Positions 1-64,000 of a stretch of 64,000 bases of DNA are shown piece by piece (the first letter of the stretch is position 1; every line of letters starts with the position of its first letter). The notes beneath the pieces are model-generated. The model did not search any database. It saw nothing but the letters and a program-made list of their open reading frames with translations, and was not told the origin of the DNA. The position numbers and the translations under genes were made by a program. This DNA is from Siphonodentalium dalli (taxonomy: Eukaryota; Mollusca; Scaphopoda; Gadilida; Siphonodentaliidae): the NCBI GenBank assembly GCA_032622095.1, contig CP136062.1, positions 224,206,578 through 224,270,577 of the forward strand, given 5' to 3'.

Positions 1-61
1 ATCAAAAATGATAAAAAATTGTTAAAGAATGTAAAAAAAATTGATAAAATATGATATATAA

Positions 62-200
62 TTGTTAGGCCAATGCACTCTCTTATATATGGTCGACTCA
101 CATATATAAGAAAATGCATTGGCACAGGGTCTTTAATGTTGTGCCAGCGCAGCTCCCATCTTGTAGGAAATAATGCGCATAACATCTGATAGCATAGGCT
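62..200. mobile_element. Partial TTAA-type palindromic MITE (degenerate)
   Basis: The block has the arm 'CCAATGCACTCTCTTATATA', a centre with GGTCGACTC, and the inverse arm ending AATGCATTGGCACAGGG. It is the same palindrome as the full copies at 7291-7682 and elsewhere. The following 'TCTTTAATG...GCGCAGCTCCCAT' tail is also found at 7870-7900, 26620-26655 and 27070-27100. Terminal TTAACCC ends are not visible here, so this is a fragment or a divergent subfamily. Confidence 0.6.
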
Positions 201-280
201 ATAATTCATAAAAAACATTTGTTTTTAAAGGAATTGGTCTGTCAAAAAAAAAAAAAAAAACATTTATCGTGATAATACTA

Positions 281-365
281 ATAATATATGTCTAACAGAC
301 CCATTTCGCCAAGAAAATTCCAAATTGAGCAGAGAGTACTTTTATTATTATGATATTAAAAAAAT
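281..365. repeat. Dispersed repeat shared with 21550-21635
   Basis: The stretch from 'GATAATACTAATAATATATG' through 'CTAACAGACCCATTTC' to 'TTTTATTATTATGA' recurs almost unchanged at 21550-21635, where it lies at the end of a 30-bp minisatellite. An unclassified interspersed repeat; no ends or coding sequence recognised. Confidence 0.6.
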
Positions 366-886
366 CGCGGAAATATCCGAAGTGCGATCACATGACCACA
401 CCGCGGTCACATGACCGATCATCTGCATAGACGCATACCCGTGACAGCGGTGGGTGGAGCTTGAAATAATTCCGCCAATCGCGAAACGAGTTGATAAATT
501 ACGTATAAAATATTTGGCCGTTTAATTACCAAGGCATTTACGATCACGGAATAAAACTGTTTGAATGTGCGGAATTATTCGCTATAATGTTGAATTATTT
601 GCTAGAATGTTGAATTATATAACGAATAATGATGGCTAAAATGCACTTTGATGCGATAAAAGTTGTGTGAAATGAGATTCATTTATGCAGAAATGCAATT
701 AGCGGGCGGAATTTCGTGCGAAACTAATTTAATTGTTTCTGAAAGAATACAAGTTAGGCCATATAACTTCTTCTTCGTTGTACATATGGTACACATTTCG
801 GAAGTTAGTTTACGCACTAGTATCATCCCGTTGTGCGCTATACGTCCTATACACAAATGGGGTGTGACTATATAAAAAGGGTGGTG

Positions 887-1084
887 ATGGCTTATAATAT
901 ATGGCTTATATTCGTCATAATAATGTTCCTGTCTGTTTCTTCACACGAAACATTTTGTGTGGAAAAGTGCACGACTGTGAACAGCCTTGCTAAAATCCTT
1001 CCAATCAAGATCGATAAGTGCTTAAACAAAATAATTCACTCGAATACACCACTGACTGTCGAAACTACAATAATTATTAATTAG
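887..1084 (+). CDS. Possible small secreted peptide ORF (65 aa), weak
   Basis: An ATG at 887 opens a 65-codon frame ending TAG at 1082-1084. Residues 5-17 are strongly hydrophobic (WLIFVIIMFLSVS), like a signal peptide, followed by a short region with three cysteines (FCVEKC, then DKC). A TATA-like box, CTATATAAAAAG, lies at 869-880, and AATAAA polyadenylation-like signals occur near 1273 and 1307. The arrangement resembles a compact gene, but a start site about 30 bp after the TATA box would fall near 901, inside the frame. The next in-frame ATG (923) would lose much of the hydrophobic segment. There is no recognised family; it could be chance in AT-rich DNA. Confidence 0.2.
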   Translation: MAYNIWLIFVIIMFLSVSSHETFCVEKCTTVNSLAKILPIKIDKCLNKIIHSNTPLTVETTIIIN

Positions 1085-2027
1085 GCTGCAGTTTGGCATA
1101 GCGACATTTTTTTTTAATTGAAGGCTAGCCTGGCATTGTTTTTAAGTTTGTGCTTGTTGTTAGATATTCCTTTTTGTTTTCGTTTTATTTTACGTTTTGA
1201 TGGCAGACATCGACTTTCTAGAGATGATTTTTTTTAATTGTTAGCTTAGAAAAAATCCAATGATTGCCTCTAATAAAGAGCGTCCATGTTTTCGTCACGG
1301 TATAAACAATAAAGAGCGTTTTCAATTATGAACATGCTCTATTTCGATATGTCATGGGTGATTTTGTATGTGGTATTGTGACATTTAGATTAAAAGAGTG
1401 TCCATGCTTCCGTCTCCCAAAAGCGATAGACAATAAAGAGCGTTCTAAATTACGCGCTGTGTTGTCTTTTTGGAGGTAATTAATAATGGATAGCTAGCCC
1501 ACCCACAACGGAACATACTACATCTACTAGGCATCTTGGCATATGTGGAGATGACAGATACTCGGGATATTTATATCGAAAGTAAAACAACAAAAAACAA
1601 AAACAAAAACGCCGAAATAGAGTTAACATTATTCAGTCCAGTGTTTGTATAACATTTGGGGGCGTCTTATTCCGGGTGAATCGGATCCTCCGTCGCCCTT
1701 TCTATTAACTTTGGGGCATTTTACAGTTCGCGACTGACACTGATGAATAGTCACTGAGTTAGTTCAAATCACCGAGTGAATACTACTACTGCCATCTATT
1801 CACCGGCATGTTATTAATGGCTACAAAAACAACCATTCTAGGCGCTACTAATTACTTTATTCACATAGTTATTGTCTTCTATTCCAGATAAACGGCCAAA
1901 GCAGCCACACTACCTGTATTAATTAGATAACACATTGAATAGCGACGTAATCTATACAACACACGCGCACATACAACTCCGCATTTTAGTATCGGCTGAC
2001 TTACGATTACGTCATCGTAGTCGGCAT
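1085..2027. other. Non-coding stretch with a duplicated AATAAAGAGCG motif
   Basis: No exon is recognisable. A motif of the form 'AAAGAGCGTCCATG' then 'CAATAAAGAGCGTT' occurs twice, near 1275-1320 and 1397-1445, giving several AATAAA hexamers. A repeat remnant or a polyadenylation region; undecided. Confidence 0.4.
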
Positions 2028-2247
2028 AATAAACTCTGGCTCCGAATCTGTGTTTTTAATTTGTTCTCCCACAACTACATCACTCATAGTTTAGTCATGG
2101 AAATCTCCGAATACCAGTGGTGGTATTATTTATTTATTTTACAGGTTATTTATTATGCGATCAGAATGGGACTTGGATCATTTTAATCACAACAGGGAGG
2201 GCTTTCCGATTGCGTTTTGTAGTTTCTAGACCGGATAAATCCTTTAA
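2028..2247. repeat. Dispersed repeat family E, copy 1
   Basis: About 220 bp, beginning 'TAATAAACTCTGGCTCCGAA' and ending 'CTAGACCGGATAAATCCT', recur at 23753-23966 with scattered substitutions. Includes ATTTTAATCACAACAGGGAG, part of which also appears near 5578-5592. Unclassified interspersed repeat. Confidence 0.65.
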
Positions 2248-2317
2248 GTGAAATTTGGCACACTATGTAGGACATATATAGTTTCACATGTTTGTAGAAT
2301 ATACACACTTTCCTGCC

Positions 2318-2855
2318 AATTCTGGGTAGTTGCCTAGTAACCGTTACGAGAGATCGGGTGGCAAATTCACCCAATCTTATAATGATCAGTGGTCCATGCA
2401 TAATATGCCTGCACAGTTTCAGACATGTGCCCCCTCCTTGAACATAACCAACATCATTTGACTAGACACTGTTTAAATTAAGGCAAAAATACCGCTGAAT
2501 TGTTTGTGCAATGGTGTAATTCTTTCATTTGTGGTATTTGCTTAGAAACCGTTGCTACCTTTAAATAAGACATTTGGTTCACTCTTCTGATCGGGTATAT
2601 CTCAAATTTCATGTTAGGGTATTACCGAAAACGCAATCATGGAGTTGAATTGCAACGCTGTATGCTATAATTGCTTTTTCCTGTCAATTCTGGGTGTTGT
2701 TTAGCAACCGTCAACTACCGCATGGCAAATTCTCCTGATCTTATAATGATCAGAGATCCAATGGGGCAAAACCTGTAAAGTTTCAGACCTGTGTCACAAT
2801 TTAAACGTAACCAACATCATGCGACAAGACACTGTCTAATTTAAGGGAAAATACC
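2318..2855. repeat. Diverged direct duplication (two ~180-bp copies)
   Basis: The segment 2318-2500 is repeated in diverged form at about 2690-2855. Both contain 'CAATCTTATAATGATCAG' or its variant, 'AAGTTTCAGACCTGTG' or its variant, and 'ACCAACATCAT' in the same order. Probably a continuation of the repeat that begins at 2028. Confidence 0.5.
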
Positions 2856-3178
2856 GATCGATGTGGGGCTTCAGGGTTCAAACTGCCAGATTCAAGGGTC
2901 ATTCAAATACCCCCGATGTTTTACGTGCTCATATACCCCAGATGTTTTACTCACGTTCTCTTATATCCTGCTGTCAAAGGTGATGGGGAACATGCTGATT
3001 TAAACATGGTGTAGCCAATCAGATTGCTAGTTACAACCGGATGTGGGGAGAATTGCAAATAGCTTTGTATAACTACTATTAATATGAAAATCACACATTT
3101 ATAATTAGAGATATATATTGTTTACTTTTTGTAATTTTGAGAAAATATTGTCTTTATGTTTTTTGTTCTGTATCCCAG

Positions 3179-3333
3179 AGCACCATCGTTATTCCTATCC
3201 TATGTACTCTGGAGTAATGAAGAGGTGAATGTAACAGGTAACTGCATAGTGATGATGAAGGCTAGTGATTCAACATTCTCAAACAGTACGAAACCCTGCG
3301 GAGAGACTGCTGGATTTTTCTGTGAGACCCACT
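3179..3333 (+). CDS. CTLD C-terminal half exon (most upstream lectin exon)
   Basis: Acceptor TATCCCAG at 3171-3178 and donor GTGAGT at 3334. The 155-bp exon has 1 nt, 51 codons, then 1 nt. The translation contains LSYVLWSNEEVN, TGNCIVMM and ends GFFCETH, fitting the last third of a C-type lectin domain: a Trp before an acidic stretch, then the last two conserved Cys. It is shorter than the other C-half exons here (69-83 codons), so this domain is probably split by one more intron; the rest must lie upstream of the window. The phase-1 donor matches the following EGF exon. No EPN or QPD calcium/sugar motif is seen, so ligand type is unknown. Its 3' edge is the seed of the tandem array that follows. 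Confidence 0.7.
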
Positions 3334-3810
3334 GTGAGTATTTACTATATATAGAAATTAATGTGTGAGATCCACTGTGAGTATTTACTATATATAGACA
3401 TTAATGTGTGAGACCCACTGTGAGTATTTACTATATAGACATTAATGTGTGAGATCCACTGTGAGTATTTACTATATATAGACATTAATGTGTGAGACCC
3501 ACTGTGAGTATTTACTATATAGACATTAATGTGTGAGATCCACTGTGAGTATTTACAATATAGACATTAATGTGTGAGACCCACTGTGAGTATTTACTAT
3601 ATAGACATTAATGTGTGAGACCCACTGTGAGTATTTACTATATAGACATTAATATTTATTTATCATATCATTTTCTGTGAGACCCACTGTGAATATTTAC
3701 TATATAGACCTTAATGTGTGAGACCCACTGAGTATTTACTGTATAGACATTAATATTGATTTATCATATCGTTTCGTGTGAGACTCACTGTGAGTATTTA
3801 CTGTATAGAC
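3326..3810 (+). repeat. Tandem array of the exon edge and 5' splice site (~41-60 bp units)
   Basis: About 11 copies, including the real one, of a unit that starts in the exon ('GAGACCCACT'), crosses the donor ('GTGAGTATTTAC') and ends 'ATAGACATTAATGTGT'. The GTGAGT is kept in most copies; one has GTGAAT (near 3687) and one lost part of the site (near 3727). Some units carry an extra 'TTTATTTATCATATC' segment. The intron therefore begins with a ladder of intact-looking 5' splice sites. Confidence 0.9.
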
Positions 3811-4077
3811 ATTCATTTTGAAAGAAAGTTTGGAGCTAATGTTCCTAAGTTAATTAATGTTATTAAAACACTACATTGCCACTCTTAATTAAGTAAAACT
3901 TACAACATTGTCATTTACCAACTATGCCACTGAGTTAGGGCTGTGTCTATTTATTTTCATGATTGCATCAGCATGAGGATAACTATAAATAGCGCATATT
4001 ATTAATCCAATCCCGAGCACTCGTAACTGTCAATTTGAGCTTTAGTGTCACTGGCATTAATATTATGAATATTTCAG

Positions 4078-4191
4078 ATATTGAGGATTGTGCTTCAAAT
4101 CCATGCCACAATGGAGCAACCTGTCATGAGGGAATCAACAACTATACATGTGAATGTCCCGTTCGTTACCATGGAGACCACTGTGAATTCT
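4078..4191 (+). CDS. EGF-like domain exon 1
   Basis: Acceptor ATTTCAG ends at 4077; donor GTAAGT starts at 4192. The exon is 114 bp, symmetrical phase 1 (2 nt, 37 codons, 1 nt), the classic layout of a mobile EGF module. Residues show six EGF cysteines in order: EDCASNPCHNGATC, then NNYTCECPVRYHGDHCE. The aromatic and glycine residues between Cys5 and Cys6 are present. A second exon of identical length and phase lies at 60020-60133. The upstream neighbour is a CTLD C-half and the downstream one a CTLD N-half, so the order is CTLD-EGF-CTLD. EGF modules here are probably spacers in an extracellular protein. The first residues lack the D-x-D/N-E consensus of calcium-binding EGF, so calcium binding is doubtful. 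Confidence 0.85.
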
Positions 4192-4802
4192 GTAAGTTAG
4201 TTACCGTAGTTACCTGTCATGAGGGAATCAACAATTATACATGTGAATGTCCCGTTAGTTACCATGGAGACCACTGTGAATTCTGTAAGTTAGTTACTGT
4301 AGTTACCTGTCATGAGGGAATCAACAATTATACATGTGAAAGTCCCGTTCGTTACCATGGAGACCACTGTGAATTCTGTAAGTTATAGTTACTTGTCATG
4401 AGTGTATCAACAACTATACATGTTAATGTCCCGTTCGTTACCATGGAGGCCACTGTGAATTATGTAAGTTAGTTACCGTAGTTACCTGTCATGAGGGAAT
4501 CAACAATTATACATGTGAATGTCCCATTCGTTACCATGGAGACTACTGTGAATTATGTAAGTTAGTTACCGTAGTTACCTGTCCTAAGGGAATCAACAAT
4601 TATACATGTGAATGTCTAGTTCTTTACTATATAGGCCACTGAATTTCTGTAGGTTAGTTACCATAGTTACCTGTCATGAGGGAATTAACAATTATACATA
4701 TGAATGTCAAGTTCGTTACTATGGAGACCACTTTGAATTCTGTAAGTTAATTACCGTAGTTACCTGTCATGAGGGAATTAACAATTATACATGTGAATGT
4801 CC
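4192..4802 (+). repeat. 93-bp tandem array of half EGF exon plus 5' splice site (left part)
   Basis: The unit is the second half of the EGF exon (from 'ACCTGTCATGAGGGAATC'), its donor (TGTAAGTTAG) and a short intron piece (TTACCGTAGT). Spacing is 93 bp (31 codons), so the first three units read in one frame through the splice sites until a stop at 4386-4388. Later copies decay (TGTAGGTTAG near 4648, other substitutions). The array is broken at 4803 by a hAT-like insertion and resumes at 6157. Confidence 0.9.
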
Positions 4803-6156
4803 TAGAGCTGAAACGGTTGACCCATTCTTCTAACCGGTTAACCATCGGGGTTAACCGGATTTCAACCGGTTAACCGCTAAATTTCTAGCGGACTTCTCTC
4901 ACACTAATTATGTCGACATTATGCCATGCTCCAGGGACAAACCTAGGTGAGAAGTAGTAGCTGAAATAAAGACCTTATTATTCACGGCATTTAACGATAT
5001 TCAAAAACACGCATTAACTGTTCTTTTGCTGGCTCTCGTGATGGGGAATGAGCAAGTGAAATTTGTGAATGGCAGGGGAGATCGCTTATTTGCCGTGATC
5101 AGCATATGTTTGGGCATTTGTAAAACGATTAAAAAATAGTATGGGTATTGGTAAAACGAGTAACAAAACTATATATTAAATATCTGTAATATATCATTAT
5201 CATCATTGGTATATCCTCCAATGCATTATATATACAGACAAGAAAGTAATAACTACATGTAGAGAATTAAAAAAGGAAGGTCAGTTAGGTCAGACTCGCA
5301 GTCCTATTCAGTATTCGAGCTATTCGTCGGTATCATGATAGCGGACACTAGTGTTGGGAGGTTATATAATTTACGTTTCGGTTTCGGTTTTAGTATGCAA
5401 TCACTTAACATATAGCAATTACTGCCAAATTGAGTGTTAATTAGTCCCACAGACACAACCAGTTACAGAGTAGCATGGAGCATCAATTTCCTTGATAAAA
5501 GGGAAGATTATTGAAGAAGTTTTGGGTTGCTTCAACTACGATGTCTGTTGGGTCACTCAATTGAATTGATCATATTAAATCACAACAGGGAGGAAGAACG
5601 GGAAGAGTGAAGACATTGTGCTGCTGATCTCAATCTTCAAACTTTGTCGACTTACATAGTTTTTATAAACCCCACTGTAAAACAGTTTTATATATAGTAT
5701 GTCGTGGTGTGACTCCAATTTGAATCCATGTTGCTTCGTGCAGTATTAACTATTAAGTTACGAAAGCACGCATTGCCACACAACGCCACTTTTACGTTGT
5801 CATTTCCTTGTGTGCATTCAGACTTGATACATAGTGACTGCACACATGCTTTTGTCGGAAGAAAACTTCAAAGGGTCGGAATTGATTGAAGGTCGCCGAC
5901 ACTTCCAGACAGTTCGAGAATTGCTACTAAGTATCTGATACTACCGCGTGTACCAATTAATGCTTGCATTGCACTCTACTATCGGTGACACAGGATTTAG
6001 TATTAGTTTTGCATCATTTAACCTAATATTTTGAGGATTATTCACGTTCACATTCAACTGACAACGGGATGCGGTTACGTCCGGTTCATATTTTTCTAAC
6101 CGGTTACGTCGCTAACCGGATGCTAACCGGTTAACCGTCTAACCGTTTCAGCTCTA
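4803..6156. mobile_element. Nonautonomous hAT-like DNA transposon with 8-bp TSD
   Basis: Inverted ends TAGAGCTGAAACGGTT and AACCGTTTCAGCTCTA, flanked by an exact 8-bp duplication GAATGTCC (4795-4802 and 6157-6164). Sub-terminal repeats of 'TAACCGGTTAACC' occur at both ends. There is no open frame long enough for a transposase in 1,354 bp. The 8-bp TSD and end structure are hAT hallmarks. It sits inside the 93-bp array, so it arrived after the array had expanded. Confidence 0.9.
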
Positions 6157-6450
6157 GAATGTCCACTCCGCTACTATGGAGACCACTGTATTGTATAGTC
6201 AGCTACCGTATTTATTTGTCATGAGGGAATTAACAATTATACATGTGAATGTCCAGTTCGTTACTATGGGGACCACTGTGTATTATATATGTAAGTTAGT
6301 TACCATAATTACCTGTCATGAGGGTATCAACTATACCATACTTATGAATGTCCAGTCCGTTACTATGGACACCACTGTATTGTATAACTTAGCTACCGTA
6401 GTTACATGTCATGAGGGAATCAACAATTATACATGTGAATGTCAAGTTCA
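6157..6450 (+). repeat. 93-bp half-EGF array (right part, decayed)
   Basis: Continuation of the array beyond the hAT insertion: three further units with 'TGTCATGAGGGAAT' or variants at about 6218, 6318 and 6406. Two have lost the donor (TGTATAGTCAG, TGTATAACTTAG) and one keeps TGTAAGTTAG near 6290. The array ends abruptly at about 6450 where another repeat begins. Confidence 0.8.
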
Positions 6451-6660
6451 TTGTTCCCCAAAAAAAATATTTTTGGGGGACTATTGTAATCAGCCCCGTC
6501 CGTCTGTCGTGCCGTCACGTCTGTGCGTCCCGTCCGTCCGTGTGTACATGCGTCCGGAGTTTTACTCCAGTAATGATCATCCAATTTGATTGAAACTTGG
6601 TATGTAGGTGTCTCAACAAAGAACACAGGTGCTCTGCAATTCTGGGTTTGATCCAATGTT
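6451..6660. repeat. Interspersed repeat with CCGTCCGT-rich core
   Basis: Starts with a small hairpin (CCCCAAAAAAAATATTTTTGGGG), followed by 'ATTGTAATCAG', a CCGTCCGTC-rich stretch and 'TTGATTGAAACTTGGTATG'. The same order (AATCAG, GTCCGTTCGTC, GAAACTTGGCACAG) is seen in the array at 32400-32690 and near 32820-32900, so this is a dispersed family. Class unknown. Confidence 0.5.
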
Positions 6661-7290
6661 CTTTTATGGAGTTATTTCCCTTTTTTCAACTTTTTATTTA
6701 CTTAGAAAATTTAGGTTTCCGGATGATATTTCAAGTTTGGATCCTTTAATTGCAAATACCGTTCTTATGTGGATCAGTCATATCAAGATAGAGGTTGAGT
6801 TTGATCAGATGATTTTTCCTAGAGTTATGATAAATAGTTAAATTAACAATGTTGATTCCACCATTTTCCTGTTTTTGTGGAAACTATGGGAATTGCATTC
6901 ATAGCAACATTAATATATTACAGCAAATTTTCAGTATCCCAATAAAATTCATTTTGCAACCTTTTGCTCTGGCTTATTTGAGTTAATAATGACACGAGGA
7001 TGCATTTCTAAATGATATTAAACAAGAGCACTCAATCCTTCCTCATAACAATATTTGGACCAATTGAATGCTGACTTCCTTGTCATGTGCCATTAGGATC
7101 AGTCATTTGAGACATATTATTTCGTCACATGACATAAACAAACATTGTACCAATTTCGTATAGCACTGTTTTTGAATTTTTTTTGGGTTAATTATTCCTA
7201 TTGTATTGAATTCACGAACGACGATATCCATATTTTCTTATTATGGTTGAATATGACTATAGTAGTTGAATTCAGGATGTGCCTAACCTG
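6661..7290. other. Intron sequence, nothing recognised
   Basis: AT-rich sequence without a supportable exon, repeat boundary or RNA gene. The short open frame across 6608-6841 shows no family features. Confidence 0.4.
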
Positions 7291-7682
7291 TTAACCCTTT
7301 ACCCAACAGAAGGGCCCTGTGCCAATGCATTCTCTTATATATGCGAGTCGACCATAGGTCGCCTCGCATATATAAGAGAATGCATTGGCTTAACACATTA
7401 AAAATTATAAAATTGTTAAAGAAAAAATGGTAAAAAGTGTTAAAAAAAGATTTTTTTTAGGCCAATGCATTCTCTTATATATGCGAGGCGACATATGGTC
7501 GACTCGCATATATAAGAGAATGCATTGACACAGGGCATAACTGTAACTATCACAATGTGGTCAAGGAGCCGGTTCCAATGATATCCATATTTGTATGGTT
7601 CTATTGAGACAGACCGAAGATATTTTAGGCTGTTGAAGCTTTATTTGGCCGGTTTTGGCCGTTTTGTTGGGTAAAGGGTTAA
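7291..7682 (+). mobile_element. TTAA palindromic MITE (piggyBac-like), copy 1
   Basis: Begins TTAACCCTTTACCCAACA and ends TGTTGGGTAAAGGGTTAA, so TTAA flanks both ends as in piggyBac-type insertions. Inside are two hairpins, each made of GCCAATGCATTCTCTTATAT arms around GCGAGTCGACC-type centres, separated by an A/T-rich spacer. The right part carries 'CCGAAGATATTTTAGGCTG'. No coding capacity. The same structure occurs at 20507-20905, 23966-24355, 30758-31151 and 32005-32396. Confidence 0.85.
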
Positions 7683-7792
7683 TTATAGTACTTCAAAAAA
7701 ATATTTAATTTTAGAAATGGATGTTGACTAATGACCAAAAAAAGCCTTCTTTTCAGGGGATGCATGACCAAGCAGCCTCTTATTAACCCTTC

Positions 7793-7914
7793 CATGACAG
7801 GAGCTTCCTGAAATTTTGTGAAAACCTTGTGACATTGCATTCTCTAAAGTATGTGAGTCTCCCATTGGCATCTTTAATGCTGCACCAACGCAGCTCCAGT
7901 CATGAAAGGGTTAA
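7793..7914 (+). mobile_element. Short TTAA MITE, 122 bp, next to an exon
   Basis: Ends TTAACCCTTCCATGAC and GTCATGAAAGGGTTAA, with TTAA at both borders; the middle contains a decayed 'GCATTCTCTAAAGTATG' arm and 'TCTTTAATGCTGCACCA'. A small relative of the 390-bp MITE. Its right end is only 34 bp before the 3' splice site of the exon at 7949, so it probably abuts the branch-point region. Confidence 0.75.
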
Positions 7915-7948
7915 CATTGATTTCAATTCAACCTCAATTCTTTTCCAG

Positions 7949-8114
7949 TCAATAACACATGCTACCATCCAGATGCTCAAATCTTCAATGGAACATGCTA
8001 CTGGTTTGTTTTTGAAGACTTATCATTGTGGACAGCGGATGATAAATGCAGGCTTTATGGTGGCACACTCGCCATTCCTTATAATGAAGAAATCATCAGC
8101 TTCATTTCTGACAT
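7949..8114 (+). CDS. CTLD1 N-terminal half exon
   Basis: Acceptor CTTTTCCAG-type tract ends at 7948; donor GTAAGC at 8115. Two nt, 54 codons, two nt: phase 1 in, phase 2 out. The translation begins NNTCYHPDAQIFNGTCYWF and continues DDKCRLYGGTLAIPYNEEI. It holds the first Cys pair of a long-form CTLD, the TCYW aromatic core, and the third Cys with the G-G/A-x-L-A strand. These are standard CTLD landmarks. Joins in frame to 13796 (AT|G codon). Two potential N-glycosylation sites (NNT, NGT) are visible. Extracellular; ligand not predictable. Confidence 0.88.
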
Positions 8115-8179
8115 GTAAGCTATAACAGTCAAATAATTTATGAACCCTTTCTTTATATATTGAATGGATTCTCCCACAA

Positions 8180-8690
8180 GCCTGAGTTTAGCACACCGGG
8201 CTAGCATCACTAAATTCACCATCTGTGGACCTCATTCTGCTTAAGCCTCATCTTCTCTGGAAAGTTTCTTTATTATCAAATTTCTATAGAAAGTTATTCA
8301 CATAGATTCAATTTCTTTTTTGGTTTAGTTTCTGTATATCCCCAAATTGGCAGACGACACATTGCATAATCGAGGTTCCCAATGGGTGTACATCACAAAA
8401 TTCACCATTTGGGAACTTCAATCTGAGTCTATCAACCATGGCAGATGAGGTCATCCAGAATGATGTCCCCAGAGGGTGAATTTGGTGATGCTAGCCCGCT
8501 ATGTGGGATAGCGTCACTAAATTCATCCTCTGGGGACCTCATTCTGCAAATAACAGAAATAAAAGCCTAAAAATATTTTGCTTTTAAGTCGAAGTCATCT
8601 TCAGGTCTTGAAATAGTGTGCATGTCATTTGTAGATTGAGGTCCCCAGAGGGTGAATTTAGTGACCCCTAAACTACAGCAGAATTATGTT
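8180..8690. mobile_element. Foldback MITE family B, long copy
   Basis: Two palindromic cores, each with arms 'GGTGAATTTAGTGATGCTAG' and its inverse meeting at CCCGCTATGTGGGA. They are separated by a spacer with 'TTTCTATAGAAAGTTATTCA', 'CCCCAAATTGGCAGACGACA' and 'TTGGGAACTTCAATCTGAG'. Outer parts read CAGAATGAGGTCCCCAGAGG. The family recurs near 11453, 20007, 21136, 24962, 26446, 28060, 29560, 58788 and 60238. The palindrome creates short chance open frames wherever it lies. A further partial core lies at 8637-8680. Confidence 0.8.
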
Positions 8691-8770
8691 AAATTTTCAG
8701 GATTTAGTCGGAAATATGGCTTGCTGCCATTCATCGGAAAGTTTGAATGATGCCGACCGATAAAATTGTC
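8667..8770. mobile_element. TA-type small MITE family C, decayed copy
   Basis: Contains 'CAGCAGAATTATG', 'TTTTCAGGATTTAGTCGGAA' and 'GCCATTCATCGGAAAG', the interior of the better copies at 10956-11081 and 27878-27990. The terminal GTAATGCCCTAAG ends are not preserved here. Confidence 0.55.
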
Positions 8771-8828
8771 AGAAAGGGTTGTTTTATTGCGAACAGTTAG
8801 AGGAAAATGACAAATTTGTTTTTCCCTA

Positions 8829-9250
8829 ACAGCATCAAACAACCAGCCTCATAACCATAACCTAATCCAAGAACCAGGCTCATAACCTTAACCTAATCCG
8901 ACATCCAGGCTCATAACCTTAACCTAATCCGACATCCAGGCTCATAACCATAACCTAATGAGATATCCAGCCACATAACCATACCGTAATCAGACAACCA
9001 GACTCCTAGCCATAGTCTAATTCAACAACCAGCCTCATAACCTCAACCTAATCCGACATCCAGGCTCATAACCATAACCCAATAAGACATCCAGGCTCAT
9101 ATATATAACCTAATCTGATAACCAGACTCATAACCATACCCTAATGTGACAACCATACCATAACCTAATCTGAATCATAACCATAACCTAATTCGACAAC
9201 CAGGCACATAACCCAATAAGACAACCAGCCTCATAACCTTAACCTAATAT
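8829..9250. repeat. Minisatellite of ~33 bp (CATAACC-TAACCTAATC type)
   Basis: About 12 degenerate units of the form 'CCAGGCTCATAACCTTAACC' followed by TAATCCGACAT. Each has TAACC-type words, superficially telomere-like, but the period is about 30-33 bp and the array is too diverged to be telomeric. Confidence 0.8.
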
Positions 9251-9360
9251 GAAATGTATATATGTGTGGGGCTCAAAATTGAGAAAAAGAGTGCAAACAT
9301 AGTAAATTACATACTCCAAGCTTAAATTTCAATAATTTTCTGATTATTAAAATATATATA

Positions 9361-10388
9361 TACAGTTAAACTTCGTTAAGTCGAATCGCAAGGGACCGTT
9401 GTATTACTTCGAGTTATCCGTGTGTTCGACTTAACCATTTCGATCATTTGGTGACCACAAATTCCAACTAGTCAAATTCATTTTGATCCAAAAATAATTG
9501 TTTTCAACCGTGTGCACGCTATCTACCCACGCTAAATCAATAGGAGGTCACTATGCTGATCACATACAACAGACGAGATGATATTTGTTCTGATTATTTA
9601 ATGAATAATATAACAAAAACACAGAATATGATAAGAAAACATCAACAAATTAGCGGTAGAAATATCAAAAGTACATTTGACCCGTAAGTGGTTACAATAG
9701 TATTTACAAAAATTGGGATTCAGGATTGGAAGTGACTGCATGGTGATCATCAGGGACTGTGGTTTCTGCATATATTTAGTTGTTGAATATTTATTTAGTC
9801 TATCACTGATTCCCAGCATTTTCACAAGGTCATCGGCCGTGTTTGCTTGCGCAATTAGATAACGCATTACAATGTTATTGTTTTTCCATCGTTAGATGGA
9901 TGGCGCATTTCTTCGTTTGGAACATTGTTTTCGTTTTGGGAAAACATGACTGAATGCAATTATTCTCTGTATCATGCGGTTTAAATATGATTTTCAGTTC
10001 GTCTGTCAACACTTCTAATCCTCACACGGGGAAAACTGACCCACACCCCCGTTAATATGTTAAATAAACAATGCATTAGGACATATCAAGACTCCAGGAA
10101 ACTTCACAGCTTTTTATGCAATTGAATAGAAGCACACTGAGTTTTAATCGCATGCCGATGCGTTGCTGACGGCGCTTCGACTTAACCATAGTAATTATTG
10201 TTATAAGCTGGGTGTGGGACCAAATTTCATTTCGACTTAAGCGGAATTTCAACTTATCCACCTTCGACTTAACCGTGATTATTTTAATGGCTTTGCACAC
10301 AAGCTCATGCAGCCAGGACCAGGCAATGACTTTGACTTATGTGGGGTATTCGAGTTACCGGCGTTCGACTTAACGAAGTTTGACTGTA
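9361..10388. mobile_element. pogo/Tc1-mariner-like element, ~1 kb, decayed
   Basis: Inverted ends CAGTTAAACTTCGTTAAG (from 9363) and CTTAACGAAGTTTGACTG (to 10386), each flanked by TA. Sub-terminal 'TTCGACTTAACC' words recur at both ends. TA target duplication and CAGT...ACTG ends are typical of the Tc1/mariner/pogo superfamily. The longest internal frame (minus strand, 9598-9867, 89 aa) has no clear DDE motif that I can see, so the copy is nonautonomous or inactive. Confidence 0.75.
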
Positions 10389-10950
10389 TAAGCATTTAAT
10401 GTGTATGTGTATGTAGGATATTTAGCAGCGAACCAGTTAATGTATACCCCCAGTGGAATACAAGCCGGACCTATTCTTGTTGATGTCACCAAAAAAGATG
10501 ACATACATTTCATCAACGTCAATTGCTTCGGGTGAAGGCCCAATAATTACTCTTTATTCATCAGACTTAAATCACAATAAAGGTAGCTATAGTATCAATG
10601 AAAGTGACAGCCATTGATTATGTATAGTGTAGAATAATACAGGACACAACTTGCATCATAATCTCAAATCTTTTATCGAACTTGTTGGAGATGCCGCAGT
10701 TACATTTCACTCGAGCTACACTCTCGTGAAATATATTATTGCGCCATCTGCAACTCATTTGATAAAAGATTCTATTAAGATGCGCCTTATATTCTGTCTA
10801 TGCCGACCGAGACACAATGCACACAATGGATAAACATTTACGACAACAACCCCACAGAGTCTTCATCATCAATTTTAGGGGGACTGAGTCGCAATGACTT
10901 TTACCTCTTTTAAAAATAAATTAACATGTATGGATTTGTCCGTACTGGAT
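10389..10950. other. Intron stretch with one imperfect inverted repeat
   Basis: No exon recognised. Between 10666 and 10774 the words AATCTTTTATCGAA and TTTGATAAAAGATT form the outer arms of an imperfect hairpin, with 'TTTCACTCGAG' and 'CTCGTGAAA' as inner arms. It looks like a small foldback element of unknown family. Confidence 0.4.
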
Positions 10951-10955
10951 ATATA

Positions 10956-11081
10956 CAGTAATGCCCTAAGTAATCGACTCCTTAACCACAGCAGAATTAT
11001 GGGTAACTTTTCAGGATTTAGTCGGAAATATGGCTTGTTGCCATTCATCGGAAAGCTCTCCCGATTACTTAGGGCATTACT
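10956..11081. mobile_element. TA-type small MITE family C, complete copy
   Basis: Ends CAGTAATGCCCTAAGTAATC and GATTACTTAGGGCATTACT, bordered by TA on each side. The interior carries 'CAGCAGAATTATGGGTAAC' and 'GGATTTAGTCGGAAATATGG'. At about 126 bp with near-perfect inverted ends it fits a mariner-like MITE. Other copies: 27878-27990 and 32900-33012. Confidence 0.75.
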
Positions 11082-11227
11082 ATAGTTAACATTTTAATGT
11101 CAGACTAGGAAGAATGTGTGCTGGTCAACATGTGGCCTGTAAATTTATGCCCAAGATAACTGTAGATAACAGATCAAAGAAATAACGATGCACCATTTAA
11201 ATAATAATTATATTGGATATAAACTTA

Positions 11228-11331
11228 ATTCAATTGCAATATTGTTCTATGTAAATAATGTGCACACACACCTGTACATATGTCATGTCTATGTAAATAA
11301 TGTGCACACACACCTGTACATAGGTCATGTC
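11228..11331. repeat. Direct duplication, 2 x ~43 bp
   Basis: The segment 'CTATGTAAATAATGTGCACA' followed by 'CACACCTGTACATA.GTCATGT' occurs twice in tandem. No other features in this intron stretch (11085-11450). Confidence 0.7.
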
Positions 11332-11452
11332 ATGAAACTCTACTCTGGCTATGCCCGTACATAGAGATCATATTCCACCAGTTGACATATGGGAAATGTT
11401 TTATGTTCTGACCTGTTCTGTTGGGAACTTCCAAGCCTGCAAATAGCATGTC

Positions 11453-11880
11453 TGTCATTTTCAGAATGAGGTCCCCAGAGGGTGAATTTAGTGACGCTAT
11501 CCCGCATAGCGGGCTAGCATCACTAAATTCACCCTCTGGGGACCTCATTCTGCTTAGGCCCTCAACTGCTATGGTAGATCTAGGATCAGATTGAAATTCC
11601 CCAGTTGAAATTAGTGATGGTCACCGATTGGGCACCTCGATTATGGATTTTACCTCCTGCAAATTATGGGATATAGAAACTTCCCAAATGGGAAAACGTA
11701 ACTAAAAACAATGTTAATTTGATACTATATATACTTCCCAGAAGATGAGGCCTAAGCAGAATGAGGTCTCCAGAGGGTGAATTTGGTGATGCTAGCCCAC
11801 TGTGCGGGATAGCATCACTAAATTAACGCTCTGGGGACCTCATTCTGCAAATGACAGACACGCTATTTGCAGGCTTGGGA
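11453..11880. mobile_element. Foldback MITE family B, long copy
   Basis: Two palindromic cores (11463-11565 and 11757-11860) with the AGAGGGTGAATTTAGTGA arms and outer 'TTGCAGGCTTG'-type ends, around the shared spacer with 'GGGCACCTCGATTATGGATT'. Same family as 8180-8690. Confidence 0.8.
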
Positions 11881-11999
11881 ACTTCATATGCGTTATACAT
11901 GTACATGTACTAGACTAACATCTACTGGAACTTGGATTCTGAACTTACGGAAGCAGCATGTTGATCAACAATCAGCGAAATAATAATAAAAATAATATT

Positions 12000-12431
12000 T
12001 ATATAGCGCCTATCCCCTGTAAGGGGCCCCAAGCGCTTTACACATTATATAAATACACAAGAAATGGACATGCAAAATAAGCAATAGATATGTGGAATTA
12101 TATATAATCAGTTTTTGTTAGTTTTCTTTGTGTCGGGGTAACGTCGTCGGAATATATGAGTTTTCAATGCAGATCGAAAATCGGTGAGTAAACAGGATTG
12201 CCGCATTTCATTTGGTAGAGAGTTCCAAATGTCGGGACAGGCTACAGAGAAAGCTCTGTCGCTGACGGTCATAAGATTTGCACCTTGTGGACAGAGAAGG
12301 GACGATTCACCAGAACGAAGTGTTCGCCGGGGAGTGTATGGACATATCAGACTGTTAATATATTCGGGAAGGGAATTAGCGAAAGCGGTCACGTAATTGA
12401 ATTTGACATTTTGTATCATCATTGTGTCCAT
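12000..12431 (-). pseudogene. LINE retrotransposon 3' end: RT C-terminus and tail (CR1/L2-type)
   Basis: On the minus strand a frame from 12431 to 12108 encodes a 107-aa fragment with YTPRRTLRSGESSLL, DRAFSVACPDIWNSLPNEMR and DFRSALKTHIFRR. This 'R-L-R-S ... D-R-A-F-S-V-A-P-x-x-W-N-S-L-P ... F-K-x-x-L-K-T-x-L-F' pattern is the well-known C-terminal tail of CR1/L2/jockey-type reverse transcriptases. It is followed on the same strand by a 3' tail with TGTAAAGCGCTTGG, GGCGCTATATAAAT and an ATT-rich end (down to about 11985). The copy is 5'-truncated; no RT catalytic region is present. Inserted in the intron between CTLD1 exons. Confidence 0.85.
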
Positions 12432-12719
12432 GTACTAGTAGTATTAGCTATTACATGCAAAGTCGTTTCATTGTATGACTATACTAGTATGTACTAAGTT
12501 GAACTTAGGTTTGTAACAAGAACAATTTTAAAAGAATGTTCCTTCAAGATTAAATTACCTTAATCTTCATCCAACTCCATGGCTTAAATGCATGATCCCT
12601 GGCAAAATCAATTCTACTTATTAAAGGGCAGTCACCTGCATTGCAGACAGTGAAGTGGCATCGCAATCAGAACTTCAGTACAAAAAGGACTCAGGTTGGC
12701 CTTGGCTGGCCTAGATCCT

Positions 12720-13140
12720 AATATACATGAATGTATGAAATATTTGTGGATTGGCCTGGGAGGAGGGTTCTGTCGCACTCGTCGGTCGACTTACGAAGGT
12801 TGCCCCTCTACGCCTGCGATGTGCTTCGAGCCATGCGATGGGATGGCGGAAGAAAAAGCCTGTTTGGGGGAAAAACGGGCGTGGGTCGTGCTCTCGTTGT
12901 ACCTGCCGTCGAGCCGACTTTGTGCGGTTGTCCGGTCCGTGTTCCGCCCCCGAACGTAGAGATTTTCCGAGTGCCCCGGGCGGGCGGCTGGCCAGGCCGA
13001 GATTGTCCGAAGTCCGAGGCCTTCTCTCCCGGTCATCCCGCGCTGTGTAGGTCGCCTCTTCGCCATCGGGAAAGAGTCCGACCAGGCCGTCATCAGAAGT
13101 TCGCGATCGACGGCCGGGGACGCGCTAATATAAAGACACT
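12720..13140. other. GC-rich island of unknown origin
   Basis: About 420 bp with composition strikingly unlike the surroundings, rich in CG dinucleotides (for example GCCCCGGGCGGGCGGCTGG and GCGATCGACGGCCGGGGACG). All frames are fairly open, as expected at this composition, and none shows a recognisable domain. Could be part of a retroelement 5' region, a CpG island or recently acquired DNA; not decided. Confidence 0.4.
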
Positions 13141-13289
13141 CGGTCAAGGATTGATGGCTTCAATTATGATGAAAATTAATTTAATGTTTCAAATTGTCAT
13201 ATCCAAACTTTAAATAAATATATAGTGAAAAGAAAATTTGAAATTCCAAGTTTGAAATGCACATGTGGCGAACAAATATTCCAAACCAA

Positions 13290-13545
13290 GATTCCAACAC
13301 ACTTACTGCAAACTTGAAACTAATCTAAAATTTACTGTTAAGTTATCGCAAACGTTTTGCCTCGAATCGAAATTTACTGCAAAATTGCAGCAAACAAACT
13401 AAATTTACTACAAAATTGCAGCAAACAAAAAGTTTGCAGCAATGATCTGCGAATGCGTGCAATTGACTTTCTGCGAACAAACCATTTGCTGCAAACTTAA
13501 CAATAACTTGCAGCAAATAACCATTTCAATAAGGGATAATATTTA
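13290..13545. repeat. Degenerate GCAAA/TTGCAGCAAAC repeat stretch
   Basis: Words such as AAATTGCAGCAAACAAA, TTTGCAGCAA and TTTGCTGCAAAC recur at irregular spacing, giving many short inverted matches. No unit length is strictly kept. Confidence 0.5.
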
Positions 13546-13550
13546 TGCAG

Positions 13551-13690
13551 TTAGTAAAATTTGTATCCTTCGCACCAGAAAACAGCATCGATTTGTTCCT
13601 TGAACTCATCTAGTGTGTTTGCTTCAACAATATGATCTGGAAGATTGTTCCACTACGACACAATCCTTTGTGTAACGTATGTAGGTATTT
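13551..13690 (-). pseudogene. Second LINE RT C-terminal remnant
   Basis: On the minus strand the translation reads QRIVS-stop-WNNLPDHIVE then ANTLDEFKEQIDAVF, ending at a stop complementing 13551-13553. The pattern 'Q-R-x-V-x-x-W-N-x-L-P-x-x-I-V-x-A-x-x-x-x-x-F-K' is another LINE C-terminus and is interrupted by one in-frame stop. It ends about 100 bp before the next CTLD exon. Confidence 0.65.
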
Positions 13691-13795
13691 ATTTGTTTGT
13701 TTTTTCTGTATCTTCAGTTAGTATCCTCGCGTTCTTTGGTATGATGCTTTTACGTAAAGAATACTATTGTTGATATAGTCAATACTATTTTGTAG

Positions 13796-14046
13796 GTGGT
13801 TTGAACAGGCACCGTCCTACCAAGGAAACATAACAATATTCCCGTTTTGGACTGGGATCACACACGCTCGGGTGAATGGATACTGGATGACATGGGATGG
13901 CGACCATATTGAATGGGATCTTGACTATGCGAGATTGCCATCGAGTATTGACACCAGTAGATACGTGGTTGCAGAAGCAAATAATGACACATGGAGTACC
14001 AGCGGCTCTGAACTACTCTACCGTCACTTCCTGTGTGAATCTCCCC
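13796..14046 (+). CDS. CTLD1 C-terminal half exon
   Basis: Acceptor TATTTTGTAG ends at 13795; donor GTGAGT at 14047. One nt, 83 codons, one nt: phase 2 in, phase 1 out, matching its partner at 7949-8114. The translation contains FPFWTGITHARVNGYWMTW, a typical CTLD 'F-W-T/I-G' core with a following Trp, and ends LLYRHFLCESP, the terminal Cys strand. The position where the penultimate conserved Cys is expected reads RYVVAEANN, so that disulfide may be absent. No EPN/QPD or WND motif, so classical calcium-dependent sugar binding is unlikely. Several N-x-S/T sites are present. Confidence 0.88.
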
Positions 14047-14704
14047 GTGAGTATAATAATAATAATAATGGTGCTTATATAGCGCTTTCATGTATCTCCC
14101 CATGAGTATAATAATAATAATAATGGTGCTTATATAGCGCTTTCATGTATCTCCCCATGAGTATAATAATAATAATAATGGTGCTTATATAGCGCTTTCA
14201 TGTATCTCCCCATGAGTATAATAATAATAATAATGGTGCTTATATAGCGCTTTCATGTATCTCCCCATGAGTATAATAATAATAATAATGGTGCTTATAT
14301 AGCGCTTTCATGTATCTCCCCATGAGTATAATAATAATAATAATGGTGCTTATATAGCGCTTTCATGTATCTCCCCATGAGTATAATAATAATAATAATG
14401 GTGCTTATATAGCGCTTTCATGTATCTCCCCATGAGTATAATAATAATAATAATGGTGCTTATATAGCGCTTTCATGTATCTCCCCATGAGTATAATAAT
14501 AATAATAATGGTGCTTATATAGCGCTTTCATGTATCTCCCCATGAGTATAATAATAATAATAATGGTGCTTATATAGCGCTTTCATGTATCTCCCCATGA
14601 GTATAATAATAATAATAATGGTGCTTATATAGCGCTTTCATGTATCTCCCCATGAGTATAATAATAATAATAATGGTGCTTATATAGCGCTTTCATGTAT
14701 CTCC
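14041..14704 (+). repeat. 55-bp tandem array of exon edge, 5' splice site and LINE/SINE-type tail
   Basis: Twelve near-identical units of CTCCCC, xTGAGTATAATAATAATAA and TGGTGCTTATATAGCGCTTT. The unit joins the last bases of the CTLD1 exon and its donor to a sequence that, on the minus strand, is a LINE/SINE 3' tail (AAAGCGCTATATAAGCACC then ATT repeats). Only the first copy has GTGAGT; all later ones have ATGAGT. The array ends exactly where the DIRS-like element starts. Confidence 0.92.
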
Positions 14705-14909
14705 GTCAAATATATCTTGGACACTGAAACTAATGGTTATATATTCTTGCTTGCAAGATTCTAGAAGCAGTCGTTTTAAAAATCGGTACGCAATACCTCA
14801 AGTACGCGCACTTGTCAAATGCCAATTAATGGCGATTATATCTTTGGACCAATCGTGCGAGTCCTTTCGCTATAAAAGCGATTGAACGGTAAGCCTCATT
14901 CATTTTATT
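14705..14909 (+). repeat. DIRS-like left inverted terminal repeat
   Basis: Contains 'AACTAATGGTTATATATTCT', 'GGTACGCAATACCTC', 'TCTTTGGACCAATCGTGCG' and 'TAAAAGCGATTGAACGGTAA', all found inverted and in reverse order at 19565-19752. Confidence 0.85.
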
Positions 14910-16180
14910 ATTCTTCTAGTCGCAAGATAAGTCGCATTTTTCATCTGTTCATTTCTCATGAACGTTTCTCTTTATGCTATTGCGAACGACAACACGCAGT
15001 TGCCTAATTTCGTGCACTACGCACGTGTTTTCCAATTTAGTTTTACAATTGTTCAACAATCTTTTATTCTACAACACTGTCTTATTAATGACAGTCGTCC
15101 GTGGGTGGATAATTTCATTAACCAATATTTCAATTTTGTTTTATTTACGAGAATCACTTCGAACAAATATCGTTTTTGTTTGCATAAAACAAGAGATAAC
15201 AACCGATGCTCTTTCGAGTCATTCGCCGAGATTCGAGTTCTCGTCGGGATTTGTTAACACTGCACCGGATGCAATATTGTGTTGGCGTCTACACTAAGCT
15301 CCAGTTTGGAGTTTGATCCCTGACAAAATCCTATCCAAATGTATTGGAAGTAATAATTTACAATATTTTACATTACAATATTTTATAATAATTTTCCTCA
15401 CGGATGCTAGATAAAATAGCCACAGTGTGGCTTGCCTCTTCTCTCTACATTGAACATACGTCTCAATGCTTTTACGATGAAAACTTCGTAATGTTTTTTT
15501 CCCTCCGACTGGTAGGGGTGCCACGATTGATCGTATAATCGATGAAACGTTGATACAGCCGATATTCAATTACCACTTTCGGCGGCGATTACTCTGAGTT
15601 CTTTATTTCGGATGTCGAAAAGTACCGGACATATTTGGATACCCTGTTTTACAGTTTAATATCCAACGGACAGGTTAACGATCGTTGATCGTGCAAAGAT
15701 TTTTGTAACGCATTGTGCTCATTACTAATTACCGGCTTTCCTTCCCACGAGACAGTATTGATTGCTCTCGCACCTGTATGCACTCGCAATTTTCTATTCA
15801 CGGGTGTTCACCATTTGCACTTGTCCACCTGGTCACAATCAATATTAAAATATGTGAAGATATATTTAGCACATTTCCCATCTCCGTTAATTTATGGGCA
15901 TGTGAAAGTGTCAGTGTACTTGGGTATATCACACAATGACCTTTGATTTGAGATAACCCCAACTTACAATTATATTACCGGTGCAATTACACCCTTCTAA
16001 TCAACGAAACTGTAATTTTTGTCATGGGAAGGACTGTCTCTGTGGTTTCTGATACAAATTATGCACATGTGAATATTATGCACTACTTCCTCTGTCCTTG
16101 CTATTAGATACGCTTCATCGATTCTAATCTAGTATTGACTATCGATTATCAAGTTCAATGATCGTGGCACCTCTGCTGAC

Positions 16181-16906
16181 GTGGCACCTTCTCTTGCATC
16201 CTCCATTAACTTGGAGACTCCGCTGGAGTTGGTTGGTGGTCATGCCTCCTCCCTCAGGGTCGCGGCGTCCATAGCCCCCGCAGAGAAGGGCAGCGATGGT
16301 GGTCCAAGCGCAGCTACCCTTGGATCTGCCTCCGGTTCCGCCGGGTTCGTTCCGTCGCTGCACCAGCCGGCCACTTGCTACAGCTACCACATCAGTGGTC
16401 CGTTTAGCTGGCAAGCCCCGGTGCCCTCGGCACATTGCCTGCCTACGCAGTTCAATGTGTCATCTGCCACTGCTTCCACTCCAGGGGATTTGACCGCACG
16501 GGTTCTGACCTGTCCTCCATTCGTCAAAGTCTTTTCCGGCATCCGTCCCTCCCGGTTTTGGGTGGGTATGTATCCCTATTATTCACCTGTGTTCTTTCCT
16601 CCACCAGTGTGGCCTTGCTTCGTACAGTTTCTGGCCTCTTTTGGGCTCCTAGGCCAGAACTTAGACTTAGTTTCCTTTCCGAGGCTTTGGAATTTTTGCC
16701 TCATCAAACAAGGTGACCAGGTCGGGATACTTGCCCCTTTCCCCCCATCTCCGGGACGGACGGTGCTGTTCAGAGACGAGGACATGCTGTCGCAACATCC
16801 CCTGGATTTGGCAGCGTTTGATGCGTGTCCGAGTTCGCCATGCCCATCCGAGAGTGCCTTCCATGCGGGTCATTTCGGATGGGTCAGTCCTTCGGTCTTA
16901 GGATAA
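16181..16906 (+). CDS. ORF of unknown function inside the DIRS-like element (241 aa)
   Basis: Open frame of 241 codons in a GC-richer interior. The product is rich in Pro, Ser and Ala (for example PVPSAHCLPTQFN, PPSPGRTVLF) with no motif I recognise. By position it could be a gag-like ORF1 remnant; this is inference. The opening words (LASSINLETPLEL, GGHASS) recur in altered form at 16977-17035, suggesting an old internal duplication. May be a chance frame. Confidence 0.25.
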   Translation: MAPSLASSINLETPLELVGGHASSLRVAASIAPAEKGSDGGPSAATLGSASGSAGFVPSLHQPATCYSYHISGPFSWQAPVPSAHCLPTQFNVSSATASTPGDLTARVLTCPPFVKVFSGIRPSRFWVGMYPYYSPVFFPPPVWPCFVQFLASFGLLGQNLDLVSFPRLWNFCLIKQGDQVGILAPFPPSPGRTVLFRDEDMLSQHPLDLAAFDACPSSPCPSESAFHAGHFGWVSPSVLG

Positions 16907-16925
16907 CACTTGCGCACAATTTTGC

Positions 16926-17753
16926 ATGCATTACCAGCTCGATACTAACAGCACAGAAAAAGGAAGAACAAACATGGCCTTTCTCTTGCTTCCTCCATTT
17001 ACATGGAGCCTCCGCTGGAGTCGGTTGCGGGACATGCCTCCTCCTTATTGGTCGCGGCCTCCTGAGCCATCTGCAGAGAAGTACGCCTGTCTTCCACAAC
17101 CGAAGGACTGGATGGGGCCGAGATATCAAGAACAAAAACCAACGTGTGACGATTTTTCCTCTGCCAACTCGATACAGCCTACGCGACAGGCTCAGGGTCT
17201 GTTCGTGGTCATGCCTCCTCTATTTGTAGTCGCGGCTTCCACAACCTTCGCAGAGATGGTCAACAATGGATTTTCCTCTGCCAACTCGGTACAGCCTGCG
17301 CTGCAGGCTCGGAGTCTGTTGGTGGTCATGCCTCCTCTATTTGTAGTCGCGGCTTCCACAACCTTCGCAGAGACAGGAAACAATGAATTTTCCTCTGTCC
17401 ACTTGGTACAGCCTGCGCTGCAGGCTCGGAATCTGTTGGTGGTCATGCCTCCTCGATTTGTAGTCGCGGCTTCCACAACCTTCTCCGAGATGGGCAACAA
17501 TGAATTTTCCTCTGTCAACTCAGTACAGCCTACGCTGCAGGTTCGGAATCTGTTGGTGGTCATGCCTCCTCTATTTGTAGTCGCGGCTCCCACAACCTTC
17601 GCAGCGATGGAGGTTCTGCAGCATCTACCGCTGGTTCTGTTTCAGTCCATCCAGATTCATGCTGTCACGGCACATAGCGGTTTTTCCGAACCCTTTCGTG
17701 CCTTGGCTACCTCATTGTTCCTAGTCGCCGACAAGTGGCATTCATTCGACTGA
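16926..17753 (+). CDS. ORF with 39-residue repeats inside the DIRS-like element (275 aa)
   Basis: Open frame of 275 codons. The central part is four copies of a 39-aa repeat (LVVMPPLFVVAASTTFAE is the conserved core), encoded by the 117-bp repeat at about 17150-17610. The opposite strand is also open across the repeat because 117 is divisible by three, so openness alone proves nothing. No RT or recombinase signature. Possibly a structural ORF of the retroelement. Confidence 0.25.
   Translation: MHYQLDTNSTEKGRTNMAFLLLPPFTWSLRWSRLRDMPPPYWSRPPEPSAEKYACLPQPKDWMGPRYQEQKPTCDDFSSANSIQPTRQAQGLFVVMPPLFVVAASTTFAEMVNNGFSSANSVQPALQARSLLVVMPPLFVVAASTTFAETGNNEFSSVHLVQPALQARNLLVVMPPRFVVAASTTFSEMGNNEFSSVNSVQPTLQVRNLLVVMPPLFVVAAPTTFAAMEVLQHLPLVLFQSIQIHAVTAHSGFSEPFRALATSLFLVADKWHSFD
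17150..17610 (+). repeat. 117-bp tandem repeat, four copies
   Basis: The word TAGTCGCGGCTTCCACAACC recurs at about 17227, 17344, 17461 and 17578, a spacing of 117 bp, with 'GTGGTCATGCCTCCTC' just before each. A more diverged unit can be seen near 17010-17060 and 16220-16270. Confidence 0.9.
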
Positions 17754-19380
17754 GTGTTTTGTACAATATTACCTTCGTTCTTTGTACTTTGAGGTTTCCT
17801 CGGTCAGTCTGCTTTCTGCCATATCGCATTGCACTGGCTATGTGCCGCATTCAGGAACTGCTCCTGAATAAGTTTCTTTCGCCTCCATTCTCACCTCCGT
17901 TCTTATCCCGTCTGGGTATTCCAGGTGTTGAGACCTGTCTTTATTGTTTTGGGCCTTCTAACATGTTAGATTTTTATTCAACAATTAGGCCGCTTTTATG
18001 AGACAAACCTAGACGTATTATGGACTTGATCGTGTGTGTGAACCTGATAAGTTAGTATGCGGGTGCTATATCTCACAGGGGAACTTGGCGCTCTACTCAC
18101 TTAGCCGAACATATCATGAATATCGACCGTTCAGCTCCATAGATACTATCGTCTGAACTACGCTCATTTTCAATTTTACTTCTAGATTTGGGATGTATCT
18201 TTCAGTGACCACCTAACACCATAGGATTTCATCATATAGCGTATCGGCATTTCATTGGTGTCTAGGCGTCATGTATGTAGTCCATTTTGTTATCGTATTT
18301 GTCACAGCACCGACTTTGAACCAAGAATATTTTCCAATTCTATGTTATCACTCGGGCCGAGTGTTTAACATCACTTGGCAGGCGTGATTCTAATTCTAAT
18401 CCGATTTAGTGATTACCGATTCTCACCTTTGCGACATTTCACAATTATTGCCGCATGCCCATCGGTACTTGAGCATACCAGTTGGCGGGTTATCACAGTT
18501 TTTGTAACTTTCTGCTAACCTACGGTATGGGTTCCCTATACCACCACCTGACGAACGATATTAAACTAAGTTCCACATTTATTTTGAAACCATGCAGGCC
18601 GGTTCATTGCATCACAGATTGGCCGTATGATCAGACAGTGTTCCATTCGCGGTATTAGTTCCTCTCCTTGGTTGCCCGTACACTTCAATTTCCAGTTCCT
18701 TGGCTTGGTGTACCAGAGGCAGGCAATCTTTCCATCTTGGTCCCCTCCCTTATGTGTATGTTTTTTCTTTCCATGGCCATGATTTCCAGTGCTCAACTCA
18801 GTCATGTTTTCCTGGTGTATCCCTGGTCCCCCCCATTGGTCTGGGCCCAACGGTTTCTCATATCTCCCCTGGGTCTCAAAATACTGTCAAGTCAGTCATA
18901 CCGCACTGAGCATTGCCTCATTTTGTGAGATCCATTCTGAGTATTGATTCCGCTTTTTTGGCGGGGGGTGGGGTGGGGGTGTCATAACCGTGTTTTTCCC
19001 TCGGTGCCCCTTTTGCATGTATTGTGGGCCAGTCAACATCCTCTAAGGAGGGGGGGGGGTAGGTTCCTTTATCCTATTAGGTACATTAATGAATGAATTA
19101 TCTCCCTTGCCTATGACCGATGTTTATCCTGGACACCTTCACCCTGTGATCATTACTAGTAGGGCACATGAAGTACGTGATGTTTCCTTTTAGGAGGCTC
19201 AGTTGTTTTTGAGTTTATCTGAACTATTACATATGGGACACAATGATCTATTTTTTGGCACATGTCTACCAAGAAATCTTTTTGGTACAGGATGCAGGTC
19301 TTTTCTGCTTCAGCAGGTGGGTTTCATGGACATAGTCGGATTATCTGCCTCGTGGCCTCCTCCTCTTCAAGAATTCTAAT
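17754..19380. other. Interior of the DIRS-like element, no domain recognised
   Basis: Roughly 1.6 kb where a functional DIRS element would be expected to carry RT, RNase H and recombinase. Only short open frames are present on either strand, and none shows RT Y-x-D-D, or recombinase R...H-x-x-R...Y patterns that I can see. Two G-runs occur (18960-18980 and 19048-19060). Confidence 0.5.
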
Positions 19381-19479
19381 TATAACCATTAGTTTCAGTG
19401 TCCAAGATATATTTGACGGAGATATAATATTTTTTTACCCAAAATATGTATCTCCTATAATAAATATCTTGGACACTGA
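19381..19479. repeat. Internal complementary region of the DIRS-like element
   Basis: First part (19381-19417) is the exact reverse complement of 14705-14741; second part (19418-19479) is the reverse complement of about 19745-19806 with one extra A. The junction brings the two element termini together. Confidence 0.88.
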
Positions 19480-19564
19480 ACACAGCAAGGGCCCTCCCAG
19501 TTGGGGTCAACATTCCCGCCCCGCGCACTCGGTCAAACGCATCAAACACACAGGAGGAAGAAAT

Positions 19565-19806
19565 TAAAATGAATGAGGCTTACCGTTCAATCGCTTTTAT
19601 AGCGAAAGGACTCGCACGATTGGTCCAAAGATATAATCGCCATTAATTGGCATTTGACAAGTGCGCGTACTCGAGGTATTGCGTACCGATTTTTAAAACG
19701 ACTTCTTCTAGAATCTTGCAAGCAAGAATATATAACCATTAGTTTCAGGTGTCCAAGATATTTATTATAGGAGATACATATTTGGGTAAAAAAATATTAT
19801 ATCTCC
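19565..19806 (-). repeat. DIRS-like right inverted terminal repeat and terminus
   Basis: Inverse of the left terminal repeat up to 19752, then a right-specific end containing TTTATTATAGGAGATACAT that is copied (inverted) only in the internal complementary region. Confidence 0.85.
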
Positions 19807-20006
19807 CTCGTGGAAAGGATCCCAAGGCCAATCAAATAAAATGATTTGATTCTCATGTAAAAAATTTTGAAAATCAATGAGGGAGCGAGGGTTTTATTTT
19901 AAAAAAATTCTGCCCATAGTAAGCATGGGTTATTATACCTTCCGAGGTCCAGAAAATGTAGGGAGAACTTTGTAATGGATATAAACTAATTTAATCTAAT
20001 ATAAAG

Positions 20007-20112
20007 AATGAGGTTCCCAGAGGGTGAATTTGGTGATGCTAGCCCGCTATGCAGGGTAGCATCACTAAATTCACCCTCTGGGGACCTCATTCTGCAAATG
20101 ACAGACACCATA
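20007..20112. mobile_element. Foldback MITE family B, single core
   Basis: A perfect-looking palindrome: GAATGAGGTTCCCAGAGG, GGTGAATTTGGTGATGCTAG, centre CCCGCTATGCAGGG, then the inverse arms and GCAAATGACAGACACC. A short chance frame runs through it. Confidence 0.75.
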
Positions 20113-20506
20113 TTTCAAGGCTTGCTCCTGTTTATGATCCTGAATTTAGTTTTTATACCTTTTCGATTGTCCTTTTATCGAAATATTTCAACACATTTGA
20201 CCAATAAACTTGGGGGTTTGGAAGCCTGTGGTGAAGATATACCTTATAGTTATCATTGCCTATGTTATTTTGATGAACACCCACACATAGATGATTGTAA
20301 TTAACTCCTATTTGACATTTGAAACATAACTTATTTCCGAGTGACAGTTTCCCATTTTCGTGTTAATGGTTGACAACTACGGTGAAATCCAAAATCCAAA
20401 TAAAATGGTACAACGTGAGCCATTTTTTTCAATGCGACGATGCCTGTGAATCAATTATTACACCCAGTAATGCCGTTTCTTGTGACTGCTGCCATTTTAC
20501 AGGCGC

Positions 20507-20905
20507 TTAACCCTTTACCCAACAAACCGGCCAAAACCGGCCAAATAAAGCTTCAACAGCCTAAAATATCTTCGGTCTGTCTCAATAGAACCATACAAAT
20601 ATGGATATCATTGGAACTGGCTCCTTGACCACATTGTGATAGTTACAGTTATGCCCTGTGCCAATGCATTCTCTTATATATGCGAGTCGACCATAGGTCG
20701 CCTCGCATATATAAGAGATTGCATTGGCCTAAAAAAATCTGTTTTTAACACTTTTTTCCATTTTTTCTTACATTCTTTAACAATTTTATAATTTTTAATG
20801 TGTTAAGCCAATGCATTCTCTTATATATGCGAGGCGACCTATGGTCGACTCGCATATATAAGAGAATGCATTGGCACAGGGCCGTTCTGTTGGGTAAAGG
20901 GTTAA
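20507..20905 (-). mobile_element. TTAA palindromic MITE (piggyBac-like), copy 2
   Basis: Same element as 7291-7682 in the opposite orientation: TTAACCCTTTACCCAACA at the left and TGTTGGGTAAAGGGTTAA at the right, with the two GCATATATAAGAGA hairpins. TTAA at both borders. Confidence 0.85.
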
Positions 20906-21022
20906 CTTGAGTGGCTTACACTTACACAACAACCAGGTCGCTATTTCTCATCTAGATTTGAATAGCGTATGACCCGACAGCCACGCGTCGTTAATCCCAC
21001 CAAGCCACTGTTGTGAAAACTC

Positions 21023-21095
21023 AATAGTCCACTGGTGGGGCAGAGAACTGATTTCGATGTGTTAAGTCCAACACGGTAACCACTAGACCATGGAT
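21023..21095 (-). ncRNA. tRNA-like fragment (SINE head or tRNA pseudogene)
   Basis: The minus strand reads TCCATGGTCTAGTGGTTACC, an A-box-like D-arm, followed by a GTGTT/AACAC stem with a 6-nt loop in place of an anticodon arm. The B-box position is poor (AATCAGTTCTCTGCC). Too irregular for a working tRNA; more likely the head of a tRNA-derived SINE. Confidence 0.35.
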
Positions 21096-21135
21096 CTCGA
21101 TAGGGCAGCAACCAAGCTTGAATTTAGTGTGTCTG

Positions 21136-21340
21136 ACATTTGCAGAGGCCCCCAGAGGGTGAATTTAGTGATGCTATATCCTGCACATTGGGCTAGCATC
21201 ACCAAATTCACCCTCTGGGGACCTAATTCTGCTTTGGCCATCTACTATGGGACACCAAGGATCAAATTGATGTTCACCCATTAGTCACCTCGATTATGCA
21301 TTTTATCTTCTGCAAATGAGGAGATGTAGAAACTTCCCAG
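21136..21340. mobile_element. Foldback MITE family B, partial long copy
   Basis: One core (CCCCAGAGGGTGAATTTAGT, its inverse and ACCTAATTCTGC) plus part of the spacer (CACCTCGATTATGCATTTTA, CTTCCCAGAAGGGA). Confidence 0.7.
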
Positions 21341-21355
21341 AAGGGAATAAGTAAT

Positions 21356-21585
21356 ATGAGACTATATTGTCATAATACTAATTATATTATTATATATCGT
21401 CATAATACTAATTGTATTATTATATATCGTCATAATACTAATTGTATTATTATATATCGTCATAATACTAATTACATTATTTTATATCATCATAATACTA
21501 ATTATATTATTATATATCATCATAATACTAATTATATTGTTATATATTGTCATAATACTAATTATATTATTATATATCTAACAGA
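21356..21585. repeat. 30-bp minisatellite, about 7.5 units
   Basis: Unit CATAATACTAATTATATTAT plus TATATATCGT. Being divisible by three, it leaves a chance frame open. It runs into the interspersed repeat shared with 281-365. Confidence 0.9.
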
Positions 21586-21639
21586 CCCATTTCACCAAGA
21601 AAATTCAAAATCGAGCAGATAATATTTTTATTATTATGA

Positions 21640-21850
21640 CAGGGGGGGGGAGGGGGGGCCGTAAAAAAGTTGCGAGACGTGGGGGTCTTTTTTTTACATT
21701 TCCATTTTTTTACACCCACCCACCCTTTCTTGCATTTTTTTTTCATAAATTTTTAGACACCCACCCCAAAACATCAAAGCTCTATGTTGGTCCCCTCTTT
21801 AAAAACGACCAATCGCTCTATATTGGTCCCTTCTTTGAAAGACCAAATTA
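21640..21850. repeat. Homopolymer-rich, strand-asymmetric stretch
   Basis: A G-run with single interruptions, then T-rich runs with CACCCACCCACCC and CACCCACCCC, then 'TCTATGTTGGTCCC' and 'TCTATATTGGTCCC' about 35 bp apart. No coding signal. Confidence 0.5.
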
Positions 21851-23329
21851 AATGTTACTTCCTGTTAACAAACATGTGCAAAATTGAACTCTAAGCAATC
21901 AACAAATGTAGAATATTATGTGATTATATTGGTAAATTTATAACCCAGCCTATTCATCTGTGTGAGTACAGCTGGTGAGTAGATGAAAAATATGTTGATC
22001 CCCTGGAATGACAACAAAAAATAACTAGGGCCAGTGTTAGGGCCTACAGTAGAATAAAAAATTACACAAACTTAAATTTATCTTTTTTTCAGACATCAAC
22101 CAGCATCAACTAGTGGGCCTAGAGCCTATAGTAATATCAAAAAGGAAAATGTGCATATGGACCAGTGTACGATTTAACTTTTATGTATGCCTGCATGACC
22201 ACCGACCCGACCTCGCATTACGACTTAGAACTAGGCCTAAAATAATGCTTAACCCTTTGAGTTTGAACGTTGATGGTCAATTTAGTGCCAAATCCATATA
22301 CACGGATGTATATTACTGAGATTCATTTGGACAATCAGAGCTGAACTTCGGTCATGTACTGGATGGAGTTCATGTGCAATAAGAAATTCACACACATTCT
22401 GTACATGACCTTTATGTGTGCCTTCAAACTAGACCACCTTGCATGCACATCATCTTATAAATATACACTAATTAAGTAAATTAATTTTTCTTCTTTGATA
22501 ATTTTCAAATTAGCCTGAATTAGACATTAAGTGTAATTTACATACTAGTATATGCAGGTAATTATGGGATATAATAATTACAATGTGAACAAAACTAATG
22601 TGTCCTGGCCCCTCTTCACATCTATTTAAATAATATTTTTATACTTTTCAGAAGACTATCTAAGGAAGGTAATATTTTTGTTTCTTTCAATAAATGTTAT
22701 TAAAACTTTATTTCATATCTACTTATTTACTTATTGATTGTTGTCAACAACACTGAAACAAATAATTTGACAATTCAAATAATTATTTGACAAAAGTATA
22801 TTTAAAAATCAATTTAGTATACAAACACTGATACAAATATTTAGTTCATACATTACACTCATGCATCAACTAACTGTATGAGTAAAGAGACTGTCATGAA
22901 GTATAAGAATTATTGTAATATTCTGTCATGAGTTGTTAGCTGATATTGTCAGACTGCATTAAGTTCACCCTGCCCTAGAGCTATCTGAAGTATGTTTTTA
23001 TTGATCTACACCGTGAACAAGACAATTTTCAATTTAAAAACTGCCAAGCAAGCTGAAACAGACACAATAAAAAAAAATCAATGAAAATTTTGGGACCCAC
23101 CCCCACAATATTCACTATTTTTCCACTTTATATCAACTTATGGGGGTAATTATAACAATAATGAATGTATTAGTGCTTCTCATATTGCAACAAGCCACAA
23201 CATATAAACAAATATGTTTAAAACAGTTGAAAATATGTCAATGAAAAAAAAAAGCAAAAAAGGTGGTCAAACCGCGCGCACAAACCGATTCCGCATTTTC
23301 GGCTGACTACGATCATGTAAATGCAATGT
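21851..23329. other. AT-rich intron sequence, nothing recognised
   Basis: No exon, RNA gene or clear repeat boundary. A TTAACCCTTTGAG word at 22249-22261 resembles the end of the TTAA MITE but has no visible partner end. Confidence 0.4.
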
Positions 23330-23745
23330 GGATGTGGTAGCCCAGTGGGTAGAGTGTCGGACTTGTAATGGTGTTAATGCACCAGCGTGAGTTCGTGCCT
23401 CGCTTGGTGGACTATTGTCTCCACAACAGTGGCTTGGCCGAATTGAGCGGTGTGTGTGCTATATATAGCCACACGCTGTTTCAAATCTCGCGCCAGGTTC
23501 TGACCCTTGGGCAAGGTCACTTGTACTGTGCTCGCTTCGTCGTACCTAGACGCGAAATAGGTACCTGGTTGTTGGGTATCCGTAAGCCGCTCTAGTGAAG
23601 CGCCTGTAAAATGGCAGCAGGTACAAGACTCGGCATTACTCATAAAAAACAGCTGGGGTAATAATGTAAGCGCTTAGAGCTACACCAGGGATTAAGCGCT
23701 ATTTAAATGATATGCATTATTATTATTATTATTATTATTATGTAA
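23330..23745 (+). mobile_element. tRNA-derived SINE with LINE-type tail
   Basis: Head GTGGTAGCCCAGTGGGTAGA matches a Pol III A box, and GAGTTCGTGCCTCGC about 40 bp later is a B-box-like word, so it derives from a tRNA. The body runs to a 3' end with GTAAGCGCTTAGAGC, TAAGCGCTATTTAAATG and an (ATT)n tail. This tail resembles that of the LINE fragment at 12000-12431, as expected of a SINE mobilised by that LINE class. A short direct duplication of TATGTAAGTG-like sequence around it cannot be proved. Confidence 0.75.
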
Positions 23746-23752
23746 GTGTAAT

Positions 23753-23966
23753 AATAAACTCCGGCTCTGAATCTGTGTTTTTAATTTGCTCGCTCACTAC
23801 TACGTCATCCATAGTTTAGTCACGGAAATCTCCGAATATTGGTCGTAGTATCATTTATTAATTTTTCGGCTTATTATGCGATCGGAATGGGACTTGGGTC
23901 ATTTTAATCACAACAGGGAGGGCTTTTCCAATTGCGTTCGGTAGTTTCTAGACCAGATAAATCCTA
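23753..23966. repeat. Dispersed repeat family E, copy 2
   Basis: Matches 2028-2247 along its length (AATCTGTGTTTTTAATTTG, TAGTTTAGTCACGGAAATCT, CACAACAGGGAGGGCTTTTC). Cut at its right end by the TTAA MITE. Confidence 0.65.
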
Positions 23967-24355
23967 TAACCCTTTACCCAACAGAAGGGCCCTGTGCCAA
24001 TGCATTCTCTTATATATGCGAGTCGACCATAGGTCGCCTCGCATATATAAGAGAATGCATTGGCTTAACACATTAAAAATTATAAAATTGTTAAAGAATG
24101 TAAGAAAAAATGGTAAAAAGAAGATTTTTTTAGGCCAATGCATTCTCTTATATATGCGAGGCGACCTATGGTCGACTCGCATATATAAGAGAATGCATTG
24201 GCACAGGGCATAACTGTAACTATTACAATGTGATCAAGGAGCCGGTTCCAATGATATCCATATTTGTATGGTTCTATTGAGACAGACCGAAGATATTTTA
24301 GGCTGTTGAAGCTTTATTTGGCCAGTTTTGACCGTTTTGTTGGGTAAAGGGTTAA
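23966..24355 (+). mobile_element. TTAA palindromic MITE (piggyBac-like), copy 3
   Basis: Right border TGGGTAAAGGGTTAA; the left border reads ATAACCCTTTACCCAACA, so one TTAA base has changed. Two hairpins as in other copies. Inserted in repeat family E (compare 2240-2250) and ending 15 bp before the splice-site array. Confidence 0.85.
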
Positions 24356-24369
24356 TCATGAAAAGTCAA

Positions 24370-24753
24370 TGAATTCTGTATATTTCAGTGAATCCTGTGA
24401 ATTCTGTATATTTCAGTGAATCCTGTGAATTCTGTATATTTCAGTGAATCCTGTGAATTCTGTATATTTCAGTGAATCCTGTGAATTCTGTATATTTCAG
24501 TGAATCCTGTGAATTCTGTATATTTCAGTGAATCCTGTGAATTCTGTATATTTCAGTGAATTCTGTATATTTCAGTGAATCCTGTGAATTCTGTATATTT
24601 CAGTGAATCCTGTGAATTCTGTATATTTCAGTGAATTCTGTATATTTCAGTGAATCCTGTGAATTCTGTATATTTCAATGAATCCTGTGAATTCTGTATA
24701 TTTCAGTGAATTCTGTATATTTCAGTGAATCCTGTGAATTCTGTATATTTCAG
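24370..24753 (+). repeat. Tandem array of the 3' splice site, 28/18-bp units
   Basis: About 15 copies of GAATTCTGTATATTTCAG followed by TGAATCCTGT. The unit is the polypyrimidine end and AG of the acceptor plus the first bases of the CTLD2 exon (TGAATCCTG). All but one copy (TTTCAATG, near 24676) keep the AG. The last copy is the real exon border at 24753/24754, so the exon is preceded by a ladder of near-identical acceptors. Confidence 0.92.
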
Positions 24754-24934
24754 TGAATCCTGAGCGTCTTTGTGCTCATCCTGATGCTGAATTCGACTTT
24801 GTGACCCGACGATGTTTCTGGGAAGCAGAAGCCCTCACAAACCCAGATACAGCTGAGACTTATTGTCAAAAGCTAGAAGGGAATTTAGCTAATATTTATA
24901 ATCATGATGTCCACATGTTCCTCCACAATAAACT
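24754..24934 (+). CDS. CTLD2 N-terminal half exon
   Basis: Acceptor TATATTTCAG ends at 24753; donor GTGAGT at 24935. Two nt, 59 codons, two nt, the same phases as CTLD1. The translation starts NPERLCAHPDAEFDF and contains TRRCFWEAEA and ETYCQKLEGNLANIY: Cys1-Cys2 pair, aromatic strand, Cys3 and the G-x-L-A strand of a CTLD. The exact acceptor is ambiguous in principle, because upstream array copies would add short in-frame or out-of-frame sequence (see findings). Confidence 0.88.
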
Positions 24935-24961
24935 GTGAGTAATCAAACATATACCATGTCA

Positions 24962-25800
24962 AGCAGAATTAGGTGCCCTGAGTTTAGTGTGCCTGTCATT
25001 TGCAGAATGAGGTGCCCAGAGGGTGAATATAGTGAAGCTATCCTGCACAGTGGGCTAGCATCGCTAAATTCACCCTCTGGGGACCTCATTCTGCACAGCC
25101 TGATCTGCTATGGGCAGGGTTCGGGCCGCCACTTGCCAAATTTGCCAATGGCAAAAATAATTCACATTTGGCAAAAAATATTTTCATTTGGCAAAAGTTT
25201 TGGCAAGTCACTTTTTAATTCCTCAACCAATTTGAAAATATTGCTCAATCAACACCATTAATTTCAGGAAACTCTTATATCGTAATTATATTAGTGGTGT
25301 TTTATACGGTTTAGGGAAAGTTAACACCTCTATTAAGATGCAGTTAATTTCATAGCATTAGTACTGATGGTTGGAGGGATTACTAATCCTCATGTGATGT
25401 GCCCTACTGATAGAGAAACCCTTCTACCATTGTATTGTTCGGCTTATTGTTGTATGATAAACCACAAGAGATGCGAGTATAACTAATTAGTAACTAACTG
25501 CTTTTCTATCGATATCAAAAGTCTTTCAAACCGCGAGTATCGAAACATAAGACTTATGGTTGCAGGAAATGATACCATCAGGGATAATATTTGGCAATTG
25601 CTAAAATAATTTGGCAAAAAATATTTTCATTTGGCAAATGATTTGGCAAAAGTAAATTTCAGTCCAGCTGGCTATGGGAGACATAGACTCAGAATGAAGT
25701 TCCCAAAAAGTGGATATTGTGATGTATTGGGAACCTTGATTATGCAATGTGTCGTCTGCCAATTTGGGGATACAGAGGAACTAATCCAATCTATCTCTAC
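24962..25800. mobile_element. Foldback MITE family B, interrupted by a hAT-like insertion
   Basis: The left core (24962-25114) has GAGGTGCCCAGAGGGTGAAT and its inverse; the spacer continues after 25671 with AGACTCAGAATGAAGTTCCC and TGTCGTCTGCCAATTTGGGG, as in other long copies. The break is occupied by the element at 25115-25670. Confidence 0.75.
25115..25670. mobile_element. Nonautonomous hAT-like transposon, 556 bp, 8-bp TSD
   Basis: Starts CAGGGTTCGGGCC and ends AGTCCAGCTG, flanked by exact GCTATGGG (25107-25114 and 25671-25678). Both ends are rich in the sub-terminal word TTTGGCAAA (inverted TTTGCCAA). No transposase frame. Structure and 8-bp duplication fit hAT. Confidence 0.88.
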
Positions 25801-26445
25801 CAGAGCGCACCAGTCATACTTCCTTTCTGACTCTGTCACCGGCTGGGTACTAGTTTCCATTTCTATATTTAGCGCGGGGTTTTCCGAACGAAATGGCGAA
25901 AACCGATTGCCCCAAAGTCAAATTTCCTATGTGCTTTGAGAACGATTCCCGCTCTAAAAACTTAATGACAGAATGGAGAATCAGAGCGGTAGTTTTGTTG
26001 ACGATTTTCGCAAGCAACTCGTCAAAATTGGAGCAAATTAGAACTCTTGTGTCTGACTTGCCATGCGTGTTGTCGTGACATTGTCGTCCATGTGCGTTTT
26101 GACTTTAGTGTTGATAAAATAATCGGAGAACCGAATCACACCGTTTCGAAATATAATTCTTCGGTTTTAGTGGGACTTTTCAAACTTAAGGTTCAAAATT
26201 TATACAAATTTTGTTCGATGTTTTGTATGCTTAACAAGAGCAGCATGTTGCTCTGTTCGCTTAGTGTATATCTTATTTTCGTGGAAGTCGACCAAATGTG
26301 GGTGAAATGTCGCCGGTAGCAGTGGACTTACTGAGTCATCAAGGGAGGTAAACCCTGCATGGAGTTTGGAACTAATCTAAAAAGAAATAGAATCTATGAA
26401 GAAGTTTCTATAGAAATTTGACAATAAAGAAACTTTTTAGAAAAG
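25801..26445. other. Intron sequence, nothing recognised
   Basis: No supportable exon or repeat. Short open frames only. Confidence 0.4.
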
Positions 26446-26570
26446 ATGAGGCCTAATCAGAATGAGATCTCCAGAGGGTGAATTTAGTGTTGCTAGCCAG
26501 CTATGTGGGATAGTATCAATAAATTCACCCTCTGGGGACCTCATTCTGCAAATGACAGGCACATTAAAGT
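26446..26570. mobile_element. Foldback MITE family B, single core
   Basis: CTCCAGAGGGTGAATTTAGT, decayed centre (GCTAGCCAGCTATGTGGGAT) and the inverse arm ending GGGGACCTCATTCTGC, then AAATGACAGGCACATTA. Confidence 0.7.
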
Positions 26571-26586
26571 GATACTTGTACCCTGC

Positions 26587-26665
26587 TATGAGGCTTCATA
26601 TATAAGAGAATGCACTGGCACAAGGTCTTTAATGATGCACCAGCATGGCTCCCATCATGAATGGG
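26587..26665. mobile_element. Half of a TTAA-type MITE
   Basis: Contains CATATATAAGAGAATGCACT, GGCACAAGGTCTTTAATG and CTCCCATCATGAATGGG; only one arm of the palindrome is left. Confidence 0.5.
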
Positions 26666-26670
26666 ATATT

Positions 26671-26747
26671 AATTCTTGAATATTATTCCAGAATATTCTG
26701 GAATAATATTCAAGAATTATTTTTGAATATTCAAGAATATTCTAGAA
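26671..26747. promoter_or_regulatory. 48-bp perfect palindrome with heat-shock-element-like spacing
   Basis: 26671-26718 is a perfect inverted repeat with 24-bp arms (AATTCTTGAATATTATTCCA at the left). Its centre, 26686-26703, reads TTCCAGAATATTCTGGAA: four alternating TTC/GAA units at strict 5-bp spacing, the consensus heat-shock factor site. A second four-unit array, TTCAAGAATATTCTAGAA, is at 26730-26747. The surrounding 200 bp are rich in related TTCTTGAATA words, so it may simply be a palindromic AT-rich repeat. Confidence 0.4.
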
Positions 26748-26949
26748 TGGTATATGGCACCATGAATAAACTTGAATAATATTTGAATAGAATAAACACC
26801 AACAAGTCAAAAATTCTTGTATATTCATGCTTATTCTTGTCTCATACTTGGCTGAAAAATTAAATAGTCCTGATTATTCAAGGTTATTCTTTAGTTTACT
26901 GCAAAGTCACAACATTCTTGTTTAATCATGTTTATTCTGGACGAAGAAT

Positions 26950-27104
26950 TAGTTGGGAGCCTCGCATATATAAGAGAATACATTGGCCTACCAATATTGA
27001 CCTTGACCTTGTAAGCCAGTGCTCCCTATGGGAGACTCGCATATATAAGAGAATGCACTGGCACAGGATGTTTAATGCTGCACCAGTGCAGCTCCCATCA
27101 TGAA
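26950..27104. mobile_element. TTAA-type MITE remnants
   Basis: Two arms (GCCTCGCATATATAAGAGAA and GACTCGCATATATAAGAGAA) around CAGTGCTCCCTATGGGAG, then GGATGTTTAATGCTGCACCA and CTCCCATCATGAAA. Ends about 45 bp before the CTLD2 second exon. Confidence 0.55.
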
Positions 27105-27148
27105 ATATTGCTACGCATATTTAACATATCAAAATATATATATTTCAG

Positions 27149-27387
27149 GTTTGGATCAAATTGTCCACCTGCATGGACTGGAATCCGATCACTGATTCAA
27201 AATGGAGTAAAAAACTCACATATGACATACGTGACAGCAAAAGGCAGCTACTTGGGGTGGGACAGCTTTATGGGCACACCAGATCGACATTGCACAATGA
27301 CATCACAGGGCTCCTGCATGTTGTCTAGCACAGGTTGTTCTGTTCCTTCATCGTCTACTTACAATCATTATATATGTGAAGCAAAGC
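27149..27387 (+). CDS. CTLD2 C-terminal half exon
   Basis: Acceptor TATATTTCAG ends at 27148; donor GTAAGT at 27388. One nt, 79 codons, one nt; the split codon CT|G gives Leu and joins 24934 in frame. The translation has FGSNCPPAWTGIRSL (CTLD W-T-G core), SYLGWDSF, then PDRHCTMTSQGSC and the terminal SSTYNHYICEAK. Unlike CTLD1 and CTLD3 this domain keeps the penultimate Cys (RHC) and has extra cysteines between, so its disulfides look complete. No EPN/QPD motif. Confidence 0.88.
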
Positions 27388-27877
27388 GTAAGTACAGGCA
27401 AAATGTCAAAAAGTTATGTAACATGCATCGAAAAGTTATGTAACATACATTTAGTATGATGCAGGATCAGCAACTTACAACTGATGATGATTATATTGTT
27501 CTTTTGGCTTTTAACCATCTTATACGCATTCTAAATTTCATCTCTTTAAACTTTTTAATTCCTTTTCGATTGTGCATTCAAACTTTTTTCGAACATCTGT
27601 TAAACTGCTACAGGGTTTTGCTCTCTACCGCAAAATTTCTTGTCTTCTAAACGGGGAACAATTTGTCTGCTATAAATTGGGTCCATGACCTTAAAAATCC
27701 CCTTATCTTTTATACATTCTCAAACATTTCAGACATTTTCTCATTTCAATTGACAAATTTATTTTCGGCCTTTCAATTGACAAATTTATTTTCGGCTTCC
27801 CGACTTACATTTTGTATGCCACCTGTATCATGTGAACAAATTAACATAACTAAATAGTTACAGGCTTTATTATCTAT
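27388..27877. other. Intron, short local duplication only
   Basis: A 27-bp word (CAATTGACAAATTTATTTTC followed by GGC) is tandemly duplicated near 27747-27797. No exon seen. Confidence 0.5.
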
Positions 27878-27990
27878 AGTAATGCTCTAAGTAATCGACT
27901 CCTTAACCACAGCAGAATTATGAGTAACTTTTCAGGATTTAGTCGGAAATATGGCTTGTGGTTAAGGAGTCGATTACTTAGAGCATTACT
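27878..27990. mobile_element. TA-type small MITE family C, copy
   Basis: Ends AGTAATGCTCTAAGTAATCG and CGATTACTTAGAGCATTACT; interior ACAGCAGAATTATGAGTAAC. The copy carries a longer inverted end (GACTCCTTAACCAC / GTGGTTAAGGAGTC) than 10956-11081. Confidence 0.8.
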
Positions 27991-28059
27991 GTATCTCTGA
28001 ATCTAAGTTGACATTCATAAAGCCATTAGGCGACTTGCCTGTTCAAGCCTGAGTTTAAT

Positions 28060-28515
28060 ATGCCTGTCATTTGATTTGCAGAATGAGGTCCCGGAGGGTG
28101 AATTTAGTGCCGCCATCCCACATGGCGGGCTATCATAACTAAATTCACCCTCTGGGGACCTCATTCTGCTTAGACCTCATTTCTGGAAAGTTTATTTATT
28201 ATCAAATTTCTATAGAAACTTTTTCACATAGATTCTATTTCTTTTTTTTAGTTTAGTTTCTATGTATCCCCAAATTGGCAGACGACACATTGCATAATCG
28301 AGGTTTCCAATGGGTGTACATCATAATATTCACCATTTGGGAACTTCAATGTGAGTCTATGTCTTCCATAGCAGATGAGGCCATGCAGAATGAGGTCCCA
28401 AGAGGGTGAATTCTATGATGCTAGCCCGCTGTGTGGGATAGCATCACTAAATTCACCCTCTGGGGACCTCATTCTGCAAATGATAGGCACACTAAACTCA
28501 GGCTTGGTTGTATCC
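28060..28515. mobile_element. Foldback MITE family B, long copy
   Basis: Two cores (28080-28170 and 28385-28480) with the usual spacer (TTTCTATAGAAACTTTTTCA, CCCCAAATTGGCAGACGACA) and ends TAATATGCCTGTCATTTG / GATAGGCACACTAAACTC. Confidence 0.8.
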
Positions 28516-28848
28516 CTTTCTTGCTTTGACAGCAATAAGTTTTTATGGCAAAAACATCATCCCAACTGATATCCCAAGCTGTTGTGGACTGATAAGACTT
28601 GGTCTAGTCAGTTACACATGCAGTTAGATATTTTGTTTCTGTGACACACACATGTTGAGAAACTCATCCTAAAACCAAGATTATCATATAAACTGAGATC
28701 ACTGTTAAAACTGCCATTAAAACTGTTAGGATATAACCTTTTTGGCATTGTTTTGGAATATGAGTATTTACCCACCGCTCACTACCTCTATTGACTACAT
28801 AAAGCCTGTCTAATAAACATTACGTTTATTACGTCAATTAGGGGATAA

Positions 28849-28972
28849 ACATGCTGTCGGCTGTGATCTTGGGACATATATCAGTGGCTTTTACGATGGA
28901 ACAACGGCTATTTTTTTTATTGGAAAACGCACTGATAAACACCAGACAGCATGTTTATCAATCCCCATTCTA
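28849..28972. mobile_element. Small inverted-repeat element
   Basis: GGGGATAAACATGCTGTC at the left and GACAGCATGTTTATCAATCC at the right enclose about 90 bp. Size and structure suggest a MITE; family unknown and a target duplication is not clear. Confidence 0.5.
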
Positions 28973-29045
28973 ATTCACACAAAAAAATCATGTTATAGAA
29001 ATGAGAATCTGCCAAATAATTGCATAACTACACATGATTGAGAAT

Positions 29046-29240
29046 TTACAAAACAATCCATATCACTTCCTCATAGAAAATGTACTCTGCTCCGCGAGGA
29101 TATAGTTCCTTATTTAGAATAGAAATAAACTTAAGCAATTCAAAGGAATCTACGAAATCCTTCGACTTGAATTCTATAACAAACCAATTTGACATCAGAT
29201 ATGTATAAATTATATTAATAAATGCAAGTTTTGTGGCCAA
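29046..29240 (-). CDS. Short minus-strand ORF, unknown
   Basis: 64 codons with fairly protein-like composition (NWFVIEFKSKDFVDSF, ILNKELYPRGAEYIF) and no repeats. No splice sites or domain can be assigned. Could be a fragment of an inserted gene or chance. Confidence 0.15.
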   Translation of the reverse strand: MATKLAFINIIYTYLMSNWFVIEFKSKDFVDSFELLKFISILNKELYPRGAEYIFYEEVIWIVL

Positions 29241-30302
29241 GTTACACCAACTTATTATCCTACTGACAGGCCATTGTCATATTGTATCAGTGGTCAATTA
29301 TATGCAAGTTTAATAGTGAACACCATGGCATAGCGAACGGTTCGTTGCTTGAAACATCATGTCCACTGTCATTACGTCATCATTCTGATGGCCTGTAATT
29401 GACTAAAAAAGTCGGATCGGTCAAGCAGTTTTCGAGTCTATAACACACACACATACGTATACAGACAGAAGTTCCAAAATAATAGATAAACAAATTTTGA
29501 TCACCAGGCTGGCTTCTGATGAAATACCGTTGTTAATAACCTGATGATACGGGAATCCTCCAATGAGGTCCCCATAGGGTGAATTTAATTATGCTATTTC
29601 GCACAGCGGGCTAGCATCACCAAATTCACCCGCTGGGGACTTCATTCTTCTTAGGGCCTCATCTTCTGGGAAGTGTCTATAGTCTCTTTAGTTACTTTTT
29701 TGCTTCTGGGAAGTTGTTATTTCCCCTAATTTGCAGAAGATAAAATTCATAATCGAGGTGACTAATGGGAGAAAATTACCAACTTCAACCTGGGGGAAAT
29801 TCAATCTGATTCTAGGTCTCCCATACCAGTTAAGCCTGAGCAGAATGAGGTTACCAGAGGGTGAATATGGTGATGCTAGCCCGATAGTGTTGAAACAATT
29901 AGCGATTTTAAGGAATCGACTAGTCGCCAGAGGTAATCGACTACTAGTCAACTAGTCGGACCCCTTCTAAGAGTTCCCGTTTCTATGCCCATATGACGTA
30001 TAAAATGGGCCAGGTGGCATCGCAGTATCCAACTCTTCGTTTCAGAACGTTCAAACGGAAAGCACGTGAACTATATAATCTCCCGTTTTGTCCGTGAGTC
30101 TCCCAATTTGATGTCTTGAACATGGGCTCTCCTGCAACCTCCATATAATTTAACGGTTTGGGGAATGCAGGTAATAAAACATTTTATTTAATCAAAATTG
30201 TCGCCGGTAACCAGGAAATAAATAGGCAAGTCTCGTTCGTAAGTCTTGCTAACGAGATGTCGGGTGTGTTCTATTGTCTCTCTGAATTGGCACCTCATGT
30301 CG

Positions 30303-30330
30303 CGGGGGGGGGGGGGGGGGGGGGGGGGGG
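30303..30330. repeat. Poly-G run, about 28 bases
   Basis: Uninterrupted G tract inside the hAT-like element; likely length-variable and a G-quadruplex former. A chance minus-strand frame reads it as poly-proline. Confidence 0.9.
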
Positions 30331-30757
30331 TATGGGTTACTGAGTTGACTTTACCAGCTTGAATTATGTTTTGTATATCATTGAAGCCATTTTGTTGCAT
30401 CATTACTCTAGTATTACATGTGAGAAGTTTTCACAGTGTTCAGTCGGCAGTGACACTTCATGTCTTTGATGATCAACAACATAAAAGAATCTGCACCTAC
30501 ACGTGCATACATTGGGTTCAGTTCAGGTCATGGAGTTCACCGCCCGTGCATTACTGGCAGTGGCATCGTTAAAGGAACAATGCAATAAGGCTTTAAGAAG
30601 TTAACATGTGTTAACTGTTACAGATTACGTGGTAATATGGCCGTGCAATGGCACTGCTGTCATGATAACACATAGGTAGTGCTTTTTCCCTCAACTAGTC
30701 GACTAGCAGATTTAGGGATCGATTAATTTAATAATCGCGTCGATTTCAACTAGTCAA

Positions 30758-31151
30758 TTAACCCTTTACCCAACAAACCGGCCAAAACCGGCCAAATAAA
30801 GCTTCAACAGCCTAAAATATCTTTGGTCTGTCTCAATAGAACCATACAAATATGGATATCATTGTAACCGGCTCCTTGACCACATTGTGATAGTTACAGT
30901 TATGCCCTGTGCCAATGCATTCTCTTATATATGCGAGTCGACCATAGGTCGCCTCGCATATATAAGAGAATGCATTGGCCTAAAAAAAAATCTTTTTTTA
31001 ATACTTTTTACCATTCTTTAACAATTTTATAATTTTTAATGTGTTAAATTAAGCCAATGCATTCTCTTATATATGCAAGGCGACCTATGGTCGACTCGCA
31101 TATATAAGAGAATGCATTGGCACAGGGCCCTTCTGTTGGGTAAAGGGTTAA
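30758..31151 (-). mobile_element. TTAA palindromic MITE (piggyBac-like), copy 4
   Basis: TTAACCCTTTACCCAACA to TGTTGGGTAAAGGGTTAA, with TTAA at both borders; two hairpins. Inserted 14 bp from the right end of the hAT-like element. Confidence 0.87.
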
Positions 31152-31240
31152 TCGTTTCAACACTAGTGTGGGATGGCATCACTAAATTCACCCCCTGTGG
31201 ACATCATTTTGCAAATGACAGACGCACTATTCCAAGGCTA

Positions 31241-31800
31241 TGGACATCTTCAATTGGTAGCTTAATGAAAGCATTCAGGCTGTATCAACATTTATTTAGC
31301 TACATGCCACCAGATAATTATACCCCCACTCTTGAAGAAAATGGGGGGTTTATTTAATTTGACAACAAACTATTCAATCTCTTTTTCCGAATTTTCTGTT
31401 CTAGAGTTATTCATCTTTGTTTATCTGGAAATGTTGGTTATTTTGTCCATCCAAACAGATATCTCCACCAGCAGTCGACGAATTGTTCACTATGTGGGCA
31501 ATCAATTTGAGTGTATAATCATTTTTTTCCGGTTTTCCATTCTAGTGTTATTCATCTTTGTTTATTCACAAGTGTGAATGGATGTTCAATACTATGTTGG
31601 CAATCAATTGAATGTTCCATCGTATTGTTAAAATTTTCTTAAAACTGAGTGAAAAATAGTACTAGTATGACTCTGAAGAGTATATAGCAAACTACTGGTA
31701 TATCTGTTCTAGAGTTATTTATCTTTGTTCGAATTTGCCACCATGGGGTGATGCCAGCACCACCTGTGCAACCTCTTGTTTTATTCATTTTGTGATATTT
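31241..31800. other. Intron with a thrice-repeated TTCTAGAGTTATTCATCTTTG word
   Basis: TCTAGAGTTATTCATCTTTG or close variants occur near 31400, 31543 and 31710, with 'GGCAATCAATT' following two of them at similar distance. A degenerate tandem duplication of about 140-160 bp. No exon. Confidence 0.5.
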
Positions 31801-31804
31801 TCAG

Positions 31805-31988
31805 CAATAAGGAGTGATATGTTACCGATACCAAACATTACTGCTTTCAATGATGTGACACTGACCTACTATTGGTATATTCCTGGTGACATGACCTGGA
31901 TGCAGGCAGAAGATGCATGTCAGCCATTTGAAGGAACTCTGATATACAATTTCAATAACTTCACCAGGGAATTTCTTCTCCATGAATT
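31805..31988 (+). CDS. CTLD3 N-terminal half exon
   Basis: Acceptor ATATTTTCAG ends at 31804; donor GTAAGT at 31989. Two nt, 60 codons, two nt; phases as in the other N-half exons. The translation includes NITAFNDVTLTYYWYIP and MQAEDACQPFEGTLIYNF, matching the aromatic strand and the C-x-x-x-G-x-L strand of a CTLD. The first Cys pair seen in CTLD1, CTLD2 and CTLD5 is missing (aligned positions are Leu and Tyr), so this is a divergent domain. Joins in frame to 36560 (TT|G), and the same phase would also fit 36889. Confidence 0.85.
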
Positions 31989-32004
31989 GTAAGTATCATT
32001 GAAC

Positions 32005-32396
32005 TTAACCCTTTACCCAACAGAACGGCCCTGTGCCAATGCATTCTCTTATATATGCGAGTCGACCATAGGTCGCCTCGCATATATAAGAGAATGCATT
32101 GGCTTAACACATTAAAAATTATAAAATTGTTAAAGAATGTAAGAAAAAGTGGTAAAAAGTGTTAAAAAAAAGATTTTTTTTAGGCCAATGCATTCTCTTA
32201 TATATGCGAGGCGACCTATGGTCGACTCGCATATATAAGAGAATGCATTGGCACAGGGCATAACTGTAACCATCACAATGTGGTCAATGAACCGGTTCCA
32301 ATGATATCCATATTTGTATGGTGTCATTGAGACAGACCGAAGATATTTTAGGCTGTTGGAAGCTTTATTTGGGCGTTTTGTTGGGTAAAGGGTTAA
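32005..32396 (+). mobile_element. TTAA palindromic MITE (piggyBac-like), copy 5
   Basis: Full structure with TTAACCCTTTACCCAACA and TGTTGGGTAAAGGGTTAA ends. It starts only 16 bp after the CTLD3 donor. Confidence 0.87.
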
Positions 32397-32399
32397 TAC

Positions 32400-32700
32400 T
32401 CATATTTATACCCACAGTAATGAGTTATGGGGGTATATAGGAATCAGATTGTCTGTTTGTCTCTATCCATCCAATGAGTTATGGGGGTATATAGGAATCA
32501 GATTGTCTGTTCGTCTCTATATCCATCCAATGGGTTATGGGGGGTATATAGGAATCAGATTGTCCGTTCGTCTCTATCCATCCAATGAGTTATGGGGGGT
32601 ATATAGGAATCAGATCGTCCATTCGTCTCTCTATCCATCCATCATACTGTTTGAAACTTGGCACAGATATTTAGTACCATGGGAACTTGTTCACCTGCGA
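32400..32700. repeat. ~60-bp tandem array, four units
   Basis: Unit AATGAGTTATGGGGGTATAT, AGGAATCAGATTGTC, TTCGTCTCTATCCATCC. Seems to be an expanded part of the dispersed CCGTCCGT-type repeat seen at 6451-6660 (it ends GAAACTTGGCACAG here). Confidence 0.8.
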
Positions 32701-32899
32701 TTATGAGGTCCGTTCGTCTTTTTATTGTGCAGTTATACCCCTTGTCAACCAGTGTGTCAACTGAAATTTTGTCAAGATGCATAATTTAGTCGAACTTTTA
32801 TTCCTATATTTTTATACGCCCTTTTGAAAAAAAGGTTGTATTTTGTAATCAGTCTGTCCATCAGTCAGTCGCACCGTTCGTCTGCCGTCCGATTTCCGG

Positions 32900-33012
32900 A
32901 CTCACCGAGAGCTTTCTGAAGAATGGCAACAAGTCATATTTCCGACTAAATCCTGAAAATTTACCCATAATTCTGCTGTGGTTAAGCAGTCGATTAATTA
33001 GGGCATTACTGT
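32900..33012 (-). mobile_element. TA-type small MITE family C, one-ended copy
   Basis: Reverse orientation: GGCAACAAGTCATATTTCCG, CATAATTCTGCTGTGGTTAA and terminal TTAGGGCATTACTG. The other terminus is replaced by the TCCGGACTCACC repeat. Confidence 0.6.
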
Positions 33013-33237
33013 ACACCCATTTTGAATCAACTTAGAAATCATAATATTTGCATTGTCTAAATGATAAACTTGAGCAATCTTCAAAAGAATCTCTTGATAT
33101 TTGGTGTGTGTGTCACCTTTGAGAAAACAGAAGTCATTGTCAAACAGTGTCATATTTTTGCCATGATAGACTTCTTTCTTTAAAAAAGCCACCTCGTTTT
33201 GGAGGATGTGGGTTTTGCAACCTTTTATTAAATAATA
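32998..33237 (-). CDS. Short minus-strand ORF fragment, unknown
   Basis: A minus-strand frame reads LQNEVAFLKKEVYHGK, then FDNDFCFLKGDTHTKYQEIL and LKIAQVYHLDNANIM. Composition is protein-like with a short coiled-coil-like start. It runs into the MITE at 33012, so it may be a broken exon of an inserted sequence. No family recognised. Confidence 0.2.
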   Translation of the reverse strand, partial: YYLIKGCKTHILQNEVAFLKKEVYHGKNMTLFDNDFCFLKGDTHTKYQEILLKIAQVYHLDNANIMISKLIQNGCTVMP

Positions 33238-34350
33238 AAATTATATAATGTCACTAAATCAGTTTAAATTGTCAAATAGCTAATTATTTCACTATCGTAA
33301 GTATTAATGTTTCAAAATGAATAGAACTACTAAGGTAGCAGTACACGATTTCCAGCAATTTTGCCAACCTGGGAGGGGGTACTTTACTTCAAATCAATGC
33401 TGAGCCATTATCTTTGGCATAGGTCCCATGTTTTAAATTTCGACAGAAATTTTAGGTGTAATCATTTGTCTGTACTTTAGCTTCTTCGTACAATTTCTTA
33501 TTGAGTTATGCCCCTTGGTCTACACACACAAAACGCTCAATTTCACCCATTTTTTTACTCAAATTGACCATTTTCAACCCAAAAACAGACCATGATAGAG
33601 CGAATGCCAGTAAATAAGCTTCTTCCACCTGATATAGCTATGTTAGAGCTGAGAAATATTTGAAATAAAAAAAGTTATTGTATCAATTTGAAAAAAATAT
33701 CTTGCGACCCAGATGACAGAATTCAGGGGAGAGAAATCGGGCTATTTTCCTGTAACCAATAACACAGAGTTGGCCTCCACTGAATACGGAATTAGGTGCT
33801 TCCAAGAGACTTCCATCAACAACTGGAATTAACTTCCAATGGACATCCGGAATTGTGCTACTTTCCCCAAATTCAAGTCAAAACTTAAGACTCACATGTT
33901 CGAGATATGCTTCAACCTGCCAAAAAAGGTGTTCTTCGATAGCTGTTTACCAGAGTCTGTTATGTGCGTGCGAGTCTAGACCGTTTAACCCATATATTAA
34001 CTTTTACTTTCACCATATAATTTTAGCTGTGATTCAATCGTATATCTTCATGTATTTTAAATGGTCTAGCTGTTATTATTGCCTTACTGCGGTTGATTAT
34101 TAGGTTAAGTTGGTATTATCTAGTTAGGTTGTTTGTATATAATTTTATCCATTTGTGCATTATTATTTTAGGATGTGTGCCATGTTTGTATTGTAAGCGC
34201 ATTGAAACTAATTTATTGTATAATGCGTTCTAAATGTATCTATAATAATAATAATAATACGAAAACCCTGTTGCGTATCCAAATTATTCACTTTTTAGCT
34301 CAACTTTACTTTGTAAAGTTTGAGCTATTGCCATGGCTTGGTATCCGTCG

Positions 34351-34405
34351 TGCGTGTGTGTGTGTGTGTGTGTGTGTGGGTGTGTGTGTGTGTGTGTGTG
34401 TGCGT
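34351..34405. repeat. GT microsatellite
   Basis: About 25 GT dinucleotides with a few interruptions (GTGGGTG), just upstream of the 160-bp array. Confidence 0.9.
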
Positions 34406-34409
34406 GATT

Positions 34410-36190
34410 CGTCAACAATTTCATTTAGCACGGGCTACAGTTCGTACCTTTGGTCCTATTATTATGAAATTTGTCATGGATGTTGACATTGACATGTAGA
34501 TGGAAACGAGTCATTTTGGGGTCATTCGGCCGAAAAACATGGCCGCCAGCGGCCCTTTTGGATTTCAAAATTCAATCCATTAGCACGGGCTACAGGCCGT
34601 ACTGTTTGTCTTATTGTCATTAAATTTCTCATGGATGTTAATATTGACATGTAGATGGGAAACGAGTCATTTTGGGGTCATTCGGCCAAAAAACATGGCC
34701 GCCGGCAGCCATCTCAGATTTTACTTTTGTATGACTAAATTCTTTAGCACGGGCTACAGGTAGTACTTTTAGTCTGATCATCATAAAATTTGTCAAGAAT
34801 GTTAATAATGACATGTAGATGGGAACGAGTCATTTTGGGGTCATTCGGCCAAAAAACATGGCCGCCAGCAGCCATCTTGGATTTTACTCTTTGTATGACT
34901 AAATCCTTTAGCACGGGCTACAGGTCGTACCTTTAGTCTGATCATCATAAAATTTGTCATGGCTGTTGAAATTGGAATGTAGATGGGAACGAGTAATTGT
35001 GGGGTCATTCGGCCAAAAAACATGGTCGCCAGCAGCCATCTCAGATTTTACTCTTTGTATGACTAAATTCTTTAGCACGGGCTACAGGTCGTACTTTTAG
35101 TCTGATCATCATAAAATTTGTCAAGAATATTAATAATGACTTGTAGATGGGAACGAGTCATTTTGGGGTCATTCGGCCAAAAAACATGGCCGCCAGCAGC
35201 CATCTTGGATTTTACTCTTTGTATGACTAAATCCTTTAGCACGGGCTACAGGTCGTACCTTTAGTCTGATCATCATAAAATTTGTCATGGCTGTTGAAAT
35301 TCGAATGTAGATGGGAACGAGTGATTTTGGGGTCATACGGACAAAAAACATGGCCGCCAGTGGCCATCTTGGATTTCAAAATTTAATCCATTAGCACGGG
35401 CCACAGGTCGTACTGTTCGTCTGATCATCATGAAATTTGTCATGGATGATAATATTGACATGTAGATGGGAACGAGTAATTTTGGGGTCATTCGACCAAA
35501 AAACATGGCCACCAGCAGCCATCTTGGATTTTACTCTTTGTATGACTAAATTCTTTAGCACGGGCTGCAGGTCGTACCTTTAGTCTGATCATCATAAAAT
35601 TTGTCATGGATGTTAACAATGACATGTAGATGGGAACGAGTAATTTTGGGGTCATTCGGCCAAAAAACATGGTCGCCAGCAGCCATCTTGGATTTTACTC
35701 TTTGTATGACTAAATCCTTTAGCACGGGCTACAGGTTGTACCTTTATTCTGATCATCATAAAATTTGTCATGGCTGTTGAAATTGGAATGTAGATGGGAC
35801 CAGTCATTTTGGGGTCATTCGGACAAAAAACATGGCCGCCAGTGGCCATCTTGGATTTCAAAATTTAATCCATTAGCATGGGCCACAGGTTGTACTGTTC
35901 GTCTGATCATCATGAAATTTGTCATGGATGTTAATATTGACATTTAGATGGGAACGAGTAATATTGGGGTCATTTGGCCAAAAAACATGGCCGCCAGCAG
36001 CCATCTTGGATTTTACTCTTTGTATGACTAAATTCTTTAGCATGGGCTACAGGTCATACCTTTAGTCTGATCGTCATAAAAATTTTCATGGATGTTAACG
36101 ATGACATGTAGATGGGAACGACTCATTTTGGGGTCATTCGGCCGAAAACATGGCCACCAGCAGCCATCTTGGATTTTACTTTTCTCTTCA
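34410..36190. repeat. ~160-bp tandem array, about 11 units
   Basis: The unit contains TTAGCACGGGCTACAGGTCG, TCTGATCATCATAAAATTTG, GTAGATGGGAACGAGTCATT and ATGGCCGCCAGCAGCCATCT. Units differ by 5-15 percent by eye and alternate between two ending types (GGATTTCAAAATT and GATTTTACTCTTTG), suggesting that 2- or 3-unit blocks were duplicated. Confidence 0.85.
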
Positions 36191-36559
36191 TGTCTATAAA
36201 CTAGTATTAGACATTCAACTTTCCACATTCCTAATCGCTCCATTGACTGTAATACATTAAATTATTCCCTTTCCAAGTTGAGCTACAGTGTCCATTGACA
36301 CTTTCATTTTTGAACTTTCCCAGTTTTGTAAAATAATTAAACCTTCAAACCAGTAAATACACATTTAACACACTACACTGGCTGTTATGCCCCCAGATAC
36401 TTATTTTTCTATTTTTCAGACCCCCTATAACCTGTGAAATCGTGTACTGCTACCTAAATGCAGGAAAGGATTAGTGTGATATCCTAAAAACGGGTGGTGA
36501 ACATAATGTCGCCGGCAACCAGAAAATTCTATTAACATTCTTTTACCTTCTTATTTCAG

Positions 36560-36768
36560 GTTTCATGGTGACCCTAATATAACATTTTGGACAGGAATTT
36601 TTAACAATGGATTGTGGACGACATGGGAGAATGAATCTCTGACTTATTCCAATTGGGATCCGATTTCTACTGGATTAGGAACTTTTGCTTACATTGATGA
36701 GCTAACAGATATGTTTTTAAATGATGGGTCGGAAATTGATCAGAAAGCAGCAGTTTGTGAATCAAAAT
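36560..36768 (+). CDS. CTLD3 C-terminal half exon
   Basis: Acceptor TTATTTCAG ends at 36559; donor GTGAGT at 36769. One nt, 69 codons, one nt. The translation begins FHGDPNITFWTGIFNNGLW (CTLD W-T-G core), continues TYSNWDPISTGLG and ends QKAAVCESK. The expected penultimate Cys is replaced (TFAYIDE). No EPN/QPD motif. The phase-1 donor fits a following EGF or CTLD N-half exon, but not the exon at 36889. Confidence 0.87.
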
Positions 36769-36888
36769 GTGAGTATTTTCAACATGAAGACATTGCTCGT
36801 ATTGACCATTTCTATACTAAATGGATTCTCCCATTCAGTTATAAAATATATAATTGAATGGTCTATTATTCAATTGGAGGGTTTTCAG

Positions 36889-36975
36889 GAAAAATAAGCA
36901 GACAGCAGATAATAATGTTACAGAAGGAGATATATTTATTGGAGGGATAGGATCAGATAATAAGTTCAACAAATG
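36889..36975 (+). CDS. Extra CTLD middle exon, phase 2 in
   Basis: Acceptor GGGTTTTCAG ends at 36888; donor GTGAGT at 36976. One nt, 28 codons, two nt. The translation ends NVTEGDIFIGGIGSDNKFNK plus a split Trp codon (TG|G), closely resembling the start of a CTLD C-half ('D-x-F-W-I-G-G ... N-G-x-F-x-W'). It cannot follow 36768 in frame (phase 1 against phase 2), and there is no CTLD N-half in the 120 bp between. It could follow the CTLD3 N-half (31988, phase 2) as an alternative to 36560, or the N-half has been lost. It joins in frame to 58933. Confidence 0.6.
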
Positions 36976-39900
36976 GTGAGTAGTTATCCCACAGGAAATG
37001 TTCAGACAATAAATTTAACCCTTTCTATACTAAAGCATCATTGATGAGTAGTTATCCCTTAGGAAATGTTCAGATAATAAGTTCAACAAATGATGAGTAG
37101 TTATCCCATAGGAAATGTTCAGATAATAAGTTCAACCCTCTCTATGCTAAAGTCTCATTGATGAGTAGTTATCCCATATGAAATGTTCAGATAATAAGTT
37201 CAACCCTCTCTATACTAAAGTATCATTGATGAGTAGTTATCCCAGGAAATGTTCAGATAATAAATTTAATCCTTTTTATACTAAAGTATCATTGATGAGT
37301 AGTTATCCCACAGGAAATGTTCAGATAATAAATTTAATCCTTTTTATACTAAAGTATCATTGATGAGTAGTTATCCCACAGGAAATGTTCAGATAATAAA
37401 TTTAATCCTTTTTATACTAAAGTATCATTGATGAGTAGTTATCCAATAGGAAATGTTCACATAGTAAGTTCAACAAATGATGAGTAGTTATCTCTTATGA
37501 AATATTCAGATAATAAGTTCAATAAATAATGAGTAGTTATCTCTTATGAAATGTTCAGATAATAAGTTCAACATATATAATCAGTAGTTATCTCTTATGA
37601 AATGTTCAGATAATAAGTTCAACATATATAATGAGTAGTTATCTCTTATGAAATATTCAGATAATAAGTTCAATAAATAATGAGTAGTTATCTCTTATGA
37701 AATGTTCAGATAATAAGTTCAACATATATAATGAGTAGTTATCTCTTATGAAATGTTCAGATAATAAGTTCAACAAATGATGAGTAGTTATCTCTTATGA
37801 AATGTTCAGATAATAAGTTCAACATAAATAATGAGTAGTTATCTCTTATGAAATATTCAGATAATAAGTTCAATAAATAATGAGTAGTTATCTCTTATGA
37901 AATGTTCAGATAATAGATTCAATATATAATGAGTAGTTATCTCTTATGAAATGTTCAGATAATAAGTTCAACATATATAATGAGTAGTTATCTCTTATGA
38001 AATGTTCAGATAATAAGTTCAACATATATAATGAGTAGTTATCGCTTATGAAATGTTCAGATAATAAGTTCAACATATATAATGAGTAGTTATCGCTTAT
38101 GAAATGTTCAGATAATAAGTTCAACATATATAATGAGTAGTTATCTCTTATGAAATGTTCAGATAATAAGTTTAACAAATGATGAGTAGTTATCTCTTAT
38201 GAAATGTTCAGATAATAAGTTCAACATATATAATGAGTAGTTATCTCTTATGAAATGTTCAGATAATAAGTTCAACATATATAATGAGTAGTTATCTCTT
38301 ATGAAATGTTCAGATAATAAGTTTCAACATATATAATGAGTAGTTATCTCTTATGAAATGTTCAGATAATAAGTTCAACATATATTATGAGTAGTTATCT
38401 CTAATGAAATGTTCAGATAATAAGTTCAACATATAATGAGTAGTTATCTCTTATGAAATATTCAGATAATAAGTTCAACATATATTATGAGTAGTTATCT
38501 CTAATGAAATGTTCAGATAATAAGTTCAACATATAATGAGTAGTTATCTCTTATGAAATATTCAGATAATAAGTTCAACAAATAATGAGTAGTTATCTCT
38601 TGTGAAATGTTCAGATAATAAGTTCAACATATATAATGAGTAGTTATCTCTTATGAAATGTTCAGATAATAAGTTCAACATATATAATGAGTAGTTATCT
38701 CTTATGAAATGTTCAGATAATAAGTTCAACAAATAATGAGTAGTTGTCTTATGAAATGTTCAGATAATAAGTTCAACATATATAATGAGTAGTTATCTCT
38801 TATGAAATATTCAGATAATAAGTTCAACAAATAATGAGTAGTTATCTCTTATGAAATGTTCAGATAATAAGTTCAACGTATATAATGAGTAGTTATCCCT
38901 TAGGAAATGTTCAGATAATAAGTTCAACATATATAATGAGTAGTTATCTCTTATGAAATATTCAGATAATAAGTTCAGCATATATAATGAGTAGTTATCC
39001 CTTAGGAAATGTTCAGATAATAAGTTTAACAAATGATGAGTTATGAGTAGTTATCTCTTATGAAATATTCAGATAATAAGTTCAACATATAATGAGTAGT
39101 TATCTCTTATGAAATGTTCAGATAATAAGTTCAACATATATAATGAGTAGTTGTCTCTTATGAAATGTTCAGATAATAAGTTCAACATATATAATGAGTA
39201 GTTATCGCTTATGAAATGTTCAGATAATAAGTTCAACATATATAATGAGTAGTTATCTCTTATGAAATATTCAGATAATAAGTTCAACAAATAATGAGTA
39301 GTTATCTCTTATGAAATGTTCAGATAATAAGTTCAATATATAATGAGTAGTTATCTCTTATGAAATGTTCAGATAATAAGTTTAACAAATGATGAGTTAT
39401 GAGTAGTTATCTCTTATGAAATATTCAGATAATAAGTTTAACAAATGATGAGTTATGAGTAGTTATCTCTTATGAAATATTCAGATAATAAGTTCAACAA
39501 ATAATGAGTAGTTATCTCTTATGAAATGTTCAGATAATAAGTTCAACAAATAATGAGTAGTTATCTCTTATGAAATGTTCAGATAATAAGTTCAACATAT
39601 ATAATGAGTAGTTATCTCTTATGAAATGTTTAGATAATAAGTTCAACATATATAATGAGTAGTTATCTCTTATGAAATGTTTAGATAATATGTTCAACAT
39701 ATATAATGAGTAGTTATCTCTTATGAAATATTTAGATAATAAGTTCAACATATATAATGAGTAGTTATCTCTTATGAAATGTTTAGATAATAAGTTCAAC
39801 ATATATAATGAGTAGTTATCTCTTATGAAATGTTTAGATAATAAGTTCAACATATATAATGAGTAGTTATCTCTTATGAAATGTTCAGATAATAAGTTCA

Positions 39901-42391
39901 ACATATATAATGAGTAGTTATCTCTTATGAAATGTTCAGATAATAAGTTCAACACATATAATGAGTAGTTATCTCTTATGAAATGTTCAGATAATAAGTT
40001 CAACATATATAATGAGTAGTTATCTCTTATGAAATGTTCAGATAATAAGTTCAACATATATAATGAGTAGTTATCTCTTATGAAATGTTCAGATAATAAG
40101 TTCAACATATATAATGAGTAGTTATCTCTTATGAAATGTTCAGATAATAAGTTCAACATATATAATGAGTAGTTATCTCTTATGAAATGTTCAGATAATA
40201 AGTTCAACATATATAATGAGTAGTTATCTCTTATGAAATATTCAGATAATAAGTTCAACATATATAATGAGTAGTTATCTCTTATGAAATGTTCAGATAA
40301 TAAGTTCAACATATATAATGAGTAGTTATCTCTTATGAAATGTTCAGATAATAAGTTCAACATATATAATGAGTAGTTATCTCTTATGAAATGTTCAGAT
40401 CATAAGTTCAATATATAATGAGTAGTTATCTCTTATGAAATGTTCAGATAATAAGTTCAACAAATGATGAGTTATGAGTAGTTATCTCTTATGAAATATT
40501 CAGATAATAAGTTCAATATATAATGAGTAGTTATCTCTTATGAAATGTTCAGATAATAAGTTCAACAAATGATGAGTAGTTATCTCTTATGAAATGTTCA
40601 GATAATAAGTTCAACATATATAATGAGTAGTTATCTCTTATGAAATGTTCAGATAATAAGTTCAGTATATAATGAGTAGTTATCTGTTATGAAATATTCA
40701 GATAATAAGTTTAACATAAATAATGGGTAGTTATCTCTTATGAAATATTCAGATAATAAGTTCAACATATATAATGAGTAGTTATCTCTTATGAAATGTT
40801 CAGATAATAAGTTCAACATATAATGAGTAGTTATCTGTTATGAAATATTCAGATAATAAGTTCAACATATATAATGAGTAGTTATCTCTTATGAAATGTT
40901 CAGATAATAAGTTCAACAAATAATGAGTAGTTATCTCTTATGAAATGTTCAGATAATAAGTTTAACAAATGATGAGTAGTTATCTCTTATGAAATGTTCA
41001 GATAATAACTTCAACAAATGATGAGTAGTTATCTCTTATGAAATGTTCAGATAATAAGTTCAACATATATAATGAGTAGTTATCTCTTATGAAATGTTCA
41101 GATAATAAGTTCAACAAATGATGAGTAGTTATCTCTTATGAAATGTTCAGATAATAAGTTCAACATATAATGAGTAGTTATCTCTTATGAAATGTTCAGA
41201 TAATAAGTTCAACAAATAATGAGTAGTTATCTCTTATGAAATGTTCAGATAATAAGTTTAACAAATGATGAGTAGTTATCTCTTATGAAATGTTCAGATA
41301 ATAACTTCAACAAATGATGAGTAGTTATCTCTTATGAAATGTTCAGATAATAAGTTCAACATATATAATGAGTAGTTATCTCTTATGAAATGTTCAGATA
41401 ATAAGTTCAACATATATAATGAGTAGTTATCTCTTATGAAATGTTCAGATAATAAGTTCAATATATAATGAGTAGTTATCTCTTATGAAATATTCAGATA
41501 ATAAGTTCAACATATATAATGAGTAGTTATCTCTTATGAAATGTTCAGATACTAAGTTCAACATATATAATGAGTAGTTATCTCTTATGAAATGTTCAGA
41601 TAATAAGTTCAACATATATAATGAGTAGTTATCTCTTATGAAATGTTCAGATAAAAAGTTCAACATATATAATGAGTAGTTATCTCTTATGAAATGTTCA
41701 GATAATAAGTTCAATATATAATGAGTAGTTATCTCTTATGAAATGTTCAGATAATAAGTTCAACAAATAATGAGTAGTTATCTCTTATGAAATGTTCAGA
41801 TAATAAGTTCAACATATATAATGAGTAGTTATCTCTTATGAACTGTTCAGATAATAAGTTCAACAAATAATGAGTGGTTATCTCTTATGCAACGTTCAGA
41901 TAATAAGTTCAACAAATAATGAGTAGTTATCTCTTATGGAATGTTCAGATAATAAGTTCAACAAATAATGAGTAGTTATCTCTTATGAAATGTTCAGATA
42001 ATAAGTTCAACAAATGATGAGTAGTTATCTCTTATGAAATGTTCAGATAATAAGTTCAATATATAATGAGTAGTTATCTCTTATGAAATGTTCAGATAAT
42101 AAGTTCAACATATATAATGAGTAGTTATCTCTTATGAAATGTTCAGATAATAAGTTCAACAAATGATGAGTAGTTATCTCTTATGAAATGTTCAGATAAT
42201 AAGTTCAACATAAATAATGAGTAGTTATCTCTTATGAAATATTCAGATAATAAGTTCAATAAATAATGAGTAGTTATCTCTTATGAAATGTTCAGATAAT
42301 AGGTTCAATATATAATGAGTAGTTATCTCTTATGAAATGTTCAGATAATAAGTTCAACATATATAATGAGTAGTTATCTCTTATGAAATGT
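36970..42391 (+). repeat. 5.4-kb array seeded at a 5' splice site (49/51-bp units, ~68 bp at the start)
   Basis: Over 100 units of AGATAATAAGTTCAACAAAT / ATGAGTAGTTATCTCTTATG / AAATGTTC. The first instance is the real exon end and donor (AAATG, GTGAGTAGTTATCCC). All later copies that I read have ATGAGTAG or a variant instead of GTGAGTAG. Early units (36990-37450) are longer and carry CCCTTTCTATACTAAAG; the main unit is 51 bp with a shorter 49-bp form (CAACAAATAATGAG). Multiples of three keep minus-strand frames open. Confidence 0.93.
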
Positions 42392-42819
42392 TCATTTTAA
42401 TTCTGTTATTGTGGTGTCTGCATGGTTCTACTATGGCAGTCTTGTTTTGTAAAATGATGTATGGTTGTGAGCTGACACTGTAAAGAACATTAGAATGTGT
42501 CTTCATAGTTTTGCTTTATCTAAATGAATGGATTATTATAAAGGGACATATGTTTCTACATTAGATTGATTATTGATCAAAATCAGACTTTTTTTTTCGG
42601 ACTAATTGAAGTAGTTTTAATATTCAAGCATAATCTTTGGAAATTTGGTCCTACTTTAGGGCCACAATTCCTCTTTTGGATAGTGCACCTTAAGGCTTGA
42701 TGTGTAGGGAAGGATAGCTGCTCCAATTTAACAAAATAGTTATTTTTAAGAGCTGAGGTTATTTTACTCTATGCTTAGTGTGAAATTTTGAACTTAGGAA
42801 CTATGCTGGTTCCCTTAAA
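42392..42819. other. Intron between the two giant arrays, nothing recognised
   Basis: Unique-looking AT-rich sequence with no exon or RNA signal. Confidence 0.4.
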
Positions 42820-43310
42820 CATGCATATATATTTTAGGGATTTAGTCCAAAATATTGCTTAATGCCATTTGTTGGAATGCTCCATTCAATACCTTTCCGA
42901 TGAATGCTAAAAACATATATTTTAAACTAAATGCACAAAAACATTAAAATTAAGTTCAATGTTGGACTTAGTTTATTTCTGGGCCTATAAAATCTGGACT
43001 TAGAAATTTCTGGGAATGAAATTGCTGTACTTAAACTTCAAACTGGTGAAATTTGGATCGTATAAACTATTCGGGATCCCTTGCATATATATTTTCGGGA
43101 TTTAGCCCAAAATATGCCGTAATGCATTTTCCTAGTATTGGAATGCTACACTCGAGAGCTTTCCAATGAATGGTTAAAACATATATTTTATACTAAATGC
43201 ACACAAATTACTGACAATAAGTTAAATGTTGGACTTAGTTTATTTCTGAGCCTATAAAATGTGGACTTAGAAATTTCTGGGAATGAAATTGCTGTACTTA
43301 AACTATTTCT
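42820..43310. repeat. Direct duplication, 2 x ~225 bp
   Basis: 42820-43043 and 43082-43305 share GCATATATATTTT, GGATTTAG.CCAAAATAT, AACATATATTTTA.ACTAAAT, GGACTTAGTTTATTTCTG and GAAATTGCTGTACTTAAACT in the same order, with a short gap between. Confidence 0.8.
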
Positions 43311-43580
43311 GATGGTTTCCGTTTTGCAACCATCATCGCAACCTTTGCAATCATCAAGATTACAACTGGAAAACATTGGAAGCATCATATTCTGTTCTTG
43401 CAATCAAGGGAACCATGTTTGCAAGCTGGGAATCATGTCTGCAATCAAAGGGAAGCATGTCTGCAATATAAGGGAATCAAGGGGAAGCTTAACGCACGCA
43501 AGGGAATCAAGTCTGCAACCTAAGGGAACCATGGGGAAGCATATCGCACGCATCAGCGCGCATGGGAATCAAGTCGCAAC
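43311..43580. repeat. Degenerate GCAATCAAGGGAA / GCAACC repeat
   Basis: Words TCTGCAATCAAAGGGAAGCA, TCTGCAATATAAGGGAATCA, TCTGCAACCTAAGGGAACCA recur with a loose ~25-bp rhythm. Leads into the giant array. Confidence 0.6.
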
Positions 43581-43679
43581 CTAAAATCATGATTGCAGGA
43601 TGGTCGTGGGAATCATTCATTTCTACTAGGGTTATGACTAATAGTCCACAGGATGAGACAATAGACGACCAAGAGAATG

Positions 43680-46600
43680 TATCAAGACAGGAATACCAAT
43701 ACAGGGTGGTCATAACCAACCCAGAGAATGTATCGAGACAGTAATACAAATACAGGGTGGTCATAACCAACCCAGAGAATGTATCGAGACAGTAATACCA
43801 ATACAGGATGGTCATAACCAACCCAGAGAATGTATCGAGACAGGAATACCAATACAGGGTGGTCATAACCAACCCAGAGAATGTATCGAGACAGTAATAC
43901 AAATACAGGGTGGTCATAACCAACCCAGAGAATGTATCGAGACAGGAATACCAATACAGGGTGGTCATAACCAACCCAGAGAATGTATCAAGACAGGAAT
44001 ACCAATACAGGGTGGTCATAACCAACCCAGAGAATGTATCGAGACAGTAATACCAATACAGGGTGGTCATAACCAACCCAGAGAATGTATCGAGACAGGA
44101 ATACCAATACAGGGTGGTCATAACCAACCCAGAGAATGTATCGAGACAGGAATACCAATACAGGGTGGTCATAACCAACCCAGAGAATGTATCAAGACAG
44201 GAATACCAATACAGGGTGGTCATAACCAACCCAGAGAATGTATCGAGACAGTAATACCAATACAGGGTGGTCATAACCAACCCAGAGAATGTATCGAGAC
44301 AGGAATACCAATACAGGGTGGTCATAACCAACCCAGAGAATGTATCGAGACAGGAATACCAATACAGGATGGTCATAACCAACCCAGAGAATGTATCGAG
44401 ACAGTAATACCAATACAGGATGGTCATAACCAACCCAGAGAATGTATCAAGACAGGAATACCAATACAGGGTGGTCATAACCAACCCAGAGAATGTATCG
44501 AGACAGTAATACCAATACAGGGTGGTCATAACCAACCCAGAGAATGTATCGAGACAGTAATACCAATACAGGGTGGTCATAACCAACCCAGAGAATGTAT
44601 CGAGACAGGAATACCAATACAGGGTGGTCATAACCAACCCAGAGAATGTATCGAGACAGGAATACCAATACAGGATGGTCATAACCAACCCAGAGAATGT
44701 ATCAAGACAGTAATACCAATACAGGGTGGTCATAACCAACCCAGAGAATGTATCGAGACAGGAATACCAATACAGGATGGTCATAACCAACCCAGAGAAT
44801 GTATCAAGACAGTAATACCAATACAGGATGGTCATAACCAACCCAGAGAATGTATCGAGACAGTAATACCAATACAGGATGGTCATAACCAACCCAGAGA
44901 ATGTATCGAGACAGGAATACCAATACAGGGTGGTCATAACCAACCCAGAGAATGTATCGAGACAGTAATACCAATACAGGGTGGTCATAACCAACCCAGA
45001 GAATGTATCGAGACAGTAATACCAATACAGGGTGGTCATAACCAACCCAGAGAATGTATCGAGACAGGAATACCAATACAGGGTGGTCATAACCAACCCA
45101 GAGAATGTATCGAGACAGGAATACCAATACAGGGTGGTCATAACCAACCCAGAGAATGTATCGAGACAGGAATACCAATACAGGGTGGTCATAACCAACC
45201 CAGAGAATGTATCGAGACAGTAATACCAATACAGGGTGGTCATAACCAACCCAGAGAATGTATCGAGACAGGAATACCAATACAGGGTGGTCATAACCAA
45301 CCCAGAGAATGTATCGAGACAGTAATACCAATACAGGGTGGTCATAACCAACCCAGAGAATGTATCGAGACAGGAATACCAATACAGGGTGGTCATAACC
45401 AACCCAGAGAATGTATCGAGACAGGAATACCAATACAGGATGGTCATAACCAACCCAGAGAATGTATCGAGACAGGAATACCAATACAGGATGGTCATAA
45501 CCAACCCAGAGAATGTATCGAGACAGTAATACCAATACAGGATGGTCATAACCAACCCAGAGAATGTATCAAGACAGTAATACCAATACAGGATGGTCAT
45601 AACCAACCCAGAGAATGTATCGAGACAGGAATACCAATACAGGATGGTCATAACCAACCCAGAGAATGTATCGAGACAGGAATACCAATACAGGGTGGTC
45701 ATAACCAACCCAGAGAATGTATCGAGACAGGAATACCAATACAGGATGGTCATAACCAACCCAGAGAATGTATCGAGACAGGAATACCAATACAGGATGG
45801 TCATAACCAACCCAGAGAATGTATCAAGACAGTAATACCAATACAGGATGGTCATAACCAACCCAGAGAATGTATCGAGACAGGAATACCAATACAGGAT
45901 GGTCATAACCAACCCAGAGAATGTATCGAGACAGGAATACCAATACAGGGTGGTCATAACCAACCCAGAGAATGTATCAAGACAGGAATACCAATACAGG
46001 ATGGTCATAACCAACCCAGAGAATGTATCGAGACAGGAATACCAATACAGGATGGTCATAACCAACCCAGAGAATGTATCAAGACAGTAATACCAATACA
46101 GGATGGTCATAACCAACCCAGAGAATGTATCGAGACAGGAATACCAATACAGGATGGTCATAACCAACCCAGAGAATGTATCAAGACAGGAATACCAATA
46201 CAGGATGGTCATAACCAACCCAGAGAATGTATCGAGACAGTAATACCAATACAGGGTGGTCATAACCAACCCAGAGAATGTATCAAGACAGGAATACCAA
46301 TACAGGATGGTCATAACCAACCCAGAGAATGTATCGAGACAGTAATACCAATACAGGGTGGTCATAACCAACCCAGAGAATGTATCGAGACAGTAATACC
46401 AATACAGGGTGGTCATAACCAACCCAGAGAATGTATCGAGACAGTAATACCAATACAGGGTGGTCATAACCAACCCAGAGAATGTATCGAGACAGGAATA
46501 CCAATACAGGGTGGTCATAACCAACCCAGAGAATGTATCGAGACAGTAATACCAATACAGGGTGGTCATAACCAACCCAGAGAATGTATCGAGACAGTAA

Positions 46601-49600
46601 TACCAATACAGGGTGGTCATAACCAACCCAGAGAATGTATCGAGACAGGAATACCAATACAGGGTGGTCATAACCAACCCAGAGAATGTATCGAGACAGT
46701 AATACCAATACAGGGTGGTCATAACCAACCCAGAGAATGTATCGAGACAGGAATACCAATACAGGATGGTCATAACCAACCCAGAGAATGTATCAAGACA
46801 GGAATACCAATACAGGGTGGTCATAACCAACCCAGAGAATGTATCAAGACAGTAATACCAATACAGGATGGTCATAACCAACCCAGAGAATGTATCAAGA
46901 CAGTAATACCAATACAGGGTGGTCATAACCAACCCAGAGAATGTATCGAGACAGGAATACCAATACAGGGTGGTCATAACCAACCCAGAGAATGTATCGA
47001 GACAGGAATACCAATACAGGGTGGTCATAACCAACCCAGAGAATGTATCGAGACAGTAATACCAATACAGGGTGGTCATAACCAACCCAGAGAATGTATC
47101 GAGACAGGAATACCAATACAGGGTGGTCATAACCAACCCAGAGAATGTATCGAGACAGTAATACCAATACAGGGTGGTCATAACCAACCCAGAGAATGTA
47201 TCGAGACAGGAATACCAATACAGGGTGGTCATAACCAACCCAGAGAATGTATCAAGACAGGAATACCAATACAGGGTGGTCATAACCAACCCAGAGAATG
47301 TATCGAGACAGTAATACCAATACAGGGTGGTCATAACCAACCCAGAGAATGTATCGAGACAGGAATACCAATACAGGGTGGTCATAACCAACCCAGAGAA
47401 TGTATCGAGACAGGAATACCAATACAGGATGGTCATAACCAACCCAGAGAATGTATCGAGACAGTAATACCAATACAGGGTGGTCATAACCAACCCAGAG
47501 AATGTATCGAGACAGGAATACCAATACAGGGTGGTCATAACCAACCCAGAGAATGTATCGAGACAGGAATACCAATACAGGATGGTCATAACCAACCCAG
47601 AGAATGTATCGAGACAGGAATACCAATACAGGATGGTCATAACCAACCCAGAGAATGTATCGAGACAGGAATACCAATACAGGATGGTCATAACCAACCC
47701 AGAGAATGTATCGAGACAGTAATACCAATACAGGGTGGTCATAACCAACCCAGAGAATGTATCGAGACAGGAATACCAATACAGGATGGTCATAACCAAC
47801 CCAGAGAATGTATCGAGACAGTAATACCAATACAGGGTGGTCATAACCAACCCAGAGAATGTATCGAGACAGGAATACCAATACAGGGTGGTCATAACCA
47901 ACCCAGAGAATGTATCGAGACAGGAATACCAATACAGGGTGGTCATAACCAACCCAGAGAATGTATCAAGACAGGAATACCAATACAGGGTGGTCATAAC
48001 CAACCCAGAGAATGTATCGAGACAGTAATACCAATACAGGGTGGTCATAACCAACCCAGAGAATGTATCGAGACAGGAATACCAATACAGGGTGGTCATA
48101 ACCAACCCAGAGAATGTATCGAGACAGGAATACCAATACAGGATGGTCATAACCAACCCAGAGAATGTATCGAGACAGGAATACCAATACAGGGTGGTCA
48201 TAACCAACCCAGAGAATGTATCGAGACAGTAATACCAATACAGGGTGGTCATAACCAACCCAGAGAATGTATCGAGACAGTAATACCAATACAGGGTGGT
48301 CATAACCAACCCAGAGAATGTATCGAGACAGGAATACCAATACAGGGTGGTCATAACCAACCCAGAGAATGTATCGAGACAGGAATACCAATACAGGGTG
48401 GTCATAACCAACCCAGAGAATGTATCAAGACAGGAATACCAATACAGGGTGGTCATAACCAACCCAGAGAATGTATCGAGACAGTAATACCAATACAGGG
48501 TGGTCATAACCAACCCAGAGAATGTATCGAGACAGGAATACCAATACAGGGTGGTCATAACCAACCCAGAGAATGTATCGAGACAGGAATACCAATACAG
48601 GATGGTCATAACCAACCCAGAGAATGTATCGAGACAGGAATACCAATACAGGGTGGTCATAACCAACCCAGAGAATGTATCGAGACAGTAATACCAATAC
48701 AGGGTGGTCATAACCAACCCAGAGAATGTATCAAGACAGTAATACCAATACAGGATGGTCATAACCAACCCAGAGAATGTATCGAGACAGGAATACCAAT
48801 ACAGGGTGGTCATAACCAACCCAGAGAATGTATCGAGACAGGAATACCAATACAGGATGGTCATAACCAACCCAGAGAATGTATCGAGACAGTAATACCA
48901 ATACAGGGTGGTCATAACCAACCCAGAGAATGTATCGAGACAGGAATACCAATACAGGATGGTCATAACCAACCCAGAGAATGTATCAAGACAGTAATAC
49001 CAATACAGGATGGTCATAACCAACCCAGAGAATGTATCGAGACAGGAATACCAATACAGGATGGTCATAACCAACCCAGAGAATGTATCAAGACAGTAAT
49101 ACCAATACAGGATGGTCATAACCAACCCAGAGAATGTATCGAGACAGTAATACCAATACAGGGTGGTCATAACCAACCCAGAGAATGTATCGAGACAGGA
49201 ATACCAATACAGGATGGTCATAACCAACCCAGAGAATGTATCGAGACAGTAATACCAATACAGGGTGGTCATAACCAACCCAGAGAATGTATCAAGACAG
49301 TAATACCAATACAGGATGGTCATAACCAACCCAGAGAATGTATCGAGACAGTAATACCAATACAGGGTGGTCATAACCAACCCAGAGAATGTATCGAGAC
49401 AGGAATACCAATACAGGATGGTCATAACCAACCCAGAGAATGTATCAAGACAGTAATACCAATACAGGATGGTCATAACCAACCCAGAGAATGTATCGAG
49501 ACAGGAATACCAATACAGGATGGTCATAACCAACCCAGAGAATGTATCAAGACAGTAATACCAATACAGGATGGTCATAACCAACCCAGAGAATGTATCG

Positions 49601-52600
49601 AGACAGGAATACCAATACAGGATGGTCATAACCAACCCAGAGAATGTATCAAGACAGTAATACCAATACAGGATGGTCATAACCAACCCAGAGAATGTAT
49701 CGAGACAGGAATACCAATACAGGGTGGTCATAACCAACCCAGAGAATGTATCGAGACAGGAATACCAATACAGGGTGGTCATAACCAACCCAGAGAATGT
49801 ATCGAGACAGGAATACCAATACAGGGTGGTCATAACCAACCCAGAGAATGTATCGAGACAGTAATACCAATACAGGGTGGTCATAACCAACCCAGAGAAT
49901 GTATCGAGACAGGAATACCAATACAGGGTGGTCATAACCAACCCAGAGAATGTATCGAGACAGTAATACCAATACAGGGTGGTCATAACCAACCCAGAGA
50001 ATGTATCGAGACAGGAATACCAATACAGGGTGGTCATAACCAACCCAGAGAATGTATCAAGACAGGAATACCAATACAGGGTGGTCATAACCAACCCAGA
50101 GAATGTATCGAGACAGTAATACCAATACAGGGTGGTCATAACCAACCCAGAGAATGTATCGAGACAGGAATACCAATACAGGGTGGTCATAACCAACCCA
50201 GAGAATGTATCGAGACAGGAATACCAATACAGGATGGTCATAACCAACCCAGAGAATGTATCGAGACAGTAATACCAATACAGGGTGGTCATAACCAACC
50301 CAGAGAATGTATCGAGACAGGAATACCAATACAGGGTGGTCATAACCAACCCAGAGAATGTATCGAGACAGGAATACCAATACAGGATGGTCATAACCAA
50401 CCCAGAGAATGTATCGAGACAGGAATACCAATACAGGATGGTCATAACCAACCCAGAGAATGTATCGAGACAGGAATACCAATACAGGATGGTCATAACC
50501 AACCCAGAGAATGTATCGAGACAGTAATACCAATACAGGGTGGTCATAACCAACCCAGAGAATGTATCGAGACAGGAATACCAATACAGGATGGTCATAA
50601 CCAACCCAGAGAATGTATCGAGACAGTAATACCAATACAGGGTGGTCATAACCAACCCAGAGAATGTATCGAGACAGGAATACCAATACAGGGTGGTCAT
50701 AACCAACCCAGAGAATGTATCGAGACAGGAATACCAATACAGGGTGGTCATAACCAACCCAGAGAATGTATCAAGACAGGAATACCAATACAGGGTGGTC
50801 ATAACCAACCCAGAGAATGTATCGAGACAGTCATACCAATACAGGGTGGTCATAACCAACCCAGAGAATGTATCGAGACAGGAATACCAATACAGGGTGG
50901 TCATAACCAACCCAGAGAATGTATCGAGACAGGAATACCAATACAGGATGGTCATAACCAACCCAGAGAATGTATCGAGACAGGAATACCAATACAGGGT
51001 GGTCATAACCAACCCAGAGAATGTATCGAGACAGTAATACCAATACAGGGTGGTCATAACCAACCCAGAGAATGTATCGAGACAGTAATACCAATACAGG
51101 GTGGTCATAACCAACCCAGAGAATGTATCGAGACAGGAATACCAATACAGGGTGGTCATAACCAACCCAGAGAATGTATCGAGACAGGAATACCAATACA
51201 GGGTGGTCATAACCAACCCAGAGAATGTATCAAGACAGGAATACCAATACAGGGTGGTCATAACCAACCCAGAGAATGTATCGAGACAGTAATACCAATA
51301 CAGGGTGGTCATAACCAACCCAGAGAATGTATCGAGACAGGAATACCAATACAGGGTGGTCATAACCAACCCAGAGAATGTATCGAGACAGGAATACCAA
51401 TACAGGATGGTCATAACCAACCCAGAGAATGTATCGAGACAGGAATACCAATACAGGGTGGTCATAACCAACCCAGAGAATGTATCGAGACAGTAATACC
51501 AATACAGGGTGGTCATAACCAACCCAGAGAATGTATCAAGACAGTAATACCAATACAGGATGGTCATAACCAACCCAGAGAATGTATCGAGACAGGAATA
51601 CCAATACAGGGTGGTCATAACCAACCCAGAGAATGTATCGAGACAGGAATACCAATACAGGATGGTCATAACCAACCCAGAGAATGTATCGAGACAGTAA
51701 TACCAATACAGGGTGGTCATAACCAACCCAGAGAATGTATCGAGACAGGAATACCAATACAGGATGGTCATAACCAACCCAGAGAATGTATCAAGACAGT
51801 AATACCAATACAGGATGGTCATAACCAACCCAGAGAATGTATCGAGACAGGAATACCAATACAGGATGGTCATAACCAACCCAGAGAATGTATCAAGACA
51901 GTAATACCAATACAGGATGGTCATAACCAACCCAGAGAATGTATCGAGACAGTAATACCAATACAGGGTGGTCATAACCAACCCAGAGAATGTATCGAGA
52001 CAGGAATACCAATACAGGATGGTCATAACCAACCCAGAGAATGTATCGAGACAGTAATACCAATACAGGGTGGTCATAACCAACCCAGAGAATGTATCAA
52101 GACAGTAATACCAATACAGGATGGTCATAACCAACCCAGAGAATGTATCGAGACAGTAATACCAATACAGGGTGGTCATAACCAACCCAGAGAATGTATC
52201 GAGACAGGAATACCAATACAGGATGGTCATAACCAACCCAGAGAATGTATCAAGACAGTAATACCAATACAGGATGGTCATAACCAACCCAGAGAATGTA
52301 TCGAGACAGGAATACCAATACAGGATGGTCATAACCAACCCAGAGAATGTATCAAGACAGTAATACCAATACAGGATGGTCATAACCAACCCAGAGAATG
52401 TATCGAGACAGGAATACCAATACAGGATGGTCATAACCAACCCAGAGAATGTATCAAGACAGTAATACCAATACAGGATGGTCATAACCAACCCAGAGAA
52501 TGTATCGAGACAGGAATACCAATACAGGGTGGTCATAACCAACCCAGAGAATGTATCGAGACAGGAATACCAATACAGGGTGGTCATAACCAACCCAGAG

Positions 52601-55600
52601 AATGTATCGAGACAGGAATACCAATACAGGGTGGTCATAACCAACCCAGAGAATGTATCGAGACAGTAATACCAATACAGGGTGGTCATAACCAACCCAG
52701 AGAATGTATCGAGACAGGAATACCAATACAGGGTGGTCATAACCAACCCAGAGAATGTATCGAGACAGTAATACCAATACAGGGTGGTCATAACCAACCC
52801 AGAGAATGTATCGAGACAGGAATACCAATACAGGGTGGTCATAACCAACCCAGAGAATGTATCAAGACAGGAATACCAATACAGGGTGGTCATAACCAAC
52901 CCAGAGAATGTATCGAGACAGTAATACCAATACAGGGTGGTCATAACCAACCCAGAGAATGTATCGAGACAGGAATACCAATACAGGGTGGTCATAACCA
53001 ACCCAGAGAATGTATCGAGACAGGAATACCAATACAGGATGGTCATAACCAACCCAGAGAATGTATCGAGACAGTAATACCAATACAGGGTGGTCATAAC
53101 CAACCCAGAGAATGTATCGAGACAGGAATACCAATACAGGGTGGTCATAACCAACCCAGAGAATGTATCGAGACAGGAATACCAATACAGGATGGTCATA
53201 ACCAACCCAGAGAATGTATCGAGACAGGAATACCAATACAGGATGGTCATAACCAACCCAGAGAATGTATCGAGACAGGAATACCAATACAGGATGGTCA
53301 TAACCAACCCAGAGAATGTATCGAGACAGTAATACCAATACAGGGTGGTCATAACCAACCCAGAGAATGTATCGAGACAGGAATACCAATACAGGATGGT
53401 CATAACCAACCCAGAGAATGTATCGAGACAGTAATACCAATACAGGGTGGTCATAACCAACCCAGAGAATGTATCGAGACAGGAATACCAATACAGGGTG
53501 GTCATAACCAACCCAGAGAATGTATCGAGACAGGAATACCAATACAGGGTGGTCATAACCAACCCAGAGAATGTATCAAGACAGGAATACCAATACAGGG
53601 TGGTCATAACCAACCCAGAGAATGTATCGAGACAGTAATACCAATACAGGGTGGTCATAACCAACCCAGAGAATGTATCGAGACAGGAATACCAATACAG
53701 GGTGGTCATAACCAACCCAGAGAATGTATCGAGACAGGAATACCAATACAGGATGGTCATAACCAACCCAGAGAATGTATCGAGACAGGAATACCAATAC
53801 AGGGTGGTCATAACCAACCCAGAGAATGTATCGAGACAGTAATACCAATACAGGGTGGTCATAACCAACCCAGAGAATGTATCGAGACAGTAATACCAAT
53901 ACAGGGTGGTCATAACCAACCCAGAGAATGTATCGAGACAGGAATACCAATACAGGGTGGTCATAACCAACCCAGAGAATGTATCGAGACAGGAATACCA
54001 ATACAGGGTGGTCATAACCAACCCAGAGAATGTATCAAGACAGGAATACCAATACAGGGTGGTCATAACCAACCCAGAGAATGTATCGAGACAGTAATAC
54101 CAATACAGGGTGGTCATAACCAACCCAGAGAATGTATCGAGACAGGAATACCAATACAGGGTGGTCATAACCAACCCAGAGAATGTATCGAGACAGGAAT
54201 ACCAATACAGGATGGTCATAACCAACCCAGAGAATGTATCGAGACAGGAATACCAATACAGGGTGGTCATAACCAACCCAGAGAATGTATCGAGACAGTA
54301 ATACCAATACAGGGTGGTCATAACCAACCCAGAGAATGTATCAAGACAGTAATACCAATACAGGATGGTCATAACCAACCCAGAGAATGTATCGAGACAG
54401 GAATACCAATACAGGGTGGTCATAACCAACCCAGAGAATGTATCGAGACAGGAATACCAATACAGGATGGTCATAACCAACCCAGAGAATGTATCGAGAC
54501 AGTAATACCAATACAGGGTGGTCATAACCAACCCAGAGAATGTATCGAGACAGGAATACCAATACAGGATGGTCATAACCAACCCAGAGAATGTATCAAG
54601 ACAGTAATACCAATACAGGATGGTCATAACCAACCCAGAGAATGTATCGAGACAGGAATACCAATACAGGATGGTCATAACCAACCCAGAGAATGTATCA
54701 AGACAGTAATACCAATACAGGATGGTCATAACCAACCCAGAGAATGTATCGAGACAGTAATACCAATACAGGGTGGTCATAACCAACCCAGAGAATGTAT
54801 CGAGACAGGAATACCAATACAGGATGGTCATAACCAACCCAGAGAATGTATCGAGACAGTAATACCAATACAGGGTGGTCATAACCAACCCAGAGAATGT
54901 ATCAAGACAGTAATACCAATACAGGATGGTCATAACCAACCCAGAGAATGTATCGAGACAGTAATACCAATACAGGGTGGTCATAACCAACCCAGAGAAT
55001 GTATCGAGACAGGAATACCAATACAGGATGGTCATAACCAACCCAGAGAATGTATCAAGACAGTAATACCAATACAGGATGGTCATAACCAACCCAGAGA
55101 ATGTATCGAGACAGGAATACCAATACAGGATGGTCATAACCAACCCAGAGAATGTATCAAGACAGTAATACCAATACAGGATGGTCATAACCAACCCAGA
55201 GAATGTATCGAGACAGGAATACCAATACAGGATGGTCATAACCAACCCAGAGAATGTATCAAGACAGTAATACCAATACAGGATGGTCATAACCAACCCA
55301 GAGAATGTATCGAGACAGGAATACCAATACAGGGTGGTCATAACCAACCCAGAGAATGTATCGAGACAGGAATACCAATACAGGATGGTCATAACCAACC
55401 CAGAGAATGTATCGAGACAGTAATACCAATACAGGGTGGTCATAACCAACCCAGAGAATGTATCGAGACAGGAATACCAATACAGGATGGTCATAACCAA
55501 CCCAGAGAATGTATCAAGACAGTAATACCAATACAGGATGGTCATAACCAACCCAGAGAATGTATCGAGACAGGAATACCAATACAGGATGGTCATAACC

Positions 55601-58600
55601 AACCCAGAGAATGTATCAAGACAGTAATACCAATACAGGATGGTCATAACCAACCCAGAGAATGTATCGAGACAGGAATACCAATACAGGATGGTCATAA
55701 CCAACCCAGAGAATGTATCAAGACAGTAATACCAATACAGGATGGTCATAACCAACCCAGAGAATGTATCGAGACAGGAATACCAATACAGGATGGTCAT
55801 AACCAACCCAGAGAATGTATCAAGACAGTAATACCAATACAGGATGGTCATAACCAACCCAGAGAATGTATCGAGACAGGAATACCAATACAGGATGGTC
55901 ATAACCAACCCAGAGAATGTATCGAGACAGTAATACCAATACAGGGTGGTCATAACCAACCCAGAGAATGTATCGAGACAGGAATACCAATACAGGATGG
56001 TCATAACCAACCCAGAGAATGTATCGAGACAGGAATACCAATACAGGGTGGTCATAACCAACCCAGAGAATGTATCGAGACAGGAATACCAATACAGGAT
56101 GGTCATAACCAACCCAGAGAATGTATCGAGACAGTAATACCAATACAGGGTGGTCATAACCAACCCAGAGAATGTATCGAGACAGTAATACCAATACAGG
56201 GTGGTCATAACCAACCCAGAGAATGTATCGAGACAGTAATACCAATACAGGATGGTCATAACCAACCCAGAGAATGTATCGAGACAGTAATACCAATACA
56301 GGATGGTCATAACCAACCCAGAGAATGTATCGAGACAGGAATACCAATACAGGGTGGTCATAACCAACCCAGAGAATGTATCGAGACAGTAATACCAATA
56401 CAGGGTGGTCATAACCAACCCAGAGAATGTATCGAGACAGGAATACCAATACAGGGTGGTCATAACCAACCCAGAGAATGTATCAAGACAGTAATACCAA
56501 TACAGGGTGGTCATAACCAACCCAGAGAATGTATCGAGACAGTAATACCAATACAGGGTGGTCATAACCAACCCAGAGAATGTATCGAGACAGTAATACC
56601 AATACAGGGTGGTCATAACCAATCCAGAGAATGTATCGAGACAGGAATACCAATACAGGATGGTCATAACCAACCCAGAGAATGTATCGAGACAGTAATA
56701 CCAATACAGGGTGGTCATAACCAACCCAGAGAATGTATCGAGACAGTAATACCAATACAGGGTGGTCATAACCAACCCAGAGAATGTATCGAGACAGTAA
56801 TACCAATACAGGATGGTCATAACCAACCCAGAGAATGTATCGAGACAGGAATACCAATACAGGATGGTCATAACCAACCCAGAGAATGTATCGAGACAGG
56901 AATACCAATACAGGGTGGTCATAACCAACCCAGAGAATGTATCAAGACAGGAATACCAATACAGGATGGTGATAACCAACCCAGAGAATGTATCGAGACA
57001 GGAATACCAATACAGGGTGGTCATAACCAACCCAGAGAATGTATCGAGACAGGAATACCAATACAGGATGGTCATAACCAACCCAGAGAATGTATCGAGA
57101 CAGGAATACCAATACAGGGTGGTCATAACCAACCCAGAGAATGTATCGAGACAGGAATACCAATACAGGGTGGTCATAACCAACCCAGAGAATGTATCGA
57201 GACAGGAATACCAATACAGGGTGGTCATAACCAACCCAGAGAATGTATCGAGACAGGAATACCAATACAGGATGGTCATAACCAACCCAGAGAATGTATC
57301 GAGACAGGAATACCAATACAGGGTGGTCATAACCAACCCAGAGAATGTATCGAGACAGGAATACCAATACAGGGTGGTCATAACCAACCCAGAGAATGTA
57401 TCGAGACAGGAATACCAATACAGGGTGGTCATAACCAACCCAGAGAATGTATCGAGACAGGAATACCAATACAGGGTGGTCATAACCAACCAAGAGAATG
57501 TATCGAGACAGTAATACCAATACAGGATGGTCATAACCAACCCAGAGAATGTATCGAGACAGGAATACCAATACAGGATGGTCATAACCAACCCAGAGAA
57601 TGTATCGAGACAGTAATACCAATACAGGGTGGTCATAACCAACCCAGAGAATGTATCGAGACAGGAATACCAATACAGGATGGTCATAACCAACCCAGAG
57701 AATGTATCGAGACAGGAATACCAATACAGGGTGGTCATAACCAACCCAGAGAATGTATCGAGACAGGAATACCAATACAGGATGGTCATAACCAACCCAG
57801 AGAATGTATCGAGACAGTAATACCAATACAGGATGGTCATAACCAACCCAGAGAATGTATCGAGACAGGAATACCAATACAGGGTGGTCATAACCAACCC
57901 AGAGAATGTATCGAGACAGTAATACCAATACAGGGTGGTCATAACCAACCCAGAGAATGTATCGAGACAGTAATACCAATACAGGATGGTCATAACCAAC
58001 CCAGAGAATGTATCAAGACAGGAATACCAATACAGGGTGGTCATAACCAACCCAGAGAATGTATCGAGACAGGAATACCAATACAGGGTGGTCATAACCA
58101 ACCCAGAGAATGTATCGAGACAGGAATACCAATACAGGGTGGTCATAACCAACCCAGAGAATGTATCGAGACAGTAATACCAATACAGGGTGGTCATAAC
58201 CAACCCAGAGAATGTATCGAGACAGGAATACCAATACAGGGTGGTCATAACCAACCCAGAGAATGTATCGAGACAGGAATACCAATACAGGGTGGTCATA
58301 ACCAACCCAGAGAATGTATCGAGACAGGAATACCAATACAGGATGGTCATAACCAACCCAGAGAATGTATCGAGACAGGAATACCAATACAGGATGGTGA
58401 TAAACAAACCTGAGAATGTATCGAGACAGGAATACCAATACAGGATGGTCATAACCAACCCAGAGAATGTATCAAGACAGGAATACCAATACAGGATGGT
58501 CATAACCAACCCAGAGAATGTATCGAGACAGTAATACCAATACAGGGTGGTGATAACCAACCCAGAGAATGTATCGAGACAGTAATACCAATACAGGATG

Positions 58601-58770
58601 GTCATAACCAACCCAGAGAATGTATCGAGACAGTAATACCAATACAGGGTGGTGATAACCAACCCAGAGAATGTATCGAGACAGGAATACCAATACAGGG
58701 TGGTCATAACCAACCCAGAGAATGTATCGAGACAGGAATACCAATACAGGATGGTGATAAACAAACCTGA
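43680..58770. repeat. 15-kb minisatellite, ~296 units of 51 bp
   Basis: Unit: GGTGGTCATAACCAACCCAG, AGAATGTATCGAGACAGG, AATACCAATACAG. Nearly all variation is at three two-state positions: GGGTGG/GGATGG, ATCGAG/ATCAAG and ACAGGAA/ACAGTAA. Rare private changes include TCATACC (50831), GTGATAACC (56969) and ACCAATCC (56628). Because 51 = 17 codons, one minus-strand frame stays open for 5,109 codons; this is a consequence of the repeat, not a gene. The last units decay at 58395 and 58755 (AAACAAACCTGAG). Confidence 0.97.
46915..55329. repeat. Higher-order repeat: three copies of a 2,805-bp block (55 units)
   Basis: The order of the two-state unit variants repeats with a period of 2,805 bp: the pattern at 47252-47932 recurs at 50057-50737 and 52862-53542, that at 48425-48697 at 51230-51502 and 54035-54307. 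Approximate copies are 46915-49719, 49720-52524 and 52525-55329. Copy 2 has a private T-to-C-type change (TCATACC near 50831). Flanking array does not follow the period. Confidence 0.9.
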
Positions 58771-58787
58771 GAATAAGGTGCCAGTTA

Positions 58788-58905
58788 TTTGCAGAATGAG
58801 GTCGCCAAGGGTGACTTTATTGACGCTATCCTGCACAGTGGGCTAGCATCACCAAATCCATCCTCTAGGGACCTCATTCTGCAAATGACAGACACACTAT
58901 TTGCA
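58788..58905. mobile_element. Foldback MITE family B, single core
   Basis: TTTGCAGAATGAGGTCGCCA, centre CTATCCTGCACAGTGGGCTA, then TAGGGACCTCATTCTGC and AAATGACAGACACACTATTT. Lies between the 15-kb array and the next exon. Confidence 0.7.
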
Positions 58906-58932
58906 GACTTGATGTATGATGCTGTTTTATAG

Positions 58933-59066
58933 GTTAACCAATACAGGTAAGTGGTTGCCTGCCCGGGTCAACGAAAATCACACATAGCCCTCCGGAATGA
59001 CAATAACAAGTCAGAATGGAGCACTGGCTGATGGACCATATGGCTTTTCCGTTTGTCAATATAAGT
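58933..59066 (+). pseudogene. Degenerate CTLD C-half exon with in-frame stop
   Basis: Acceptor GTTTTATAG ends at 58932. Read in the phase required by 36975, it starts LTNTGKWLPARVNEN, meets TAG at 58985-58987, and ends ADGPYGFSVCQYK, a normal CTLD terminus. A neighbouring frame also reads IALRNDNNKSEWSTG, which is CTLD-like, so two small indels are an alternative to a single nonsense change. Where other C-half exons have GTGAGT after C-E-x-x, this one has ATAGTG, so the donor is lost too. Stop plus missing donor indicate a dead exon; a true terminal exon is less likely because EGF and CTLD exons follow. Confidence 0.6.
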
Positions 59067-59139
59067 ATAGTGAAATAAATAATGGCTTACAACCTACAGT
59101 AATGCCATAACTGCAATACTTGGCATGCACATTGCTTGA

Positions 59140-59975
59140 GTATATGGTGTAGATTACACGTGTGAGTATATGGCATGGATAATACGAGTATAATACACAA
59201 GCTTTGTACATCTTGCGTGAGTATATGGCATGGATACACATGTGAGTATATACACAAGCTTCGTACATCTCATGTGAGTATATGGTTAGGGCTCTACGAT
59301 TCTGAATCGCATCGAATCTTGAATTGAATCATTGCATCAGGCATAATAATAGTGAAGATGAATATAATACATGACACAGAGGCCATAGCAATGTCAATTT
59401 GCTCACTTCTTAATGACAATAAATGGTGGTCAGTATACAATGTAAATATATCTATATATGAATCAGATGCATGTCTAACCAATTAAGTGTGCATTCTTTC
59501 AGGCTGTCTCTGTTATACAATAATGAAAGAGTATCGAAAGCAATATTGAAGCCAGAAAGCAATCATGTTCACAAGTTTGACATATATTTGAAATTTTACT
59601 AGATCAGTTGCATAAGTCTTACACTGATTCGTTAGCCTATATTATAGCTCAGTTGACATCAATGTTATTTATATGTGTTGATATCATAATATATTTTCAC
59701 GAAAAAGCAATGTGGTCCATTGAAGTAATGAGAATGCAACTGGTGCAAATGATTCGATACAATTCGAATCTGGACAGCCTATTTCGAATCGAATCGAATC
59801 AGATGAAAGATTCCGAATCACATCGAATCGAATCACAGGGCCCTATATATGGTGTAGATACACGTGTGAGTATAATACACAAGCTTCATACATCTCGCGT
59901 GAGTATATGGTGTAGATACACGTGTGAGTATAATACACAAGCTTCATACATCTCGCGTGAGTATATGGTGTGGAT
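59140..59975. repeat. GTGAGTATA-containing tandem repeat, split by a hAT-like element
   Basis: Units of about 60 bp: CGTGAGTATATGGTGTAGAT, ACACGTGTGAGTATAATACA, CAAGCTTCATACATCTCG. Two degenerate units lie left of 59279 and two near-identical ones right of 59846. Each unit contains one or two GTGAGTAT words identical to the donor core used by three CTLD C-half exons. Confidence 0.8.
59287..59845. mobile_element. Nonautonomous hAT-like transposon, 559 bp, 8-bp TSD
   Basis: Ends TAGGGCTCTACGATTC and the inverse of TAGGGCCCTGTGATTC, flanked by exact TATATGGT (59279-59286 and 59846-59853). Sub-terminal GAATCGCATCGAAT-type words at both ends. No transposase frame. Confidence 0.9.
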
Positions 59976-60019
59976 CTTGCTGCTGATATATAGTAATTAT
60001 GAGGAATGTTGTCTTACAG

Positions 60020-60133
60020 ATGTGCAGAAATGTTGGCCAGATATGTGCCAGAATGGTGGAACTTGTGAGGAGACAATGGGGAAATATATCTGCCGATGTC
60101 ATCAGAGATTCACCGGACAGAACTGTGAAACAT
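60020..60133 (+). CDS. EGF-like domain exon 2
   Basis: Acceptor GTCTTACAG ends at 60019; donor GTAAGA at 60134. Exactly 114 bp and symmetrical phase 1, like the EGF exon at 4078. The translation VQKCWPDMCQNGGTC then GKYICRCHQRFTGQNCE has six Cys with EGF spacing and the C-x-x-G-F/Y-x-G-x-x-C end. Followed, again, by a CTLD N-half exon. The start V-Q-K lacks the calcium-binding consensus. Confidence 0.88.
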
Positions 60134-60237
60134 GTAAGACATATACCCACTTGAATTTGATAACTTTATTAAACAATCCGCTTTAGACCAAATATGGATG
60201 ATGGCTTCTCAGTCTTGAAATACTGTGTCTGTTATTT

Positions 60238-60602
60238 CAAGAATGAGGTCCCCCAGAGGGTGAATTTAGTGATGCTACCATCACATAATTTACTCTCTGT
60301 GAGTCTCTTTCTGCTTAGGTATCTTCTGAGAAGTATCTGTAGTCTCAAATTAACATTGCTTTTTGTTACTTTTTCCTGTTTCTATATCCCCTAATTTGTA
60401 GAAGATAAAATGCATAATCATGGTGACTTATATATATGGGTGAATATCACCAACTTCAACTAGGGAACTTACATAGCAGTTGAGACCTAAGCAGAATGAA
60501 GTTCCCTGAGGGTGAAGTTGGTTGGCTGTGCGGGATAGTGTCTCTAAATTCACCCTCTGGGGACCTCATTCTGCAATAAATGTCATACCATATTTCCAGG
60601 CT
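60238..60602. mobile_element. Foldback MITE family B, decayed long copy
   Basis: Cores at 60240-60310 (CCCCAGAGGGTGAATTTAGT) and 60495-60575 (TCACCCTCTGGGGACCTCA) around a spacer with TTTGTAGAAGATAAAATGCA. Ends about 28 bp before the CTLD exon at 60631. Confidence 0.75.
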
Positions 60603-60630
60603 TGACTTTCATGTTTGATGTTTCTTTCAG

Positions 60631-60811
60631 TCTTACTTGACACGCCTTGTTTGTTATCGGAAGCTGTTCTGTATCCAGCCACAAATAGCTGCTACTGGCT
60701 GCATTACTTGGATGTATTTCATAATCAGTCGGCGGATATCTGTTCTCAGTCTGGTGGATACCTAGCCAGTGTTAGGAACGTTGATGATGCATCGTTTGTC
60801 TTCGATAGTGT
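60631..60811 (+). CDS. CTLD5 N-terminal half exon
   Basis: Acceptor TTTCTTTCAG ends at 60630; donor GTAAGT at 60812. Two nt, 59 codons, two nt, the same layout as CTLD1-3 N-halves. The translation has LDTPCLLSEAVLYPA, TNSCYWLHYLD, ADICSQSGGYLASVRN and ends SFVFDSV, with all expected N-half landmarks (Cys pair, C-Y-W core, G-G-Y-L-A-S strand). Its C-half must lie downstream; see the weak candidate at 62190-62370. Confidence 0.88.
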
Positions 60812-62189
60812 GTAAGTTTGACCAGGATTTACATTTTCCAAATCGTGATAGATGCCCAGTTAGGGATGATCTAACATTTTTCCGCTAAAGGAAGCCGTTC
60901 ACACTGAACTATATGGATATATGTCCTGCTTTGTAAAACCACAGTAGGAAAGGGGTTAACTTATTGGTGGCCTCCTGACGTCTAATATGCTTACTCTATT
61001 AGTCACGCATGAACGCTCCAATTCTAACCGGATGTACTCGATGGAATTGATTCAGTTTTATTCCTACTGCATCGCCAACAAGTCTAAAGGGAGTATCTTT
61101 CTGAATTTCGAGTTTCACCCAACTTAACAAATTCAATTTGTCCTAACAATATAGCTTTTGGTTGCCTACCCGTTCGTTTTTATAATTATCGGTTTAGAAT
61201 TCATGGACCGTTTCGCTTCAAACATACATTTGTTCCATGTTTTAAACAACCAATACTTAATTACCATGCTAAATTTATTTGCGTCTTTAAATTGACAACT
61301 TGGCCTTGGAATGGCCATCGTTCCAATGCCTTAAGATGCACATAGATTATTGTGAGAAGTGCATCTATGGTATTATTATAGAGCCTATACGGTATGATGG
61401 AATTGGTAAGATCAAAAATGCCACATGGTTTGCTACCCGAAGTCTCCTAATTTCGTGCGAACATTATTAAACTTGTGGCATTTCCACTCGTTGGGTTTCT
61501 TTCAATAGTTCCATCGCTACTGATGCTAATGTCTATAATAATGTTCTAAACCACATGCTTTCACCTAATACTTAGTGTTTTTCATTTCATACTGTCACAA
61601 ATGTATCCATGATTCAGCTCTATGGGTTAGTCGACGCTTGACGTTGACTTCAGTTTATGAGAATGGAACTGTTTCATGTCTAATAATAATTGTTAAATTG
61701 TTACTTAATACGACAGTAGTACTACTAGTCAGTAGTCAGTAGCAACATTATTACTTTCAGCCAGGGATTAATATCTGACGAGTATCAGAATTATCATTCA
61801 TAGTTCGATTCTCATAATGAGCATCAAATTCGCTGTAGAATTTAGAAATGTTATCCTTTGAGAATTGCACTCTTGCCATGCCATGATACCCAAGGACATC
61901 ATAGGTAATGATCAACCACAGACATGTATGTCGATTTAAGATATATCTCGATGTTTAAGCTACAATGAACAATAGTTGCGATTATAGGCAAGCCAGTAGG
62001 AACCGATGGGCTTGTCTTGCTCTCTGGTGCCAAATAATCATGATGGCCTATTAATTGTGATCTGTGGGGATTCCGGCTGGGATTGGCAATAGTGATGGCA
62101 GTTTTACTCTATCTCACTTCCAAATTATGGTTCTCGATGTGAATTTTCTCCAAAATTAACTCATGCTGACATTGTTGTTTGGCACCTGA
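60812..62189. other. Intron after CTLD5 N-half, nothing recognised
   Basis: About 1.4 kb of unique-looking sequence with no exon, MITE or array. Confidence 0.4.
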
Positions 62190-62370
62190 GAGTAGCGACT
62201 ATGTTCATTATGACTTATCCAGTATGTTGCCGTGGGTGCAGACACAGTCTGATAGAGCATGCGCATTAATGGCTGATCCGTTTACATGCCTCGGTGTGTA
62301 CATGTTAAAGAATGCTACTGGAGTCACCACAGGGTATCAGGTTACTCGGCCATGGTCACATCTGGACCAG
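62190..62370 (+). CDS. Possible CTLD C-half exon (weak)
   Basis: An open frame reads SDYVHYDLSSMLPWVQTQSD then RACALMADPFTCLGVYMLKN. The 'P-W ... R-A-C-A-L-M' part resembles the W ... C-V-x-M region of a CTLD C-half. A cryptic acceptor CTGAGAG at 62190-62191 would give the right phase, but it lacks a pyrimidine tract, the W-T-G core is missing, and no C-E-x terminus with donor is visible. May be chance. Confidence 0.2.
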
Positions 62371-62454
62371 TGAGTCTCTAACTGGAATTGGTTCCTCCAC
62401 TGATATATCTACAATACAGATATATATACCCATCATTTCAAATTGCTGGGTTGG

Positions 62455-62545
62455 TTTGTTGACTAAATAGTGTCTCCTTCCGGAATACCAAAAATTTCCC
62501 CTATATGGGGGGAGGGCGACACTATTTATAGTGAATAACCATATC
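62455..62545. repeat. Short inverted repeat
   Basis: ACTAAATAGTGTC near 62462 and GACACTATTTATAGT near 62518 face each other around CCTTCCGGAATACC and TATGGGGGGAGGG. A small hairpin or MITE remnant. Confidence 0.5.
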
Positions 62546-63640
62546 CAATGTGAGCTCGGTTCACACAAACATGCTGTGCATCCCAGAAATTATGCATTGT
62601 TCATAAAGGACATGGTGCAATTTTTGAATTTATTCATTGACTAGCCGAGAGTCTACATTAATTTCATATACATCCAGACCTTGGCCCTTCGCATTCTATT
62701 AATGCCTTTTGTACCATTCGTATGGCGAATAGCATTCCCACAAGTATGAAGCATTTATATTGTCATGTGCCCAATGCATCAAACTAACCTAATAATAAAA
62801 CACCTCGGTTGTTCTGCTGCATGTCGGGAGACAGAGACATCATGCTATTCTGTACCGAAGCCTGAGTATGACGTGGGGTGACCAGGACAATGCACATCAA
62901 AATTATTTATTTAAACAGCTATGAACAATTTCAGCTGCTATTGATATATCACGCGTTCAATCGTAATGATTTGTGTATCTCTGCTTCTCGCCATCAGTTC
63001 GTGGTTGATCTTCCACTGGGGAAGTGGATTGGTCATTTACTGCACTTCAGTCCTAAGCACCATCAATCAATTTTGCTTATGGATGTAAATCACGCTCTTA
63101 GTGGTATTGTATATATTTTCAGTGATATGTTGGATCTTGATGGGGATCCCTGCCATGGCTTCGATCCTTGGGGTGAAGGGCGCAGCTTTGGTAGGGCTTT
63201 CTAGCATGATCTAATCGGGTCATTTTATATGTATACAATGTTTATCATGGGGTTTCTGAATGATATCTTATGATACTGGCCACAGAGACATGTGATCACA
63301 GTTCTAAGAAGGATGACAGGACCAGTTCATGCTCCCCGGTCATGCTTCGGCAGTATTAAGAACCAATCAGTGCAGGGAGCACATTACTTTTGAAATTTTG
63401 TTTAATAAAATAATCTCACATTGCCATCATTAGATGGTATTGTGCAAAAATCATATACAATTCATACCAAATTGCATAGCTATTATCCACCTTTGGGTAG
63501 CACATTGCGATGCAATACCAGCTAATTTGCTCCCTGCATCAGTGGTGATGTGGCCGGTGGAGAAGACGGGGTACTTGGGACCTCTAGGACATTTTGTCCC
63601 CTGCCGGCCTCAGAGTTTTTGGGCACTAAAGCTGCTAAAT
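62546..63640. other. Non-coding stretch, nothing firm
   Basis: A 108-codon frame at 62878-63204 has no recognisable domain and no convincing splice borders. No repeats noted. Confidence 0.35.
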
Positions 63641-63661
63641 CGGGGGGGGGGGGGGGGGGGG
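63641..63661. repeat. Poly-G run, about 20 bases
   Basis: Uninterrupted G tract; a second G tract of this kind is at 30303-30330. Confidence 0.9.
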
Positions 63662-63793
63662 CTCCCTCTCGTCCGATGGCTCTACCCTTATAATGGCTTA
63701 TCCAACCCCTTTTTGGGCATGGGATTCTCAATTTCCTCCCTATGCCACAAATTGGGCATCAGGTCGCCGAAGCAAACGGCCATTTTTGAATCT

Positions 63794-64000
63794 TTAACCC
63801 TTTGAGTGCCAGGGGCCGATCTTATCGGCCCTAAACCTACAAAATAAGTCTGTTAAAGAATATAATATTAAAATTGTAAAAAAAAATTAAAAAAAAAAAA
63901 AAAAAAAAATTGTTAGGCCAATGCATTCTCTTATATATGCGAGGCGACCTATGGTCGACTCGCATATATAAGAGAATGCATTGGCACAGGGTATATGGGT
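63794..64000. mobile_element. TTAA-type palindromic MITE, divergent copy cut by the window end
   Basis: Starts TTAACCCTTTGAGTGCC with GGCCGATCTTATCGGCC just inside, then an A-rich spacer and a full hairpin (CCAATGCATTCTCTTATATA, GCGAGGCGACCTATGG, inverse arm). The TIR differs from the main family after CCCTTT, so it is a sister subfamily; the right end lies outside. Confidence 0.7.

Follow-up and report, generated by a model that had tools for sequence, protein, structure and literature searches.

Within the multi-CTLD/EGF gene family examined here, tandem arrays cross exon borders about three times as often as expected, whereas in the other genes sampled they do so at about the rate given by array density. 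The window, that is the whole stretch of 64,000 nucleotides that was analysed (C2:224206578-224270577), belongs to a genome of 2.23 Gb in nine contigs, of animal type judging from its exon-intron genes, and carries on the plus strand a gene encoding CTLD and EGF modules, with four arrays lying on predicted exon borders. We give a probability of about two in three to the reading that duplications across these borders were tolerated and then expanded neutrally as intronic minisatellites (arrays 1-4), that a fifth array derives from a dispersed element, and that such border arrays are about threefold enriched in the family.

Ten exons, with putative borders, were called in the window from frame, phase and GT/AG signals, and the AG and the GT are present at all ten (Table 1). 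A further candidate at 58934-59062, considered as a CTLD end exon, was dropped: it contains an in-frame TAG, and relatives of it lie in the flanks of exon L015 and of L009 (minus strand there), which makes it probably a dispersed repeat and not an exon. Between the exons, a palindromic repeat (CCAATGCATTCTCTTATATATGCGA...) was found at 7315-7535, 20650-20881, 23990-24208, 30901-31127, 32029-32258 and 63905-63992, and it reads as a CTLD-like SYICE motif on both strands. The same gene also holds, at 43668-58774, an array 15 kb long in which a 51-bp unit is repeated about 296 times, with 97% matches; open frames of 5,111 aa (minus strand, 43507-58842) and 4,918 aa (plus strand, 43657-58413) extend across it, probably for lack of a stop codon within the unit in either frame.

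Table 1. Predicted exons, tandem arrays and dispersed element in the window (a slash marks the exon border).
Feature	Position	Strand	Description
E1, CTLD C-terminal exon	3179-3333	+	called from frame and splice sites; donor CCACT/GTGAGT; paralog exon 71% aa
Array 1	3321-3813	+	41-bp unit (longer composites too) = 13 bp of E1 + donor + intron
E2, EGF exon	4078-4191	+	donor ATTCT/GTAAGT; paralog 92% aa
Array 2	4119-4802 and 6157-6447 (overall 4119-6447)	+	93-bp unit = 73 bp of E2 + donor + intron
E3, CTLD N-terminal exon	7949-8114	+	borders array-free
E4, CTLD C-terminal exon	13796-14046	+	donor TCCCC/GTGAGT
Array 3	14039-14704	+	55-bp unit, 99%; spans E4 donor, 8 bp of exon
Array 4	24370-24762	+	28-bp unit and a shorter form; E5 acceptor TTTCAG/TGAATCCTG, 9 bp of exon
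E5, CTLD N-terminal exon	24754-24934	+	acceptor within array 4
E6, CTLD C-terminal exon	27149-27387	+	borders array-free
E7, CTLD N-terminal exon	31805-31988	+	borders array-free
E8, CTLD C-terminal exon	36560-36768	+	borders array-free
Dispersed element mimicking exon edge	36801-36975	+	donor-like ATG/GTGAGT belongs to first array-5 unit
Array 5	36953-42394	+	68-bp, then 51-bp unit, related to dispersed element; off any splice border
E10, EGF exon	60020-60133	+	borders array-free
E11, CTLD N-terminal exon	60631-60811	+	borders array-free

All five arrays described in the sequence-only reading were recovered by TRF in the window, as head-to-tail units of roughly minisatellite length (18-148 bp over the TRF periods of the arrays inside and outside the window). 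That reading held that each of the five carries an exon edge together with its splice site, and this stood for four of them at the level of predicted borders: arrays 1, 2 and 3 span the donors of E1, E2 and E4, and array 4 the acceptor of E5, so that the probable true splice site of a coding exon lies inside the unit of arrays 1-4, but not of array 5, whose neighbour is a dispersed element. An insert of about 1.35 kb, in which inverted ends (CTAGAGCTGAAACGGTT...) were recognised by eye, splits array 2 at about 4803-6156. In array 3 the donor GT is absent from all 11 downstream copies, which read ATGAGT; a 23-mer of this array occurs 12 times in the genome as an exact match, always within the array in the window, with no dispersed copies. 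Judged from this 23-mer, the array-3 unit is thus not dispersed through the genome, in contrast to what was found for array 5.

The 175 bp to the left of array 5 are in fact a copy of a dispersed element. A genome search with 36780-36975 gave 2,770 candidates, of which the 40 scored all matched, on contigs C1-C9, and the 39 other copies were 81-87% identical. When five of the other copies were read, four had the array-5 unit next to the element in inverted orientation, and the remaining one had a 21-bp piece of it. The stretch 36889-36975, considered as a CTLD middle exon, was dropped since it belongs to the dispersed element and no such exon was found in a paralogous gene, where a search for an exon-like stretch to the left of array 5 returned short pieces only; an array related to array 5 lies there directly behind array 2. 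The CTLD-like peptide at the edge of array 5 matches the flank of an EGF exon on contig C6 (L062, E 0.004), on the opposite strand and with an internal stop. The best explanation of array 5 is therefore a satellite grown from a dispersed element within an intron.

The paralogous gene lies inverted at C2:225.06-225.11 Mb, about 0.8 Mb from the window gene, and 48 kb of it were read. All ten exons of the window were matched in it, with 51-92% aa identity over the matched parts (the match of E10 crosses the joint of two query exons); for E3-E8 the protein identity is only 51-73%. The paralog borders of E1, E2, E4, E5 and E8 were also checked by eye. Arrays 1 and 2 occur at the same donors in the paralog (2036-2820 and 4000-4909 in its own orientation) and are therefore either older than the duplication or copied between the genes by conversion; arrays 3 and 4 are absent from the 48 kb read and are known only from the window copy. 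The proposed separate birth of the arrays within this one gene was thus confirmed as far as the sequences of the units are unrelated, but not for arrays 1 and 2, which the paralog has in common. The borders of E4 and E5 are the same in the paralog, which has no arrays 3 and 4 there, and no new intron position was observed at these two exons. At the DNA level, the stretches around E10 and E11 (59993-60154 and 60615-60883) are 94-96% identical between the two genes, as compared to 76-85% for E3, E4, E5, E7 and E8, E6 not being among the DNA alignments printed; this patchy identity indicates that gene conversion between the inverted paralogs likely took place at E10/E11.

To compare border arrays with expectation, exons were selected by domain or paralogy, not by arrays. 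A border was scored as spanned when an array covered it, reached at least 3 bp into the exon and had at most about one unit on the exon side, because more would add whole units to the exon. Arrays with a period of at least 10 and a TRF score of at least 60 were used, the period being chosen by score, and the expectation was the number of exons multiplied by the summed unit lengths at array edges and divided by the bases examined. The border arrays themselves were counted in the expectation, which makes the test conservative with regard to an excess; Poisson P values were used, with borders taken as independent. The non-family sample consisted of 40 CTLD end exons and 39 EGF exons across the genome, that is of CTLD and EGF types only, picked by hand among the matches listed (150 per list) and thinned by cluster, and some of them are perhaps from the same gene. 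The family occurs in clusters on contig C2, near 16.6-16.9, 28.7-28.9 and 224.0-225.2 Mb, and family exons other than those of the paralogous gene may belong to the window's own gene. As a separate observation, the region C2:149826765-150592731, of about 0.77 Mb, is a large tandem array of kinases, with dozens of kinase-domain open frames that have an identical score of 140.4 bits.

Four family samples were examined outside the window. The first comprised 20 exons, among them L001-L004 of the paralogous gene, three of which correspond to E4, E5 and E6 and all four of which have unspanned borders; the second, 17 exons, was drawn after the first had hinted at a family effect. For the third, 20 exons of about 35 planned were obtained from a protein query, with the prediction fixed beforehand that, for up to 70 borders planned, at least 8% would be spanned if the effect were real, and 1-2 borders if it were not; the exon-end copies at C2:16805345-16809989 were left out, as were two hits off contig C2 (L153 and L154), which are array-free and enter no count. 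The fourth was made of four EGF exons, with L098, an EGF exon of the family, counted beside them. The acceptors of L151 and L152 were set inside the exon, with no array near either. L114 was excluded by the automatic rule despite 19 exact donor copies, the exon's own included, and counting it would bring the pooled family figure to 11 of 124. L060, L072, L009 and L017, apparently partial or two-copy border duplications, were left uncounted, and L010, L046 and L049, inspected as possible border arrays, turned out not to be border-spanning.

In the window, arrays span 4 of 20 borders versus 0.55 expected (P 0.0025; with sensitive TRF 0.59 expected, P 0.0032), a P value that is post hoc, the window having been chosen for its arrays. 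The family samples gave 4 of 40 borders versus 0.72 expected (sample 1), 4 of 34 versus 1.05 (sample 2), only 2 of 40 versus 0.95 in the sample with the prediction fixed first (P 0.25), which falls short of that prediction, and none of the 10 borders of sample 4 and L098 (0.16 expected), the 8 EGF borders of sample 4 among them. Pooled, and leaving the window aside, the family has 10 of 124 borders spanned versus 2.88 expected (P 0.0008; sensitive TRF 3.37, P 0.0026), or 9 if L006 and L013, which have one common unit, are merged (P 0.0029; sensitive TRF 0.0079); without sample 1, in which the hypothesis was formed, 6 of 84 remain versus 2.16 (P 0.023; sensitive TRF 2.60, P 0.049). Thus, the expectation that arrays lie on splice borders above their density, and recur in paralogous exons outside the window, was borne out in this family.

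By contrast, outside the family 1 of 158 borders is spanned versus 2.45 expected (sensitive TRF 2 of 158 versus 3.73), a null limited by the power of 158 borders and two domain types, and the two groups differ by Fisher's test (P 0.0015; sensitive TRF 0.0063). A general border-specific process, as had been proposed from the sequence, is thus contradicted in the non-family genes sampled, where arrays are no closer to splice sites than expected. The sole non-family case with standard TRF, L079, is an EGF exon on contig C1 whose acceptor is covered, at 269-705, by 15 units of 29 bp (99%). Similarly, when the first 100 exons, family included, were compared with random intron positions, 4 of 200 borders were spanned versus 3.6 (sensitive TRF 5 of 200 versus 5.1). 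Arrays off the borders are about equally dense inside and outside the family (35 in 90.8 kb versus 44 in 122.6 kb; sensitive TRF 53 versus 82), and therefore the excess is specific to borders.

The border arrays outside the window represent nine distinct units, with the pair L006/L013 merged. Over ten distinct donor arrays, window included, the unit is on average 61% exon (45 of 55 bp in L006, 44 of 54 in L112, 53 of 58 in L122 and 58 of 64 in L128). Behind one CTLD exon, L155, a broken array of about 5 kb contains CAGTACAGT/GTATGT in 19 exact copies, counting that of the exon itself. Sibling exons can differ, as L128 has a border array and L127 has none. In the family and window together, donors outnumber acceptors by 11 to 3 (P 0.057), or by 10 to 3 with the shared pair merged (P 0.09), as expected if acceptor duplications were worse tolerated.

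Several explanations can be weighed against these data. That chance and post hoc choice produced the pattern, a genome dense in minisatellites offering one window with four border arrays, appears improbable to us. The post hoc nature of the window P value, the non-family borders, which fit array density, the comparison of the first 100 exons with random positions and the two spanned borders of the third family sample are all in line with it, but the pooled family count is not, whether the shared pair is merged or sample 1 is omitted. Mutation directed to the borders, in which exon edges in the family would be duplicated through R-loops, through template switching or through splicing-coupled breaks close to the 5' splice site, could instead account for a border excess that comes with no matching rise of other arrays, for the surplus of donors over acceptors, for the nine distinct units outside the window and for the five units that end 5-11 bp past the donor (L006, L015, L112, L122 and L128). 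Against this hypothesis, which we regard as unlikely, are the 158 non-family borders with no excess, the low count in the pre-stated sample and the empty EGF borders of the fourth. Equally doubtful, if perhaps a shade less so, is the broader proposal of an exon-edge process, strongest at 5' splice sites, that would repeatedly duplicate the exon end together with its donor in small tandem steps, at some three times the array rate of the surroundings and with no parallel rise of other arrays, and would act as a family-specific source of minisatellites linked to splicing or transcription.

The sequence-only reading had also considered selection for ladders of splice sites, which would keep tandem sites in order to buffer or diversify the splicing of a lectin-like gene. 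Consistent with such a role, the sites are intact in 13 of 13 copies in L006, 12 of 12 in L013 and 9 of 9 in L122, L155 has its many exact donor copies within about 5 kb, and arrays 1 and 2 are common to paralogs. However, over 154 copies at 19 borders (family, window, paralog and two non-family), GT/AG is kept at 286 of 308 sites versus 2321 of 2464 for the other bases, and the dinucleotide is thus no better maintained overall; this comparison is weighted by array 3, which lost the GT from 11 of 11 downstream copies through a single change, and array copies are not independent of one another; without array 3 the figures (275 of 286 versus 2145 of 2288) slightly favour the dinucleotide. Moreover, only 3 of 13 unit lengths are divisible by three, the other 10 shifting the frame, and the open frame of E1 stops at 3366-3368, before the second donor-like GT at 3377. 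Since GT/AG is no better kept overall and most units would shift the frame, a selected splice ladder is the least probable of the explanations considered, and we give it very little credence.

We favour, rather, tolerance of border duplications followed by neutral expansion. The founding unit of arrays 1-4 would have been a short tandem duplication that crossed an exon border by chance. As long as the exon is preserved as far as the outermost donor, or from the last acceptor onwards, such a duplication could be tolerated: splicing at the outermost site would leave the old mRNA unchanged, and the extra copies would therefore count as intron, free to expand, mutate and disappear. As for the excess in the family, small exon-covering duplications are perhaps commoner or longer-lived there. 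The siblings with and without arrays (L128 and L127; E4 and E5 as compared to their paralog partners) agree with tolerance. Tolerance alone, on the other hand, leaves the family excess over, and two of the four window arrays, as well as the pair L006/L013, are common to paralogs, in spite of the low protein identity of E3-E8 between the window gene and its paralog. Border arrays common to such diverged genes suggest that some of them are old, and were kept, or were copied.

As a kind, border-spanning minisatellites are known, from single cases or human paralogs in print. In the accessible parts of the sources, human IFI6 has a minisatellite giving several splice donors (1995; cited in PMC2572611 and PMC4526556), with tandem units carrying a donor at the exon edge as in our case; the IFI6 units, however, are reported to act as donors in RNA, whereas the window family is known from DNA, with several different units, and includes acceptor arrays too. 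Internal tandem repeats at the exon-intron boundaries of recent human paralogs were described by De Grassi and Ciccarelli (2009, PMC2812944), whose cases, unlike ours, are human segmental duplications with transcript support; the accessible text of that paper contains no comparison of array starts with random intron positions. In the intron gain described by Ma et al. (2016, PMC4974935), a tandemly duplicated segment likewise crosses the intron-exon boundary and inherits its splicing signals, but in our case no new intron position was observed, as E4 and E5 have the same borders in the paralog that lacks arrays 3 and 4. Finally, in plants and green algae tandem repeats are reported, in the part of PMC3887541 available, to be more frequent near intron-exon junctions; the enrichment near intron ends is similar, but that study describes how repeat density varies along plant and algal introns, and ours concerns border-spanning units of one gene family. 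Our literature search, which reached few subscription journals, retrieved no animal-genome test of a border excess and no gene family in which repeated independent border births were set against a control.

For annotation these data carry a warning, because dispersed elements resemble CTLD exons, and copies of exon ends within arrays could pass for extra exons. With nine distinct border arrays outside the window and a control free of excess, the family can serve as a natural experiment for asking how tandem duplication is tolerated at exon edges or drawn to them, which also bears on why donors seem to be more tolerant of duplication than acceptors.
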